Below are positions 1 to 64,000 of a DNA stretch of 64,000 nucleotides, piece after piece. Below the pieces are notes generated by a model that ran no database searches, was not told where the DNA came from, and saw nothing but the letters and a program-made list of their open reading frames with translations. Source of the stretch: Planctomycetia bacterium (GTDB lineage: Bacteria; Planctomycetota; Planctomycetia; Pirellulales; JACPPG01); assembly GCA_016191115.1 (NCBI GenBank), contig JACPPG010000042.1, positions 1 to 64,000 on the forward strand, read 5' to 3'. How positions within the stretch are numbered: position 1 is the first letter of the stretch; each line of letters opens with the position of its first letter. The position numbers and the translations under genes are program-made.

Positions 1-139
1 CAAAATGGCGAGGCGGGAAAATGGGACTGGCTCCGAGCATAAACAGCGCAAGCCCTTTCAGACCAACGTTGCGTCTCGGTGCCTGTCCCACTTTCCCGCC
101 GGTGCGCCGCCGGCAAGCTTGAATCTGTGAACGGCCCTG
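1..139 (-). repeat. 157-bp MITE-like element, copy 1 (cut by window start)
   Basis: Nearly identical to six other copies in this window (12219, 20172, 32556, 46394, 57641, 59167). The window begins at base 19 of the element. The right end is GGCCCTG at 133-139. The orientation matches copies 2 and 7. The target duplication cannot be tested because the left flank lies outside the window. It sits upstream of the PEP-CTERM gene at 372. Confidence 0.9.
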
Positions 140-371
140 CCAACGCGGATAACTTCCTTGAAGCGTGCCTGCGGCGTGGCTATAATTGCCGGCTCCTCTC
201 CGACCTCCGCTCATCGAATCGGCATACCGCTACTGAGCACGCGATTCGCCGCCCGACTGTCACGCGTGACGGTCTCTCTTCTTCCCGCTCAGTCTTTGTT
301 TGCTGCCCCTTCTGTCACGCCTACCGCGCGTGTGGCGCTGCTGGCTGATAACCTCTATTGGAGCATTCATC

Positions 372-1517
372 ATGAGTTTGGCCTCGCGTGTGCTGCGATG
401 CGGCGCCACGCCAAGCGTTCTGGTGCTTTTCACCGTTAGCCTGCTTGCCGGCACGAGTCAGGCGGGCGTGCAGGTGTCGAACCTCGTCACCGACGATCAG
501 ACGGTCAACGCGGCCACCATCGCCGACACCGATTTGAAGAATGCCTGGGGCGTGTCGTACAGCCCCACCGGGCCATTCTGGGTCTCCGACAATGCCACCG
601 GAAAGGCGACGATCTACAGCGTCGATCCGGGCACGAACGTGCCGGTCAAGGCGGGGCTGGTGGTTTCCATTCCCGGCGACGGGAGCATTACCGGACAGGC
701 ATTCAACGCCGCCGGCGCCAGTAACTTCAACGGCGACCTGTTCCTGTTCGTCAGCGAGGACGGGACCGTTTCCGGCTGGAGAAGCGCCCTGGGGTCGAAC
801 GCTGAGGTGCTGGCCCTCTCCAGCCCCGACAACGTTTACCAGGGTGCTGCTTTCGCCAGCGTGGGGGGCAACGGGTACCTGTATGCCGCGAACTTCAAGA
901 CCGGCAGAATCGACGTGCTCAAGGGCGCAACAGGCGCGCCCGACCTGCCAGGTTCCTTCACCGATCCTACCATCCCCTCCGGATACGCCCCGTTCAACAT
1001 CGAGAACCTCGGGGGAACGCTGTACGTCACGTACGCGCAACAAGACGCCGCCAAGCATGACGACGTTCCGGGGGCGGGGCACGGATTCGTCACGGCCTTC
1101 GACACCAGCGGCAACTTCCTGCAACGCATCGCGTCGGCCGGCGTGCTCAACTCCCCGTGGGGACTGGCCATCGCGCCGGCCGGCTTCGAGGGCCTGGACG
1201 GCGACTTGCTCGTAGGCAACTTCGGCGATGGCACGATCAACGCCTTCAACCTGACCACGCTGGCCAACGATGGGCCGCTCAAGGATACCCAGGGCGCGAC
1301 GATCGCCATCGACGGACTATGGGCACTCGCCGCCGGCAACGGCGGGCAGGGCGGAAACACGCATCTCGTCTATTTCACCGCCGGACCCGGCGATGAGACG
1401 CACGGGCTTTTTGGCAGCCTGGCCTCGGTGCCGGAGCCGTCGGCCTGGGCGTTGTTCACCGTAGGCGCTGTGGGCGTGCTCGTGCAACGCAAGCGACGCG
1501 CAAGCTGGCGCCGGTGA
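372..1517 (+). CDS. TIGR03118-like PEP-CTERM surface protein
   Basis: The predicted product is a 381-residue secreted protein. It has an N-terminal hydrophobic leader (VLVLFTVSLLAGTSQAG), a propeller-like body with repeated G-D-G and NFGDGTINAF segments, and a C-terminal sorting signal: VPEPSAW, a hydrophobic helix, then a basic tail ending in RKRRASWRR. The body resembles the TIGR03118 family of unknown function. The tail predicts processing by an exosortase encoded elsewhere and export to the cell envelope. An in-frame ATG exists at 300, but the ATG at 372 puts the signal peptide at the N-terminus and is preferred. The gene is convergent with the minus-strand gene ending at 1573. Family assignment is from memory of the motif pattern; the molecular function is unknown. 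Confidence 0.8.
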   Translation: MSLASRVLRCGATPSVLVLFTVSLLAGTSQAGVQVSNLVTDDQTVNAATIADTDLKNAWGVSYSPTGPFWVSDNATGKATIYSVDPGTNVPVKAGLVVSIPGDGSITGQAFNAAGASNFNGDLFLFVSEDGTVSGWRSALGSNAEVLALSSPDNVYQGAAFASVGGNGYLYAANFKTGRIDVLKGATGAPDLPGSFTDPTIPSGYAPFNIENLGGTLYVTYAQQDAAKHDDVPGAGHGFVTAFDTSGNFLQRIASAGVLNSPWGLAIAPAGFEGLDGDLLVGNFGDGTINAFNLTTLANDGPLKDTQGATIAIDGLWALAAGNGGQGGNTHLVYFTAGPGDETHGLFGSLASVPEPSAWALFTVGAVGVLVQRKRRASWRR

Positions 1518-1549
1518 ATTAGCGCTGCCTCGCTTGAAACGCGATGGCT

Positions 1550-1570
1550 GGTGCTCGCAGAGCACCCTAC
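1550..1570. repeat. Short palindrome GGTGCTCGCAGAGCACC + CTAC
   Basis: A 7-bp perfect stem around GCA, followed by CTAC. The same unit occurs at the right end of the 44207-44407 element and, reversed, at 49896. Here it lies between two convergent genes, where it could also help terminate transcription. Confidence 0.7.
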
Positions 1571-1572
1571 GG

Positions 1573-3618
1573 CTACGGCGACTTTTTCTTGCGAGCACCC
1601 CCAAGCGCCGCAAGCGCCTGGGCCATCCGCGGCATGGAACCCGGGTACTCGGTGAGCATCGCGGCGAAGGCGGCGATCGTTTTTTCGGCGCGGTCGAGGT
1701 ATTCCAGACGGTCGAGCGCCGTGGCCAGGTAGATCAGGTTCGCAGCCGCTACCGCGTTGCCCGACGGCAGCGCCGAGTCGACGGGGTCCTTGCTGCGGGC
1801 CAGAAGTTGCTCGTGGTCGTCGGACGTAAAGAAAAAACCTCCCTGGTCTTCGTCCCAAAATTGCTCGATCTGGATGCGCGTCAGCTCGTCGGCCGTCGTA
1901 AGCCAGCGGCGGTCGCTGGTCGCCTCGTGTAGGGCGATCAACCCATCGACCAGAAAAGCGTAGTCGTCCAGATAAGCGTTGAGGTGCGCCTGCCCGCCCG
2001 CATAGCTGCGCCGCAGCCGGCCTTCGGGGGTGCGCAGCTTCGCCAGCACGAAATCCGCCGACGTTGTCGCCGACGGGACATACTCTTTGTTGCCCAAGAG
2101 ACGCCCCGCGTCGGCCAGTCCGCGGATCATCAGGCCGTTCCAGGCGGTGAGGATTTTGGTGTCGGTCAGCGGCCGCTCGCGGCGCGCCCGCGCTCCCAGT
2201 AGTTTTTGGCGAGCCGGCGCGAGGCGATCGCGGAACGCCTCGGCCGAAAGGCCGGCGGCGGCCGCCAGTTCCTCGACGGGGCGCACAAGTTCAAGCGCGT
2301 AACGGCCCGCGAAGTTCGGCGCGCCGCCGGTGCCGTACGCTTGGGCGACCAGCTTCGCTTCTTCAGCCGTAAGCGCCTGTTCGATCTCTTCCCGCTTCCA
2401 GACGTAGAACTGCCCTTCCTCGCCGTCGGTCTCGGCGTCGAGCGCCGCGTAGAATGCACCCTCGGGCGACGTCAACTCGCGGGCAACGAACGCTACGATC
2501 TCCTCGGCGATGTGACGATACTCGGCCTGACCGGACTGCTTGAATGCGCGGGCGTAGACGCTCAAGAGCTGCCCGTTGTCGTAGAGCATCTTTTCGAAGT
2601 GGGGGATCCGCCAATAGCGGTCGGTGCTGTAGCGGTGGAAACCGCCCCCCAAGTGATCGCGGATTCCGCCACGGCCCATGCGATCGAGCGACAGCGCGAG
2701 CATCTTGCGGGCGTCGCGGTTGTCGGCGCGTCCAAGCACGTCGAGCAGGAACAGCAGGTTCGACGGTTCCGGGAACTTGGGCCGCCGCGCGTCGGCCTCG
2801 CTGAAACCGAAGCCGCCGTATTCGGGGTCGAATTCGTCGCCGATCGCCGAGAGCGTCTTGGCTGCCGCATCAGCCGGAAGCGGCGTGGGCACCGCCGCCC
2901 GCTTTTGCAGGCTGCGACTCACCGCCGCCGCGACCTGACCGGCGTAGTCGGCGACTTCCCGCGGGTTCTTTTGCCAGGAGTCGTTCACCAGGTTGACGAA
3001 CGTCACGAGGCCGGTCACCTGCTGCTTCGCGCCAGCGGGGACGTTCTTCGACGGCGGTAAGTCCACCTCCTTGTCGCGGGGCGGAAAGTACGTGCCGCCG
3101 ACGATCGGCCGAGCGTCGGGCGTGAGGAGCATCGTCAACGGCCAGCCGCCGCGCCGCCCCTGCACGGCCAACGCGGTCATATAGATCTGATCGATGTCGG
3201 GTCGCTCCTCGCGGTCGACCTTGATGCACACGAAGTGCTTGTTCAGCAGGGCCGCCACGTCGTCGTCCATGAACGACTCGCGCTCCATCACGTGGCACCA
3301 GTAACAGCTTGAGTAGCCGACCGACAAGAAAATCAGCTTGTTCTCGGCCTTGGCCTTCGCCAGTGCTTCGTCCCCCCACGGATACCAATTGACCGGATTG
3401 TGCGCGTGCAAGAGCAGGTAGGGGCTGGTCTCCTTGGCCAATCGATTCGCCGCCCGCGCGGGACCACTGGCCGGGCGCTGCACGGCTGGCTTCGCGGCGG
3501 GCGCCTGGGCCAGCGGCGCTTCAGCACGCCCGGCGGTGCTGCACACGGCCGCCACGACAAGCGCCCACGCCACCTGAAGGTCACGTCCCACGATGGACCA
3601 GGAAACAAGATCTCGCAT
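1573..3618 (-). CDS. YyaL/SPATA20-type thioredoxin-domain protein (DUF255)
   Basis: The 681-residue product starts with a hydrophobic export leader (about residues 12-33). Next comes the diagnostic block [18 protein letters not shown] and a thioredoxin-like domain with the CxxC motif SCYWCHVM. An (alpha/alpha)6-barrel-like region fills the rest, with [10 protein letters not shown] and [11 protein letters not shown] motifs. The family (YyaL in bacteria, SPATA20 in animals) is widespread; its substrate is not established. The ATG at 3618 is chosen over an upstream in-frame ATG at 3696 because GGAAGG lies about 9 bases before it and the leader then becomes N-terminal. The leader suggests a periplasmic or membrane location, whereas many homologues are cytoplasmic. 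Confidence 0.88.
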
Positions 3619-3727
3619 GAAATGCACCTTCCCGCGCCGATGTGAGGATCGCCGCGGACCAACCGCGCCATCGCCCAGAAAGAACAACCAGGGCACGCGG
3701 AAACGTCCAGAGCGCCGCGCAGCGCGC

Positions 3728-4837
3728 CTACATTCCTAATTCCTTCAGGAACTTCGACATCTCGTCTTCTTCGGCGCTCGCTTCCTCGTTGGCCTTCGCC
3801 GGCTTGCCCTTGTGGTTGCCGGGCGCGGATTCGCCGTTGGCGGCGGTCTTCGCGCGGGCGGGCGGCGCCGGTTTCGCCGGCGCGGCAGGGGCCTCGGGGT
3901 CCTCCACCTCGAAGGTCATCACCTCGTCGTCGGCTTCATCCGCGGGCGCGGCAGCGTCTTTTTCCTGCGGACTCTCGTCGGGCTCCTCCAGAAGGTCGAA
4001 CGCCAAGTCGTCCTCTCCCAGATCCAACTCCGGCAGCGCGTCGAGATCCGGCAATGCCTCGTCCGCGCCCGCCGCGGGGGGCGCCGACTGGACGGCCGGC
4101 TCGGTGGCCGCCGGCGTCGGAACCGTCTCAACCTGGTCGAGCTCGAGGTCCAGGTCATCCTCCGCCGCGAACTCGACCTCCATGGCGGGCTCCGCGTCGG
4201 CGGCGGCCGGTGACGCCACAGGCTCGATCGTGCCTGGCTCTGCCGTGTCAATACCGAGGGACAGATCGTCGTCCATGTCCATCAAGGGCGGCAGGTCCAG
4301 CACACCGCCCGAGGTCGGCGTCAACTCGTCGTCGCCCAGGTCAAGGGCGCCGGATGTAGGCGCGGCCGGCACTTCCATGTCTTGCGCATCCGCCGTCGCC
4401 GCGATTTCCTTTTCCAAAACGCCTGGACTCTCGACTTCATCAAGCGCGGTGACCTCTGGCACCGATGCGACGGCGGCCGTCGTGCCGGCGATGCCAGCGT
4501 CGCGATGTGGACTGCTATCCGGCACCTCGCCCTGGATGATCGCATCGGCCGGTTCGTATTCGGCGCGAAACGTCAAGGGGCCGATCGTCAACGTGTGGCC
4601 GGGCTTAAGGATGGCTTCCTTAATAGGCGCATCGTCGATAAGCGTGCCGTTCATCGAGCCAGCGTCCCGAACGACGAGCATTCCCTGTCGTTCGAATACC
4701 TCGCAATGATGACGGCTGACCGTTTTGTGGGCGATCATCAGCCCGGCGTCGCGGCTGCGTCCCACGGTCATAGGAAGTTTCAGACGGATTTCTCCTTTAT
4801 CCGCCTTGCCAGCAACTAAAACCAGCTTCGCTTTCAT
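3728..4837 (-). CDS. FHA-domain protein with long acidic tail
   Basis: The 369-residue protein has one N-terminal forkhead-associated domain (about residues 1-95). Its phosphothreonine-binding motifs are visible: GRS at the first loop, SRHHCEVF, and the NGTLID strand. The rest is low-complexity sequence rich in Asp, Glu, Pro and Ala, with no recognisable fold, ending in [14 protein letters not shown] domains read Ser/Thr-kinase phosphorylation, so a role in a phospho-signalling complex is likely; the kinase is not in this window. The ATG at 4837 is chosen because a GGGAG site lies about 12 bases upstream and the domain starts immediately. A longer frame begins at 4999 but has no domain content. 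Confidence 0.87.
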
Positions 4838-5147
4838 GCCGGCCACGTGCTCCCAAATTTTGCCAATGCGCGCAACAAGCGCAAACGCGGCGGCGAGCCG
4901 CGCGTCGCAAACCCTTACTATATACGGACAAACATGGCACCGCAACGATTTTTCAACCGGCTGCGCAGGAGGCCGATGCCGGGGCTTAGCGGGCCGCAAC
5001 CGGCGAGCATGTCAGCCCTGGACGCTGCTCTTCGGCAAACGGGCCAGCTTCCACCAATCGCGCGCGTGCGCGCGCTGCAATCGTTCGCCCCAAATCGTTG
5101 CGCCGCTGGCAGAAGTTCCGGCCACGACACGGCTTGTGCAACTGCCC

Positions 5148-5175
5148 TTGCATGACCTCCGGGCGAATCTATAAT
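5148..5175 (+). promoter_or_regulatory. Candidate promoter for tRNA-Gly
   Basis: A perfect TATAAT at 5170-5175 lies 16 bases after a weak TTGCAT at 5148-5153, about 67 bp upstream of the tRNA. The -10 is good and the -35 is poor. The surrounding 4838-5242 region contains nothing else recognised. Confidence 0.4.
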
Positions 5176-5242
5176 CCGTTGAGCCTTAGGGAATTATGAT
5201 TCCTGCGCGGGGTATTTTGCGCCGCGCAACGGGGTCGGCTGC

Positions 5243-5315
5243 GCGGGTGTAGCTCAGTTGGTAGAGCACGACGTTGCCAACGTCGTTGTCGTGGGTTCGA
5301 GCCCCATCACCCGCT
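5243..5315 (+). tRNA. tRNA-Gly(GCC)
   Basis: The cloverleaf can be drawn from the sequence. The 7-bp acceptor stem GCGGGTG pairs with CACCCGC. The D arm is GCTC-AGTTGGTA-GAGC, the anticodon stem CGACG/CGTCG, and the T arm GTGGG-TTCGAGC-CCCAT. The anticodon loop TTGCCAA gives GCC, which reads glycine codons. The discriminator is T, and CCA is not encoded. It lies 167 bp upstream of the trigger factor gene. Confidence 0.97.
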
Positions 5316-5482
5316 CTGATGGCGAAAGCGGGACAGTGGGGATCCCACGAACCCGCCACGCTCCCCCGTGGCGATAGTATGGCGAACGACCGAGACGGCC
5401 GGCCGTCAGCGGGGCCTGCCGTCGCCCCTGCGGCTCTTGGCGTTCATTTCCGCAAGACGGCACTAGAATCAATCGAGGCGCT

Positions 5483-6997
5483 ATGTCCGCCAGCAAGGAC
5501 CACGATGCCGATGACGCCGTCACGGGCGAGGTGGCGGTCGACGAGTCGCAAGAGACGCCGCAGAAGCTCAATCTGACGGTGGATATCGCTCAGAAGAGCG
5601 CCTGCCAGCGCCATCTTACGGTGACCGTCGCCCGCGAGGACATCGATCGCTACTTCGACAAGTCGTTCTCGGACCTGATGGGGAAGGCCGAGGTGCCGGG
5701 TTTCCGCGCCGGCCGTGCGCCGCGGAAGCTGGTCGAGTCGCGATTCCGCAAGGACATCGCCGACCAGGTGAAGCTGTCGCTGTTGATGGACAGCATGAGC
5801 CAGGTTTCGGAAGACCAGAAGCTGTCACCCATCAGTGAGCCCGAGTTCGACCCCGTCGCCGTGAAGATCCCGGACGAAGGGCCGATGACGTTCGAATTCG
5901 ATATCGAGGTGCGGCCGGAATTCGATTTGCCCAACTGGAAGGGGCTGTCGGTCGAGCGGCCGGTCCACGAGTTTACGGCCGAGGAAATCGACCAACAGCT
6001 CAAGGACCTGCTCGGGCGACGGGGCCGCCTGGTGCCGCACGACGGGCCGGCCGCGGCGGGCGACTACGTCGTCGTCAATCTCACCTTCGAGCACGACGGA
6101 CAGAGCATCTCCAGCGCCAAGGAGGAAACGATTCGCATCCGTCCCGTCTTGAGCTTCCGCGACGGGAAAGTCGAGGGCTTCGAAAAGCTGATGAAGGGGG
6201 TCAAGGCGAACGAAACGCGCGAAGGGAAAGCGAAGCTCACCCAGGACGCGCCTAACGAGGCCCTCCGCGGCAAGACCATCAAAGCGATCTTCGAGGTTTT
6301 GGAGGTCAAAAAGCTGGAGTTGCCCGAGGTCACGCCGGCCCTGCTGGACGAGCTGGGAGGGTTCACCTCCGAGGCCGAGCTGCGCGAGGCCATCAAGGAC
6401 TCGCTCGCGCGCCGCCTGCAGTACCAGCAGCAAAGGCGTGCCCGCGATCAGGTGCTCGCGGCGCTAACGGTCGCGGCCCACTGGGACCTTCCGCCCGAGC
6501 TGTTGCACCGCCAATCGGGGCGTGAATTGCAGCGGAGCGTGCTCGAATTGCAGCGCAGCGGTTTCAGCGACGCCGAGATCCGCGCGCACGAGAACGAGCT
6601 GCGGCAAAACAGCCGTGCCGCCACGGCCCGCGCCCTTAAGGAGCACTTCGTGCTGGAGCGGATCGCCGAGGAGGAGAAGATCGAGGAAACGGCGGAGGAC
6701 TACGATCTGGAGATCGCGCTGATTGCCCAGCAAACCGGCGAGAGCCCGCGGCGCGTGCGGGCGCAGTTGGAGAAGCGGGGCATGATGGACACGTTGCGGA
6801 ACCAAATCATCGAACGCAAGGCGATCGACCTGATTCTGTCGCACGCGAAGTTCAACGACGTGCCGTACAAGCCCGATACCACCGACGCCGAGGCCGTCGA
6901 TCAGACCGTTTCGGGCACGGAGGAGGAGGCCGACATCCCCGAGGCCAAGCACGCGGGTGGCGCGGAGGGGCTGCGTCAACCCCAGGATCACACGTAA
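5483..6997 (+). CDS. tig: Trigger factor (ribosome-associated chaperone / peptidyl-prolyl isomerase)
   Basis: A 504-residue protein. The N-terminal ribosome-binding domain carries the signature VPGFRAGRAPRKLVESRF (about residues 70-90). A central FKBP-like isomerase domain follows (about 190-280), then the long helical C-terminal chaperone arm. It binds nascent chains at the ribosome exit. It is longer than the usual ~430 residues because of an acidic N-terminal extension and a C-terminal tail. A GAGG site lies about 5 bases before the ATG. The order tig-clpP-clpP matches the classic tig-clpP linkage. The next gene begins 199 bp downstream, so separate promoters are possible. Confidence 0.96.
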   Translation: MSASKDHDADDAVTGEVAVDESQETPQKLNLTVDIAQKSACQRHLTVTVAREDIDRYFDKSFSDLMGKAEVPGFRAGRAPRKLVESRFRKDIADQVKLSLLMDSMSQVSEDQKLSPISEPEFDPVAVKIPDEGPMTFEFDIEVRPEFDLPNWKGLSVERPVHEFTAEEIDQQLKDLLGRRGRLVPHDGPAAAGDYVVVNLTFEHDGQSISSAKEETIRIRPVLSFRDGKVEGFEKLMKGVKANETREGKAKLTQDAPNEALRGKTIKAIFEVLEVKKLELPEVTPALLDELGGFTSEAELREAIKDSLARRLQYQQQRRARDQVLAALTVAAHWDLPPELLHRQSGRELQRSVLELQRSGFSDAEIRAHENELRQNSRAATARALKEHFVLERIAEEEKIEETAEDYDLEIALIAQQTGESPRRVRAQLEKRGMMDTLRNQIIERKAIDLILSHAKFNDVPYKPDTTDAEAVDQTVSGTEEEADIPEAKHAGGAEGLRQPQDHT

Positions 6998-7196
6998 GGA
7001 TATAATGCACTGCGAATGGGCGCCGACGATTTCGCCCCGCGCTTCGGCGGGCGGAAGTCACGGCGGTGCAAGTTCGCCTGCCACGTCGCAAGCTGCAAGG
7101 GAGTGCCCCGACGAGGATCCGCCCGGGGCGGATCGACGGACTGGCCCCCTTCTGGCCGGCCGGTAAAGGCGCATTGAGCGGGACAAAGGAACCTCG

Positions 7197-7832
7197 ATGA
7201 ACCGCAACTTCGGACACATGCCGATCGACCCGATGGCGAACTATCGGGACTACCAACGGCAGCGTCAACTGACGCTGGGGGATTTGCTGCTCGAGAACCG
7301 CATCATCCTCCTGCAGGGGGAGATCCACGACGGCAATGCCAACGAGCTGGTGATGAAGCTGCTCTACTTGCAGAGCGAGAACCGCCGCAAGGGGATTCAC
7401 TTCTACATCAATTCGCCCGGCGGAAGCGTCAGCGCCACCTTGGCCATTTACGACACGATGCAGATCCTCACCTGCCCGGTGGCCACGTACTGCGTGGGCC
7501 TGGCCGCCAGCGGCGGGGCCGTGCTCCTGGCCGGCGGCGCCAAGGGAAAACGATACGCCCTGCCACACGCCAAAATCATGATCCATCAGCCGTACGGCCA
7601 GGTCGGCGGCCAGGTTTCGGACATCGAGATCCAGGCGCAGGAGATCCTCAAGACGCGCGAGGTGTTGAACAAGATCCTCGCCGACCACACGACCCAGCCG
7701 ATCGAGCGGATCGCCAAGGACACCGACCGCGACTTCTACATGAGCGCCATGCAGGCGAAAGAATACGGCGTGGTGGATGAAATCCTCACGCGGCCGCCGG
7801 CCGACGGTGGTGATGAGGAAAAGACCGACTGA
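7197..7832 (+). CDS. clpP: ATP-dependent Clp protease proteolytic subunit (first paralogue)
   Basis: The 211-residue serine protease subunit assembles with Clp ATPases to degrade unfolded proteins. The fold is complete: INSPGGSV loop, catalytic Ser105 in GLAASGGA, His130 in MIHQP, and the probable catalytic Asp179 in TDRDFYMS. The nucleophile context differs from the common GQAASMGA: Leu replaces Gln/Met and Gly replaces Met. The paralogue directly downstream is canonical. An AAAGGAA stretch lies just before the start. Two adjacent, diverged ClpP genes suggest a mixed-ring ClpP1P2 particle, as known in other bacteria; this is inferred, not shown. Confidence 0.95.
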   Translation: MNRNFGHMPIDPMANYRDYQRQRQLTLGDLLLENRIILLQGEIHDGNANELVMKLLYLQSENRRKGIHFYINSPGGSVSATLAIYDTMQILTCPVATYCVGLAASGGAVLLAGGAKGKRYALPHAKIMIHQPYGQVGGQVSDIEIQAQEILKTREVLNKILADHTTQPIERIAKDTDRDFYMSAMQAKEYGVVDEILTRPPADGGDEEKTD

Positions 7833-7877
7833 CGGATTCGAGCCACCACGAAGCGCAAGCAAGCGAGTTACGATCCG

Positions 7878-8480
7878 ATGCCACTCATTCCTTACGTGAT
7901 CGAGAAAAGCGGCCGCGAAGAGCGGGCGATGGACATCTATAGCCGGCTCCTGAAGGACCGCATTATCTTTCTCGGATCGAGCGTCAACGACGAAGTAGCC
8001 AATTCCATCGTGGCGCAGATGCTGTTTCTGCAGTCGGAGGACGGCAAGCAGGACATCCATCTATACTTGAACTCGCCGGGGGGGAGCGTCACCGCCGGGT
8101 TGGCCATCTACGACACCATGCAATTCGTCACCTGCGACGTGGCCACGTATTGCATTGGCCAGTGCGCCTCGATGGCGGCCGTGCTCCTGACCGCCGGCGC
8201 CCACGGCAAACGCAATGCGCTACCGAACTCGCGGATCATGATCCATCAGCCGCTGGCCGGCATGGAAGGCACGGCCGAGGAAATCATGATTCACGCCAAG
8301 GAATTCCAGAAAGTCAAAGCCAAGATCAACAGCATTCTCCTCAAGCACACCGGGCATCCTTTGGAAAAGATCGAGAAGGACACCGATCGAGACCGGTTCA
8401 TGTCGAGCGAAGAGGCACTCGAATACGGGCTGATCGACCGCGTGATCGAGCACATGGTCCCGGCACCGACCCCCGTATAG
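7878..8480 (+). CDS. clpP: ATP-dependent Clp protease proteolytic subunit (second paralogue)
   Basis: The 200-residue protein shows the canonical ClpP triad: Ser98 in [11 protein letters not shown], His123 in MIHQPLAG, and Asp172 in TDRDRFMS. The N-terminus begins [16 protein letters not shown], typical of ClpP, where the proline-rich start is trimmed on maturation. It follows the first clpP after 45 bp on the same strand and is probably co-transcribed with it. The 270 bp after this gene hold nothing recognised. Confidence 0.96.
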
Positions 8481-8750
8481 CGGCGCCACGCGGGCAGTGC
8501 GGCGGCTTCACATCCCGCAATTCAAGCCGCTGCTGCAGGAAGCAAAAAAACACATCTCGCTAACGGACACGGAGCGTCTAGCTGCCAGCAAGCGAACGCC
8601 GATACCGCAACCGGAGGCGTTGTGCGTCAAACGCGTGATGCGCGCGACAAGCGCGCTTCGCGCGTCGACCCGCGGCCCCCCTTGCGCTCGGTTCGCCTTG
8701 GCGCGCGTGGATAGACAAGGAACGCAGGCAATTCCTGCGCGAGGCTGATT

Positions 8751-9938
8751 ATGAGAATCTGGCACTTCGCGATCGCGTCGACGTTATTCCTTCCCGCCGC
8801 GGGCGGTTGCCGGTTGCGGCAATTGCGCGAAGCGAATCAGGCGCTCGAACGCGAGAACTTTTGCCTCGAGCAACGGTGCGACGAGCTGACGTTCCAGCTC
8901 GAGGATGCGCAGGCCGCGCTCAAGGCGCAAGAGGGCGACCTGGGTTCGCTCCGTCGCCAGCCGGAATCGCCACTGCCGTCGCGCGGCCGCGACCGAGGAC
9001 GAACTCCGATTTTGCCCGAGGGCACGGAAGTCGACATGCCCCCCAACGTGGAAATGCCCGACGAAGACAAAGGCGCCCGGCTTCCGGGCGAATCGGCGCC
9101 CGCTTTCGAAGGTCCGCCGATCATCAGCCCTCCCGATCCGAAGATTCCAGAAGGGATACGGACCCGGCCCACCGCGACGTCGCCCGCGCGGCCCGAGGCT
9201 TCCGAATCGCTTCCCGCGCCGGAAGCGGAGCCGGTCGGCCCAGGCGGCGGCGCGCCGTCGACCATATCCCCGAAAGTGGGTCGCGGCGCGCGGCTTTTAA
9301 GGCCGCATCTTGCCTCGCAAGGTCCCCGCGCGGAGGCGGCCACGCTCGTGATCGACGCCGAGCGAACCACGTGGCACAAGGGAGGCGAGGGCGCGGACGA
9401 CCAGGGCCTGTTGGTAGTGGTCGAAGCACGCGACGCGGCGGGCAACCCGACCGCGCTGGCCGGGACGGTGGCCATCGTAGCGATCGATCCCTCGCAGCCC
9501 AACGGACCGCAAGCGCGCGTGGCGCGGTGGGACTTCGCGCCCGCGGATGTGCAATCGCGTTTCCACGGGATAGGCTCCGACGGCGGCCTGCAATTCGAGC
9601 TCGACTGGCCGCGCGGCGCGCCGAAGACGGACACGCTTGTCCTCTTCGTGCGGCTGACGATGGCCGACGGCCGTCAGTTGGTCGCCGAGCACGAGCTGCG
9701 CTCGGGTCCCCAGATCAAGCCAACCGCGGCCGAAATCGAACAGCCGGCAACGCCTGCCGCCGCAACGAGCGCCGCCGCGCCGTCAAGCGCGACGGCCGCC
9801 AAGGGTTGGCAGCGGGCCAAGTCGCCGCCGCCAGAGCGGTTGGTCGATCCGCAAGTCAAGCCCGCGTCAGCCGCGATCGAAGCGCCGGCCGAACCCGCGG
9901 CGCCGACCGCGGCGCCGGTCTGGGAGCCGTACCGTTAG
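8751..9938 (+). CDS. Predicted lipoprotein with coiled coil, function unknown
   Basis: The 395-residue protein begins with a signal peptide ending in the lipobox LPAAGGC (Cys20), so it is probably lipid-anchored. A short coiled coil follows (residues about 25-65, EANQALERENFCLEQRCDEL). Next is a Pro/Glu-rich linker, a folded segment (about 190-310) with WHKGGEGADDQGLLVVVEA and an Ig-like strand pattern, and an Ala/Pro-rich tail. I do not recognise a named family. It stands alone between clpP and a minus-strand pair. Proteins of this layout are common in planctomycetes, but the role is unknown. Confidence 0.7.
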   Translation: MRIWHFAIASTLFLPAAGGCRLRQLREANQALERENFCLEQRCDELTFQLEDAQAALKAQEGDLGSLRRQPESPLPSRGRDRGRTPILPEGTEVDMPPNVEMPDEDKGARLPGESAPAFEGPPIISPPDPKIPEGIRTRPTATSPARPEASESLPAPEAEPVGPGGGAPSTISPKVGRGARLLRPHLASQGPRAEAATLVIDAERTTWHKGGEGADDQGLLVVVEARDAAGNPTALAGTVAIVAIDPSQPNGPQARVARWDFAPADVQSRFHGIGSDGGLQFELDWPRGAPKTDTLVLFVRLTMADGRQLVAEHELRSGPQIKPTAAEIEQPATPAAATSAAAPSSATAAKGWQRAKSPPPERLVDPQVKPASAAIEAPAEPAAPTAAPVWEPYR

Positions 9939-10016
9939 CAGCGCCGGCGCCGCTGCGCCGCGTTGCCGGGCGAGAGCCGCGATTGACTTTAGCATGCGGC
10001 AAGCCGCGACCCTGTG

Positions 10017-10586
10017 CTACTCTTCCGACTCCGCCTTGGCAAGCAAACGCTGCCAGTCCTCCGTCAACCCAAGCGTTTGAATCCATTGGTCGAGATAGGC
10101 CACGTCCAGCGAGCCCCTTTGAACCTCGAATACGCCCAGCGCGTCTTGAAATTGGCGCTCGCTTCCACCTACTTCGCGCGACCAGCGAAGCTTCACGAGG
10201 ATCGTGTCCTCGGGCGCGCTGACAGAGATGAGATCGCCGTCGATGTCGGTCTCTTGACGCCGCGCAAATCGACTGACGTCGAACGGGTCGTCCGTAAGCA
10301 GCCAGAAATCGACCTTGTCACCTTCGCGGATGTCGAGCAGATTGAACATGCTCTGCTGTTTCACGGCTGTCTCGGCGGCTTCGCGACTCAAGTAATAGTC
10401 CGGCGGAGGAAACGCGGCTACCAGTGCGTCCAGTTTCTCGGCAGGGATAGCGACGACCAGATCGACGTCGTGCGTCGCACGCGGCTCGCCTTGCAAGCTG
10501 GAGGCCAACGAGCCGGTCAGCATGTACGGCACATTTAAGTGACGCAACACCGCGGCCGCCTTCTTCAGGAGCGCGAATTGTGACAT
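10017..10586 (-). CDS. Nucleotidyltransferase-fold protein (DUF6036/AbiEii-like)
   Basis: The 189-residue protein has the minimal nucleotidyltransferase signature GSLASS followed by DVDLVV (residues about 25-47), where the Gly-Ser and paired acidic residues hold metal and nucleotide. The rest matches the general plan of small nucleotidyltransferase-like proteins often found in toxin-antitoxin-like pairs. Its start overlaps the end of the upstream 71-residue gene by 22 bp, so translation is probably coupled. A role in a two-gene module is inferred; the family name is tentative. Confidence 0.7.
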   Translation of the reverse strand: MSQFALLKKAAAVLRHLNVPYMLTGSLASSLQGEPRATHDVDLVVAIPAEKLDALVAAFPPPDYYLSREAAETAVKQQSMFNLLDIREGDKVDFWLLTDDPFDVSRFARRQETDIDGDLISVSAPEDTILVKLRWSREVGGSERQFQDALGVFEVQRGSLDVAYLDQWIQTLGLTEDWQRLLAKAESEE

Positions 10587-10780
10587 TTCGCCAGCCGTTT
10601 GAGGAAGAGGCCGTGTAGCTCGCTCGCGGATTTGTTGGGGAATCGCCGCTTGAGGCCCACGCGCAGCAATCGCCGCGTCAGCTCCGTCAGCTCGAAGGCT
10701 TTGCGCAGCCGAGCTTCCGGCGTCATCGATCGCAGCACTCGGATATACAACCGCCGGTTGGGACGCGGTTTCAGGTCCAT
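10565..10780 (-). CDS. Small basic protein paired with nucleotidyltransferase-like gene
   Basis: A 71-residue basic protein with the core MTPEARLRKAFELTELTRR and an end of FLKRLAKCHNSRS. Its last 22 bp overlap the start of the nucleotidyltransferase-like gene. I recognise this as a recurrent small family located before such genes, but no biochemical role is known to me. It could be the partner of a toxin-antitoxin-like pair. An alternative start is the internal Met at residue 19. The 113 bp upstream hold one arm of the CTGCGAAAT-CCGCGGAT repeat near 10820-10852. Confidence 0.6.
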   Translation of the reverse strand: MDLKPRPNRRLYIRVLRSMTPEARLRKAFELTELTRRLLRVGLKRRFPNKSASELHGLFLKRLAKCHNSRS

Positions 10781-10893
10781 CGCCGCCCGCCTACCGTCTG
10801 GCGTCTTGTTCCGCTTCTCAAATCTGCGTCATCTGCGAAATCCGCGGATCACTTTCCCAGCGTTCCTGAAGCCTGCAGTCCTGTAGCCTCTCC

Positions 10894-12095
<1,202 letters not shown>

Positions 12096-12218
12096 ATTCC
12101 GTAGTCTGACGAACTTGGTGGAAACGCATCGGGGCGCACCGACGCGAGGGCGGGCGAGACGTAAACGCGCGATTATACAGGTCCCGGCTTCGTCCGACAA
12201 CCGGCCGGCGCCGCCACG

Positions 12219-12375
12219 CAGGGCCATTCTGTTTTTCAAAATGGCGAGGCGGGAAAAGGGGACCGGCTCCGAGCATAAACAGCGCAAGTCCTTTCAGACC
12301 AACGTTGCGTCTCGGTGCCAGTCCCACTTTCCCGCCGGTGCGCCGCCGGCAAGCTTGAATCTGTGAACGGCCCGG
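12219..12375 (-). repeat. 157-bp MITE-like element, copy 2
   Basis: Starts CAGGGCC and ends GGCCCGG (one change from GGCCCTG). It is flanked by a perfect 10-bp direct repeat, CGCCGCCACG, at 12209-12218 and 12376-12385. Inside are the imperfect hairpin arms GGGACCGGCTCCGAG and CTCGGTGCCAGTCCC. It lies about 100 bp upstream of pyrF, in the gap behind gap. Confidence 0.92.
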
Positions 12376-12476
12376 CGCCGCCACGTTCTCCGGGTTCGTC
12401 GCGCTGGTAGAATCGACGCGCGGCAATCGGTGCGCTGCCCAGGCTTGTGCGCCGGCATCCGTAACGGAGGAATCGC

Positions 12477-13403
12477 GTGACGCATTTTGGCGATCGGCTG
12501 GCGGCGGCCGTGCGACGCGCCGGGAATCCGGTCGTGGTCGGGCTCGATCCGCGCTACGACGATCTGCCCGCCGCGCTCAACTCGTCGCCAGCCGCCGCTC
12601 GTATCGATGAACGCGCGGCCGCCTGCGGGCGATTCTGTCGCGAGGTGATCGACGTGGTCGCTGCCCGCGTCCCGGCCGTCAAGCCGCAGGCGGCGTTTTT
12701 CGAGCAGCTCGGACCGCCGGGCATGCAGGCGCTCGCCGACGTGATGCGCTACGCGCGCGACCGCGGATTGCTCGTCATCGCCGACGCCAAGCGCAACGAC
12801 ATCGGCTCGACAGCCGAGGCCTATGCCGATGCATGGCTGGGACACGACAGCCCGTGGGGCGCCGATGCCCTTACAGTGAGTCCGTATCTGGGGGGCGACA
12901 GCCTCGATCCGTTCGTCGACGCGGCGACCAGGCGAGGCGCGGGCCTCTTTGTGCTCGTCAAGACGTCGAACCCCGGGGGCGGACAGTTCCAGGATCTCAA
13001 CGCGGCCGATCGACCGCTCTACCGTCACGTGGCCGCGCACGTCGAGCGGTTGGCGGCCGGCAGCATCGGCGCGGAAGACTATGGTTCGGTGGGCGCGGTG
13101 ACCGGCGCGACGTATCCGGCGCAGTTGGCCGAGTTGCGCGCGGCGATGCCGCACGCCTGGCTGTTGGTGCCCGGTTACGGCAGCCAAGGGGCGACGGCCC
13201 GGGACGTGGCCGGCGCGTTCGATGCGCGCGGTCTGGGCGCCGTCGTCAACAACGCGCGTGGCATCATTTTCGCGTACCGTCGTCCGGAGTATGCAGGCCT
13301 TGGAACAACCAGGTGGCAAGACGCCGTTGCCGCCGCCACCGACGATATGATCGCAGCGCTACGCGCGGAGACGCCGGCCGGTCGCCTTGTGCCGCGGCCG
13401 TGA
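12477..13403 (+). CDS. pyrF: Orotidine 5'-phosphate decarboxylase, subfamily 2
   Basis: A 308-residue enzyme that converts OMP to UMP, the last step of de novo pyrimidine synthesis. The catalytic Asp-x-Lys-x-x-Asp block is present as IADAKRNDIGSTA (Lys105, Asp108). VVGLDPRYDDLP at the N-terminus and the longer length place it in the subfamily 2 (archaeal/actinobacterial-like) form. The start is GTG at 12477, preceded by GGAGG 6 bases upstream. MITE copy 2 lies 101 bp upstream, so its promoter is either between them or inside the element. The 195 bp downstream contain palindromes related to CACTGGC...GCCAGTG. Confidence 0.93.
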   Translation: MTHFGDRLAAAVRRAGNPVVVGLDPRYDDLPAALNSSPAAARIDERAAACGRFCREVIDVVAARVPAVKPQAAFFEQLGPPGMQALADVMRYARDRGLLVIADAKRNDIGSTAEAYADAWLGHDSPWGADALTVSPYLGGDSLDPFVDAATRRGAGLFVLVKTSNPGGGQFQDLNAADRPLYRHVAAHVERLAAGSIGAEDYGSVGAVTGATYPAQLAELRAAMPHAWLLVPGYGSQGATARDVAGAFDARGLGAVVNNARGIIFAYRRPEYAGLGTTRWQDAVAAATDDMIAALRAETPAGRLVPRP

Positions 13404-13598
13404 TCGAAAAAAAATTTGGCGCGCAGAAGAATCTTCCGCTTGGAGTATGGTTGGAAATTCCAGATACCCCACTTGCGCGCCACTGGCTCTGCCAGTGTTT
13501 CGCCAATCGCCGACCCTGCACTGGCGAAGCCAACGGCACACGAGATTTCCAAAACGCTCTTCGTGCATTCCGTTCATCATTCGCATGAGATCCGTCCC

Positions 13599-14183
13599 AT
13601 GACCATCGCCAGCGTGTGCGTCTACTGTGCCTCTAGCCGGCAGTCGCATCCGGAGTATCTCGACGCGGCGGCGCGGCTGGGCCGGTTGCTCGCGCGGGAG
13701 AAGATCAAGATCGTGTACGGCGGCGGATCCGCGGGTTCGATGGGCCACCTGGCCGACGGGGCGATTGCCGAACAGGGCACGGTGCTCGGCGTGCTGCCGC
13801 AGTTCATGTACGACCTGGAGTGGGGCCACAAGGGGCTGGCCGAACTCCGCGTCGTCAACGACCTGCACGAGCGCAAGCGGCTGATGATCGACGGCGTCGA
13901 CGCGATCGTTGCCCTGCCCGGCGGCTCGGGCACGCTCGAAGAGTTGCTGGAAGCGATCACCTGGAAGCGGCTAGGGCTGCACGTCCACCCGATCGTGCTG
14001 GTGAACGTGCGCGGCTTCTTCGATCCGCTGGTTCGCCTGTTGGAGCACGCGATCGCCGAAAAGATGATGGACGAGCGCCATCGTCAGATGTGGACCGTGG
14101 CCGATCGCCCGGAGGACGTGCTAGCGGCCATCCGGGCGGCGCCGCCGTGGAGCAAGGACGCGCGACAATTCGCGGCACTGTAG
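13599..14183 (+). CDS. LOG-family protein (TIGR00730), nucleotide 5'-monophosphate phosphoribohydrolase-like
   Basis: The 194-residue protein has the family's Rossmann-like motifs. VCVYCASSRQSHPEY is at the start, YGGGSAGSMGHLA is the phosphate loop, and PGGSGTLEELLEAITWKRLG carries the catalytic Arg/Glu motif PGGxGTxxE. Family members cleave the N-glycosidic bond of nucleoside 5'-monophosphates; in plants this activates cytokinins. The bacterial substrate here is unknown. The frame extends back to 13416, but the ATG at 13599 matches the conserved start. It stands alone downstream of pyrF. Confidence 0.9.
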   Translation: MTIASVCVYCASSRQSHPEYLDAAARLGRLLAREKIKIVYGGGSAGSMGHLADGAIAEQGTVLGVLPQFMYDLEWGHKGLAELRVVNDLHERKRLMIDGVDAIVALPGGSGTLEELLEAITWKRLGLHVHPIVLVNVRGFFDPLVRLLEHAIAEKMMDERHRQMWTVADRPEDVLAAIRAAPPWSKDARQFAAL

Positions 14184-14351
14184 AGCCGCGTCACCCATAG
14201 ACACTAGCCCGAAGCGCTAGTCTTGCGCGTCGGGCTGGTGTGCGCGCCGCCTTGGGAGCGTGATTGCCGCCCGCCGGTCCCATTTTCGAGCACGGCTGCT
14301 AAACTAGAGAGCGTGCCCGATGATACCCGAGCCAACCCTCAGGTGCGAAGC

Positions 14352-14579
14352 ATGCCCCTTTACGAATACTCCTGCCAGGCGTGTGGCGACCGCTTCGAGC
14401 TGTTGGTGCGGTCGGCCGAGAAACCGGCGTGCCCTGAATGCGGCAGCGCGCGACTGGAACGGCATCTAGGGGTGCCGGCGGCGCACGTCGCCAAGGGGGG
14501 CAGTTTACCGGTATGCGAGCCGCGCAGCAGTGCCGGCGGATGCGGCGCGCCGTGGTGCAGCCCCGGCGGCTGCCAGTAG
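14352..14579 (+). CDS. FmdB-type zinc-ribbon protein
   Basis: A 75-residue protein that starts [16 protein letters not shown] and carries two zinc-knuckle pairs, CQAC and CPEC. This is the regulatory-protein FmdB zinc-ribbon family, of uncertain function. A Gly/Cys-rich tail ([13 protein letters not shown]) follows. The frame is open from 14223, but the MPLYEY start at 14352 is diagnostic. The stop codon abuts a long palindrome that could terminate its transcript. Confidence 0.88.
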
Positions 14580-14648
14580 GGGAGGGCGAGGCTCCTGCCG
14601 AGCCGCGGGGCGACGAGAGAACGGCTCAGCAGGAGCTTCGCCCTCCCG
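14580..14648. repeat. GGGAGGGCGAGGCTCC palindrome, second member of the 25352 family
   Basis: The left arm GGGAGGGCGAGGCTCCTGCC faces the right arm GGCTCAGCAGGAGCTTCG CCCTCCC across a short loop. It is the same unit as at 25352-25446. It starts immediately after the zinc-ribbon gene's stop codon and ends 14 bp before the 3' end of the minus-strand gene at 14662, so it may act as a bidirectional terminator. Confidence 0.75.
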
Positions 14649-14661
14649 TTGTTCCTATTCC

Positions 14662-15819
14662 TCACGGCACGATGGCTACGCCGGCCACCCACGCCCCGGC
14701 TTCCAAGAGCGCGCCTCGCACGCTGATGGGCACGGGTGGGATGATAAACGGCGCGCAACTGCCGGGCCGGTAGTAGCCCAGCACGTAGATGCACTCGGCC
14801 GGCGGCTCGAGGCCGAACTTGTACGGCAGGATCGGCACGGTGAGCCAGAACTTGGCGGCGGACAGCGCGGGCTGGAACAGCGGCGAGCACGTCTGGCCGT
14901 AGCGTTCCAGCTCGACGTCCTCGAAGTACAGCGGCTTGTGGCACAGCGCCGAGGCCTTCCACGCCATGACGGTCGACGACCAACTGCGGGGTGCAAAGCC
15001 GTCGTCCCCCAGGCCGCACTCGGCCGGGAACTCGCCCGGCTCGGCAGCGATGTTCGTGCTGATCTGGCTGAGCGGCTTGAGGTCCCGGGGCGTGGGACAG
15101 ATCACCGCCCGCGGGCCCTGCGCCATTTCGGTCGGAGGAACTTCGGGCGGCTGCTGCGGCTGACGAGCGCGGTCGGTCCTGGGCTCGTCGCCAAAGGGAT
15201 TTGGGCGATCCTCTTGCAAACCCGCCTGCACGGCGCGTTCCCGCTCTTTTGTCTTGTTGGGCGGGGGCTCTTCTTCCTCCCCCTCATCGGCGAAGGGGTC
15301 GAGCCGCGGTTCTTCGTGCGCGGTCTGGATGATCGACAGCGTGCTGCCACCGTGGCCACTGGTGCTTGATTGCGGCGAGGGGCCCACGTCCGACAGCCGC
15401 TTGACGGCGAACGTCTTCTTCGCCCGCTTGGCCGGTAGTTCGGGGCTTGACTCGAAGGCGTCAGCGGCCAGTTCGTGCTGGTCTTGCTCGAGCCTCCGCG
15501 GCGGTTCGGATGGCTGCGCCGAGACATCCGCGCCACTCGCGGACGGCGACCGCCAATTGAGGCGCGACGATGAAGTGCTCGCGCCCCGCTTCGGCGCTGC
15601 GCCGCTTCCGGCGTTGTAGGCGGCCGGATGAACCGCGCTGTCTTGCTTCACGGCCGAGAGCGGATCGGCCGAGAGCGGTGAGGTCGCAACGGCGACTACG
15701 AGCAGGCCGGCGGCAGCGCGCCACGCGCTAAGGGCGCGGCCGTGCGTCGCGTCAGGCGCCGTCGCCTGAGAAGTATTGTGCGCTGTAGTTGGGTGCTTCC
15801 TGCGTAATGGCAATGTCAT
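14662..15819 (-). CDS. Conserved planctomycete exported protein, function unknown
   Basis: The protein has 385 residues when started at the ATG at 15819. A hydrophobic stretch ([18 protein letters not shown]) serves as signal sequence. A disordered Pro/Glu/Arg-rich middle follows, then a C-terminal conserved domain (about residues 245-385) rich in Trp, Tyr and Pro: [48 protein letters not shown] know no function for this domain. The start overlaps the 3' end of guaB by 68 bp, and no in-frame start was seen between the guaB stop and the signal sequence. This suggests translational coupling. The upstream ribosome site is weak, so the exact start is uncertain. Confidence 0.65.
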
Positions 15820-17233
15820 GGGGGTGGCTCTCTCGCACGCTAGCCGGAGTGACCTGGATGAATCGCGCGTCCTTTCGCAAATCCTCGATCGATCGAGCAC
15901 CGCAATAACCCATCCCCGCCCGCAACCCGCCGATCAACTGGTACACGAACGAGCTCAAGTTGCCTTTGAACGGGACGCGCCCCTCGACCCCTTCGGGCAC
16001 GAACTTCTCACTGCCGCGTTCGTCGTTGGCTTGCCGATACCGTTCACTCGACCCTTTGACCATCGCCCCCTGCGAGCCCATGCCACGGTAAATCTTGAAC
16101 GTTCGTCCCTGGTACAGGATCTGTTCGCCCGGGCTTTCGGCCAGTCCGGCGAACAATCCGCCGATCATGCAGGCGTGCGCCCCGGCGGCGATGGCCTTCG
16201 TCACGTCGCCGGAGTAGCGGATGCCGCCATCGGCGACGATGGGCACGCCGGCGCGGCTGGCGGCCTGCGCGGCCTGGAAAATCGCGGTAATCTGCGGAAC
16301 GCCGACGCCGGAGATCACGCGGGTCGTGCAAATCGACCCAGGCCCAATCCCCACCTTGACGGCATCCGCACCCGCGGCGATCAGGTCGTTCGATCCCTCC
16401 TTGGTTGCGACGTTGCCCGCTACGACGTCGATGTCCCACCGCTTCTTGATGCCCCGGACCGTCTCGACCACGTTGGACGAGTGGCCGTGGGCACTGTCAA
16501 CGACCAGGACATCGACACCCTTGGCTAGCAGGCTTTCGGCCCGCTCGTATTCGTGTACGCCGATGGCCGCCCCGACCCGCAACCTGCCTTGCCTATCTTT
16601 GCAGGCATTGGGAAAACGGCGCATCTTGTCAATATCTTTGATCGTAATCAGCCCGGTCAGTCTGTTATTTTCGTCAACCAGCAGAAGTTTCTCGACCTTA
16701 TTTGCCATCAGGATCTTTTCAGCTTCCTCAAGCGTTACATTCCCCGTGGCCGTCACGAGGTGCCCGCGGGTCATGACCTCGGCGATCTTCATCTCGCTAG
16801 CTTCGAGGAACCGCAGGTCGCGGCGGGTGAGGATGCCGGCCAAGCGGCCCGATCCCTCGACGATCGGCAGCCCGGAGACGTTGTGGCCGGCCATGATCTC
16901 GCGGGCCTTTCCGACGGTGGCGTCGGGCGGCAGGGTGACGGGGTCGAAGATGATGCCGTTGGCGCTGCGTTTGACCTTGTCGACCTCCTTGGTCTGGTCG
17001 GCGATCGACATGTTCTTGTGGATGACGCCCAGGCCCCCCTCCTGGGCAAGCGCGATGGCCATTTCGCTCTCGGTCACCGTGTCCATCGGCGAGCTCAAGA
17101 GGGGAATGTTGAGCTGGATCCGCCGGGTGAGGCGCGTGGTGACGTCGCAATCCGCGGGGATGACGTCGCTGTAGCGGGGTTCGAGCAGGACGTCGTCGAA
17201 GGTGATGCCTTGGTACGGAAGCTTCTCTTGCAT
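15752..17233 (-). CDS. guaB: Inosine-5'-monophosphate dehydrogenase
   Basis: A 493-residue enzyme that oxidises IMP to XMP with NAD, the committed step of GMP synthesis. The TIM-barrel start [16 protein letters not shown] and the [14 protein letters not shown] motif are present. Two CBS domains are inserted at about residues 100-210. The catalytic loop GPGSICTTR contains Cys302, and a complete IMP-binding region follows ([22 protein letters not shown]). Length is normal. The ATG at 17233 has no strong ribosome site, but the protein start matches the family exactly. The downstream exported protein overlaps its 3' end. Confidence 0.97.
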
Positions 17234-17373
17234 AAAGACGGCCTCCGGTTCACGGGGTGAGGATAGTCCCGTATTATGTCGCGATTGTGCGGATTGGCAA
17301 AGGGGGTGGAAGGTGCGTAGACTGTCGCCACTCCCTCCAATTTCATGCCGCCGCTCGCGAGAATGCAGAATCC

Positions 17374-17739
17374 ATGCCCACCAGCACCCCGCACGTCCGC
17401 CGCTTGTTCCAGTTCGGGCTGCGAAACCTGTTGGTGGGAATGACCGCGCTGGCTGTGTGGCTCGCCATCCAAGTGAACTGGATCAAGAATCGCCACGACG
17501 CAGTCTCGTGGATCGCTGCCCAAGCCGAGGTTTGGCGTGATCTGCCCGTTTCGCAACGCGCATATCCTGGAAGGGACGCACCGTGGCGGATTCGCATGCT
17601 CGGCGAGATGGGCGTGGAGCAGATTTCCGTCGTGGTAGAGAAAGATATCGTGGCCACGAAACAGCGAGAACTGGAGCGCCTTTTCCCCGAGGCCGACGTG
17701 CTGGTCCTGACGCCTGGGCCGGGATATACGCCGAAGTAG
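17374..17739 (+). CDS. Small membrane-anchored protein related to the N-terminus of planctomycete LRR proteins
   Basis: The 121-residue protein starts [20 protein letters not shown] and has one transmembrane helix (about residues 18-36, [17 protein letters not shown]). It ends in a short domain with [23 protein letters not shown]. The juxtamembrane pattern (FGLRNLL ... AVW) is the one that precedes leucine-rich repeats in many planctomycete proteins, but no repeats follow here. It may be a stand-alone short family or a remnant. An earlier in-frame start at 17257 is possible but unlikely. Confidence 0.6.
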
Positions 17740-17802
17740 CCGCAACAGCAGCGCTCTGCGAAACGTGACGTGCAGTGGACAGCCACGGCACGTGTCGTGG
17801 CC

Positions 17803-18873
17803 CTACCTGAGCGCGATGCCGGGCAGTTCGCGATTGAGGCGCTCGATGCCCTCGGGCGAAATCCCGGTTCCGGACGTTTGCAGGAATCTGAGGCGCTTGA
17901 GCTTCACGATGTGCTCGACGCCGGCGTCCGTGATGGTGCCGCGCGCCGAGCTGATCGACAGATTTGTCAGCGACTGCAAGCCGGCAAGATGGCGGAGTCC
18001 GTCGTCCGTAAACTCATCACCGCCCACATCAAGAGACTCCAGGTTTGCGAACGATCCCAAGTGCCGCAAACCGCCGTCGGTAATCTTCCCACTGAGTCGC
18101 AGTCCCTGCAACGACCGCAAGCGGGCGAGGTGCTGGAGTCCGTCGTCGGTGATCTTGCCAGCGATTCTCAGCGAGCGCAACGACGGCGCCCCCGCGATGT
18201 TGACGATGCAATCGTCCTCGATCGAATCGATGGCCAGATGGTGGAGGCGCGGGCAAAAGCGCAGCGACTTCAGCCCGGCACCCGTGATGGAGCAACCGTC
18301 GATTGTGAGCACACGTAGCATCGGCTTGCGGCGCAAGAACGCGTCGAGTCCCGCGTCCGTGATAAGCTGCTCCTGACTTAGGCTCAAATTCTCCAGCTCG
18401 GCAAGATCGGCAAGCTGCGTCAAACCGTCGTCAGTCAGTCCTGACGCGTCCAGCAAAAGGTACGTGAGGTGTTGCAGGCTCTTCAGTTTGGCAAAACCGT
18501 CGCCCGTCACTTGACCATGGTGAATATCGATGCTCGTTAACTCCTTGAGGCCCGCCAGTCGTTCCAAGTCGGCATCGACGATCGAACGCCCCTGTCCCGG
18601 TAGCGTCACGCCGGTCGCCCGGGTCTCCAGGTCGAGGTCGATGAGTCGCTCGAACCATGTCTCCTTGGGCCCGCCTGGGCGCGCGTCCATGCCGAAATAG
18701 GTGCACTGAACTTGCCCGCCCGAGGCGAGAATCGCTTGCACGATCTTTTGTTCGTCGCGGGCGCGCTTGATCTTCGTGCCGAGAAACGCCAGGCCGATCG
18801 CCACGAGCGCCACGATCACCAGCATCCCTTGCAGCGTGAAGTGGAACCAGCGCGGTTTGAACGAGGGGGCCAT
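17803..18873 (-). CDS. Membrane-anchored leucine-rich-repeat protein
   Basis: A 356-residue protein. An N-terminal transmembrane helix (residues about 15-33, GMLVIVALVAIGLAFLGT) is followed by about nine leucine-rich repeats of the plan LxxLxxL...ITDDGLxxLAxL, from residue about 100 to the end. The repeats probably form a protein-binding surface on the outer face of the membrane. The juxtamembrane sequence resembles the neighbouring 121-residue protein. The partner and role are unknown. The repeat register ITDDGL is the same as in the giant M56 fusion at 50203. Confidence 0.82.
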   Translation of the reverse strand: MAPSFKPRWFHFTLQGMLVIVALVAIGLAFLGTKIKRARDEQKIVQAILASGGQVQCTYFGMDARPGGPKETWFERLIDLDLETRATGVTLPGQGRSIVDADLERLAGLKELTSIDIHHGQVTGDGFAKLKSLQHLTYLLLDASGLTDDGLTQLADLAELENLSLSQEQLITDAGLDAFLRRKPMLRVLTIDGCSITGAGLKSLRFCPRLHHLAIDSIEDDCIVNIAGAPSLRSLRIAGKITDDGLQHLARLRSLQGLRLSGKITDGGLRHLGSFANLESLDVGGDEFTDDGLRHLAGLQSLTNLSISSARGTITDAGVEHIVKLKRLRFLQTSGTGISPEGIERLNRELPGIALR

Positions 18874-19013
18874 AAGGAGATTTTAGCGTTCGGCGAGGTG
18901 TTGGGATGCGCGATCGCTGCGCCTCAAACGAAGGCGGGCAGGATACCCGCCCCCCGCGCAACGCGCAATCGGCGACAGGAGTCGCCTCCTAAAGGAAAAC
19001 TCCGAAACCTGCC

Positions 19014-19904
19014 TTACTTCACCGAGTAGTCGATCAGCTCCAGCTTGCTGCGGCGGGTGAGCTGCCCGGCGGCGTCGAACTCTTCGCTCTCGTGCTCCAC
19101 CACGCCCCCTGGGACGTCCAGGCTGGAGCGGACGCGGGTCCGGGTGCGGCCGCCGGGGTGCTTGTGAACGACCAGCAATTCGGCCCCTTGCCTCGCACGG
19201 CGCAAGACCCGCAGCGGCCGCGCGAGCGCGACGACCTCGACGTGCGTCTGGCTGATTTCTTGGCCCGTTTGGGCGTCGTACGTCACGGCCTCGCGCCGCA
19301 GGACGTGAGGCGCGATCCGCTCCGAGTACCAGGTCTTGGTGACCGTGCGGCCGCTGGGCGCAGCGATCTCGACGCGCTCGACGCGGCAGGGAATGGCGCG
19401 GCCGGCGATCGTGACATTGTCTTCACCCAGATCGGTGATCACGGCTTCGCGATCGGCACTTTCGCCGTGCCACCCTTGCGTGACCGTCTGCGGCTCGGCC
19501 TCGACCTCCTTGCCGGCCACCTCGACCGTGGCCTCGACCGCCAGCGTAATGCCGGCCTCGGTCACGTCCTTCAAGGTTGTCCTCGTTCGGGCAACGCTGG
19601 TGGTGGTGACGCGTCCCTCTGCGTCGACGGTCTCCGTGACGACGCGGACCAGCTTCCAACTCCCCGGATCGAACCGCCCCCACGAGTGCTGCCTTCGGAG
19701 CGCGGCGGACTGAGCATGCGCGGCTTGCGCAAAGCAGACCGCCACCAGAACGCAGCGGACGAGCCTGCGACCAAATGCGGTGGGTCGCGAGATTCGCAAG
19801 CGCGGACGCTTGAAGCCGCCGGCCGCTCCGACGATGGCGCACGCGGCCGCCCCTGCCCCCGCCACGCGCTCTGGTGATGAGTCACGACGGGCTAAGTTTT
19901 GCAA
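19014..19904 (-). CDS. Predicted exported protein, function unknown
   Basis: The 296-residue frame contains a signal-like segment at about residues 46-64 (RRLVRCVLVAVCFAQAAHAQ) and then a beta-rich body. Motifs include WGRFDPGSWKLVRVVTE, TWYSERIAPHVLRREAVTY and a repeated T-x-T/R-x-R pattern. The body resembles outer-membrane or lipoprotein-carrier-type beta sheets in a general way, but I cannot name the family. The start is doubtful because the ATG at 19904 leaves about 45 unusual residues before the signal segment. It is flanked by repeat-rich DNA at 19905-20382. Confidence 0.6.
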   Translation of the reverse strand: MQNLARRDSSPERVAGAGAAACAIVGAAGGFKRPRLRISRPTAFGRRLVRCVLVAVCFAQAAHAQSAALRRQHSWGRFDPGSWKLVRVVTETVDAEGRVTTTSVARTRTTLKDVTEAGITLAVEATVEVAGKEVEAEPQTVTQGWHGESADREAVITDLGEDNVTIAGRAIPCRVERVEIAAPSGRTVTKTWYSERIAPHVLRREAVTYDAQTGQEISQTHVEVVALARPLRVLRRARQGAELLVVHKHPGGRTRTRVRSSLDVPGGVVEHESEEFDAAGQLTRRSKLELIDYSVK

Positions 19905-20024
19905 TTTACCCCTGTCTCCACGGACCGTTCCAACGGGCCGCCGGCGCTTCCGAAACGCTCGGCCGCAAAGCGGCCTATATAATAGCGAATCGGCTTGGAG
20001 AATTCACCCTATGGCCTGGCGTTG

Positions 20025-20150
20025 GCAGGAGAACTGCAAAGTCATGGGAGAGGGGGTCAGGCACATTTTTCGGCCGAAGGTCCTTCGGAAGAATTGAGAA
20101 CCGCGTGCGCCGAAAAATGAGCCAGACCCCGGACTTTGCAGTTCTCCTGC
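20025..20150. mobile_element. 126-bp MITE with 19-bp perfect terminal inverted repeats
   Basis: The left end GCAGGAGAACTGCAAAGTC (20025-20043) is the exact reverse complement of the right end at 20132-20150. An 8-bp direct repeat, TGGCGTTG, flanks it at 20017-20024 and 20151-20158. The interior has no gene. It carries two opposed motifs, GGGGTCAGGCAC and GAGCCAGACCCC, which pair as an imperfect hairpin, and a smaller hairpin GGCCGAAGGTCC. No transposase lies nearby. Confidence 0.9.
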
Positions 20151-20171
20151 TGGCGTTGGGCTTGGCGTACG

Positions 20172-20327
20172 CAGGGCCGTTCACAGATTCAAGCTTGCCG
20201 GCGGCGCACCGGCGGGAAAGTGGGACAGGCACCGAGACGAAACGTTGGTCTGAAAGGGCTTGCGCTGTTATGCTCGGAGCCAGTCCCATTTTCCCGCCTC
20301 GCCATTTTGAATAACAGAATGGCCCTG
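20172..20327 (+). repeat. 157-bp MITE-like element, copy 3 (156 bp)
   Basis: CAGGGCC to GGCCCTG, one base shorter than the others (a T missing in the GCTGTTTATGCTC segment). Flanks TTGGCGTACG (20162-20171) and CTGGCGTACC (20328-20337) match at 8 of 10 positions, consistent with an older target duplication. It lies 21 bp from the unrelated 126-bp element and 55 bp from the 3' end of the MaoC-like gene. Confidence 0.9.
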
Positions 20328-20382
20328 CTGGCGTACCGCCCGGGGGTATTCCTCGCACCGCAAGTCAAACGACCGACTCAGC

Positions 20383-20844
20383 TCAGAAGAACATCCGTGC
20401 CACCGACTCCGCCACGCACACGGGCTTGTCTTCCCCTTCGACTTCAAAGGTGTTTTTGAACGTCGCCTGGACGCCGCCGGGCGTATCGCGCAAGCCCATC
20501 AGCTCGCTCGTCATGCGAACGCGGGCGCCGACTTTCACCGGGCTGGGAAAGCGAACTCGGTTCAGCCCGTAGTTAAGCACGAGTTTTAGCCCCTCGACGG
20601 CGTAGATCTGCTCGGCCAGGACCGGGCAGAGCGACAGGGTGAAAAAACCGTGCGCGACCGTCACGCCGTACGGCGACTCGCGGCGGGCGCGCTCCGGGTC
20701 GCAGTGGATCCACTGATGGTCGCCGGTGCCGTCGGCGAAGTGATGGACGCGCTCCTGAGTCACCTCGAACCAGTCGCTCGTGCCCAATGTCTGGCCGACC
20801 AGCGACCGGAGCTCCTCCAGACCTCGAACGACGCGCGGCGGCAT
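20383..20844 (-). CDS. MaoC-like (R)-enoyl-CoA hydratase family protein
   Basis: The 153-residue protein has a hot-dog fold. The hydratase motif appears as FADGTGDHQWIHCDPERA, with the Asp and His of the family's D-x(4)-H site, followed by TVAHGFFTLSL. Members hydrate enoyl-CoA thioesters. Substrate and pathway are not indicated by neighbours. The ATG at 20844 is chosen because GGGAG lies 6 bases upstream; an ATG at 20859 is the alternative. A longer frame reaches back to 21036 but has no homology-like content. Confidence 0.85.
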   Translation of the reverse strand: MPPRVVRGLEELRSLVGQTLGTSDWFEVTQERVHHFADGTGDHQWIHCDPERARRESPYGVTVAHGFFTLSLCPVLAEQIYAVEGLKLVLNYGLNRVRFPSPVKVGARVRMTSELMGLRDTPGGVQATFKNTFEVEGEDKPVCVAESVARMFF

Positions 20845-21106
20845 ACGGGGCTCCCACATGACGAAGGGGCATCGATGAGAACACAATTCTACGGCAAATC
20901 GAGGAGTTGGTAAAACGGGGCAAAACGGATGACGGCGAGGCCGAATGCCCCACGGCGTGGCCGACGCTATCACGACCGAGCGACGTTGACCTGCGCCGCG
21001 AGATTGCCTATTCCTTCCCGCTTCTCCCTTGTCCAAGCGGCCGCGGCGATACGCCGTCGCGCTGCATTACGGCCCGACGCGGGCCTCGTTCGCCTTGCGC
21101 GCCAAC

Positions 21107-23113
21107 ATGACGCCACCCCCCGTGCACACCGCCAGAGCGTGCCATCGTCGCTCCACGCCCATCGCGTGGCTTCTGGCGATCTGCGGCGCGATGTGCCAGG
21201 GCTGCGCTCAGACACGCTACGTCGAGCTGCGGAGCGTCCCGCACAGTCCGCTGGTCGAGCGCTTGAAGCTGACGTCGCGCGGCGGGCCGCAACCGACGGC
21301 GCGAACGATGCAGATCCTGCGTCAGTACGATCTGGTCGGCGAGTTGGACAAAGACCCCCGATCGGTCGTGAGCAAGCTGCAAGCAATCGTCGACCGGCAG
21401 CCATCGGCCGACAAGCTCTATTCGTTGGCGGAGCTGAATTATCTGGGCGCCAAGAAGATGGAGGGCAAGAACGAGGCCGCGGCGCTGGACATGTATGGCG
21501 CGGCCGTGGCGCACGCCTATTTGTACCTCTTTGACGAGCGATTTACCCCGACGCGCAATCCCTACGACCCCGAGTTCCGCGGCGCTTGCGACGTGTATAA
21601 CGGCGCGCTGGAAAACGCCATACGCATCGTGCGCAAGCGCGGCAAACTCTTGCCCGGCAGCACTCACACGATCGAATCCGAGTCGCAGCGGTGGACGGTC
21701 ACGGTCGTCACGAAGGGAGGCGAGTGGCATCCGGAGGATTTCGACCGCTTCGAGTTCGTCTCGGACTACGAGGTGCGCGGCCTGGCCAATCGCTTTCACA
21801 GCTACGGGCTGGGCGTCCCGCTGATCGCCGTGCGCAAGAAGCACCCTTCGGCGTCTCCCACCGAGCAGTTCTTCCCGCCCGAGGTCAGCTTCCCCGTCAC
21901 CGCGCTCTTGCGCGTTCTGCCCGACGAAGCCAACGGAAGCGGCAAAGCACACCACTGCGTGCTGGAGTTGTACGACCCGCTCGCGTCCTCCGACATCTTG
22001 CTGGCCGGTCGGCGCGTGCCGCTGGAAACCGACATCAGCACGCCCCTGGCGTTTTTGCTCAACGACCCGCGACTGGAGAGCGTCGCCACGGCCGGCCTGT
22101 TGCATCCCGATCGCTCCCAGAAGACGCGCGGGCTGTACATGCTCGAACCGTATCAGCCGGGAAAGATCCCGGTCCTTATGGTTCACGGCCTGTGGTCGAG
22201 TCCGCTCACGTGGATGGAAATGTTCAACGACCTGCGAAGCGTTCCCGAGATTCGCGACCACTACCAGTTCTGGTTTTACGAATACCCGACGGGGCAGCCG
22301 TTTTGGGTGAGCGCGGCGCAGTTGCGGCAGGACCTGATGCGCGTCCGCCAGGCGCTCGATCCGCGCCAGACGGAGCCGGCGCTCGACCAGATGGTGCTCG
22401 TCGGGCACAGCATGGGGGGACTACTGTCGAAGATGCAGACGGTCGAAAGCGGCGAAGAATTCTGGCGCACCGTCAGCGACTATCCGCTGACGGGGCTCAC
22501 CATGCCGCCGGAGGAGCGGCAAACGCTTTCGCAGGTGTACTATTTCCGGCCCAATCCGTCCATCCGGCGCGTGATTACCATCGCCACGCCACACCGTGGG
22601 AGCGACTTCGCCAACGACACCACCCGCTGGCTGGCACAACGGCTGATCACGCTGCCCGAACAGCTCGTCAAGGGGCAACAGGAGCTGTACCGCGACAACC
22701 CCGGCAAACTGCGCGATCCGTCGCCGATCGAGGTAACCACCAGCATCGAGTCCCTCGAACCCGAGACGCCGATCTTTCCCGTGCTGCTCGCTTCGCCCCG
22801 GCCCACGTGGGTGAAGTATCACAACATCGTCGGCGAGGTCCCGGAGAAGGGGCTGCTGGGCAAAATCGCGGGGCGCAGCGACGGCATCGTTTCATATGAA
22901 AGCGCGCACTTGGATGACGTCGAGTCGGAACTGGTGGTCGATGCCGACCATCTGACAGTGCACCGCCATCCCTTGAGCGTGCTCGAAGTGCAGCGGATCC
23001 TGCTTTTGCACTTGGATGAATTGCGCAGCTTTCCGCATGCGCCGGCGCCTCGCTGGCATACGGCTGCCGTGCCGCCATCGCCGGCCCCGCAACCCGTGCG
23101 GCCGCCGGGGTGA
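21107..23113 (+). CDS. Alpha/beta-hydrolase lipoprotein
   Basis: The 668-residue protein has a signal peptide with lipobox AMCQGC (Cys33) and is probably lipid-anchored. Residues about 45-290 form an N-terminal helical and beta region of unknown role. The C-terminal half is an alpha/beta hydrolase: oxyanion segment VLMVHGLWSSPLTW, nucleophile elbow VGHSMGGLLSKM, ATPHRGSDFAND, and a late Asp/His region near VVDADHLTVHRHPLS. Esterase, lipase or acyltransferase activity is plausible; the substrate is unknown. The ATG at 21107 is preferred over 21029 because it places the signal peptide first. dapA follows after 185 bp. Confidence 0.82.
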   Translation: MTPPPVHTARACHRRSTPIAWLLAICGAMCQGCAQTRYVELRSVPHSPLVERLKLTSRGGPQPTARTMQILRQYDLVGELDKDPRSVVSKLQAIVDRQPSADKLYSLAELNYLGAKKMEGKNEAAALDMYGAAVAHAYLYLFDERFTPTRNPYDPEFRGACDVYNGALENAIRIVRKRGKLLPGSTHTIESESQRWTVTVVTKGGEWHPEDFDRFEFVSDYEVRGLANRFHSYGLGVPLIAVRKKHPSASPTEQFFPPEVSFPVTALLRVLPDEANGSGKAHHCVLELYDPLASSDILLAGRRVPLETDISTPLAFLLNDPRLESVATAGLLHPDRSQKTRGLYMLEPYQPGKIPVLMVHGLWSSPLTWMEMFNDLRSVPEIRDHYQFWFYEYPTGQPFWVSAAQLRQDLMRVRQALDPRQTEPALDQMVLVGHSMGGLLSKMQTVESGEEFWRTVSDYPLTGLTMPPEERQTLSQVYYFRPNPSIRRVITIATPHRGSDFANDTTRWLAQRLITLPEQLVKGQQELYRDNPGKLRDPSPIEVTTSIESLEPETPIFPVLLASPRPTWVKYHNIVGEVPEKGLLGKIAGRSDGIVSYESAHLDDVESELVVDADHLTVHRHPLSVLEVQRILLLHLDELRSFPHAPAPRWHTAAVPPSPAPQPVRPPG

Positions 23114-23298
23114 AAGACCTCGCTACGGAGGTGCGAAGAGACCGAAGAGGACGAAGGACCAAGCACGAATGTTTAGGTAGACATTCAGATTCCGACATTC
23201 GACATTTCGGTCTTCCGCCCCTTTGCACCCGCTCATTTCTTGCCTTATGATGCGCGGGCGCCCTCCGATCCCACCGCCCACACCCGCCACACGCTGCC

Positions 23299-24186
23299 AT
23301 GACCACCAAAGGCGAAGCATTCGCTGGCCTCTCCGTCGCGATTACCACGCCCTTCAAAGACGGACAGATCGACTACCCGACGCTGCGGGCGCAGATTGAC
23401 TTCCAGGTCGCGGCGGGCACGAAATGCCTGTGCCCCGTCGGAACCACCGGCGAATCGCCCACGCTCTCGCACGAAGAGCACGATTCCGTGATCGCGGAAG
23501 TGGTGCAGATGGCCGCCGGGCGAATCAAGGTCATGGCCGGCACCGGATCCAATAGCACGCGCGAGGCCCTGCGGCTCTCGAAGCACGCCGCCCGCGCGAG
23601 CGCCGACGCCGTGCTGGTCGTGGCGCCGTACTACAACAAACCCTCGCAGGAAGGCTTCTATCAGCATTTCAAGGCCCTGGCCGAAGCGATTGACATTCCC
23701 ATCTGCATCTACAACATCCCGGGCCGGACGGGCAAGAATATCGAGCCCGAAACCATCGCCCGCATGGCCGAGCTAACGAATATCACGATGGTCAAAGAGG
23801 CCACGGGTTCGATGGACCAGGCCTCGCAGATCATGGCCCTGTCGAATCTCACGCTCTTGAGCGGCGACGACAGCCTGACCTTGCCCCTCTTGGCGATTGG
23901 CGGCCGGGGCGTGATCTCGGTCGTGGGCAATATCGTGCCGCGCGACATGATCGCGCTTTTGTCGGCGTTCGAGGCCGGTAAGATGGCCGAAGCCCAACAG
24001 TGGCACCGCAAGCTCTTTCCGCTGTGCCGCGACATGCTGGGCCTGGCCACCAACCCCATTCCCATCAAGGCTGCCATGCGGCTACTTAAGCGCGACACGG
24101 GCGAGCTGCGGATGCCGATGACGCCGTTATCGCCGGCCGAGGAAGCGCGGCTCCGCTCGACGCTCGCCGGCTATGGGTTGCTGTGA
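23299..24186 (+). CDS. dapA: 4-hydroxy-tetrahydrodipicolinate synthase
   Basis: A 295-residue TIM-barrel aldolase condensing pyruvate with aspartate semialdehyde, the first committed step to diaminopimelate and lysine. Visible residues are the GTTGESPTL pyruvate-binding loop (Thr49-Thr50), Tyr138 in [11 protein letters not shown], and the Schiff-base Lys166 in [10 protein letters not shown]. Length is normal. The glycosyltransferase gene starts 10 bp after its stop and may be co-transcribed. Close relatives (N-acetylneuraminate lyase, other DapA-like aldolases) are possible, but the motif set fits DapA best. Confidence 0.93.
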
Positions 24187-24196
24187 GCGCGTGGCC

Positions 24197-25336
24197 ATGA
24201 CCCGGGTGCTCTTGCTGTGCGAGTATCCGACGCTGCTGGGCGGCGAACGATCGCTGCTGACCGTGCTCCCCGAACTGCAGGCGGCGGGCTTTCAGTTCAC
24301 GGCACTCGCGCCGCCGGACGGTCCGTTGGCTGCTGCCTTCGCGAAACGACAGGTCGACGTGTCGCCGCTCGCGATGCGCGACGCATCGGGCGAGCGACGG
24401 CCGCAGGAGTCGATCCGCCGCCAGATCGCGGCCGCCGTCGCCAGCGTGCGGCCGAACCTTTTGCACGCCAACAGCCTGGCCATGGGACGACTGTCCGGTC
24501 CGGTCGCCGCGGAGTTGTCGCTGGCGAGCATCGCGCACCTGCGCGACATCGTTGGCCTGAGCTCGCAAGCCGTCGCCGATCTGAATCGACACGGCCGTTT
24601 GCTGGCCGTCTCGCAGGCCGCGCGGGATTTCCACGTCGCTCAGGGGATCGCGGCCGACAAGACGTGCGTCGCGTATAACGGCGTCGACTTGACTCGCTTC
24701 CACCCGCGACCGCCGACCGGCTGGCTGCACGCGCGCCTGCGACTGCCTCGGGATGCCGTCCTGGTTGGCGCAATCGGGCAGCTCGTGCTGCGCAAAGGGC
24801 ACGACGTGCTGGCCAGCGCGGCCCAGACGCTCGCCGAGCGCTGGCCGCGCGTCCACTATGTCTTGGCCGGCAGCCGGTTCTCGGAAAAGGCCGAAGCCTA
24901 CGAGCATGAAGAAGGGCTCCACCGCGCGTTCAATGCCGGTGCGCTCGCCGGCCGCGGCCATTTTCTGGGTCATTGCGATAACATTCCGGAGCTGTTGCCC
25001 GAGTTGACGTTGCTTGTGCATCCGTCGCGGCAAGAACCGCTCGGGCGCGTGCTGTTGGAGGCGGCCGCGGCCGGCGTGCCGATCGTGGCCACCGACGTGG
25101 GTGGCACGCGGGAGGTTCTGCGGCCTGGCGCTGCGCAGCTCGTTGCGCCGGACGACGCGGCGGCACTGGCGGCGGCGATCCAGCGCCTCTTGGCCGATGA
25201 AAATCTGCGGCAGCAGCAGGCGGCCGCGGCACTATCGCACGTCCGCGCCCGTTTCGATGCGCGGACAGCGGCGCAGACAGTCGCGGCGCACTACCGCGAA
25301 GTTATCGCCACCGGGACTACTGGGGCCCGGACATGA
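24197..25336 (+). CDS. GT4-family glycosyltransferase
   Basis: A 379-residue GT-B glycosyltransferase. The N-terminal acceptor domain begins VLLLCEYPTLLGGERSLL. The C-terminal donor domain has VGAIGQLVLRKGHDVL, a hinge GHFLGHCDNIPELLPE, and the E-x7-E motif HPSRQEPLGRVLLEAAAAGVP. The acceptor and sugar are unknown. It follows dapA by 10 bp, although lysine synthesis and glycosylation are not obviously linked. An alternative GTG start lies 6 bp upstream at 24191. A 95-bp palindromic element with target duplication lies just after the stop. Confidence 0.88.
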   Translation: MTRVLLLCEYPTLLGGERSLLTVLPELQAAGFQFTALAPPDGPLAAAFAKRQVDVSPLAMRDASGERRPQESIRRQIAAAVASVRPNLLHANSLAMGRLSGPVAAELSLASIAHLRDIVGLSSQAVADLNRHGRLLAVSQAARDFHVAQGIAADKTCVAYNGVDLTRFHPRPPTGWLHARLRLPRDAVLVGAIGQLVLRKGHDVLASAAQTLAERWPRVHYVLAGSRFSEKAEAYEHEEGLHRAFNAGALAGRGHFLGHCDNIPELLPELTLLVHPSRQEPLGRVLLEAAAAGVPIVATDVGGTREVLRPGAAQLVAPDDAAALAAAIQRLLADENLRQQQAAAALSHVRARFDARTAAQTVAAHYREVIATGTTGART

Positions 25337-25351
25337 CAACGACGCCCAAGT

Positions 25352-25446
25352 CGGGAGGGCGAGGCTCCCGCCGAGCCGCCGCGCTACATGGACCGCGGAC
25401 CGTGAAGCGCACGAGCGGCTCGGCAGGAGCCTCGCCCTCCCGCCCT
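25352..25446. mobile_element. 95-bp hairpin element with 7-bp target duplication
   Basis: Arms CGGGAGGGCGAGGCTCCCGC and GCAGGAGCCTCGCCCTCCCG flank a 35-bp loop. The direct repeat CCCAAGT occurs at 25345-25351 and 25447-25453. A second member without an obvious duplication follows the zinc-ribbon gene at 14580. It encodes nothing. It may also act as a terminator for the glycosyltransferase gene. Confidence 0.75.
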
Positions 25447-25544
25447 CCCAAGTGGCGCGTGTCCCGGCGTGGCAACGATTGTCCGACGCCGCTAGAGTGT
25501 TAAGATCGGTCGCACGTCGATCTGTCCGTCCTTCCGAGACCTCC

Positions 25545-26915
25545 ATGAGCCCAGGCCAATCACCGATCGTCGATGCCTACCGCCGCCGCACGCCGACCTC
25601 GGCGCGCCTTTACGAGCGCGCCCGGGGCGTCTTTCCCAGCGGCGTGACGCACGATGGACGCTACCTCGAGCCTTACCCGATCTACGTCAATCGCGCGGCC
25701 GGCTCGCGGAAGTGGGACGTCGACGGCAACGAGTACGTGGACTACGCCGGCGGGCACGGCGCGCTATTGCTTGGGCACAACTACCCGCGCGTCGTCCAGG
25801 CGGTCGAGCAACAACTGGCGCTGGGCACGCACTACGGCGCTTGCCATGAGCTGGAAATCCAATGGGGCGAGCTGGTGCAGAAGCTCGTCCCGTCGGCCGC
25901 GAGCGTCCGCTTCACCAGCTCCGGGACCGAGGCGACGCTCTTGGCCCTTCGGCTGGCGCGTGCTTTCCGCGGCCGCTCGAAGATTCTCCGCTTTGCGGGG
26001 CATTTCCACGGCTGGCACGATCACATGGCCTTTGGCGTCGGCTCGCATTTCGACGGCACGCCCACGCCCGGCGTGTTGGCCGAGGTGGCCGCGAACGTGG
26101 TGCTGGCGCCACCGGGCGACATCGAGGCCGCGGCCGAGATTCTCGCGCGCGACGACCACATCGCCGCGGTGATCATCGAACCGACCGGCGCAAGCTGGGG
26201 ACAGGTGCCTGTGCGGAAGGAGTTCGTGCAGGCGCTGGCCGACCTGACGCGGAAGCGCGGCGCGCTGTTGATCTTCGACGAGGTGATTTCCGGCTTCCGC
26301 TGCGCGCCGGGGGGCGCGCAAGCCGTCTACGGCATCACGCCGGACATGACGACGCTGGCCAAGATCCTGGCCGGCGGGCTGCCGGGGGGCGCGGTCGTCG
26401 GCCGACGCGACGTCATGGACCTCTTGGATCATCGCCGGGCAGCCGAGGCCGGCCGGGAGAAAATCTCGCACCACGGCACGTACAATGCCAACCCGCTGTC
26501 GGCGGCCGCCGGCATCGCCACGCTTGAGATCGTGGCCGCGGGCGACGCGTGCCGCCACGCGAACGACTATGCCGCGCGGCTCCGCGAAGCGCTCAATCGC
26601 GTGCTGGTCGACGAGAAGGTGCCGTGGATCGTCTACGGCACCTTTTCCGGCTTTCACATCTTCACCAATCCCGACGGGCGGAAGATCACGGCCGCGGACA
26701 TCGAGTCGGGCCAGGTCGACTACCGCGTCTTCAAGACGCCGCCGCGCCCGTCGCTGGCCACCAAGCTGCGACTGGGGATGCTCGGGCACGGGGTGGAGAT
26801 TTTCTCATGGCTCGGCGGCCCCACGTCGGCCGTGCACGACGAAGACGACCTGGCGCGGACCGTCGAGGCCTTCAGCCGCACGCTGCGGCTGCTGCGTGAG
26901 GAAGGCGAAATCTGA
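25545..26915 (+). CDS. Class III (glutamate-1-semialdehyde 2,1-aminomutase-like) aminotransferase
   Basis: A 456-residue PLP enzyme. It carries the GSA-aminomutase-like motifs FPSGVTHDGRYLEPYPIY, SSGTEATLLALRLAR, HFHGWHDHM, LIFDEVISGFR (PLP-binding Asp) and the Schiff-base lysine in LAKILAGGLPGGAVVG. The family includes HemL, but several motif positions differ from true HemL (for example GGAVVG after the lysine), and no haem genes are nearby. A general amino-sugar or amino-acid aminotransferase is equally possible. The ATG at 25545 is the natural start; the longer frame upstream is antisense noise. An SDR gene follows after 70 bp and could act in the same pathway. Confidence 0.85.
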   Translation: MSPGQSPIVDAYRRRTPTSARLYERARGVFPSGVTHDGRYLEPYPIYVNRAAGSRKWDVDGNEYVDYAGGHGALLLGHNYPRVVQAVEQQLALGTHYGACHELEIQWGELVQKLVPSAASVRFTSSGTEATLLALRLARAFRGRSKILRFAGHFHGWHDHMAFGVGSHFDGTPTPGVLAEVAANVVLAPPGDIEAAAEILARDDHIAAVIIEPTGASWGQVPVRKEFVQALADLTRKRGALLIFDEVISGFRCAPGGAQAVYGITPDMTTLAKILAGGLPGGAVVGRRDVMDLLDHRRAAEAGREKISHHGTYNANPLSAAAGIATLEIVAAGDACRHANDYAARLREALNRVLVDEKVPWIVYGTFSGFHIFTNPDGRKITAADIESGQVDYRVFKTPPRPSLATKLRLGMLGHGVEIFSWLGGPTSAVHDEDDLARTVEAFSRTLRLLREEGEI

Positions 26916-26985
26916 GTACAAGCCTCGGGTTTCTTTAGTTTAGACATTTCGTTTTCGACCTTCGACATTTCCTAGGAGGCCCCCT

Positions 26986-27768
26986 GTGACCGTTTGGGAT
27001 TCGCTCAAGCTCGACGGGTGCCGTGCGCTGGTGACCGGTGGCAGTCGCGGGTTGGGACTGGAAATGGCCCGCGCGCTGGGGGAAGCCGGCGCGGAACTAG
27101 TGCTGGTGGGCCGGGACGCGGCGCAGCTCGAAACGGCCCGCGCCGATTTGGCGGCGACGTGCGCGGCGCCCATTTCACTCTTGCCGGCCGACCTCAACGA
27201 CCCGGCCGCGGCCGAGGGCATGTGTCAGCGGGCGCTTGCTGAATTCGATCCGGTGGACATCCTCGTCAACAACGTGGGCGGGCGGCGGATCAACGTGCCA
27301 ACCGAGGAGCTGACGTTATCGGACTGGCAGCGGATCGTCGACCTGAACCTGACACAGGCCTTTCTTTGCACGCGGTTGATCGGCGGCGCGATGCTGAAGC
27401 GGCGGCGTGGCCGGGTGATCAACGTTGCCTCGATCTCCGCGCTCGTGGCCGGCAAGCAGATGCGCGGCCGGGCGTACGAAACGACTAAAGCGGCGCTCGC
27501 CATGTTCACCAAGTGCGTCGCCGCCGACTGGGCCCCCTACGGCGTCACCGTCAACGCCATCGCGCCGGGCACTTTCCTGACCGACGCCAACCGCCGCTGG
27601 ATTCGCGAACGCCCCGAGCTCCGCGAAGAGATCGAAGGCACGATCCCCATGGGCCGGCTGGGCGAACCGCGCGAGATCGGCGCCCTGGCCCTGTACCTGG
27701 CCAGCGACGCATCGAGCTACATGACCGGGTCGTTGGTGGTGATCGACGGCGGCCGGCTCTTGTGGTGA
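26986..27768 (+). CDS. Short-chain dehydrogenase/reductase (gluconate 5-dehydrogenase-like)
   Basis: A 260-residue Rossmann enzyme. It has the cofactor loop TGGSRGLGLEMA, the NNVGG motif, catalytic Ser in VASISAL, and Tyr/Lys in YETTK, followed by APGTFLTDANRRW and a conserved end MTGSLVVIDGG. The active site is complete, so it is a functional NAD(P)-dependent oxidoreductase of unknown substrate. The start is GTG at 26986 with AGGAGG 6 bases upstream. The upstream gap contains a TTTCGAC/GACATTTC repeat segment at 26938-26972. Confidence 0.9.
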   Translation: MTVWDSLKLDGCRALVTGGSRGLGLEMARALGEAGAELVLVGRDAAQLETARADLAATCAAPISLLPADLNDPAAAEGMCQRALAEFDPVDILVNNVGGRRINVPTEELTLSDWQRIVDLNLTQAFLCTRLIGGAMLKRRRGRVINVASISALVAGKQMRGRAYETTKAALAMFTKCVAADWAPYGVTVNAIAPGTFLTDANRRWIRERPELREEIEGTIPMGRLGEPREIGALALYLASDASSYMTGSLVVIDGGRLLW

Positions 27769-27810
27769 AACGCGTTCAGTCCGCGGTGATTCACCGCGGG
27801 CGAAGAAACG

Positions 27811-28206
27811 CTACTTGTGCTCCTGCGATATCCGCCGCGTGATCTCCGACAGATCAGAGAAGTACGTGTGGCAGTACGGGCACAGCGCGTAGCAGAGCCG
27901 CACCTCTTGCTTGCACTTGGGGCACGTCTTCGTCTCGCGGGCCGACATAGCCGCCTGGATCAGGCTCGAGCCGGAACCGCCCATCGGGTCGCGGATTGTC
28001 GGCTCCTGGTGAACGGGCATTTCCTCGTCGTCGACCGGCGGAGGACCGATGAAGTCGGCGATCGCCTCCTCCGACATCTTCTCGTTCTCGGGCAGACGCG
28101 GAACGAGCACGCGCGCCTGGCAGTGCGGGCAAAGGCCCGTCTGACCGGCGTACTTATCCTTCACCTTCAATAGGTGCCCGTTGGGGCAACGAAATGAGAT
28201 CGACAT
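27811..28206 (-). CDS. Double zinc-ribbon protein, function unknown
   Basis: The 131-residue protein has two zinc-binding clusters. The N-terminal one is FRCPNGH ... CPHC (residues about 7-27). The C-terminal one is CPKCKQEVRLCYALCPYC. A linker rich in acidic residues and Pro joins them. The first ribbon resembles the MJ0042-like type common in planctomycetes. It may bind nucleic acid or protein; neighbours do not help. The ATG at 28206 has GGAGGG about 7 bases upstream. Confidence 0.78.
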   Translation of the reverse strand: MSISFRCPNGHLLKVKDKYAGQTGLCPHCQARVLVPRLPENEKMSEEAIADFIGPPPVDDEEMPVHQEPTIRDPMGGSGSSLIQAAMSARETKTCPKCKQEVRLCYALCPYCHTYFSDLSEITRRISQEHK

Positions 28207-28590
28207 CCGGCGACCCTCCGGTTTCAACGAAAACCAGGACGTCGTGTCGCGGTGCCTCTTGCAGCCCTTGGTGGTGTGGCCGCGGCCTCTAGCTCCGACG
28301 CGAGCGTTTCGTGCCTGGCGCCTTGCGGCGCTTCTAGCGCGGCAATCGATGTGAAACGTGGCCGGGCGCGAAATGAACCGGATGGGCAAATGAATGAATG
28401 CACCAACCACGCGCGACAGATCGTTTCGACGCTCAGGTTTCCCCCTCAAGCGCCTGGGCAACCTGCCACTTCCAATAATGGTAGCCGGCGCCTAACGAAA
28501 AATCCAGGAACTTCACGACGATTGGTGACCGGAAGCCGCAAAGCGAGGGTTTCTCTTGAGATGGAAGCGGACCCTCGCTCGCGCGTCGGG
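28207..28590. other. 384-bp intergenic region with one palindrome
   Basis: No gene was found. Near 28535-28600 a pair GCGAGGGTTTCT / GGACCCTCGC forms a hairpin around AGATGGAAGC. It ends at the 3' end of the beta-RFAP synthase gene and could serve as its terminator. The remainder shows no motif I can name. Confidence 0.5.
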
Positions 28591-29556
28591 CTAATGTCGA
28601 GCGACCTGGATGAGCGCTGGCGAGTTCATGGGCCGGGCCACGGTGAAGGTACCCCCCCGCGTCGCGTCGATATCGCGTAGCCGGGCGATCGTCTCGTTCG
28701 CCGCCTGCTCGCTTGGCAGCACGGCAAACACGGTCGGTCCCCACGAAGACTGCCCGACGCCCTTTACACCCAGGGAAACGAGCGCGCCGACAACGTCGGC
28801 GACCGCCGGCGGGGCGTAGATACCCCCCTGCAGAGAAGCAAACGATCGCCCGGCTTCCTCGCCGAAATTGCGCAGTGATTCACTGAACCGCGAAAAGTTG
28901 CGCTCGGCCGCGGCGGGAAGCAGGTCCAGCAGCACCTCCTGGCACATGCGGGCGGTTCTCTCCGGCGGAACAGGCGGAAGCCGCTCGAACGCCTGCCGCT
29001 CTTCGGCGCCCGACAGGCCGGCGCTGCCGGCGGACCGCACGAGCACGAAGCGCCACTCGTCGGGTAGCGCTACACGGGCCACAAGGGGCGCGATCTCGTC
29101 TGCCGAGGATTTGCCCGCCTCGACCACCAGGCCACCATGGATGAATCCATGGAGTCCCACCGCCGAGCGCCGTCCCCGCGCCACAGCCTGGGCCAACTGT
29201 GCGGCCGCGAGCGGGCCGCCCCCGGCCCATGCATTCAGTCCGGCAGCAACGGCCAGGGCCAATTGGGTGCCGCTCCCAAGTCCCACGTGGGGCTCCGGCG
29301 CGGCGAGCACCTCGATATGACAGCGAGCCGGCCGCGCGAACCAAGGCGCCTTCGACGCGAGCTCCGCCGCAAGCAGCGCCTTTTCGTGCAGCGGCCCTTC
29401 GCCGCTGAGACGGTCGGCCGATGAAATCCGCAAGCGCACGCCCGGCGCATCGATCATCGTCCCCGCGCCGCCAAACTGCCGGCCCGAAGACTGCCCGAAC
29501 GAGAACATGCCGAAGTGCAACCGGCTGCCTGTCGTCACTTCGACCACGCGAGGCAT
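28591..29556 (-). CDS. Beta-ribofuranosylaminobenzene 5'-phosphate (beta-RFAP) synthase-like GHMP protein
   Basis: The 321-residue protein has a GHMP-kinase-type fold. It starts VVEVTTGSRLHFGMFSFG, has the Gly-rich loop VGLGSGTQLALAVAAGLN, RSAVGLHGFIHGGLVVEAG, and a C-terminal SSWGPTVFAV. This is the pattern of beta-RFAP synthase, which joins PRPP and 4-aminobenzoate (or 4-hydroxybenzoate) with loss of CO2, the first committed step of methanopterin synthesis. It starts 10 bp after the DUF447 gene, in the same order as bacterial H4MPT clusters. The ATG at 29556 matches the family start; an earlier frame to 29841 is antisense to DUF447. Confidence 0.88.
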   Translation of the reverse strand: MPRVVEVTTGSRLHFGMFSFGQSSGRQFGGAGTMIDAPGVRLRISSADRLSGEGPLHEKALLAAELASKAPWFARPARCHIEVLAAPEPHVGLGSGTQLALAVAAGLNAWAGGGPLAAAQLAQAVARGRRSAVGLHGFIHGGLVVEAGKSSADEIAPLVARVALPDEWRFVLVRSAGSAGLSGAEERQAFERLPPVPPERTARMCQEVLLDLLPAAAERNFSRFSESLRNFGEEAGRSFASLQGGIYAPPAVADVVGALVSLGVKGVGQSSWGPTVFAVLPSEQAANETIARLRDIDATRGGTFTVARPMNSPALIQVARH

Positions 29557-29566
29557 CGCGTCTGCC

Positions 29567-30217
29567 TCACTTCGAGTTAACGGCCGGCGGCACCGGCTCG
29601 ACGCCGCCGGCCGAAGCAGCTCGAGCGTGGTCGTCGACGGCGGCGCGGATGTGCTCGTCGAGGAAATCGAACGCCCGCCGCTCGCGCGGTCCGCCAGTCT
29701 TATCGACGAGCACGGCAAGCCGCCGCATGTCAGAGCGAATTTCTTCGGCCGGCAGAAACGGGGTCCGCGTCGCCAGGATGGCCGCCTCGACCACGGCGTG
29801 CCTGGCGCGGTGGAAGCCGAAAAAATCGCGGATCGTTCCACGCTTCACCACGGTGGCCACCAGGCGCGCCCGCGGCTGCGCCACGTCGATGTCGCGAATC
29901 TCGAAGGCGAACCAGCGGCAAGCGTCGGCGAGAATCCAACCGTCGACCGCTTCGGCTCGCACCAGCGGCGGCCGCACTTCCAACCGGTCCACTGCCGCGC
30001 GCGCCAGCAGCTCGACGTCGTCGGTGACGTGAAACACGCCCTGCCGCGCGCGGAGCAGATTGGCGAGCGTCGTCGACCCTTGATAAGGGCGGAGCACGAG
30101 CTGCGTGATCGCGTCGTCGACGATCGGCCCCATGGGCGAGATGTTCACCGAGCCATCGGCATTGATCGTGGTGACAATGCCTTCCAGGATCATCGTGGCA
30201 GCCGGATCGTCGTTCAT
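29567..30217 (-). CDS. DUF447-family protein, H4MPT-associated
   Basis: The 216-residue protein begins ILEGIVTTINADGSVNISPMGP and contains VLRPYQGSTTLANLLRARQG and GVFHVTDDVELLARAA, the hallmarks of the DUF447 family. Families of this kind co-occur with methanopterin genes in archaea and in H4MPT-using bacteria. A flavin-reductase-like split barrel is suggested by the start, but the reaction is not known to me. The ATG at 30217 is chosen; the longer frame to 30826 is an antisense artefact. The gap to the upstream gene (185 bp) contains a TTTTGACATTC-type repeat. Confidence 0.82.
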   Translation of the reverse strand: MNDDPAATMILEGIVTTINADGSVNISPMGPIVDDAITQLVLRPYQGSTTLANLLRARQGVFHVTDDVELLARAAVDRLEVRPPLVRAEAVDGWILADACRWFAFEIRDIDVAQPRARLVATVVKRGTIRDFFGFHRARHAVVEAAILATRTPFLPAEEIRSDMRRLAVLVDKTGGPRERRAFDFLDEHIRAAVDDHARAASAGGVEPVPPAVNSK

Positions 30218-30309
30218 CGGAGCGGTGCCTTCGCTAAACGGCCCAACCCGTAGCATAGCTCCCGCGGCCTGAAAGTGGGACGGGACGAAAATGGCGTATG
30301 GTGAAAACC

Positions 30310-30412
30310 GACTGTCCGAAATCAGCACGGGGATCGCGTTTCCATTCGTAATTCGTGCTGCGGATTTATTTTGACATTCTGACATTCGGATTTCAGCATT
30401 TGTCATTCTCCG
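30310..30412. repeat. GACATTCTGACATTCGGATTTC-type dispersed repeat
   Basis: AT-rich relative to its surroundings, with TTTTGACATTCTGACATTC and an upstream opposed arm. Similar segments occur at 23175-23215, 26938-26972 and 57950-58075. It lies between two H4MPT genes and its end overlaps the last codons of the dihydropteroate-synthase-like gene. Confidence 0.5.
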
Positions 30413-31788
30413 CGCTCTGGGTGCCTGCGCCGTTCCTCCACTGTCAAATATCCCCAGTCGAGCGCCTGATCCTGCCGGTAGTCCTTCCCAAGCGCAAGCG
30501 CGGTGCGGGCCTTGGCTAGCTCGTAGCCCAGGTAGAAGCTGTGGCTGGGATCCAGGTTCTTGGGGTTTCGGGCCTGCAACTGGGCCAAGAGTTCGAACGG
30601 GTCCGTGCCGTGCAAGTGCATGCCGGCGGTGACGACGTGCAACTCGCCCCCTTCGGCAAAAATGCGGTAGTTGTGATCCTTGATGTCGTGCGCCAGCCGC
30701 TCTAGCGCTGCCGGCCCGTGCTCGTGAACCTTTGGGTCCCGCAGCACAACCAGGCGCGGCTCTGCGTGCTTTGGCAGAGTTTTGGTAGCGATCGCGTGAT
30801 GCACCATCCGCCGCGCCAGGTCGCACTCGCGGACCGAGCTTTTAGCCCAGTTGATCACCTGCGTCGTGAGCACGCTGCGGATGCCGACCTCCTGGCAAAA
30901 ACCCAAGAGTAGCACGTTGATAGCGGCCGAATCGGCGTCGGTCAATTCGGTCAGGTTGCCGATCCCCATCATCAGTTCGGCGTCGCGGTATCGTGTCCGC
31001 ACGTCCAAATAACGGCCCAGGCTGCGGGCAAAGCCGAACCCAATCGGTTCGAGGATCGGGTCGATCCGCAGGCGAACGTTGGCCTGCCGCAATCGCTCGA
31101 CGGTTCGATCGAGCCCGGCGAGCGTTTCGGTCGCGTCGGGGACGACCACGACTTCGCATCCCCAATCGAGGGCCCGCTCGACGTTCGTGGAGTTTACCGA
31201 CAAGACCAGTTCTGCGCCCGCGCGGACGGCGGGTTCGACCTCGTCAGGGTTCATACTGTCGATCGACACCCGCAGTCCCTCGCCGCGCAGGGCCCGCACG
31301 GCGTCCGCCACGCCCGACCAGGTTTGACCCGGGTTGCACCCGACGTCGATCACGTCGGCCCCATCGGCCGCCAGCGCGCGGGCCGCCGCGAGAAGCGCTT
31401 CGCGCGTCAACTGCGGCGCGTGATTGATCTCGGCCACGATCTCGATGTCGTAGCGGCCGTAGTCGGTGGCGGGCTGCGCCTCGCCCGTGAGCCACTGCGG
31501 AAGATCGCGGAGGTCCTTGGGACCGCGCTCGACCGGCTTGCCGGCGGCCGCCTCGACCGGCGCTAAGTTGCCTTGGCAGTAACCCGGCAGCATCACGCGC
31601 GTTGCGCCCGCGGGAGCTGCCAGCTTGCGGGCGACCCACTCGGGCGTCATCAGCGCGGCGACCGAGATGCCCAGCACGCCCACCGAGTAGTCGAAAGCGG
31701 CGATTGGCGCCACGTCGGCCAGCACGCGGCGCAGGCTGTGCTCGGCCAGCCGCCCGGTCACAAAGTAGATGTGCTCTCGCGTTGTCAC
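30403..31788 (-). CDS. Dihydropteroate synthase-like protein (DUF6513 + DHPS-like), H4MPT-associated
   Basis: The 461-residue protein has an N-terminal DUF6513-type region (residues about 1-120, EHIYFVTGRLAEHSLRRVL). A TIM-barrel pterin-binding domain follows, with VIDVGCNPGQTW, LRVSIDSMNPDEV, RIDPILEPIGFGF and MMGIGNLTELTDADSAAINVLLLGF. It corresponds to the TIGR00284-like dihydropteroate-synthase-related family found with methanopterin genes. A pterin-condensing step is inferred from the fold. The start is GTG at 31788, only 2 bp after the stop of the SDR gene. The frame continues upstream antisense to the SDR and is not coding there. Confidence 0.88.
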   Translation of the reverse strand: MTTREHIYFVTGRLAEHSLRRVLADVAPIAAFDYSVGVLGISVAALMTPEWVARKLAAPAGATRVMLPGYCQGNLAPVEAAAGKPVERGPKDLRDLPQWLTGEAQPATDYGRYDIEIVAEINHAPQLTREALLAAARALAADGADVIDVGCNPGQTWSGVADAVRALRGEGLRVSIDSMNPDEVEPAVRAGAELVLSVNSTNVERALDWGCEVVVVPDATETLAGLDRTVERLRQANVRLRIDPILEPIGFGFARSLGRYLDVRTRYRDAELMMGIGNLTELTDADSAAINVLLLGFCQEVGIRSVLTTQVINWAKSSVRECDLARRMVHHAIATKTLPKHAEPRLVVLRDPKVHEHGPAALERLAHDIKDHNYRIFAEGGELHVVTAGMHLHGTDPFELLAQLQARNPKNLDPSHSFYLGYELAKARTALALGKDYRQDQALDWGYLTVEERRRHPERGE

Positions 31789-31790
31789 GC

Positions 31791-32540
31791 TTAGCGCCCG
31801 CCATTGACCGCCACGATTTGTCCGGTGACGAAGCTGGCTGCCGGCGAGGCCAGGAACCGGGCGACGCGGGCCACGTCCTCGGGCGTTCCCCAGCGCCGCA
31901 AGAGCGACTCGCCGACGGCCCGCTTCTGCCAATAGGCCGAGGCCTGCTCGCCCCACGCCGTGCGAATCCAGCCCGGCGCAATGCCGTTGACCCTCACTTG
32001 CGGCGCGAGCGATCGTGCCAGGCTGCGGGTGAAAGCCATCACGGCCCCTTTGGCGGCGGCAAACAGCTCGCCGCTGTCGCCGGCCATGCCCTGCTCGGCC
32101 TGGTCCCAACCGATGTTGAGGATGACGCCGGCACCCCCCTCGCGCATCCGCGCCCCCGCCAAGCGGGCGAGGATCATCGTCGCCCGCACGTCGATCTTCC
32201 ACAGCGCTTCGAGCTTTTCGCCGAACGACCAGCCGGCGGCGTGGCCGGTCAACGTGTCGGCGCCGGCGTTATTGATCCAGACGTCGACGCGGCCGCGCCA
32301 CGCCCAGGCGCGATCGACCAGGTCGGCGGCAGCCCGCTCGTCGCTCAAATCGGCCAGGGTAACGGTCGCCTCGGCGGGGATTCTTTCGAGCTCGGCCGCC
32401 ACGGCCTCGGCCGCGGCCTGGGAGCGGCGAGCGTGGACAAGGACCGCGGCGCCCGCCCGCCCCAGTTCCAGGGCGATAGCGCGGCCGATTCCGCTGGAGG
32501 AGCCGGTGACGACCGCGGTCAGACCTGCGAGTTCACTCAT
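31791..32540 (-). CDS. SDR-family protein lacking the catalytic tyrosine, first gene of H4MPT cluster
   Basis: A 249-residue Rossmann-fold protein with the cofactor loop TGSSSGIGRAIA, NNAG at the expected place, an APGWIRT loop and a C-terminal VTGQIVAVNGG. The expected YxxxK motif reads FAAAK (ELFAAAKGAVMAF), so the catalytic Tyr is Phe; the codon is TTT. Classical SDR chemistry may therefore be lost or altered. It is the first gene of the minus-strand H4MPT group and is 2 bp from the next gene. A pteridine- or dihydromethanopterin-reductase-like role is suggested by context only. MITE copy 4 lies 15 bp upstream of its ATG. No Shine-Dalgarno sequence is evident. Confidence 0.85.
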   Translation of the reverse strand: MSELAGLTAVVTGSSSGIGRAIALELGRAGAAVLVHARRSQAAAEAVAAELERIPAEATVTLADLSDERAAADLVDRAWAWRGRVDVWINNAGADTLTGHAAGWSFGEKLEALWKIDVRATMILARLAGARMREGGAGVILNIGWDQAEQGMAGDSGELFAAAKGAVMAFTRSLARSLAPQVRVNGIAPGWIRTAWGEQASAYWQKRAVGESLLRRWGTPEDVARVARFLASPAASFVTGQIVAVNGGR

Positions 32541-32555
32541 GCGGCGTCTTTTTTG

Positions 32556-32712
32556 CAGGGCCGTTCACAGATTCAAGCTTGCCGGCGGCGCACCGGCGGG
32601 AAAATGGGACAGGCACCGAGACGCAACGTTGGTCTGAAAGGACTTGCGCTGTTTATGCTCGGAGCCAGTCCCATTTTCCCGCCTCGCCATTTTGAAAAAC
32701 AGAATGGCCCTG
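32556..32712 (+). repeat. 157-bp MITE-like element, copy 4
   Basis: CAGGGCC to GGCCCTG, flanked by the perfect 10-bp duplication GTCTTTTTTG at 32546-32555 and 32713-32722. It is inserted 15 bp upstream of the first H4MPT gene and about 220 bp before the FabD-like gene, between the two divergent starts. Confidence 0.95.
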
Positions 32713-32935
32713 GTCTTTTTTGCCGGAGGCAGGCGACGGCGCGCGCCGCCAGCGTATACTGGATTTGTAACCTCGTCTCTTGCGGGCGGCAAGAATGCCC
32801 GCCTTCGGGGCGGCCGGCTCCACAGAGCCGCGAGCCGGAAATCACCAACCACGTCAATCCCGTCGCGATTCCAGCGTGACACTCCCCCTGTCGCCATCCC
32901 GTCGCGGTTTGCCGGCGGCAAATCGCCCTAACGCC

Positions 32936-34099
32936 ATGGATAGCCCGATCCGTGCCGACTTGATACGCGAGCGATTGGGCACGACGGCGTTCGCCTTTCG
33001 CGGGTACAACATCACCAACCTCGGCCGCACGGCCGAGTTGCTTGAACACCGCGCCTATGGCCCGGTCGTGGAGCGATTCTTGCGCGAGGACTCCGAGGTA
33101 TGCTCAGAGGCGACGGGCCGGAAGTTCGACCTCGTCGCGCGGGTGCGATCGCACCGCGAGAGCACGCCGGAGACCTTCGCCGAGGACGTGCCTTTGATCC
33201 TGGCGGTCGAGCGGGCCCACCTGGCCCTGCTCAAGGAGTTCTTCGACATCGACTACAACCGCACCCGGCTGGCCCTGGGCTACAGCGTCGGCGAAATCGC
33301 GGCGCTGGTGGCCAGCGGCGTGTACCACGTGCAGGATCTGCTGCGTCCGCTTTTGTACCTGGCCGATGAGTGCGCGGAGCTGGCAAAGAACGTGACGATG
33401 GGCGTGGTCTTCTCCCGCGGCCCGGCGCTGGACATTGACGCTGTCCAGCGGCTGTGCGCGCGGATCACGGCCGAGGGGCACGGCGTGATCGACATTTCGA
33501 GCTTCCTTGCGCCCAACACCGTGCTCGTGATGGGGCAGGGGGAGACCGTCGACCGGTTCAAGCATTTCATGCCCGACGCCCTCGGAAGGCAGGTCCACCT
33601 GCGCAAAAACGAGCATCGCTGGCCCCCCTTGCACACGTCGCTGTTGTGGAGCCGGAACGTGTCGAACCGGGCGGCGGCGATCATGCAGACCGTGCCCGGC
33701 GGCTTTTCCCCGCCCCTGCCGCCGGTGCTGTCGCTCGTGAACGGCAAGGTGGCCTACAACGACTTCAACAGCCGCACCATCTTGAATCGGTGGGTCGACC
33801 ATCCGCAGCGGCTGTGGGACGCCATCAACGAGCTATTGACGATGGGGATCGACCTGATTCTGCACGTCGGCCCCGAGCCCAACCTCATCCCGGCCACGTT
33901 CAAGCGGATCAGCGACAACGTCAACGCGCAGCTCAATCGCTGGTCGCTGAAGAGCAGCCTGGGGCGGCGGGCGGTGTCGGGCATCGTCCGCCGGCCGTGG
34001 CTGGCCAAGGTCATCTCCGCCCGCACCGCCATCCTGCGGGCGCCCTTCGTGGCGCACGTAGTGGTGGAAGATTGGCTCTTGGCGCAGGACGTGCCGTAA
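32936..34099 (+). CDS. FabD/acyltransferase-like protein, stand-alone
   Basis: The 387-residue protein resembles malonyl-CoA:ACP transacylase. The nucleophile elbow reads GYSVGEIAALVASGVY, with Ser117 in place of the usual GHSLGE context. The later histidine is His233 in WPPLHTSLL, matching the P-x-H-S/T motif. About 90 extra residues extend the C-terminus (VNAQLNRWSLKSSLGRRAVSGIVRRP). No ACP, ketosynthase or other fatty-acid gene lies nearby, so the acyl donor and acceptor are unknown. The ATG at 32936 is the first in-frame start with a family-like N-terminus. Confidence 0.75.
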   Translation: MDSPIRADLIRERLGTTAFAFRGYNITNLGRTAELLEHRAYGPVVERFLREDSEVCSEATGRKFDLVARVRSHRESTPETFAEDVPLILAVERAHLALLKEFFDIDYNRTRLALGYSVGEIAALVASGVYHVQDLLRPLLYLADECAELAKNVTMGVVFSRGPALDIDAVQRLCARITAEGHGVIDISSFLAPNTVLVMGQGETVDRFKHFMPDALGRQVHLRKNEHRWPPLHTSLLWSRNVSNRAAAIMQTVPGGFSPPLPPVLSLVNGKVAYNDFNSRTILNRWVDHPQRLWDAINELLTMGIDLILHVGPEPNLIPATFKRISDNVNAQLNRWSLKSSLGRRAVSGIVRRPWLAKVISARTAILRAPFVAHVVVEDWLLAQDVP

Positions 34100-34136
34100 A
34101 GAGCGAGACGGGGTGCTAGCTAGAGCCCTTCGTATG

Positions 34137-34252
34137 CCACTCGCTTCGCCAGTGCGTTCCTTCGTATGCCACTGGCTTCGCCAGTGTGTTTCGCGCTCGA
34201 CGTGACTCCCGCAGCACGGCTTATTGTTGTGCACGCACTGGCGAAGCCAGTG
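34137..34252. repeat. CACTGGC-GAA-GCCAGTG palindrome cluster
   Basis: Three palindromes of the type GCCACTGGCTTCGCCAGTG occur at about 34137, 34168 and 34236-34252, the last one reversed. Related but degenerate copies occur at 13480-13540 and 50175-50200. The third copy encodes the last residues and positions the stop codon of the dTDP-rhamnose reductase gene. Confidence 0.75.
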
Positions 34253-35222
34253 GCACACGGGACGGGGCTGGATTTGTCCACGCCGCTTCAGCGGTTGCGA
34301 TGATCTCGGGAAAACAATCAGCCAGCTCAGTCCGCCAATCCGGCAGCCTCACGCCGAAGCGATTCGCCAGCCGCGAACAGTCGAGTCGCGAGTTGAGCGG
34401 CCGCCGCGCCGCCGTCGGATACTCGCTCGAAGCCAACGGCACGACGCGGCCGACGCGCAATGGGGAACCGGCGGCGCGGGCCAGCCGAAACGTCTCTTCG
34501 GCCAGGCCGCGCCAGCTTGTCGTGCCGGCGCAACAGGCGTGCAGCGTCCCACCCCGCTCGCGCAGGAAGTCGGCGATCGAGCCGGTGGCGCGGGCCAGGA
34601 TCTCAGCCGTCACGCGCGCCACGAGGCGCGCCGAAGTGGGCGCCCCGACCTGATCGGCGACCACGCGCAGCTCCGGCCGCTCGGCCCCCAGACGCAACAT
34701 GGTGCGAACAAAGTTGTGGCCGCGGGGTGAGTACAGCCACGACGTACGCAGGATCAGATGCGCGACGCCGGCTGCGCGGATCGCCTCTTCGCCGGCGAGC
34801 TTCGTGCGGCCGTACTCGTTTAAGGGGCCCGTACGGTCGTCCTCGCGCCAGGGGCGATAGCCGGCGCCATCGAAGACGTAATCGGTTGAGTAGTGGACCA
34901 GCGCCGCGTCGAGCCGCCGCGACTCTTCCGCCAATACGGCCGGCGCTAGCGCATTGACGGCAGCGGCCGTCGCTGGGTCGGCTTCCGCCGCGTCGACGGC
35001 CGTGTACGCCGCCGCGTTGACGATCACCGTCGGACGAATCTCGCGCACCGTGCGACGCAGGGCGTCAGTGTCGGCGATGTTCAATCGCACGTATTCGTCG
35101 GGGGCGGTCGCGGCCGCCGGCTTGCGGGCCGTCGGCACAACTTCTCCCAGCGCCGGCAGCGATCGCGCCAGCTCGCAACCAAGCTGGCCACCAGCGCCGA
35201 GGAGCAGAATGCGATTGCGCAT
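34221..35222 (-). CDS. rfbD: dTDP-4-dehydrorhamnose reductase
   Basis: A 333-residue extended SDR that makes dTDP-L-rhamnose from dTDP-4-dehydro-L-rhamnose. It shows the GAGGQLGCELA cofactor loop, VNAAAYTAVDAAE, STDYVFDG, the catalytic YGRTK and a C-terminal RRPLNSRLD. The last ~13 residues (ending VPLASPVRAQQ) fall within a dispersed palindrome and look non-native, so the original stop was probably a little upstream. It starts 17 bp downstream of rfbC, and both are on the minus strand. Confidence 0.94.
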   Translation of the reverse strand: MRNRILLLGAGGQLGCELARSLPALGEVVPTARKPAAATAPDEYVRLNIADTDALRRTVREIRPTVIVNAAAYTAVDAAEADPATAAAVNALAPAVLAEESRRLDAALVHYSTDYVFDGAGYRPWREDDRTGPLNEYGRTKLAGEEAIRAAGVAHLILRTSWLYSPRGHNFVRTMLRLGAERPELRVVADQVGAPTSARLVARVTAEILARATGSIADFLRERGGTLHACCAGTTSWRGLAEETFRLARAAGSPLRVGRVVPLASSEYPTAARRPLNSRLDCSRLANRFGVRLPDWRTELADCFPEIIATAEAAWTNPAPSRVPLASPVRAQQ

Positions 35223-35239
35223 GGGATGATGGAAGCCGC

Positions 35240-35833
35240 TTAGGCGGCGCGGGCGTCAGTAGCGTGGCGATGCGCGGCGTCGATGTGCTTCGGCAGGCAA
35301 TCCGTCGGGATATCGCTCAATCGGGGCAGCGACGCGTCCTTGGCCGACAGGATCGGGCTTGCGACCGGCCACGGAACGCCGATCGCAGGGTCGTTCCAGT
35401 CGATGCCGATCTCGCAATCCGGCCGATAGGTCTCGGTGCACTTGTAGGCCACAAGCGCCGCGTCGGACAGGACGCAAAAGCCGTGTGCGAACCCTTCCGG
35501 CACGTACAGTTGCCGCCGGTTCTCGAACGACAGCTCCGCGCTTGTGAAGCGGCCGAACCGCGGCGAGCCGACGCGCACGTCCACGGCCACGTCGAACACC
35601 TGCCCGGCGAGCACATACACCAGCTTCCCCTGGCCGGCCGGGTGCTGCACATGGAGGCCACGCAGCACGCCGCGGCGGGACCACGACAGATTGTCCTGCC
35701 GCATCGTGGCGGGCACGCCCCATTTTTCATACTGTGGCCCGCTCCATATCTCCATGAAGAAGCCCCGCGCGTCGGCGTGCGCCCGTGGCTCGATGAGCAG
35801 GACCTCGGGTAGTTCGGTGGGCGTGACGTTCAT
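35240..35833 (-). CDS. rfbC: dTDP-4-dehydrorhamnose 3,5-epimerase
   Basis: The 197-residue cupin enzyme epimerises C3 and C5 of dTDP-4-dehydro-6-deoxyglucose. Conserved features are the start LPEVLLIEPRAHADARGFF, MRQDNLSWSRRGVLRGLH with the catalytic His, and VAVDVRVGSPRFG followed by YVPEGFAHGFCVLSD. It is the first gene of the minus-strand pair with rfbD. It is divergent from rfbB across 284 bp, so the two pairs may share a regulatory region. Confidence 0.95.
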   Translation of the reverse strand: MNVTPTELPEVLLIEPRAHADARGFFMEIWSGPQYEKWGVPATMRQDNLSWSRRGVLRGLHVQHPAGQGKLVYVLAGQVFDVAVDVRVGSPRFGRFTSAELSFENRRQLYVPEGFAHGFCVLSDAALVAYKCTETYRPDCEIGIDWNDPAIGVPWPVASPILSAKDASLPRLSDIPTDCLPKHIDAAHRHATDARAA

Positions 35834-36117
35834 GGCGTGCTAGCAGCGGACGCTGGGTCGCCGCATAGTCCGACGTTTCGGCATCGCAAGGTCGGATAGT
35901 TCTCACACACCAGGGTGTCGAGCGTCCAGAGCAATTTCGATCGGCGGACGCTTTTGGGCGCGCCGATGCACGCTTGCCGCTTAGCCCCCGAGAACCGCCG
36001 CTGCTCTTGCCCGACGAATGCTTTCACTGCTATAAGATTTGGCCGCGCCGAGGGGGCGCCTGGGTGGCTTGTCGTTGCGCGGCGCGCCACCGCCGATCCT
36101 GCCGCAAGAAATCCCGC

Positions 36118-37185
36118 ATGGCTGCGATTCTCGTCACCGGGGGCGCCGGGTTCATCGGCAGCGCCTTCGTGCGCCAGTGGCTGGCCGAGGAAACGGACCG
36201 GCTGGTCAATCTCGACAAGCTGACGTACGCCGGCAACCTCGACTCGCTCGCCCCCATCGAGCACGACCGCCGCCATCTTTTCGTACACGGCGATATTGGC
36301 GACCGGGCGTTCGTATCGCGATTGCTGGCCGAGCACTGCCCATGGGCCGTGCTGAATTTCGCCGCCGAGTCGCACGTCGATCGCTCGATCGACCGCCCGG
36401 CCGCGTTCGTCGAAACCAATGTCGTCGGCACGTCCACTCTGCTCGAAGCCACGCTTGCCTACTGGACGGGTCTGTCCGCGCGCGACCGGCGCGATTTTCG
36501 TTTCGTGCAAGTCTCGACTGACGAAGTATACGGCTCGCTGGGGGCGACCGGGCAGTTCACCGAAGCAACTCCCTACGCCCCCAACTCGCCGTACGCCGCC
36601 AGCAAAGCGGCCGCCGATCATTTCGCGCGGGCCTATCATCGCACGTACGGCCTGCCGACCGTCATCACCAACGCATCGAACAATTTCGGCCCCTACCAGT
36701 TCCCCGAAAAGCTCATTCCGCTTGTGATCCTCAATGCCTTGGAGGGCAAGCCGCTGCCGGTCTATGGCGACGGCCAGCACGTCCGCGACTGGCTGTTCGT
36801 CGAGGATCACTGCCGGGCGCTCCGCGCCGTACTCGCGCAGGGAATGCCGGGCGAGTCGTACAACATCGGCGCCGGTTGCGAGCGGACGAACCTTGCCGTG
36901 GTCGAGGCGATATGCGACGCCGTCAGTCGGCGGCTGCCCGACTTGCCGCACGCGCCTTGCAGGTCGCTCATCCGGCACGTCGAAGACCGGCCGGGCCACG
37001 ACCGGCGCTATGCGATCGACGCCACGAAGGTTGGCCGGGAGCTCGGCTGGCAGCCGCGCGCGTCGTTCGATACAGCCCTGGCAGCGACGGTCGATTGGTA
37101 TCTGGCCAACCGCCGCTGGGTCAACCGCGTCACGACCGGATTGTATCGCCGAGAGCGGCTGGGGCTCGCTCGTATGAGCGCGTGA
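36118..37185 (+). CDS. rfbB: dTDP-glucose 4,6-dehydratase
   Basis: A 355-residue extended SDR. It has the NAD loop [22 protein letters not shown], the catalytic STDEVYGSL and [10 protein letters not shown] motifs, and [17 protein letters not shown]. It converts dTDP-glucose to the 4-keto-6-deoxy sugar, the step after rfbA. The ATG at 36118 places the Rossmann loop at the N-terminus; the frame is open further back without homology. It is the first gene of the plus-strand pair with rfbA. Confidence 0.95.
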
Positions 37186-37224
37186 CAACTCGAAAGCGTC
37201 CCAGGAACTGGAAAAGCCAACTCG

Positions 37225-37266
37225 ACTCCCCCTCACCCCGACCCTCTCCCGCAAGGGGAGAGGGAG
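37225..37266. repeat. CCCTCTCCC-GCAA-GGGGAGAGGG palindrome, copy 1
   Basis: A GC-rich hairpin preceded by CCCCTCACCCCG, lying between rfbB and rfbA. The same unit occurs reversed at 49512-49550. It does not look like a factor-independent terminator because no T-run follows. Confidence 0.65.
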
Positions 37267-37289
37267 TATTGTTCGATCGCCGCAAAACA

Positions 37290-38210
37290 ATGCCCACGCA
37301 ACCATTTCGCAAAGGGATCGTGCTGGCCGGCGGCTCCGGCACGCGGCTTTATCCCGTGACGCTGGCGGTCAGCAAGCAACTGCTGCCGGTGTACGACAAG
37401 CCGCTCGTGTACTATCCGCTGTCGGTGTTGATGCTGGCGGGCATCCGGCAGGTCTTGCTGATCACCACGCCCGAAGACATCGGCAGCTTCAAGCGGCTGC
37501 TGGGGGACGGGCGGCGGCTGGGCATCGAGATTCAATACGCCGTGCAGCCGCGGCCCGAGGGTTTGGCGCAGGCCTTCTTGATCGGCCGCGAATTCATCGG
37601 CGACGACAACGTGGCGCTGGTGCTGGGGGACAACATTTTCTACGGGCATGGCTTCCAATCGATCCTCGCCGCCGCGGCCGGCCGGGCCGACGGCGCCACG
37701 GTCTTTGCGTACAACGTGAAAGACCCGCAGCGCTACGGCGTCGTCGAGTTGGACGCGGGCGGCCGGGCGATCTCGCTCGAGGAAAAGCCCGCCCGGCCCC
37801 GATCGCATCTGGCGGTGACAGGGCTCTATTTCTACGACCGGCAAGTCGTCGATATCGCGGCCGGCCTGCGCCCCTCGCCCCGCGGCGAGCTGGAAATCAC
37901 CGACGTCAATCGCGGCTACATGGAGCGCGGACAACTGCGCGTACACTGCCTGGGGCGCGGCTTCGCCTGGCTCGACACCAGCACGCACGAGTCGCTGATC
38001 CAGGCCGCCGACTTCATCGAAACAGTCGAACAGCGGCAGGGCCTGAAGATCGCCTGCCTGGAAGAAGTGGCCCATCACATGGGCTTTATCAGCACCGAGC
38101 AGCTTGCCGAGCTGGCGCGGCCGCTCGTGAGCAGCTACGGCGACTATCTACGGCAGGTCGCCGCGGACGCTGCTGCCGCGAAAGCGGCGGCATTGCGCGT
38201 GGCTGGATAG
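37290..38210 (+). CDS. rfbA: Glucose-1-phosphate thymidylyltransferase
   Basis: The 306-residue nucleotidyltransferase makes dTDP-glucose from dTTP and glucose-1-phosphate. Motifs are [45 protein letters not shown] and [20 protein letters not shown], ending with [10 protein letters not shown]. The start at 37290 lies 105 bp after rfbB, beyond a GC-rich palindrome. Together with rfbB, rfbC and rfbD it completes the four-enzyme dTDP-L-rhamnose pathway. The alanine-rich tail is slightly longer than usual. Confidence 0.95.
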
Positions 38211-38328
38211 GCGCATAAGATTTGACCTCCGGCGCCGGAAGCGTCAGAATATCGGCGCGTTCCGGCCCCTCCCCCGCCATACCTCCGGGATAAACTCGGA
38301 GACTCGCCGAATTGCTCGGGTCGTTGCC

Positions 38329-39687
38329 ATGAACCCTTTCTGCCCCGGTCCGCTGCGCCGCCGCGAGTTTCTGCGGGCTGGCACGCTCGCGCTGGGCGGG
38401 ATCGGGCTCGAGCAGGTGATGGCCGCGCGGGCCAAGGCCGGCAAGACTTCGGCCAACACGTCGGTGATCCTGTTCTGGATGTGGGGCGGTCCCAGCCATC
38501 TGGAAACGTACGATCTCAAGCCGCTTGCCCCCAGCGAATATCGCGGCCCATTCCGGCCCATCGCGACCGACGTGCCGGGCCTGGACATTTGCGAGGTGTT
38601 CCCGCGCCAGGCGCGGCTGGGGAAGCGGATCTCGCTCGTCCGCTCGCTGCACCACGAGATGTCGGCCCACAACGACGGCTCGATCGAGCTCTTGACCGGC
38701 AAGACGCCCGAGCGGCCCGATCCCACGTCGACCGCCAAGAGCGAGCATCCCGACTTCGGCATGATCGCCAGCCGATTCCGCGGGCGCGGGCGCGACGGGT
38801 TGCCGCAATACGTGGGCATCCCGCGGCAGCCGTTCATGACCCGGCCGACGTACTTGGGCCTGTCGCACATGGCCGTGGCAACCGGCGACCCGTCTGACAA
38901 GGCGTACCGCCCGCCGAACCTGACGCTGGCGGCCGGCGTGAACGCAGCGCGGCTCGACGAGCGGCGGGGCCTGCTGCCGCAGTTCGATCGGCTGCGGCGC
39001 GACCTGGACCTGGCCGGGTCGCTCGATGGCGTCGATCAGTTCCGTGCCCAGGCGCTCGACATGCTCACGAACCCGGCCGTCGCCGACGCCTTTGAGGTCA
39101 GCCGCGAGAGCGACGGAGTGCGCGATCGCTACGGGCGGCACCTGTGGGGGCAGAGTTGTCTCTTGGCCCGGCGGCTGGCCGAGGCGGGCGTGGCGGTAAT
39201 CACGATCGACGCACTTGCCCCCACGCTCAGCGACCGGTACTTCAGTTGGGACGACCACATCAACCCGACCACCCGCTGGGACTTGGCCGACGCGATGCGT
39301 TACCGGGCGCCGTTCATGGACCAGGGGATCGCGGCCTTGATCGAAGATATTTACGAGCGCGGGCTTTCGGAGCGGATTCTGGTGGTGGCGGCGGGCGAGT
39401 TCGGCCGCACGCCACGACTCGTCCAGCGCGACGGACTGATCGGCCGCGACCATTGGCCCGCCGCCCAATCGGCGCTTGTGGCCGGGGGCGGGCTGCGGAT
39501 GGGGCGAGTCGTCGGCGCGACCAACGCCAAGGGAGAATACCCGGCCGAGCGGCCGCTGACGCCGCAGGACCTGCTGGCGACGATCTATCGTCACCTGGGG
39601 GTCGACCCGAAGGCGACGCTGGTGGATTTCTTCGGCCGGCCCGTGCCGCTCTTGCACTCGGGTGAGCCGATCCGCGAATTGGTGTAG
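38329..39687 (+). CDS. DUF1501 (sulfatase-superfamily-like) protein with Tat leader
   Basis: The 452-residue protein begins with a twin-arginine signal (RRREFLRAGTLALGG). It contains the DUF1501 hallmarks FWMWGGPSHLETYDLKP, SLHHEMSAHNDGS, VAAGEFGRTPRL and GRDHWPAAQSALVAGGG. The family is distantly related to alkaline phosphatase/sulfatase folds. It is greatly expanded in planctomycetes, usually beside a DUF1553/DUF1549 cytochrome-like partner, which is absent here. Export through Tat implies a folded, possibly metal-bearing periplasmic protein. Function unknown. Confidence 0.93.
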   Translation: MNPFCPGPLRRREFLRAGTLALGGIGLEQVMAARAKAGKTSANTSVILFWMWGGPSHLETYDLKPLAPSEYRGPFRPIATDVPGLDICEVFPRQARLGKRISLVRSLHHEMSAHNDGSIELLTGKTPERPDPTSTAKSEHPDFGMIASRFRGRGRDGLPQYVGIPRQPFMTRPTYLGLSHMAVATGDPSDKAYRPPNLTLAAGVNAARLDERRGLLPQFDRLRRDLDLAGSLDGVDQFRAQALDMLTNPAVADAFEVSRESDGVRDRYGRHLWGQSCLLARRLAEAGVAVITIDALAPTLSDRYFSWDDHINPTTRWDLADAMRYRAPFMDQGIAALIEDIYERGLSERILVVAAGEFGRTPRLVQRDGLIGRDHWPAAQSALVAGGGLRMGRVVGATNAKGEYPAERPLTPQDLLATIYRHLGVDPKATLVDFFGRPVPLLHSGEPIRELV

Positions 39688-39714
39688 AGCGCCCGCGCTC
39701 GACTGCGGACCGTT

Positions 39715-39918
39715 TCAGCGAGCGTCCTGTTTCCGCATCAGAGACCGCAGCGCGTCATTGACCGCTTCGTCGGTCGGAAATGCGGCCCGGACGTCGGCCG
39801 CCAGGAGCGCGAGATTCGTGCCGGCTCGGTAGCGGTCGAGGTACTTGCCGCGAACTCCGCCCTTGAGTTGCGAAACGTCATATTCGGGGCGCGGATCGTC
39901 TTGCGGCTCTTCCGCCAT
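39715..39918 (-). CDS. Small antitoxin-like protein, no toxin partner seen
   Basis: A 67-residue protein with the recurrent pattern PEYDVSQLKGGVRGKYLDRYRAG followed by a short helix region (FPTDEAVNDALRSLM). Similar small proteins are commonly found as putative antitoxins, but no toxin-like gene lies on either side; both neighbours are large plus-strand genes. The start at 39918 (MAEEPQDDPRPEYD) is preferred to 39954. Assignment is tentative. Confidence 0.6.
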   Translation of the reverse strand: MAEEPQDDPRPEYDVSQLKGGVRGKYLDRYRAGTNLALLAADVRAAFPTDEAVNDALRSLMRKQDAR

Positions 39919-40032
39919 CGCGGAGATCCTACTCCCGCGAGAAAGACGTGGCAAACTACCGGCAGCGCGCCCTGTCTAAGCCAACGTTGCAGCCGGCCGC
40001 CGCACGGCTACACTGGGCACAGGTACGCACGC

Positions 40033-41310
40033 ATGCCCGCGGAAATCAAAGACACCTCTGGATCGAGCGCCGCCGCGCGAAGTGCTAGCGCGCCGAGCGC
40101 GCCCAGCCGAGGGCCATCCGCCGCTCGGCCCGCCACCGGCGCCCCGCTGCCGGCGCGGCTTACCTCGCTCGATGCCTATCGTGGCTTCATCATGCTGGTG
40201 ATGGCCTCGCACGGGTTGGGCATCCCGCAAGTCGCCCGCAAGTTTCCCGACAGCCAGGTGTGGCAGACGCTCGGCTACCACTTCAGCCACGTGAGTTGGC
40301 TGGGCTGCGCGTTCTGGGACTTGATCCAGCCGTCGTTCATGTTCATGGTCGGCGTGGCGATGGCCTATTCGTACACCGCCCGCCAGGCGCGCGGGCAGTC
40401 GTACCCGCGCATGTTCGGTCATGCGGTGTATCGCTCGATCGTGCTCGTGCTATTGGGCATCTTCCTCCGCTCCGGCGGCAAGCAGACCAATTTCACGTTC
40501 ATGGACGTGGTGAGCCAGATCGGGCTGGGGTACACGTTCTTGTTCTTGCTGTGGGGGCGGCAGCGGTGGGTGCAATGTGCCGCTGCCATGCTCATCCTGG
40601 CTGGGTATTGGCTGTTGTTCTATGCTTACCCGCTGCCGGGGGACGATTTCGACTACGCCGCCGTGGGCGTCTCGGCCAATTGGGAGCATTTAGAAGGCAT
40701 GGCCGCGCACTGGGACAAGAACACCAACGCCGCGGCGGCTTTCGACCGTTGGTTCTTGAACCTCTTCCCGCGCGAGAAACCGTTCCAGTTTGAGGGCTCC
40801 GGCTATCCGACGCTGAATTTCATCCCGTCGCTGGCCACGATGATCTTCGGCCTCATGGCTGGGGAACTATTGCGCGGGCCGCGCGGCAAATGGGCTAAGC
40901 TCGCGATCCTGGTTGTCGGCGCCGCCGCAGGGCTGGCCGCGGGCAAAGCCTTGGACGTCTACGGCATCTGCCCGATCGTGAAGATCATTTGGACGCCCTC
41001 CTGGACACTCTTTAGCGCCGGTTGGGTGCTGTTGATCCTGGCGGCGTTCTATCTGGTGATCGACATCGCCGGCCTGCGCCGCTGGAGCTTTCCGCTACTG
41101 GTGGTGGGTATGAACTCGATCGCCATGTACGTCATGGCCAACATGCTCGACGGCTGGGTCTCGAACCGGTTGAAAACCCACTTCGGCCAGGACATCTACA
41201 ACGTCTTTGGCGAGACGTACGCCCCCATCGTTGGGCACGTGGCGGTGTTGTTTGTTTTATGGTTGGTGTGCTGGTGGCTGTACCGGCAGCGGATTTTCAT
41301 TCGTATTTGA
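40033..41310 (+). CDS. Multi-pass membrane protein of the DUF5009/heparan-alpha-glucosaminide acetyltransferase-like family
   Basis: The 425-residue protein has a disordered Ala/Pro/Ser-rich N-terminus (residues 1-45). About ten hydrophobic helices follow, beginning with LTSLDAYRGFIMLVMASHGL. Other family-like segments are WLGCAFWDLIQPSFMFMVGVAM and a C-terminal VVGMNSIAMYVMANML. The SLDAYRGF...M motif is shared by membrane acyltransferases of the YeiB/HGSNAT group. It may transfer an acyl group to an envelope sugar. The ATG at 40033 is chosen; the frame is open upstream without membrane content. Confidence 0.82.
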   Translation: MPAEIKDTSGSSAAARSASAPSAPSRGPSAARPATGAPLPARLTSLDAYRGFIMLVMASHGLGIPQVARKFPDSQVWQTLGYHFSHVSWLGCAFWDLIQPSFMFMVGVAMAYSYTARQARGQSYPRMFGHAVYRSIVLVLLGIFLRSGGKQTNFTFMDVVSQIGLGYTFLFLLWGRQRWVQCAAAMLILAGYWLLFYAYPLPGDDFDYAAVGVSANWEHLEGMAAHWDKNTNAAAAFDRWFLNLFPREKPFQFEGSGYPTLNFIPSLATMIFGLMAGELLRGPRGKWAKLAILVVGAAAGLAAGKALDVYGICPIVKIIWTPSWTLFSAGWVLLILAAFYLVIDIAGLRRWSFPLLVVGMNSIAMYVMANMLDGWVSNRLKTHFGQDIYNVFGETYAPIVGHVAVLFVLWLVCWWLYRQRIFIRI

Positions 41311-41325
41311 AGCTAAATACGAAGA

Positions 41326-41444
41326 TGATCCGCACATTTGCGCAGATGGAGGAACGCGGTATGAAAATCTTGCACTCGATGCTCCAGGCGACCGTTTCCC
41401 ATGGCCCGTTTCTTATCGGCGCGATCTGCGTGATCTGCGGATCA
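41326..41444. repeat. TGATCCGCA...TGCGGATCA inverted-repeat unit overlapping a gene start
   Basis: The left arm TGATCCGCACATTTGCGCAGA (41326 on) and the right arm CTGCGTGATCTGCGGATCA (to 41444) are imperfect inverted copies of the repeat at 11960 and 58300. The unit spans 119 bp and contains the start codon and first 28 codons of the next gene. Confidence 0.6.
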
Positions 41445-42566
41445 CTCCTGTCGGTCGAGCATGTGACCGGCGACATCCTGATTTCGGCGAACGAAGGCAA
41501 GTACGACCTGTCGAGCGGGCGGGGCACGCCGGTCGAGCGGCCGCGGCCCGACAGCCTGTCGATCCTCGACTTCGCCGCCTTCCCGCCGCGCGTGGCGCAC
41601 GTGGAGGACATCGCCAATAGCGTTATCGGCCCGCCCACCAATGTCGCCATCACGCCCGACGAGCGGCTGGCCCTGGTCGCCAACTCCGTCCGCCAGTACA
41701 CGTCCGATCCGAAGCGGCCCGTGCCCGACGACATGGTGCAGGTCGTGCTGCTGGGCGAGTCGCCGCGCGTGATCGCCAAGGTCAAAGCCGGCCGGCAGCC
41801 TTCGGGCATCGCTTTCAATCCCGCCGGAACGATGGCGATCGTGGCCAATCGGGCCGATGGCACCGTGACGGTTCTCTCGATCCGGGGCGATGAAGTGAAG
41901 GCCGAGCAAACGCTCGAGGTGGGCGACCCGGCGAGCGAGCCCTCGGACGTGGCGATCACGCCCGACGGCACCGGCGCCGTCGTCAGCCTCAACAAGGCGG
42001 GCGTTCTGCGCATCCTGTACCTCGCCGACGGGCGCGCGCGGCTGGTGAATCGCAAGCTCCCCGTCTACGGCAATCCTTACCATGTCGAGATCACGCCCGA
42101 CGGTCAGCTCGCCCTCTCGGCCGGCAGCGGCGCGCAAGACGGCCCGGATGCCGACGCCCTTTCGGTTATCGACCTGGCGGCCCAGCCCGTGCGCACGAGC
42201 GATCACATCGCCGTCGGGACCGGCCCCGAGTCGTTCGATATCAGTCCGGACGGCAAGCTCGTGGCCGTGGTGCTGATGAACGGATCGAATCTGGCCGCCG
42301 ACAATCCGCTGCGCACCGAGCAAGGATTGCTGCAGATTCTTGCCCGCGACGGGCGGACTTTTCGCAAGGTGGACGAGCTGCCGATCGGCCGTATCCCGGA
42401 AGGGGTGTGCTTTACGCCCGACGGCCGGCACCTGGTCGTGCAGGAGCACGCCGCCCAGCAGCTTGCCCTGTTCGCGGTTTCCGAAGGCACGGTGAAGGAC
42501 GCCGGCGTCCGGATCAAGGTGCCGGGCTTCCCATCCGGGCTGCGACGGGCCGGGAAGGGGCGTTAG
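41361..42566 (+). CDS. Secreted YVTN-type beta-propeller protein
   Basis: The 401-residue protein has repeated propeller strands of the type PTNVAITPDERLALVAN, PSGIAFNPAGTMAIVAN, PSDVAITPDGTGAVVSL and PESFDISPDGKLVAVVL, giving about seven blades. Such proteins bind partners or ligands outside the membrane; the function is unknown. GGAGG lies 8 bases before the ATG at 41361. The predicted leader (FLIGAICVICGSLLS) is largely encoded by a dispersed inverted repeat, so either the repeat supplied the signal sequence or the true start is a little downstream. It follows the membrane protein after 50 bp. Confidence 0.78.
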   Translation: MKILHSMLQATVSHGPFLIGAICVICGSLLSVEHVTGDILISANEGKYDLSSGRGTPVERPRPDSLSILDFAAFPPRVAHVEDIANSVIGPPTNVAITPDERLALVANSVRQYTSDPKRPVPDDMVQVVLLGESPRVIAKVKAGRQPSGIAFNPAGTMAIVANRADGTVTVLSIRGDEVKAEQTLEVGDPASEPSDVAITPDGTGAVVSLNKAGVLRILYLADGRARLVNRKLPVYGNPYHVEITPDGQLALSAGSGAQDGPDADALSVIDLAAQPVRTSDHIAVGTGPESFDISPDGKLVAVVLMNGSNLAADNPLRTEQGLLQILARDGRTFRKVDELPIGRIPEGVCFTPDGRHLVVQEHAAQQLALFAVSEGTVKDAGVRIKVPGFPSGLRRAGKGR

Positions 42567-42606
42567 CGGCAGCGGGAGGCCGCGGCGGACATCTTGTTCC
42601 CCCGCC

Positions 42607-42828
42607 TCATCGCCTGGCCGGCGTCTCAACCACTTCGATCTCGATGTGCTGATACGACTCGCCGGAGCAAGGGCAAAGCTCGAGCCGGTAGCGCAATTCC
42701 CCGCGCAACTTGTGAAGCGCTTCCTCGCGCGTCGTGCCGCGCGCCTCGACAAGGCCGAGATCGTCACTGTCGTGGCGGGCGCGATAGCCGCCGCCGCTGT
42801 GTCGTTCGATGGTGCAGGTGAACTTCAT
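42607..42828 (-). CDS. HicB-like small protein
   Basis: A 73-residue protein with the HicB-type strand-strand-helix pattern. FTCTIERHSGGGYRARHDSD is followed by GTTREEALHKLRGELRYRLE. There is no adjacent HicA-type toxin and no added DNA-binding domain. It lies 12 bp downstream of the nicotinate phosphoribosyltransferase gene on the same strand and may be co-transcribed. Role unknown. Confidence 0.6.
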   Translation of the reverse strand: MKFTCTIERHSGGGYRARHDSDDLGLVEARGTTREEALHKLRGELRYRLELCPCSGESYQHIEIEVVETPARR

Positions 42829-42840
42829 GAGGTTCGCTCG

Positions 42841-44184
42841 CTAACCGGCCCCCGCGCGCTCGGCCGCGTCGCACTCCACGGCGAGGGCTAGCAACGCGGG
42901 AGAGATTTCAACCGGGTACGGCTCGGCTGCGTCCAACGAGCGGAGCCGATCTGGCAGTTGTGCCAGGTGCTCGGCCGCGCGGCGGCGGATGACATCTAGC
43001 GACTCGGCCGCCGCCACGCGGCGCCCGCCACGCATCACCAGCCGCAGAAGCGGCTCGCCCGGTCGGACGTCTCCTGCCAGTGTAACGATGTCACCGTTCA
43101 TCCGGCCTGCCGCGTCGAACGAACGATGGACCTGTTTGCGGCCCGGCCAGGTAGCCTTTCCTTCGGACCGTTTGCGGCGCGGCCGGCCGGCGTACTCAAC
43201 GAGCTTGTAGGCGCAGTCCAGGTACGGCGCGTCGGCCGAGACATCGAGCGCCGTGCCGACGCCGAAGCCATCGATCGGGGCCCGCTCCGCGGCGAGTTTC
43301 GCGAGCGCATATTCGTCGAGGCCGCCGCTGGCAAAGATCGTCACCTTCGCCAGGCCGCCGGCGTCGAGGATCCGCCGCACCGCGCGGGCGTGCGCGGCCA
43401 GGTCGCCGCTATCGATCCGCACGCCGTGGATCGCGATGCCATCCCGGGCGAGCCCGGGGGCCAAACGCACCACTTCGCGCGCCGCGCGTTCTGTGTCGTA
43501 GGTGTCCAAAAGCAGCACGACCGCCTGGCGGTTGGCCCGTGCGAATGCCCGGAACGCCGCCGCCTCGCTGTCGCCGGCCTGCACGAACGAATGGGCCATG
43601 GTGCCGTAAAGCGGGATGCCGAACTCCCGCCCGGCCGCGACGGTCGCTGTGCCGGAAAAGCCGGCGATGTACGCGGCGCGGGCAGCGAGAATGCCCGCCT
43701 CGGCTCCATGGGCCCGGCGAAACCCGAAATCGACAAGCAGCCTGCCAGGCGCGGCGAGCACGGCGCGAGCGGCCTTGGAAGCGATCATCGTCTGGAAGTG
43801 CAAGAGGTTGATCAGCCGCGACTCGACGAGCTGCGCCTGCGGCAAAGGCGCGGTCACGCGCAGCATCGGTTCGTCGGCAAAGAGGATCGTCCCTTCGGGC
43901 GGCGCGTACACGTCACCCTGGAACTTGAACGTGGCGAGATGCTCGAGGAAATCGGGCTCGAACTGGCCGGTGCTTTCCAGCCACTCCAGTTCATCGGGCG
44001 TGAAGCGCAGCGATTCGAGAAAGGCAAGGGCCTGCGCGAGCCCGGCCGCCGTCAGAAAGTTCCGACGGCCGGGCAGACGCCGTGCGAAAAACTCGAAGAC
44101 GGCCGTGTCGCGCATGCCGGACCGAAAGTACCCTTGCAGCATGGCAAGCTGGTACATGTCGGTGGCAAGCGCGCTTGTATCCAT
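42841..44184 (-). CDS. pncB: Nicotinate phosphoribosyltransferase
   Basis: A 447-residue enzyme of the NAD salvage pathway that forms nicotinate mononucleotide. Visible motifs are the start LATDMYQLAMLQGYFRSG, DFGFRRAHGAEAGILAARAAYIAGF, the active-site histidine in GTMAHSFVQ, and GVRIDSGDLAAHARAVRRILD with TIFASGGLDEYALAKL. GVGTALDVSADAPYLDCAYKLVEY marks the phosphate-binding end. The ATG at 44184 gives the conserved start; an upstream ATG at 44229 lies in repeat sequence. Confidence 0.95.
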   Translation of the reverse strand: MDTSALATDMYQLAMLQGYFRSGMRDTAVFEFFARRLPGRRNFLTAAGLAQALAFLESLRFTPDELEWLESTGQFEPDFLEHLATFKFQGDVYAPPEGTILFADEPMLRVTAPLPQAQLVESRLINLLHFQTMIASKAARAVLAAPGRLLVDFGFRRAHGAEAGILAARAAYIAGFSGTATVAAGREFGIPLYGTMAHSFVQAGDSEAAAFRAFARANRQAVVLLLDTYDTERAAREVVRLAPGLARDGIAIHGVRIDSGDLAAHARAVRRILDAGGLAKVTIFASGGLDEYALAKLAAERAPIDGFGVGTALDVSADAPYLDCAYKLVEYAGRPRRKRSEGKATWPGRKQVHRSFDAAGRMNGDIVTLAGDVRPGEPLLRLVMRGGRRVAAAESLDVIRRRAAEHLAQLPDRLRSLDAAEPYPVEISPALLALAVECDAAERAGAG

Positions 44185-44206
44185 GAGAAGTGGCGATTCG
44201 CTGGAC

Positions 44207-44407
44207 GTAGGGTGTCCTGTGGACGCCAACCGTATCTAAAGGTCGTTCAAGGTCGTCGGGTGCTATGCCCACGCTCGCCGTGGGGCCGGATGTACGCATC
44301 GGCATGGCCACGAATTGCCCTCGTGGCCATGGCACACGTTTCCCATGGATGCGGCAGCACGGTGTCCCGTGGACACCGGAAAGATCGGTGCTCGCAGAGC
44401 ACCCTAC
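44207..44407. repeat. 201-bp segment bounded by GTAGGGTG / CACCCTAC palindromes
   Basis: It begins GTAGGGTGTCCTGTGGAC and ends CGGTGCTCGCAGAGCACCCTAC, so the ends are inverted copies of GTAGGGTG. Inside are more short palindromes (GGCCACGAATTGCCCTCGTG, GGTGTCCCGTGGACACC). A 55-bp relative is at 49896-49950 and a single end is at 1550. No gene is inside, and no clear target duplication was seen. Confidence 0.6.
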
Positions 44408-44420
44408 GAGCCTTCCCGTG

Positions 44421-46223
44421 TTATTTGTCGTCCGGCACCGGCACCACGACGGCATCAAGGATTTGCTTCGTGGCGTCGTCCTGCACTAGCGCAACCACCG
44501 ACAGGTTTTCGAGCTCGATCGGCGGCAGCGGCTCGCCGAACGGCCGATCCTTCGCGGCGAATTCCGCCCCGGCTTCGACGAGGTACTTGTCGAGCCCGTC
44601 GCGGATGGACGTCAGATTGACGGGCAATTCCCACCGGCACGCGCCGTCGACGATCTCTTTTCCCTCCGGTCCGCCGGGCATCCCACGGACGACGTGATGG
44701 TGGTACCGGATCTTGTTGCCGCCGGGATAGTGAATGGTCTCCTCGACCAGGACGAGCCGGAGCCGCAGTTTCGGCTCCATGTTCTCGTTGTCCTCCACCT
44801 TTTTCTTCGCTTCGCCCTCCTCGTCGCGGGCCGCCGCCGCCTCGGCCTTTCTTTTTGCGTCCGCCCTGGCGACCGCGACCGCGTCGGGATTCACTTCCGC
44901 GGCGACGTTGACCTGCACCGTGTCGCCACGGCGGGTCACAGCCAGGTCGATTTTGCCGCCGCGCTTGGCGGCGAGATCCTCGTCGACAATGCCGACGAAC
45001 TCGTCATATTTCTTCTTCGAGGCGCCCATGCCGCCACCGCCGCCGCCGATCTGGCTGCCGTTAAAGAATGTGGACGGCGTCCCCTGCACCTCGTAGAAGT
45101 TGCTCCGCGCGATCGTATCGGGATTGGTCAGCGCGTCCGGGCCGGGAATGTGCAGGTGATACTGCAGCCCAATGAATTCCGTCGGCTTGTACGTGGAGAG
45201 CAAGGCGTCGAACCCGACGTCGGCTGCCACACAAGGAGGGCATTGCGCGCCGGTGAATAGTTCCATCACCACCACGCGGTTACCCCGCGGGTCCTTGCGG
45301 CCGGCGAACGGTTGGACCTTGAACGGCGGCACGCTCTCGAGGTATTCCCCGTCCAGTTGTGCTTCCAGCTTCTGCCACTGCGCGCGGGCCGCGGCCGCGA
45401 CGTCGGTCTTGCCCAGTGCTTCGGCCGATTCTATCTCCGCGCGTGCGATCACCGACCGCTGCTCGGTGGTGGCGTCCGGGGGTAGCGCCTTGGCGGCGGA
45501 TTGAGCGGCCTCGAGCCGCAGCGGCGCGAGCCTTTTTCCCTTGGCCAGCGCCGCCAGCGCGAGTGTCCGCGTTTCGGTGAGCCAGCCGGCGCCGTAGGGG
45601 GCGGCGCCATCGATCCAGGCGGTCACCAGCGGCCGCGCGTCCTCGACCGACAAGTCGCCGTTGTACAGCAATTCGAAGTACGCGATCCTCAGATTCGGAT
45701 CGCCGGCATGCTCCTTGACCAATTGATGGAGCCGCGCGAACTTGGCGTGAGCGTCTCGCTCGCGGAGGGCTTGCATGACATCGAGGGCAAGCGGGGGTCG
45801 CACCAACCTTTCCAACGTCGCGTCGTGGGTCCGCGTCAGTCGCGCCGGATAGAGCCTGTCCCGCAGGCGGAACGTGCCCAAAATCGCCTTGTCGGCGCCG
45901 CCATCCTTGGGCCAAAGGGCCACGAACAGGTCGTCCCCCGCTTCACTCGTGAATTGGATCGAAAGCTTGTCCCCACGATGCTCGACCTTCGATACCTTGG
46001 GTTCTAAAAAGAGCCCTTCTTGCGCGGCGACTAGCTCGCCTGCGGGTTGCTCGCCCGTCCCGGACAGCTTCACAATCAAAAGCGGGCTTTCGCTCATCGT
46101 GGGCACGACCATTTTCCACTGCCCGACGAGCGTGCCCTGGTCCTCCTCCGCCGCCCCCGCCGTGAGGCACACCGCCGCGACGACGAAACTCAGGCCCCCA
46201 TGCGCAAGTGCCTTGGTCGACAT
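44421..46223 (-). CDS. Exported thioredoxin-like protein with CPPC motif
   Basis: The 600-residue protein has a signal peptide (residues 1-25, FVVAAVCLTAGAAEE). An N-terminal region of unknown fold and a helical TPR-like middle follow. A thioredoxin-like domain carries FTGAQCPPCVAADVGFD (CxxC at about residues 328-331) and GTPSTFFNGSQIGGGGGGMG. The C-terminal third contains a Lys/Ala/Glu coiled segment and a beta-rich tail. A periplasmic oxidoreductase or cytochrome-maturation-like role is plausible; no partner is adjacent. It is divergent from the PEP-CTERM protease gene, and MITE copy 5 lies between them. Confidence 0.75.
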   Translation of the reverse strand: MSTKALAHGGLSFVVAAVCLTAGAAEEDQGTLVGQWKMVVPTMSESPLLIVKLSGTGEQPAGELVAAQEGLFLEPKVSKVEHRGDKLSIQFTSEAGDDLFVALWPKDGGADKAILGTFRLRDRLYPARLTRTHDATLERLVRPPLALDVMQALRERDAHAKFARLHQLVKEHAGDPNLRIAYFELLYNGDLSVEDARPLVTAWIDGAAPYGAGWLTETRTLALAALAKGKRLAPLRLEAAQSAAKALPPDATTEQRSVIARAEIESAEALGKTDVAAAARAQWQKLEAQLDGEYLESVPPFKVQPFAGRKDPRGNRVVVMELFTGAQCPPCVAADVGFDALLSTYKPTEFIGLQYHLHIPGPDALTNPDTIARSNFYEVQGTPSTFFNGSQIGGGGGGMGASKKKYDEFVGIVDEDLAAKRGGKIDLAVTRRGDTVQVNVAAEVNPDAVAVARADAKRKAEAAAARDEEGEAKKKVEDNENMEPKLRLRLVLVEETIHYPGGNKIRYHHHVVRGMPGGPEGKEIVDGACRWELPVNLTSIRDGLDKYLVEAGAEFAAKDRPFGEPLPPIELENLSVVALVQDDATKQILDAVVVPVPDDK

Positions 46224-46393
46224 GACGAATGCTCCTCGTTGGAAATAGGGCTGCCGCGGCTACGGGGGCAGGCGATCGACAAAACGCACGGCCGCGCCTG
46301 CGCGCGGGGGGTGCTGTATCGTACCGCATCGACGGTCGCCGGTCGAACGATACAGGCCCCACAATCGGCATCGGCCGCCCTGGCCCGAACCTG

Positions 46394-46550
46394 CAGGGCC
46401 GTTCACAGGTTCAAGCTTGCCGGCGGCGCACCGGCGGGAAAGTGGGACAGGCACCGAGACGAAACGTTGATCTGAAAGGGCTTGCGCTGTTTATGCTCGG
46501 AGCCAGTCCCATTTTCCCGCCTCGCCATTTTGAAAAACAGGATGGCCCTG
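46394..46550 (+). repeat. 157-bp MITE-like element, copy 5
   Basis: CAGGGCC to GGCCCTG, flanked by the perfect 10-bp duplication CCCGAACCTG at 46384-46393 and 46551-46560. It sits in the divergent gap between the thioredoxin-like gene (171 bp away) and the PEP-CTERM protease gene (33 bp away). Confidence 0.95.
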
Positions 46551-46582
46551 CCCGAACCTGCCCAATCGGTTGACCGCGGTGA

Positions 46583-47809
46583 ATGCACCGACTAGTCTCC
46601 AGGGAGTCGAAGAGTTCGTTCGGTCGTTCCGCGATCGTCGACCTCTTGGGGCCTCTGCTCCTTTCCCGGGCTGCATCCACCCACTTCCTGCGGGTCGAAC
46701 GTTTGAAGTTCGCACGGGCCACCCTCGCCGCTTGCCTTTTCGTTGCGATCGGCGCTGCGCGCACAAGCGCGATCACCATCACATTCGACTACAGCTTCGA
46801 CGCCAACAACTTCTTCGACACCCAGATCAAAAAGGACCTGCTCAACGCCGCGGCCAACACGATCGCGTCGCACCTTTCCGACAGCTTGACCGCCATCACG
46901 CCCAACGCGCCCAGCAACACCTGGACCGCCAGCTTCTTCAACCCCGCCACGGGCAGCATCCAGACCCTCAGCAACTTGTCGATCCCCGCCGACACGGTCG
47001 TGGTCTACGCCGGTGGGCGAAACCTGGGCACCAGCACGCTGGGCTCGGGCGGGCACGGCGGGTTTGGCGCCAGCGGCTCGCAAGAATTCGTCGACACCGT
47101 GACCAGCCGCGGCCAGGGAGTGACGCAGGGAGCCGCGGCCAACGACTTCGGTCCGTGGGGCGGCGCCGTCACGTTCACCAACAACGCCGCCGTCCCCTGG
47201 AGCTTCGCCAACACGCAGCCGCCAGGCGGCCAGTTCGATTTCTTCTCCGTCGCCCTGCACGAGCTGACGCACCTGTTTGGATTCGGGACCACCGATTCCT
47301 GGGACAACCTGGTCTCGGGCAGCGTGTTCGTCGGATTTAACGCGGTCGCGGCCAACGGCGGCCTGAACGTTCCACTCTCGGCCGATCACGGGCATTGGGT
47401 CAACGGCACCACCAGCGACGGACGCGAGACCGCCATGGACCCCTCCCTCTCCTCGGGCGCCCGCAAAGGGCTGACCACGCTCGACCTGGCAGGCCTGGAC
47501 GACCTGGGCTGGACGCTGGTGCCCACGGGGACGCCGGGCAATGTCAATCATGACGGCCGGGTCGACATCTCTGACATTCAAACCGTGGCGGCCAACTGGC
47601 TCACGCCCGGTCCCGGCGGCGATGCCAACGGCAACTCGTTCGTCGACATCAGCGACATCCAGGTGATCGCCGCCCACTGGCTCGAGGCTGGCGGGGCTGG
47701 CGGCGGCGCGGTCTTGGCCGTGCCCGAGCCGTCGACGCTCTTGCTGGCCGCTGTCGCGGGGTTCATCCTGGCGGCGATTGGCGTGCGCGCTAGACGCAAT
47801 GCTGCGTAG
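46583..47809 (+). CDS. PEP-CTERM metalloprotease-like protein with dockerin repeats
   Basis: The 408-residue exported protein has a signal segment at about residues 41-62 (LKFARATLAACLFVAIGAA). A catalytic-type region follows with the zinc motif HELTHLFGFG (His226). A dockerin type I pair is next (GNVNHDGRVDISDIQ and GDANGNSFVDISDIQ). A PEP-CTERM sorting signal closes the protein (VPEPSTLLLAAVAGFILAA...RARRNAA). The third metzincin His at position 11 is absent, so metal binding would need another residue. The start is uncertain: ATG 46583 leaves 40 residues before the signal segment, and a TTG at 46703 is possible. The nearby MITE end is 33 bp upstream. Confidence 0.8.
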   Translation: MHRLVSRESKSSFGRSAIVDLLGPLLLSRAASTHFLRVERLKFARATLAACLFVAIGAARTSAITITFDYSFDANNFFDTQIKKDLLNAAANTIASHLSDSLTAITPNAPSNTWTASFFNPATGSIQTLSNLSIPADTVVVYAGGRNLGTSTLGSGGHGGFGASGSQEFVDTVTSRGQGVTQGAAANDFGPWGGAVTFTNNAAVPWSFANTQPPGGQFDFFSVALHELTHLFGFGTTDSWDNLVSGSVFVGFNAVAANGGLNVPLSADHGHWVNGTTSDGRETAMDPSLSSGARKGLTTLDLAGLDDLGWTLVPTGTPGNVNHDGRVDISDIQTVAANWLTPGPGGDANGNSFVDISDIQVIAAHWLEAGGAGGGAVLAVPEPSTLLLAAVAGFILAAIGVRARRNAA

Positions 47810-47813
47810 TGGG

Positions 47814-49469
47814 CTACTCGCCGGCCGGCGCCGCCCACGGCCGCGCCGCGAGCGGCAGCTCGTAGCAAGCGGCTTCCTCGTGATTTCGCACGAGCAGGTA
47901 GCGCCCGGAGATGGCCGGGTTGTTCCAGGTCTTGCCCGGCAAGACCTGGATGCGCCCCAGTTCCTTGAACGCCCTGGGGTTCGGATCGACGATGGCCAGA
48001 TCCCCCTTTTCGCCCATCACTAGCAGGCGATTGTCGACCAAGAGCAACTGGCCGTGGCCGTACCGGCCCCCTTTCCACCGCCGGCGGCCTAGAGCCGGCT
48101 CGACGCACGACAAGACCCCGTCGTCGAGCGCATAGACGAACCCGTCGAAGAGGACCATATTGGCGAACTTCGACTTCAAGCTCAGGACGTTCCGCGGGGC
48201 CCACATCTGCTTGACCGAAAGCTCCGTGTCGCTTGGCTCGGCCTCTTCGCCTTCTTCCCCTTCCTGGGCGGGCTGCACCCGCAATAGCGCACCGCCGAGG
48301 CCGTAGCCCGCCGAGACCAGAATCATGTCCTCGTCGATCAACAGCGGCTGCGAGCACTTGGGCTCCATGCCCGGCCACTCGAAACGCCACAGCACGCGGC
48401 CATCGTCGACCGCATGCCCGACGACACTCTGCTGATTGACGATCACCACCTGGCGCACCCCGGCCAACGTGGCCAGGTGCGGCGAGCTGTAGCTCGATGG
48501 ATCGTCGCCAGCGTGCCACACGAGTTCGCCCGTCAGCCGGTTGTAGGCCACGAGCGATCGGCCATCGGGCCCACCGGCTGAGACGATCGCCAGGTCGTCG
48601 ACCACCAAGGGCGAGCAGGATTTGCCCCAGTGCAGGTTCTCGGCGCTGTTGTCCGTCAAAATGTCGCGCGACCAGAGCGGCTTTCCGGTGGCGCCGTCGA
48701 GGCAATTCAAGATGCCCAGCGCCCCGACGGCGTACACGCGCCCGTCGGCCACGGTGGGCGTCGCCCGCGGCCCCACGCCCGCCAACGTCTCCTCGAAGCG
48801 GCCGGTATCGGCGTGGTACCAGACGGGCTTGCCCGTGGCCAACTCGTAGCAGACCACGAGTTCCTTGTCGCCGCGCTGCTCCTGTGTGACGGCGTAATTG
48901 CCGACGACGGCGAATGAGCTCCACGCCGCGCCGATCCGCCTTCGCCACAATTCGCGCGGCGGGTGCGCGGCCCAATCGCCGTCGAGCGCCGGTCCGGCCA
49001 CCGTCGCCTGCCGATCGGGCCCCAAAAACTGTGGGTAGTTCTCCGGCGAAGTGGCCGCCAGATCGGCCGTGCCGTCGACCAGGTCGGCGAATGCGGCCGC
49101 CAGCTCCCTGTCGCGCTTGGGGGACCAACGCCAGGCGAACCGCACCGGCACGACGTTGCCCGAGGTCTCGTCGATCCGCACGGCGCCTAGTAGCGCGAGC
49201 ACGACGGCGGCAATACAGCCGAGCACCATGAACCGCCGCACCCACGGCCACGAGGCGGTCAACACCAGCCACAGCACCAGCACGATCGCCGTCCCGGCCG
49301 CCGTCGGTCCCTGCACGAGGAAGCGGACCTGATGGTCGAGCGAGGGACTGAACTGCGCCCACGCGCAAACGCCCGACGCCACCACGGCAATCGCGATGGC
49401 CACCCCGTAGCGCACGCGCGGGCCGAGCGAGGGATAGCGCGTGGCTGGTTGTTGCGGTTGCTCAGTCAT
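47814..49469 (-). CDS. Membrane-anchored PQQ-like beta-propeller protein
   Basis: The 551-residue protein has three N-terminal hydrophobic segments (about residues 20-100) followed by a PQQ-binding-like propeller. Blade motifs include ELVVCYELATGKPVWYHADTG, ILNCLDGATGKPLWSRD, LVAYNRLTGELVWHAGD and VLSCVEPALGRRRWKGG. The lead-in NYPQFLGPDRQATV is typical of planctomycete PQQ-like proteins. It probably faces the periplasm. No dehydrogenase residues were identified, so a structural or sensor role is as likely as catalysis. Its 3' end is 4 bp from the convergent PEP-CTERM gene. Confidence 0.87.
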   Translation of the reverse strand: MTEQPQQPATRYPSLGPRVRYGVAIAIAVVASGVCAWAQFSPSLDHQVRFLVQGPTAAGTAIVLVLWLVLTASWPWVRRFMVLGCIAAVVLALLGAVRIDETSGNVVPVRFAWRWSPKRDRELAAAFADLVDGTADLAATSPENYPQFLGPDRQATVAGPALDGDWAAHPPRELWRRRIGAAWSSFAVVGNYAVTQEQRGDKELVVCYELATGKPVWYHADTGRFEETLAGVGPRATPTVADGRVYAVGALGILNCLDGATGKPLWSRDILTDNSAENLHWGKSCSPLVVDDLAIVSAGGPDGRSLVAYNRLTGELVWHAGDDPSSYSSPHLATLAGVRQVVIVNQQSVVGHAVDDGRVLWRFEWPGMEPKCSQPLLIDEDMILVSAGYGLGGALLRVQPAQEGEEGEEAEPSDTELSVKQMWAPRNVLSLKSKFANMVLFDGFVYALDDGVLSCVEPALGRRRWKGGRYGHGQLLLVDNRLLVMGEKGDLAIVDPNPRAFKELGRIQVLPGKTWNNPAISGRYLLVRNHEEAACYELPLAARPWAAPAGE

Positions 49470-49511
49470 TCGTAGGCCGCACGGATCGGTCGACTAAGTA
49501 CGCCTTCAAAA

Positions 49512-49550
49512 CTCCCTCTCCCCTCGCGGGAGAGGGCCGGGGCGAGGGGG
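49512..49550. repeat. CCCTCTCCC palindrome, copy 2 (reversed)
   Basis: CTCCCTCTCCCCTCGCGGGAG and flanking GGGGCGAGGGGG, the reverse of the unit at 37225. It lies between the propeller gene start and the end of the parvulin gene. Confidence 0.65.
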
Positions 49551-49564
49551 CCGAAACTCTTCTT

Positions 49565-49849
49565 CTATTCCGTGCGGCTGGTGACCTCCAGCAGGTGCCA
49601 GCCGAACTGCGTCCGCACTGGTCCCTGCACCGTGCCGACCGGCGCGCTAAACACGACCTTGTCGAACTCCGGCACCATGCGGCCCGGGCTGAACTCACCC
49701 AGGTCGCCCCCTTGCTTGCCCGAAGGACACTGCGAGTGCTGCTTGGCGACGGTGGCGAAATCCGCGCCCCCCTCGATCTCGGTCTTCAGCTTCTCGCACG
49801 CCTCCTTCGATGCCACCAGGATATGTCGGGCTTTTGCTTTCTGGGCCAT
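49565..49849 (-). CDS. Parvulin-type peptidyl-prolyl isomerase
   Basis: The 94-residue single-domain protein matches cytoplasmic parvulin (PpiC): the start KAKARHILVASKEACEKLK, the core GGADFATVAKQHSQCPSGKQGGDLGEFSPGRMVPEFDKVVF, and the end VQGPVRTQFGWHLLEV. There is no signal sequence, so it acts in the cytoplasm. Length is exactly that of E. coli PpiC. It is alone on its transcript, with repeat DNA on both sides. Confidence 0.95.
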   Translation of the reverse strand: MAQKAKARHILVASKEACEKLKTEIEGGADFATVAKQHSQCPSGKQGGDLGEFSPGRMVPEFDKVVFSAPVGTVQGPVRTQFGWHLLEVTSRTE

Positions 49850-50202
49850 GCGCGTGGCCTCCTTCTAGCTCGTGGTCATTGGTCCATGATAATCCGTAGG
49901 GTGCTCTGCGAGCACCAATTTCACGCATCGGTGTCGGCAGGACACCCTACATCCTAGTGGTCGGTGGTCGGGGACAGTGGACAGGATCGCAAACCGCTTG
50001 CGAAGCCCACGGGTGGCAACCCGTGGGGGACGGCGACCCGGCCGCCGTGCCCGTCAGCTTACCCGACGACGTGGGGCAGCCGCCAGCGGGGGCGAGGATG
50101 GATACGGCTTCGGACGCTGGATACCAGCCCGACGCGCCAGTTGCGCCAGCGAGGGTGCCTACGCGACTGGGTCCCTCACTGGCGCTTCGGGCTAGTGTGC
50201 CA
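49850..50202. other. 353-bp repeat-rich intergenic region
   Basis: No gene. It holds a 55-bp unit at 49896-49950 bounded by GTAGGGTGCTCTGCGAGCACC and GGTGTCGGCAGGACACCCTAC, with ATCC on both sides. Another palindrome, CCCACGGGTGGCAACCCGTGGG, lies at about 50008-50029, and a degenerate CACTGGC...GCTAGTG palindrome near 50178, just after the stop of the M56 fusion gene. Confidence 0.6.
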
Positions 50203-53200
50203 TCACTTGTCCGGCTTTTCCTCGGACCAGCCGATGCGCGCCGCGGGCAGGGCCTCGCTGAGGCGGGCGACGCCCTCCTTCGTTACCTCGGTGCGGGACA
50301 AGTCCAAGCGTTGAAGCTGCTTGAGGCGCGCGAGCAAGTCGATCCCCTTGTCGCTGACGCCCGTGCCGGTGAGATAAAGCGCCCGCAAATCGGGAAGCGC
50401 GGCCAGATGGGAAAGGCCTCTGCCCGTGATCCGCGCGTTCACCAGCATAAGAAAGGCGAGCTTCTTGAGGCCCGCCAGGTGCGATAGATCGTCGTCGTGC
50501 ACGTCACGGGTGTTGAGCCGCAGGCTGGTTAGCTTCGTCAGTCCGGCCAGGTGTACGAGCCCCGCGCCGGTCACCTTGGTGTCCTCGAGAAACACGCTTT
50601 CCAGTTGATCCAGCCCCTCGATGTGCGCCAGTCCCGCGTCGGTCACTTCGGTGTTGTTGATATACAGGCGTTTGAGGTTCTTAAAGCGCGCGGCAGCCTT
50701 GAGCCCATCGTCATCGAAGGGGCCCATCAGTTGCAGCTCAGTGAGCGACTCGGCCGGCAGCGTCGCAAGTCCTGCGCCGGTCAGCTTGGGGCTCACAACG
50801 TTCAGCGACTCCAGCTTCGCCGCGCCGGCCAGGTGCGCGAGTCCCGCGTCGGAGATGGCTGCGTCGAGGCCGAGCTTCTTCAAACGCGACAGCCGTCCAA
50901 GATGCGCGAGGCCATCGTCGGTGATCGCGTCGCCGCTGACGAAGACCTCCTCAAGATTCGCGAGACCGGCAAGAATCTTCAGACCCTCGTCCGAGATGTC
51001 GCAATTGTTGATGACCCGGAAAGCCCGCAGCGTCTTGAGTCCCGCGAGGCGCGCGAGCCACGCGTCGGTCACCTTGTGATCGGCCGAACCGCTGATCGCG
51101 CCGGTATCGGGATGGAGCCCGAAAGCGGAGTTGATGTCGAGTGAATCGAGGTCGTCGAGCCCGGCCAGGAGCTTGAGCCCGTCGGCTCCCCCCATCCACG
51201 CGGCCTGCAGCGACACGCCGACGGTCCGCCGGCCATCGGGCCAGTCGTCTGTCTTGATCTCCGCGCCGAGCTTCTTCAATTCCTCCACCGCGCGGACGTG
51301 CGCCGGCGAGTCGGCGGTTCGCGACTTCCCTTCGGCATGCGTCGCCCTGGATTGCTTCTGCGCATCAGGCGCTTTGCCGGCCGGTGCAAATACCGCGGCC
51401 GACTCACCCGTCGAAGGTTTCGCCTCGGCCGGTTTCTCTCGGGCCGCTTGCTTCCGCAGCTTGTAGCGCACGGTCACCGTCTTGCCGGCCGGCAGGTCGA
51501 TCGGGCCGGCAGGCTGCTCGACGATCGCGTAACCTGGCGGCAGATTCAGTTCGTATTCCTGCCTGCCGGGTGCCACCAAACGGCGCAATCGGCCACCCGC
51601 GTCTATTGAGTCGAAGACCACCGGGTGGAACCCTGCGCCGTTTCCGGCGTTGGGAGATTTCATCGCGATCCCGGCGCCGGCGACGCCGCGGCCTGTGTCG
51701 GCGTCGACAATCTCGAACAGAAGCGCGCACGGCTTCGGCACGCGGATCGTTGCCGACTGGTCCTGCGGGCTATCGGCGACAGCCAGCGGCACGGCAGGAA
51801 CGGTGTACCCGATGGAAAAGGTGAACCCCTGATCCGGCCCGACGCCCAGCGAGTAGGTACCCGGCGGGAGCTGGAGCGTGGCGACGCCGTGCTCGTCGGC
51901 GGTTGCCGCGGCCACCACGGCCGGTTGCTCGTTGTTTTGGGTCTGCAGGTGAAAGCCCGCCGCGTCCTCGTCGCCACCTTCGAACAGTACTTGCGCGCGG
52001 ACAGTTCGCGCCCGGGCGAGCGTCAGATTGATTTCGCCGGTCACAAGCGGCTTGTCGCTCCACGGATTGCGATCGCGCCGCTCGCCGGTGCCGATATAGC
52101 AATAGCGCATGCCGATCGCCTCTTGCTGAATGCTGAGCGAAGCGGCCGTGTCCGCTGCCAGACCGCCGAGCTCGAAGCGCCCGTCGGCGTCACTCGTGGC
52201 GTCGGGCTGCGGCGGCGGCCCGCCAGCCCACCACGCGTGCCCGGGGCGGCTCCACTCCCCCTCTGGCGCGTCGGGCGAGCCGGGGCCGATGCGCTGGTCC
52301 GAACAGTGCGTGACGGCGATCTGGGCGCCGGCAATCGGCAGTCCCGCATCGTCCACCAGCCGCCCGCGGACCCTGACTTCCGGCCGGAACTTGAGATCGA
52401 TAGCGATCGCGTCATCGCGGTAGACCGCGTAGCGATCGTGCGAGGAGGACTGCTTTTGCGCCTCCGCCCGGGTCATTTGGTAAAAGACATGCGGCGCCCG
52501 CCACGTCCGGGCGTATCCGTGTGCGGTTCCAGTGAGCACAAACCCGCGATACCCCTCGCCCACGAGCGGCAGCGCCAAGTCGCGGAACTCGTAACGGCCC
52601 TCAGCGTCAGTGGTCGCCGCAGCCGAGAACGACTTGCCGGGCGGGATGGTGGCAAGTTCAAGCGTCGCCCCGGCGACTGGCTTGCGATTCTGGTCGACGG
52701 CGCGACCGCGGATGGTGACCGAGTGCATAGCGGTCGCGGCGTCGGGCGCGTCCAAGATTACGCTGAAGGTCGACCACGTTTCAGATTCGCCGGCATCGTT
52801 CTGTTGCGGCTCCGTTCGCGGCGATGCTTCGGCTGGCGCGAACAGTGCTTCTGCGTCACGCGGTGAGTTTGCCTCGGCGGGCTTCTGCTTGGCCGCTTGC
52901 TTTCGCAGCTTATAGCGCACCGTCACCGTCTTGCCGGCCGGCAGGTCGATCGGGCCATTGGGCTGCTCGACGACTTCGTAGCCCGGCGGCGGGTTGACCT
53001 CGTAGCCGCGCTTGCCCGGCTTCACCAGGCGCGTGAGCTTGCCGCTCGCGTCGGCAGGTTCGATGATCGAAAGGGAATCCTCAGCGTCGGCGTCGTCACC
53101 GGGCGTCTCGGAGAGACCCGCGCCGGAGATACCGCGGTCTGTGTCGGCATCGACAACCTCAGCGACCAGCTTGCACGGCTGCGGCACGCGGACCGTGGCC

Positions 53201-56200
53201 GATTGTTGTTGCGGCGTGTCGGCGACTACGAGCGGCGCCTTACCCAATTCCATGTTGACCCAGCCCATCGCCGGGTCCGGGCGCATGTGCAATTCATACT
53301 TTCCTGGCGGCAGGGAGAGCATCGCCATGCCGGCGCCGTCGGTCATGGCGGATGCGACGAGCGACGGCTGTTCGCCATTTTGCACCCACACGTGCAAGCC
53401 CACCGCAGGCTCGTCGCTTCCTTCATAGCGGACGCCCACGCGCACGCTCCGCACGCGGGCGAGCGTCAGATTCACCTCACCGGTCAAGAGCGGCTTCCCT
53501 TTGCGCGTCCACGGATTCTTGGCGTTCGGCCGATCGGTGGTGCCGACGACGCACCCCCGCATGCCAAAGTCGGGGTGCTGGATGGTGACAAACGCGGCCG
53601 TCTCGCGCGCCAGGTTGCGCAGCACAAAGCGGCCGTCGGCGTCGCTTGTGACTTGGGGCTCGGTGGGCGTCTCGCGGCGGCCCCAGAAGGCGTTCTCCTT
53701 GTCCGGCCACCGGTCCCGCACGCTCAGGTCCATGCACTGCGAGACCATGATCTTCGCGCCCGCGATTGGCCGCCCCGCTTCGTCCACTAGGTGGCCGCGC
53801 ACCAGCGCCTCGGGCCGGAACTTGAGGTCAATCGTGATCGCGTCATCGCGGTAGACTGATCGGCGATCGAGCTTGCGTTGCTGCTTCTGTGCGTCCGCGC
53901 GAGTCGTATCGTGGAAGATGCGCAGTCCGCTCCAAACTCGACCGTGGCTTGCGGCAGTCCCACTGACTTCGAAAGTGCCGAGGTTGTCGGAGGACAAAGG
54001 AAGCGGCACCTCGCGGAACTCGTATTGGCCGTCGGCGGCAGATACGGCCGACGTCGTAGAAGACTTCGGGAAGCCGATCGCAACAAGCTCGATCTTTGCC
54101 CCGGCGACCGGCTTGCCGTTTTCGTCGATAGCGCGGCCGCGGACGGTGACCGGATGCGTGGCGACGGGGCCGTCGGGGCGGACGACCGCGGAGGCGACTA
54201 GCTTCGTGCCCTTTGGCTTAGCGATTTTTTCTTGGGCGCCGGCTTTCTCCTTCTGCGGCTCTTCGTCCGGCTTCTCGGCAGGCTTTTGCGGCGGTTCTTT
54301 CGCCGCGCCGTCGGTTGGGCTTGGCGCGTCATCCTTGTCGGCGAACACGGGAACGGCCGAGTACCGGGCGGTGAATCCTAAATCTTTGCCGTGTTGAATT
54401 TTTAAGCCCGGGATGGCCGCTTCGAGTTTGGCGGCCGCGTCGTTGGTGACCGGCGTGCCTTTGACCGACAGGGTGCGCAAGTTTTTCAGGTCGCCTAAGC
54501 TCGCGAGCCCCTTGTCGGTCACGCTGGCCTGCATCATTTCCAGGTCGCGCAGGTTGGCGAGCCGGCCGATCTCGGCGAGCGCCTGGTCCGAGAGCCGCGC
54601 GGAATCCAGATAAAGCTGCTCGACGCTCTGCAGCTTGGCGAGGCCTTTGGCTCCTTCGTCGCTGATCGTGGCGCCCGTGAGAGTGAGCTCCTTGAGCTTC
54701 TTGGCGCCGGCCAATGCGGCCAGACCATCTCCGGTGACGTTGGCGCTTGGCAGACTGAGCGTTTCGAGCGCCGCAAGGGGAGCAAGGTGTTGCAGGCCAG
54801 CGTCGGTAACACCACGGCCAGGCAGGCGAAGGCGCTTGAGCCGCGTCAAGTGTGCCAGGCTCTTGAGCCCGTCGTCGGTGATCGTTCCTTCGCCTGCGAG
54901 GGCGAGATGCTGCAGCTTGGGGAACCGGCCAGCAAGCTGAAGCGTTCGGTCGCTAACCCGCGTCGGATAAAGCGTGAGGCCGCGCAGGTCGCGTTCGGGC
55001 GGGATCGCCGCCAGGCCGTCGTCGCTGGTGGCGATTCCGTTGATCGCCAGCATCTGCAGTTGCGGGAGCCGGGCCGCGATGTGCAATAGTGTATCGCCCG
55101 GCGCGGTGTCCTTCGGTATATCCCTGCCCGACCAATTGCGGCTGAGCGACAGCGATTGCAGGCCGGACATCGAAGCGATCGCCTCGGCGTCCTCCGCCGC
55201 AAAGTCGGCCGGATACAGGGTGAAGGCTTTGAGCTGTGAAAGCTGTGCGATGGCTTTCAAGCCGTCCGGCGCGAGCGTGACGTTCAAGAGCGAGACTTGC
55301 CGCAGCGACTTGATCGGCGCTAGCGCGGCGAAGCCAGGCCCGCGCACATCGGGACAATCCTGAATGAGCAGCGTTTCGAGTTGCGGGAGCCCGGCGAGCG
55401 CACTGATCCCGTCGTCGGTGATCGGCAGGCTGGCGAGGGAGAGAAACTTCAGCTTCGAGAGGGCGGCAAATTGCTTGAGGCCATCGTCGGTGACACCGAC
55501 CCATGCCTTTTCGCCCGGCTTGACCGACGGCCCCTTCAGTTGCAGCTTCTCGATGCCAGCCGCCAGTTCGGCCATCCGTTTGCAACTCGCGGGCGACAGG
55601 TCGCACTGTTCGAGATTGAGGACGCGGCAATCGGGCAACTTCGCGAGCTTGGCCACTCGCTTGTCGGAGGCGTACAAAAACGACAGGAACTCGACCGGGT
55701 TCTTAAGACGCAATTGCGCGACATCGGCAGCGTCGACGCGCGTGAGATCGATGAGAAGGCTGCGCAACTCATCGACGTCGTTGAGCAGCGCAAAATCGGC
55801 GGCGCTGCCCTTCCAACCCCTCTCGTTCCCCTCGCGGTCCCTGCTGGCGAGGAATGCGACGGAATAGCCGCTACCGGGCATCCTTTCTGCCCGCGCGCCC
55901 AATTCCCGCAGCTTGTCCAAGGCGCGGTCAGAGGCAGATGGCGATGCGTCGGCGGGAGGCGCCGCGTTATCGCGGGTCGGGGCCTCCGGTGTGGTTAGCC
56001 GTCCCAGCGCGGCTGGCGGCCCTGTCGTCGCGAAGGCAACTTCGACCGACGGCGCTGCCGCCACTTGCAGCCCGGCGCCCGGCAAGAGCACGGCAACGGC
56101 CACAACCGCGATCGCGTAGTACGACAGTGGCGTGCGGCGGTGGAAGCGGTCGGCGCGGCGGACCAGGTGTTCCAGCCGCCGGGCCGTCACGCCCAGCATG

Positions 56201-57186
56201 CCGACGCCGGGCATGGCGAAGGCCGGCTGCGGACCGCGTTGCGCCGCCAGCACGTCCAAGAGCACGCGGGCGTAGTCGGTGGCGCGGCAGGCAAGCCCCG
56301 TGACCACTTCCTCGTCGCAAGCCCGCTCCCGCTCGCGCCGCGCCTCGCGATTGGCCCACCAGATCAGCGGATGGAACCACCAGGCGAGCTGTGCGACAAG
56401 CTGCACGAGCGACGCCGCCGGATCGCCACGGCGGACGTGTACCAGCTCGTGGGCGAGAATGGCGCTTATGGCGAGCGACGGTTCTTGCGCGCCACTGGAA
56501 TCTTGCCGAGCATCGGGCGCCAGCCGCTCGACCAGGGCGGCCGGCAACAGGATCGTCGGCCGCCACACGCCGAAGACGGCCGGTACCGCGGCCTCACGAC
56601 AGGCCAAAACGCGGACGCGTCGCCGCACGCCCAGCCGCACCGCCAGCTCGCGCGTCTGCCGCTCGACAAAGTCGGGCACGGCGACCGCCGACGCATGCCA
56701 CCGCCGCCGACAGGCGAGCCACTTGGCGAGCACGTACGCTGCCAGCGCCATCGCGCCAACGGCCCAAGCGGCGAAGAGCGTCCGCACCGGGGAAAACTGC
56801 CGCGGCGGATCGGCCGGGGCCAGAGCAGCAGGCGCCGCCGCCGCCGCAAGTCGCTCGACCGGCTTTGCCGTCACGCGAGGACCCGGCGCGAATAAGTCAG
56901 GCGGCAAGGGCACCGGCTGTGGCGCTGCTGCCGCCTTGGATTCGGCCTGTGGCTCGGCGGCATGGGCGACTTCTGCCCGTTGAGCCCAACTAAAAATCCC
57001 CGTGGGCGACGCCACGACGGGCGGCGTCACGGCCTTTAACACGACCAGCATCCACAACAGATACGCCAGGTGTGGGCGCCTTCGGCAGCCGAAGCGGGCG
57101 ATCAGGCCCAGGACGGCGGCCACCAGCGTGACCTGCCAGAGCTGCGCCCAAGCGAGCGCCACCACGTCAACGTTTGCGATTGTCAT
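50203..57186 (-). CDS. Giant M56 (BlaR1-type) peptidase fused to LRR and duplicated carboxypeptidase-regulatory-like domains
   Basis: A 2327-residue protein. Residues 1-400 form an M56/BlaR1-like peptidase with several membrane helices and the zinc motif HELVH (246-250), followed by WWFHPLIWWANREARRERER and CDEEVV. A first leucine-rich-repeat array spans about 500-930. Two homologous ~430-residue units (about 1005-1430 and 1488-1915) follow. Each starts VTIRGRA/VTVRGRA, contains DDAIxIDLKFRPE and GEINLTLAR, and ends IDLPAGKTVTVRYKLRKQA. These look like carboxypeptidase-regulatory (CRD) beta-sandwich repeats. A second LRR array fills about 1960-2327. The ATG at 57186 overlaps the blaI stop region by 20 bp. 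It is probably a membrane receptor/protease that cleaves or relieves BlaI; the signal is unknown. Confidence 0.9.
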   Translation of the reverse strand: MTIANVDVVALAWAQLWQVTLVAAVLGLIARFGCRRRPHLAYLLWMLVVLKAVTPPVVASPTGIFSWAQRAEVAHAAEPQAESKAAAAPQPVPLPPDLFAPGPRVTAKPVERLAAAAAPAALAPADPPRQFSPVRTLFAAWAVGAMALAAYVLAKWLACRRRWHASAVAVPDFVERQTRELAVRLGVRRRVRVLACREAAVPAVFGVWRPTILLPAALVERLAPDARQDSSGAQEPSLAISAILAHELVHVRRGDPAASLVQLVAQLAWWFHPLIWWANREARRERERACDEEVVTGLACRATDYARVLLDVLAAQRGPQPAFAMPGVGMLGVTARRLEHLVRRADRFHRRTPLSYYAIAVVAVAVLLPGAGLQVAAAPSVEVAFATTGPPAALGRLTTPEAPTRDNAAPPADASPSASDRALDKLRELGARAERMPGSGYSVAFLASRDREGNERGWKGSAADFALLNDVDELRSLLIDLTRVDAADVAQLRLKNPVEFLSFLYASDKRVAKLAKLPDCRVLNLEQCDLSPASCKRMAELAAGIEKLQLKGPSVKPGEKAWVGVTDDGLKQFAALSKLKFLSLASLPITDDGISALAGLPQLETLLIQDCPDVRGPGFAALAPIKSLRQVSLLNVTLAPDGLKAIAQLSQLKAFTLYPADFAAEDAEAIASMSGLQSLSLSRNWSGRDIPKDTAPGDTLLHIAARLPQLQMLAINGIATSDDGLAAIPPERDLRGLTLYPTRVSDRTLQLAGRFPKLQHLALAGEGTITDDGLKSLAHLTRLKRLRLPGRGVTDAGLQHLAPLAALETLSLPSANVTGDGLAALAGAKKLKELTLTGATISDEGAKGLAKLQSVEQLYLDSARLSDQALAEIGRLANLRDLEMMQASVTDKGLASLGDLKNLRTLSVKGTPVTNDAAAKLEAAIPGLKIQHGKDLGFTARYSAVPVFADKDDAPSPTDGAAKEPPQKPAEKPDEEPQKEKAGAQEKIAKPKGTKLVASAVVRPDGPVATHPVTVRGRAIDENGKPVAGAKIELVAIGFPKSSTTSAVSAADGQYEFREVPLPLSSDNLGTFEVSGTAASHGRVWSGLRIFHDTTRADAQKQQRKLDRRSVYRDDAITIDLKFRPEALVRGHLVDEAGRPIAGAKIMVSQCMDLSVRDRWPDKENAFWGRRETPTEPQVTSDADGRFVLRNLARETAAFVTIQHPDFGMRGCVVGTTDRPNAKNPWTRKGKPLLTGEVNLTLARVRSVRVGVRYEGSDEPAVGLHVWVQNGEQPSLVASAMTDGAGMAMLSLPPGKYELHMRPDPAMGWVNMELGKAPLVVADTPQQQSATVRVPQPCKLVAEVVDADTDRGISGAGLSETPGDDADAEDSLSIIEPADASGKLTRLVKPGKRGYEVNPPPGYEVVEQPNGPIDLPAGKTVTVRYKLRKQAAKQKPAEANSPRDAEALFAPAEASPRTEPQQNDAGESETWSTFSVILDAPDAATAMHSVTIRGRAVDQNRKPVAGATLELATIPPGKSFSAAATTDAEGRYEFRDLALPLVGEGYRGFVLTGTAHGYARTWRAPHVFYQMTRAEAQKQSSSHDRYAVYRDDAIAIDLKFRPEVRVRGRLVDDAGLPIAGAQIAVTHCSDQRIGPGSPDAPEGEWSRPGHAWWAGGPPPQPDATSDADGRFELGGLAADTAASLSIQQEAIGMRYCYIGTGERRDRNPWSDKPLVTGEINLTLARARTVRAQVLFEGGDEDAAGFHLQTQNNEQPAVVAAATADEHGVATLQLPPGTYSLGVGPDQGFTFSIGYTVPAVPLAVADSPQDQSATIRVPKPCALLFEIVDADTGRGVAGAGIAMKSPNAGNGAGFHPVVFDSIDAGGRLRRLVAPGRQEYELNLPPGYAIVEQPAGPIDLPAGKTVTVRYKLRKQAAREKPAEAKPSTGESAAVFAPAGKAPDAQKQSRATHAEGKSRTADSPAHVRAVEELKKLGAEIKTDDWPDGRRTVGVSLQAAWMGGADGLKLLAGLDDLDSLDINSAFGLHPDTGAISGSADHKVTDAWLARLAGLKTLRAFRVINNCDISDEGLKILAGLANLEEVFVSGDAITDDGLAHLGRLSRLKKLGLDAAISDAGLAHLAGAAKLESLNVVSPKLTGAGLATLPAESLTELQLMGPFDDDGLKAAARFKNLKRLYINNTEVTDAGLAHIEGLDQLESVFLEDTKVTGAGLVHLAGLTKLTSLRLNTRDVHDDDLSHLAGLKKLAFLMLVNARITGRGLSHLAALPDLRALYLTGTGVSDKGIDLLARLKQLQRLDLSRTEVTKEGVARLSEALPAARIGWSEEKPDK

Positions 57187-57562
57187 GTTGCTCTGACTCC
57201 AGTTGGGCAAGCAGGGCGCGGAGGCGGGCGATCTCGTCGTCCGACAGGCCGCGATCGGCGATCAGGTACTCGACCAGCGGCAGGGCCTCGCCGTCGAAGA
57301 GCCGCGCAACGAAGTCCTCGACCGTCTCGCGGACCACCTGCGTAGGCCGGACGCGGGGGCGATAGTGGATGCTCTTGCCCTGGCGGCGGGCGTGCAGGTA
57401 GCCCTTCGCCTCCAGCCGGCGGAGGTAGGTCTGCACGGTCTTGTAGTCGAGCGGCCGGTCGGCCGGGAGCGCCTCGTGAACCTGCCGCACCGTGGCCCCG
57501 CCCAGGCTCCACACGATGCGGGCGACTTCCAGTTCGGCCTTCGATAGTTGAGCGCGTGCCAT
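57167..57562 (-). CDS. blaI: BlaI/MecI/CopY-type transcriptional repressor
   Basis: The 131-residue winged-helix repressor starts LSKAELEVARIVWSLGGATV and has the recognition region DRPLDYKTVQTYLRRLEAKGYL and wing HARRQGKSIHYRPR. The C-terminal helices (about 80-125) mediate dimerisation. The family represses its own operon and is inactivated by an M56 partner, here encoded by the overlapping downstream gene. GGGGAGGA lies just before the ATG. The operon promoter with a BlaI-type operator sits about 265 bp upstream, separated by MITE copy 6. Confidence 0.94.
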   Translation of the reverse strand: MARAQLSKAELEVARIVWSLGGATVRQVHEALPADRPLDYKTVQTYLRRLEAKGYLHARRQGKSIHYRPRVRPTQVVRETVEDFVARLFDGEALPLVEYLIADRGLSDDEIARLRALLAQLESEQHDNRKR

Positions 57563-57640
57563 GGGGAGGAAGCAATTAGCAATGGGCGATTATGGGCGAT
57601 TAGCAATGAGCCGGAACTGGCGCCTGCCGCGGCGTCCCTC

Positions 57641-57797
57641 CAGGGCCGTTCACAGATTCAAGCTTGCCGGCGGCGCACCGGCGGGAAAGTGGGACAGGCA
57701 CCGAGACGCAACGTTGGTCAGAAAGGACTTGCGCTGTTTATGCTCGGAGCCAGTCCCATTTTCCCGCCTCGCCATTTTGAAAAACAGGATGGCCCTG
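57641..57797 (+). repeat. 157-bp MITE-like element, copy 6, in the blaI leader
   Basis: CAGGGCC to GGCCCTG. Flanks GGCGTCCCTC (57631-57640) and GGCGCCCCTC (57798-57807) match at 9 of 10 positions. It lies between the blaI start codon (79 bp away) and the BlaI-type promoter, so it should be transcribed as part of the blaI-M56 leader. Confidence 0.95.
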
Positions 57798-57815
57798 GGC
57801 GCCCCTCTCGCTCTC

Positions 57816-57858
57816 TTACATTTGAACGCCATTATGTCGTACATTTGTACGATGTCAA
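57816..57858 (-). promoter_or_regulatory. BlaI-type promoter with operator exactly between -35 and -10
   Basis: On the minus strand TTGACA (57858-57853) and CATAAT (57836-57831) are separated by 16 bases. Those 16 bases are the perfect palindrome TCGTACATTTGTACGA (plus-strand 57837-57852), whose core TACATTTGTA fits the BlaI/MecI consensus TACANNTGTA. A second site, TACATTTGAA (57817-57826), matches 9 of 10 core bases, is centred 23 bp away and covers the predicted transcription start. Repressor binding would block the polymerase. Confidence 0.82.
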
Positions 57859-58075
57859 GCGCGGGGGGCGGAGAAATCGTCCGCGGATTTTCGCCGCGTG
57901 CCCGAGAGAAGGACGAGGAACCACCAAGCCACGAAGGGCGAAATGCCTAAATCCGAACGTCCAAAGAAGCACGAAATCCGAAATTCGAAAGGGAGGTTCT
58001 TAGAGCGACGGCCGTTTCGTCATTCGCGCATTCGGATTTCTTTTGACATTCAGACTTCGACATTCGTCATTCGCG

Positions 58076-58234
58076 TTACGGCCGCGGCTGGCCGGGGTTT
58101 TCTTCCGTGCCGCCGGGAGGCGGAGACTGGACGTTTTCCGACGGCGGCGGCGGCGTGTAGTCCTTGTCCGACGGACCGCACCCGCAGCACCAGGCCACCG
58201 ACGCGACCACCAGGGCAACCATGCGTAGCTTCAT
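58076..58234 (-). CDS. 52-residue predicted lipoprotein
   Basis: A small frame with an N-terminal signal MKLRMVALVVASVAWCCGCG, in which Cys19 after Gly fits a lipobox. It continues with GPSDKDYTPPPPSEN and ends NPGQPRP. The charge-hydrophobic-Cys layout and Pro-rich tail are typical of small envelope lipoproteins. It is short and has no recognised family. Its 3' end abuts a GACATTCGTCATTCG repeat. Function unknown. Confidence 0.55.
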   Translation of the reverse strand: MKLRMVALVVASVAWCCGCGPSDKDYTPPPPSENVQSPPPGGTEENPGQPRP

Positions 58235-58299
58235 CGCTTGTGCTTCCTTTTCACGATTGTTGCGCAGCCGCGCAACTTCAACGCTACACCAGACGGTTT

Positions 58300-58429
58300 A
58301 TCCGCAGATTACGCAGATTTCGCAGACAACAAACCAAGGAAGCGAAGGCGGTCAATCGTCATTAGTGCCGCCCATTTCTCATTGTCAACGTCTTTCCCTA
58401 AATCTGTGAAATCTGCGAAATCTGCGGAT
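58300..58429. repeat. ATCCGCAG...CTGCGGAT inverted-repeat unit
   Basis: The left arm ATCCGCAGATTACGCAGATT and the right arm GAAATCTGCGAAATCTGCGG face each other across about 130 bp. It is the same family as 11960-12095 and 41326-41444. It lies between the small lipoprotein and sodC. Confidence 0.6.
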
Positions 58430-58487
58430 GACTTCTTCTCCCTCGGCACGAGTCGCGAGTCGGCCGCGGCGTAGCCGTTTCCGCCGT

Positions 58488-59051
58488 TCACTGCTTCGGC
58501 GGACCGGCCAGGCCGATCACGCCCACCGCCACGCGACCGCCCGCGTCGCCGACCGGCTGCGTGAACTTGTCGGGGTTCGCGTGCACCACGAGCGACCGCC
58601 CCAGAATCGAGTGCGCCCCGCCCAGGTCCAGCATCGAGTCCTTGATGTCGATCGTGGCCACGCCGTCGTCGCCCGCCTTGATGTTGCCCAGGTCGCCCAC
58701 GTGGCGTTCCTTGTCCTCGGGCTTGCCGTGAGGCTTGTTCTCGGGGTTGAAGTGGCCGCCGGCCGACATGCCGTCGGTCAGGCCCGTAATGTCGCCGAAT
58801 TGGTGAACGTGAAAGCCGTGCATCCCGGGCGTGAGGCCGGAGATCTTGCCGCTGACGTTGACGGTGTCCCCCTTCTTGTCGAAGAATACGACGCCGGAGA
58901 CCTTGTTCTGTCCGGTCGGCAGCAGCACGGCGACGGCGCGGCTGGCTCCCATGTCGGCATGGGCGGCCGCCGCGGCCTTATTCTGCGCCCGCGCGTCGCC
59001 CGCCACAAACAATAGCATCGAACACGCGACTAGCACGACTTTCGCATACAT
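58488..59051 (-). CDS. sodC: Cu/Zn superoxide dismutase without the conserved disulfide
   Basis: A 187-residue exported enzyme. Residues 1-22 are a signal peptide. Metal ligands are all present: His81 and His83 (GFHVHQFGD), bridging His100 (GGHFNP), His108, His117 and Asp120 for zinc, and His157 (VVHANPD). The positions that normally hold the two disulfide cysteines are occupied by other residues: LTDGMSAGGHF instead of a Cys before TSAG, and RVAVGVIG instead of RVACGVIG. The only Cys is in the signal peptide. GGAGG precedes the ATG at 59051. It likely detoxifies superoxide in the periplasm. Confidence 0.92.
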   Translation of the reverse strand: MYAKVVLVACSMLLFVAGDARAQNKAAAAAHADMGASRAVAVLLPTGQNKVSGVVFFDKKGDTVNVSGKISGLTPGMHGFHVHQFGDITGLTDGMSAGGHFNPENKPHGKPEDKERHVGDLGNIKAGDDGVATIDIKDSMLDLGGAHSILGRSLVVHANPDKFTQPVGDAGGRVAVGVIGLAGPPKQ

Positions 59052-59166
59052 CGGGTGGTCCTCCGAAGAAGGTGTGCAGGTTGTTCCGACCAAGGACGCA
59101 GGGCTTGTGCGCCTGACAGAAATTAGGGCACAAAGCCGTATCACGCAAGCCTCGACAGGGCGGTTT

Positions 59167-59323
59167 CGGGGCCATCCTGTTTTTCAAAATGGCGAGGCGG
59201 GAAAATGGGACTGGCTCCGAGCATAAACAGCGCAAGTCCTTTCAGACCAACGTTGCGTCTCGGTGCCTGTCCCGCTTTCCCGCCGGTGCGCCGCCGGCAA
59301 GCTTGAATCTGTGAACGGCCCGA
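59167..59323 (-). repeat. 157-bp MITE-like element, copy 7, forming the 3' end of hyuAB
   Basis: The ends read CGGGGCC and GGCCCGA. The flanks AGGGCGGTTT (59157-59166) and GCGCGCCCGG (59324-59333) do not match, unlike the five other testable copies. The element supplies the last ~46 codons and stop of the adjacent gene. Confidence 0.92.
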
Positions 59324-62300
59324 GCGCGCCCGGCTCGCCGCCGGCCATGCCATAGGGCGCGTAAGGCCCGCGCCGCTGCGAGAGGATCGACACGTCGAGC
59401 GGCCGCAGAAACTCGATCCGCCGCACCACGCCGTCGCCGCCGCGTCGAGCGCCGGCTCCGCCCGAGCCCCGGCGGATCGCAAATTCGAGCAACCGCACGG
59501 GATAACGCTGTTCGAGCACCTCGGGATCCGTGAGCCGGGTGTTGGTCATGTGCGTGTGCACGGCATCGGCGCCATCGGCGACGGCCGTCGCCCCGGCGCC
59601 GCCGCAAATCGTTTCGTAGTAGCCGAACGTGCTGTCGCCGAAGAGCAGGTTGTTCATCGTGCCCTGACTGGCCGCCGCGCGACCGAGGGCGCCTAGCAGC
59701 ACGTCCACGACGCGCTGCGACGTCTCGACGTTGCCGCCGGCGATGGCCGGGCTTGTTTCGGGCGCGCGTCCCGGTGTCGGATTGAGCAGGCATTCGGGCA
59801 GCACGATCCGCACCGGTGCCAGCACGCCCTGGTTGAGCGGAATGTCCTCGTCGATCAGGCACCGCAACACGTACATTACCGCGGCGGTGACGATGGCCCG
59901 GTTCGCGTTCAGGTTGCCGGCCAGCACCGGACCGGTGCCGGAAAACTCGATCGTCGCCTCGTCCCCCGCGATGTCGATGGCGACCGCGATCGGCGAACCA
60001 TCGTCCAGATGATCGACGAATTCGCGCCGACCGTCCGCGAGCCGCCCAAGGGCCATTCGCATTTTCCGCTCGGCGGCTGCCTGAATGTGGCCCATGTACG
60101 CCGCGACCACCGGCAGCGTGTATCGCTCGGCGAGCCGGGCCAGGTCGCGGGCGCCCTGCTGGTTGGCGGCCACCTGCGCGGCGATGTCGGCCATGTTGTC
60201 GGCGACTTTCCGCGTCGGGTACGGCGCTGACAGTAGCAGCTCGCGCAGCTCGCCAGCACGGGAGCGGCCCGCATCGACCAGCTTGAAGTTCTGAATGAGG
60301 ACACCCTCTTCCGCGAGATTCTTGGAGGCTGGCGGCATCGAGCCGGGGACGATCCCGCCGATCTCCGCGTGATGCGCGCGGCTGGCCGTGAAAAACAGCA
60401 GCCGGCTGCGCGCCGTGTCAAAGATTGGCGTCACCACGGTCACGTCCGGCAAGTGCGAGCCGCCGCGATACGGGTCGTTGGAGACGAATACATCGCCCAC
60501 CTGCATCGTGGGATTGTCGGCCAGAATGCAGCGAACCGTCTCGCCCATCGCTCCCAGGTGAACCGGGATGTGCGGCGCATTAACGACCAGGTCACCGCCC
60601 GCGGTGAAGACGGCGCAACTGAAGTCGAGCCGTTCCTTCACGTTGACGCTGCTGGCGGTGTTGCGAAGCGTGATGCCCATCTGCTCGGCGATGGCCGCGA
60701 AGCGATTGTTGAAGACTTCGAGCGTGGCGGGGTCGCAATTGGTGGCGGCCGCCGTGTGCGGGGCGGCACTGCTGGGCAAGCGGGCCGTGCCGCCGGTGTC
60801 CACAACAGCGGTCAGCAGCAGCTCGCCGCGCGAAAGCACTTCGCCCGACCAACCGCGATCGATCACAGTGGTCGACATGCCTTCGTGGACGATCGCCGGC
60901 CCGACGATGCGATTGCCCGGCCGCAGCGCCGCGCGATCGAAAACGCCTGCCGCGCAGGGGGCCGCGTCAAAATAGACAATCGCCGCACGTTCGGGAACCG
61001 CGTCGCGCGGCGAGAGTCGCCTGGACGGTGGCTCGGGCTCGAGCGAGCGGCCGATGACTTCGACGCGCGCGGCGACGATGTCAAGGCCGTGCTCCTCGTG
61101 CCGGTAACCGTACAGTTTCTCATGCGCCGTAGCGTACGCTTCGGCGTAAGTGCCCGTCTCCGGCTCAGGGATCGTGAGCCAGGCATCCAAGCCCTGATAG
61201 CGCAGGTCGAGCGCGCGGCGGATTTCGATCCTCCCGGGTGGAACGCCTTCGGCAATCACTTCGCGCTCCGCCGGAGCGGCGAGTTCGTCGAACGCGGATG
61301 AAATCTGTGCGACGGCGTCCTCGCTGTATTCGCGATAGATACCGCGCGCGGCGTGACGAACCACGTCGGCGACGCCGATGCCGTAGGCGCTCAAGATGCC
61401 GGCATCGGGGTGCAAGAGCACCTGGCGGATTCCCAGTTCGTCCGCCACCGAGCAGGCGTGCTGGCCGGCCGCGCCGCCGAACGCCACCAGGACGTAGTCG
61501 CGAGGATCGCACCCCTTGGCAATCGAGATCGACTGGATCGCCTTGACCATATTGGCATTGGCCACGCGCAGGAACCCGTCGCACAACTCGACCGGCGCGT
61601 AGCGCGTGCCCGTCGCGCGGTCGATTGCCTCGATGAGCTCGCCGATGCGCGTTTCGACCGCCGCGCGATCGAGCGGGAACGGGAAATGCTCGGGCAAAAT
61701 CTTCCCCAGGTAGTAATTCACGTCGGTCACTGCCAGTGGACCGCCGCGGCCATAGCAAGCCGGGCCGGGCTGCGCCCCCGCGCTTTGCGGGCCGACGATC
61801 AGCTTCGCGCCGTCGAACGCGCAGATCGAGCCACCGCCGGCCGCCACGGTCTCGATGGCCATCATCGGCGCCACCACGCGCACGCCCGACTTCTCGGTTT
61901 CGTACTCCACTTCGTAGCGGCCGTCGAATCGTGACACGTCGGTGCTGGTGCCACCCATGTCGAAGCCGATGGCGTGGGTGAAGCCGGCGGCCTGCGCGAC
62001 GCGCGAGAAACCGACCACGCCGCCGGCAGGCCCGGAGAGAATGCTGTCCTTGCCGACAAACCGATCGGCGGCCACCAACCCACCGGCCGAAGTCATGATG
62101 CGCACGTCAGACCCCCGAAGCGCTGCCCGCAGCCCGGCAACATAGTCGCGCAAGATCGGGTTCAAGTACGCGTCCATCACCGTGGTATCGCCGCGAACGA
62201 CGATCTTCACCAGCGGCGCTACGCGGCTGCTGGCGCTTATGTCGCGGAAGCCGATGTTTTCCGCGATGTCGGCGACGAACTGTTCGTGCTCGGCGTGCTT

Positions 62301-63026
62301 GTAAGCGTGCAACAGGCAAATCGCCAGCGATTCGATGCCGGATTGCTTTAGCGCAAGCAACTGCCGGCGGACCGTGTCCGCATCCGGCTGTCGCAGGATA
62401 TCGCCTGCGACCGTGACGCGCTCGTCGATCTCGACAACGGCGGCGGCGAGCGGCTCGCGCTTCTTTATCGCTAGCTCAAAGAGCTTGGGCCGGTTCTGAT
62501 AGCCGATTCGTAGCACGTCGGCGAATCCGCGGGTCGTGACCAGCGCCGTGCGTGCGCCAGTCCGCGTGATCAGGGCATTGGTGCCGCGGGTGGTGCCCAA
62601 CCGTACCACGACTGGTGGAATCTCCGCATCGAGCGAGAGGCCCAGCATGTAGCGGATGGCGATGATCGGGGCCTCTTCGCCGGAGACCAGCTCGTAGGGC
62701 TGGCCCTTGGATGGGGAGAGCGGCAGCGACGTCGACAGCGTCAGAGTTGCGCTCAAGGCGTCGAAGGCTGCCACGCGGCTTTCGCCGAGGATCGTTCCAC
62801 CAGCGTCCAAGAGTCGCAGCGTGTTACCCGTCCAGAAGCCCGCGGGGTCACCGGCCCTGGCATGGTCGACGATCCGCGACGAGGTTGAGCCGACCGCGGC
62901 CGCCCCCTTCGTGACGCCCGAGCTGAGTAGCTTATGGCGCGTCAGGGCCCCGTCGGGTCGCTGGGCGAAGCAATCGGTGAACGTGCCGCCGACGTCGATC
63001 CAGAATTCCCAGCCTGCTTGCCGCAT
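59184..63026 (-). CDS. Fused hydantoinase/5-oxoprolinase HyuA-HyuB with C-terminus replaced by a MITE
   Basis: The 1280-residue frame is a fused ATP-dependent hydantoinase/oxoprolinase. The HyuA part (about 1-690) has FWIDVGGTFTDCFA, TTRGTNALITRTGA, and FDMGGTSTDVSRFDG. The HyuB part (about 755-1234) has CDPATLEVFNNRF, GGDLVVNAPHIPVHLGAMGE, VFVSNDPYRGGSHLPDV and GGAGATAVADGADAVHTHMTN. Homology ends at RRGPYAPYGMAGGEPGALG. From about residue 1235 the frame runs into MITE copy 7, and the last ~46 residues and stop are element-encoded. The usual terminal segment with K...GD...TPGGGG is missing, so the product may be impaired. It starts MRQAGWEFWIDVGG at 63026. Confidence 0.9.
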   Translation of the reverse strand: MRQAGWEFWIDVGGTFTDCFAQRPDGALTRHKLLSSGVTKGAAAVGSTSSRIVDHARAGDPAGFWTGNTLRLLDAGGTILGESRVAAFDALSATLTLSTSLPLSPSKGQPYELVSGEEAPIIAIRYMLGLSLDAEIPPVVVRLGTTRGTNALITRTGARTALVTTRGFADVLRIGYQNRPKLFELAIKKREPLAAAVVEIDERVTVAGDILRQPDADTVRRQLLALKQSGIESLAICLLHAYKHAEHEQFVADIAENIGFRDISASSRVAPLVKIVVRGDTTVMDAYLNPILRDYVAGLRAALRGSDVRIMTSAGGLVAADRFVGKDSILSGPAGGVVGFSRVAQAAGFTHAIGFDMGGTSTDVSRFDGRYEVEYETEKSGVRVVAPMMAIETVAAGGGSICAFDGAKLIVGPQSAGAQPGPACYGRGGPLAVTDVNYYLGKILPEHFPFPLDRAAVETRIGELIEAIDRATGTRYAPVELCDGFLRVANANMVKAIQSISIAKGCDPRDYVLVAFGGAAGQHACSVADELGIRQVLLHPDAGILSAYGIGVADVVRHAARGIYREYSEDAVAQISSAFDELAAPAEREVIAEGVPPGRIEIRRALDLRYQGLDAWLTIPEPETGTYAEAYATAHEKLYGYRHEEHGLDIVAARVEVIGRSLEPEPPSRRLSPRDAVPERAAIVYFDAAPCAAGVFDRAALRPGNRIVGPAIVHEGMSTTVIDRGWSGEVLSRGELLLTAVVDTGGTARLPSSAAPHTAAATNCDPATLEVFNNRFAAIAEQMGITLRNTASSVNVKERLDFSCAVFTAGGDLVVNAPHIPVHLGAMGETVRCILADNPTMQVGDVFVSNDPYRGGSHLPDVTVVTPIFDTARSRLLFFTASRAHHAEIGGIVPGSMPPASKNLAEEGVLIQNFKLVDAGRSRAGELRELLLSAPYPTRKVADNMADIAAQVAANQQGARDLARLAERYTLPVVAAYMGHIQAAAERKMRMALGRLADGRREFVDHLDDGSPIAVAIDIAGDEATIEFSGTGPVLAGNLNANRAIVTAAVMYVLRCLIDEDIPLNQGVLAPVRIVLPECLLNPTPGRAPETSPAIAGGNVETSQRVVDVLLGALGRAAASQGTMNNLLFGDSTFGYYETICGGAGATAVADGADAVHTHMTNTRLTDPEVLEQRYPVRLLEFAIRRGSGGAGARRGGDGVVRRIEFLRPLDVSILSQRRGPYAPYGMAGGEPGALGPFTDSSLPAAHRRESGTGTETQRWSERTCAVYARSQSHFPASPF

Positions 63027-63158
63027 GAAGGCCGAGTGTGGCGAAAAACGTCACGCCTGGCAACCATGCGGAGAAGGGGGCAAGACCTCGTCCCATGGCC
63101 GGCCAGTCTGGTCGGCGATACGGGCAAGGTGCTCCCGTTGAGCGGGCGTCATGCCGCG

Positions 63159-64000
63159 TCACTTCTTCCCGCCGATGCTCGTCAGGTGCGAATAGGTGCG
63201 CAGATACATCCGCCCGTCCGCCACCGTCGGCGTGCTGCGGCTGTCCTCGCCCAACGGATTGCGGCCCAATAGCTCGTATTTTTCGCTGGCCGCCAATACC
63301 ACGACCACGCCGTCCTCGCCGATGCAGTACAGCCGATCGCCGGCGCACACGGGCGAGCCAGAGTAGTTGCCCCCGACGCGTTGCTTCCACAGCACTTTGC
63401 CGTCGGCGGCCTGCACGCACGAGGCGACCCCTTTGTCGCTCCACAGAAACACCAGGTCTCCCTTGGCGACCATCGTGGGGACATACGGGGCCGAGTCGGT
63501 GATCCGCCAGACTTCCTCGGGCGCCACCGAGCCGTCGGGCGTGCCGGGCCGCACGGCCGCGACGTAGTTGCCGCCGGCCCCCGAGCCGCAGCTCCCCAGG
63601 ACCAATCCGCCGGCGAGCACGGGAGATGCCACGGTCCGCTTGTCGAACACGCTGATTTCCCAACGGGTCTTGCCCGTCTTAGGATCGACGCCGGACACTC
63701 CGTGCGCGCCGCTCAAAAAGATTAACTCCTCCGCCAGTCCGTCGCGTTTCAGCACGCACGGTGTGGCGTATGAGACGAACTGGCTTTGACGGGGCGTCTG
63801 CCAGCGCAGTTGACCGTTCGCGCGATCGACGGACACGAGCGAGCTGGCGCCGTCCTGATCGTTGCCCAGAATCACCATATCCTGATAGATGATCGGTGAA
63901 GGTCCGGCGCTGTGCTGACTGACGTAGGGTCCCAGGTTCAACTTCCACTTCTCGTTGCCGTCGTGATCGAGCGCAAGGAGCGTGTATTCGTCGGGTGTGC
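63159..64000 (-). CDS. PQQ-like beta-propeller protein (5' end outside window)
   Basis: The frame is open to the window edge (upstream residues TPDEYTLLALDHDGNEKWKL), so only the C-terminal ~280 residues are visible. Blade motifs include LVSVDRANGQLRWQTPRQS, VSGVDPKTGKTRWEISV and VQAADGKVLWKQRVGG, ending DSRSTPTVADGRMYLRTYSHL. The family is the PQQ-binding-like propeller of planctomycetes, probably exported. The apparent start at 63941 is only an alternative TTG codon. It lies 132 bp upstream of hyuAB on the same strand and could share a transcript. Confidence 0.88.
   Translation of the reverse strand, partial: TPDEYTLLALDHDGNEKWKLNLGPYVSQHSAGPSPIIYQDMVILGNDQDGASSLVSVDRANGQLRWQTPRQSQFVSYATPCVLKRDGLAEELIFLSGAHGVSGVDPKTGKTRWEISVFDKRTVASPVLAGGLVLGSCGSGAGGNYVAAVRPGTPDGSVAPEEVWRITDSAPYVPTMVAKGDLVFLWSDKGVASCVQAADGKVLWKQRVGGNYSGSPVCAGDRLYCIGEDGVVVVLAASEKYELLGRNPLGEDSRSTPTVADGRMYLRTYSHLTSIGGKK

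Follow-up and report, generated by a model that had tools for sequence, protein, structure and literature searches.

The closest described relatives of the element reported here are ISAs1-family insertion sequences, bacterial MITEs and the repeats of Y1 transposases. Insertion sequences of the ISAs1 family have ends that read CAGGG and duplicate 8-10 bp of their target, and the REP repeats linked to RAYT transposases are not known to duplicate theirs. Among short non-autonomous elements, MITEPye1 of Paracoccus yeei has been connected with IS1182 and occurs as 1-3 chromosomal copies (PMC11578231), and the repeats flanking Y1 transposase genes contain a GGGGWSAS motif (PMC3733652). We analyzed a window of 64,000 nucleotides (the whole stretch of DNA under study) from a planctomycete of the order Pirellulales, in which a 157-bp element, here MITE-1, occurs repeatedly together with a second one, MITE-2. 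Like MITEPye1 (PMC11578231), MITE-1 is short, has inverted-repeat ends, flanking repeats and a stem-loop, lacks a transposase, and has its movement attributed to an insertion sequence acting in trans; unlike MITEPye1, it has ISAs1-type ends and copies in the hundreds, and ends related to its own hold unrelated interiors in related genomes. With the REP/TIR repeats of Y1 (RAYT/TIRYT) transposases (PMC3733652) the two elements share the form of an intergenic hairpin repeat and, in the MITE-2 interior, the GGGGWSAS motif; unlike those repeats, the MITE hairpin lies within ends of the DDE type, which duplicate 10 bp of the target. In the part of the literature that was searched, outside which most subscription journals lie, we found ISAs1-type MITEs described for no planctomycete.

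Copies of MITE-1 and their duplications

The seven MITE-1 copies that an earlier note had placed in the window were all recovered where it had located them, with the nearly constant length it described (Table 1). One is truncated by the contig edge, since the window begins at base 1 of contig C26. The claim that five copies have matching 10-bp flanks also held, the matches being 10, 10, 10, 9 and 8 of 10, with 1 of 10 around the sixth uncut copy. The MITE-2 copy, which the earlier note lacks, lies 22 bp from a MITE-1 copy; the target motif, the placement in noncoding DNA and the hairpin cargo treated below are likewise additions to that note. The window further contains a tRNA-Gly gene (5243-5316) and a 160-bp direct repeat, 79% alike (51419-51578 and 52868-53027), within a 2335-codon open frame (50203-57210).

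Table 1. Elements, duplications and hairpin module in the window
Feature	Positions	Strand	Details
MITE-1 copy	1..139	+	element positions 19-157 only, cut by contig edge
Left 10-bp duplication CGCCGCCACG	12209..12218		flank match 10/10, copy at 12219
MITE-1 copy	12219..12375	+	157 bp; final bases CGG in place of CTG
Inner hairpin module of copy at 12219	12248..12336	+	GGCGGGAAAAGGGGACCGGCTCCGAG ... CTCGGTGCCAGTCCCACTTTCCCGCC
Right 10-bp duplication CGCCGCCACG	12376..12385		flank match 10/10, copy at 12219
MITE-2 copy	20026..20149	+	124 bp; ends CAGGAGAACTGCAAAGTC on both sides
MITE-2 duplication CTGGCGTTGG	20016-20025 and 20150-20159		10/10
MITE-1 copy	20172..20327	-	156 bp; flanks 20162-20171 / 20328-20337 match 8/10
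MITE-1 copy	32556..32712	-	157 bp
Duplication GTCTTTTTTG (+ strand)	32546-32555 and 32713-32722		10/10, copy at 32556
MITE-1 copy	46394..46550	-	157 bp
Duplication CCCGAACCTG (+ strand)	46384-46393 and 46551-46560		10/10, copy at 46394
MITE-1 copy	57641..57797	-	157 bp; flanks match 9/10
MITE-1 copy	59167..59323	+	both ends altered; flanks 1/10, without duplication

The assembly of the same genome (G000) comprises 6,026,176 bases in 93 contigs and is 94% complete. With up to 3 mismatches the right-hand anchor GTGCGCCGCCGGCAAGCTTGAA matches it 391 times (195 + 196; reversed control 0), in keeping with the hundreds of copies that had been extrapolated from the window, and the left end matches 352 times (208 + 144; control 0). 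The window, matched loci and 1.6 Mb of own-genome stretches supplied 175 distinct copies for examination, each taken with 80 bp of flanking sequence at either end; the sample mixes best-scoring matched loci with unselected stretches. Both ends are present in 112 of these, only the left in 34, only the right in 26 and neither in 3. By median, the two-ended copies share about 98% identity with the consensus; they measure 157 bp in 92 cases, 156 bp in 10, 158 bp in 7 and another length in 3. Their 10-bp flanks match at 10/10 in 54, at 9/10 in 20, at 8/10 in 5 and at fewer than 8 positions in the remaining 33; a match of at least 9/10 is therefore found in 74 of 112 copies, versus 0.07% of shuffled partner pairs, and the peak in flank matching is absent at the lengths adjoining 10 bp. 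The whole-genome search with flank scoring that had been proposed as a check thus finds duplications far above chance, and upholds insertion of a non-autonomous element with a 10-bp duplication. Copy number and duplication, like the target preference and noncoding placement described below, are read directly from counts. In 53 of the 60 one-ended copies the alignment stops 3-22 bases before the missing end, and some of these copies are hybrids of MITE-1 and MITE-2; deletion between CAA/TTG repeats of end and target was considered as their origin and set aside, the break points being variable. The two ends of MITE-1 match each other at 17 of 26 bases. Being short, devoid of a transposase gene, bounded by inverted-repeat ends, flanked by a target duplication and present in many copies, MITE-1 is a MITE-type non-autonomous transposon.

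Four congeners gave no BLAST match to MITE-1 (in two of them, scoring covered 21 of 24 and 21 of 22 candidates), and its left end, at up to 3 mismatches, is absent from the same four; a looser left-end pattern finds one site in one of them (G004). No orthologous copies were thus seen by BLAST in these congeners, as expected if the copies are not conserved at orthologous positions, and because MITE-1 is absent from them the burst looks specific to the species or its close kin, a reading drawn from genome comparison. Across the order, MITE-1-like left ends with up to 3 mismatches occur in 20 of 396 genomes, the own genome counted, in a survey whose reversed control pattern matches once in one genome, so that single sites may be chance.

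Target sequence and genomic placement

The 74 MITE-1 copies with duplications reveal a preferred target of the form CAA-N8-[10 bp]-N8-TTG. CAA stands 8 bp to the left of the duplication in 24 of them (the other 54 offsets have a mean of 1.0 and a maximum of 4), TTG stands 8 bp to its right in 16 (mean 0.9 and maximum 3 over the other 53 offsets), and one or both occupy the exact offset in 39. MITE-2 follows the same trend in small numbers, with CAA in 3 and TTG in 2 of 21 copies versus 0.35 and 0.25 elsewhere. Elements also share sites: in 12 of the 79 copies with a duplication of at least 8/10 the end of another MITE lies exactly 10 or 11 bp away, the duplication being common to the two elements, and around one locus (L049) AATCCGGCTA is present three times.

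Placement was assessed with a purpose-made codon-usage score, genes being inferred from codon usage and not from annotation. By this measure 73 of the 74 insertion sites score as noncoding: at the loosest threshold 1 of 74 reconstructed empty sites is coding-like, versus 74% of 2000 random points, and at four stricter thresholds none is, versus 31-69% of random points. The neighboring genes of the 71 copies with enough flank are divergent in 27 cases, convergent in 4, co-directional in 35 and undecided in 5, and those of 800 random noncoding points are divergent in 156, convergent in 101 and co-directional in 463 (divergent versus convergent, p = 0.003). Either selection after insertion or choice of target may account for this placement.

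MITE-2, the candidate transposase and its rivals

The sampled own-genome DNA holds 36 full copies of MITE-2, 21 of them with duplications of at least 9/10, and the genome as a whole has 113 occurrences of its exact end. In one relative (G007) the identical 18-bp ends bound a full element with an ISAs1-family transposase gene (1,276 bp, 148.5 bits), whose protein contains the Pfam domains DDE_Tnp_1 and DDE_Tnp_1_assoc; the contig ends at this element, so that its duplication is unreadable. The same 18-bp ends in G181 bound a 1,243-bp element with a broken transposase frame and an 11-bp duplication, and an element in G067 has one changed base in the end, an incomplete frame and a perfect 10-bp duplication, GCAAATCCCG. 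From these comparisons the ISAs1 link is firmer for MITE-2 than for MITE-1. Two further features of MITE-2 were seen. At one locus (L185) a copy beginning at 4122 stands upstream of a tRNA-His gene (4044-4118), 3 bp from the 5' end of the latter, and the 10-bp duplication of this copy includes the first 7 bases of that gene. At four others (L111, L156, L177 and L144) hybrids join a MITE-1 part to a MITE-2 part, the first of them with a 9/10 duplication around the hybrid.

For MITE-1 the earlier note had left the transposase family open; comparative evidence points to ISAs1, and an ISAs1-family DDE transposase is the best candidate enzyme: 1) Both MITE-1 ends carry CAGGGCC, which agrees with the CAGGG of ISAs1 ends, and the 10-bp duplication falls inside the 8-10 bp range of that family. 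2) Elements of the same order matching the ISAs1 model NF033564, which encode the DDE transposase that MITE-1 lacks, in part share its CAGGGC ends and 10-bp duplications; among 28 ISAs1 loci scanned, four combine such ends with perfect 10-bp duplications (L079, L086, L087 and L096), and of the eight showing both CAGGGC ends four lack matching 10-bp flanks (L078, L083, L090 and L097). NF033564 has matches in 41 of 117 genomes of relatives. 3) In a scan of 20 fetched loci, 4 of which gave an end pair, three ISAs1 elements of about 1,248 bp from G360 (L328-L330) overlie NF033564 matches and have CAGGGCAACTCAGTTTTTGAATCTGG ends and duplications of 9/10, 10/10 and 10/10; their genes are broken, and two of them (L329 and L330) have common flanks and could represent a single insertion that was duplicated. 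At its left end MITE-1 shares 20 of 26 bases with the CAGGGCAACTCAGTTTTTGAATCTGG end and 17 with the other G360 end; for its right end the corresponding counts are 16 and 15. With five other ISAs1 ends the agreement is 9-13 of 26 bases for the left end and 8-13 for the right. 4) In G212 an end about 100 bp from an ISAs1 C-terminus at a contig edge (66.7 bits, cut-off 70) shares 21 of 26 bases with the left end of MITE-1 and 14 with its right end.

In the own genome NF033564 gives two matches, both partial and both under the family cut-off. One is an N-terminus lying at the contig edge of C55, the other what remains of a C-terminus, on C87. Both lie on contigs other than that of the window, in line, for this family, with the statement that the window holds no transposase. 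The transposon end at the C55 piece, CAGGGCGATTGCGCC, shares only 11 of 26 bases with the left end of MITE-1, in contrast to the subfamily in G360. The proposed search for a full-length transposon with matching ends gave ends of 20-21/26 in relatives, beside broken genes or at a contig edge, and no intact partner with MITE-1-like ends in the own assembly, which is fragmented into 93 contigs; no autonomous element with ends nearer than 21/26 was found, the one at 21/26 being cut by the contig edge.

Three other explanations have to be weighed. Another DDE family with duplications of about 10 bp, for example IS4 or IS1, is an unlikely agent for MITE-1. IS4-like elements produce duplications of 9-12 bp and the own assembly lacks a partner. 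Moreover, when 18 of the 19 other relatives with MITE-1-like ends were searched for ISAs1 genes, nine had them and nine gave no match, the latter including G015 with 67 MITE-1-like end sites and G138 with 22; because of these nine the ISAs1 reading is slightly weaker and this alternative slightly stronger. Against it stand the ISAs1 elements of the order, with similar ends and the same duplication length, and, with little weight, the lack of any PF01609 (DDE_Tnp_1) match in the own genome in a search that matched 9 of 14 controls and missed both ISAs1 pieces. More doubtful still is mobilization, by a Y1 (RAYT) transposase, of a palindrome of the REP or IS200 type. For it, MITE-1 encloses a REP-like hairpin, three Y1 matches lie in the own genome, one of the Y1 genes there (L366) is flanked by GGGACAGG inverted repeats, and the MITE-2 interior contains GGGGTCAGG, which fits the GGGGWSAS of repeats flanking Y1 genes (PMC3733652). 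Against such an origin speak the conserved CAGGGCC ends together with the 10 bp duplicated at the target, and the interior motifs, allowing one mismatch, are missing from all 13 Y1 loci that were scanned (30 were fetched; 5 genomes); the duplications disfavor it for the whole element, and for the interior alone it could still hold. Another own-genome Y1 transposase gene (L350, on contig C42) was seen to lie between long inverted REP-like repeats containing GTAG. Finally, a conserved RNA gene or regulatory hairpin is scarcely credible: strong predicted folds (-75.8 and -85.8 kcal/mol for the two consensus strands) and the noncoding placement would suit it, but the flank duplications, the want of a BLAST match in the four congeners and an Rfam search that gave, above threshold in the window, one tRNA only all favor insertion over a conserved gene or RNA, as the earlier note had held.

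We therefore consider it very probable that MITE-1 is a non-autonomous miniature transposon whose ends are recognized in trans by an ISAs1-family DDE transposase making a 10-bp staggered cut. Such an enzyme would bind ends of the form CAGGGCC[AG]TTC...TTCAA, insert the element by that cut with a preference for CAA-N8-[10 bp]-N8-TTG targets, and sometimes re-use the 10-bp duplication of an adjoining element. We infer that it acted in trans and that its own-genome source was lost or was not assembled.

Interior hairpins and their proposed capture

The MITE-1 consensus is predicted to fold into one long imperfect stem, and its ends enclose a hairpin module that also exists without them. The inner part GGGACTGGCTCCGAG...CTCGGTGCCTGTCCC was found by eye without MITE-1 ends at four loci in G024 and one in G020, where the BLAST matches span interior positions only. 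In the own sample 4 of 122 MITE-1-type hairpins lack both anchors; two are clear and two (L140 and L160) doubtful, since weak similarity persists close to their ends, as decayed copies might show. Conversely, 80 loci of other genomes yielded 19 short elements with related ends, with flanks of 10/10 in 14, 9/10 in 1 and 8/10 in 4; the search required at least 8/10, so that these duplications are no independent test, and one of the 19 (L227, 257 bp) looks spurious. A comparison of 8 genomes in 7 genera, each represented by a single element and with the G213, G360 and G209 entries (8/10 flanks) and extra elements of genomes already included left aside, distinguishes five interior types: 1) that of the own genome; 2) G015, G138 and G203; 3) G181 and G201; 4) G110 and 5) G346. 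Only 4 of the 28 pairs score above all 200 shuffles, the remaining 24 being unremarkable. The types do not follow genera neatly: G110 and G138, of the same genus, differ in the elements compared; a second G138 element (L391) resembles the G110 element by eye.

One hairpin-core type matched at least 120 stretches, mostly titled Planctomycetota among the 80 fetched. Of its 86 places in these, 71 lie outside any CAGG-ended element, 14 are too near an edge, and one (L486) lies inside a CAGG-ended element with a 10-bp duplication, in which kind of element 0 of 400 random points fall. As the cores lie mostly outside CAGG-ended elements, such hairpins are not part of these transposons alone. We infer capture of hairpins by the ends rather than of ends by the hairpins. 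The chances are about even that, in Pirellulales, ISAs1-type ends form a reusable shell that repeatedly picks up locally abundant hairpin repeats and spreads them between genes, that hairpin families usually credited to Y1 transposases are thus also distributed by a DDE transposase, and that different end types stack at one 10-bp target.

MITE-1 is a MITE of high copy number whose target rule has been measured and whose ends point to ISAs1. It also suggests a testable way for hairpin repeats to enter the intergenic spaces of planctomycetes, namely by riding inside the ends of DDE transposons. If this shell-and-cargo reading is true, the spread of REP-like repeats need not rely on their own transposases alone.
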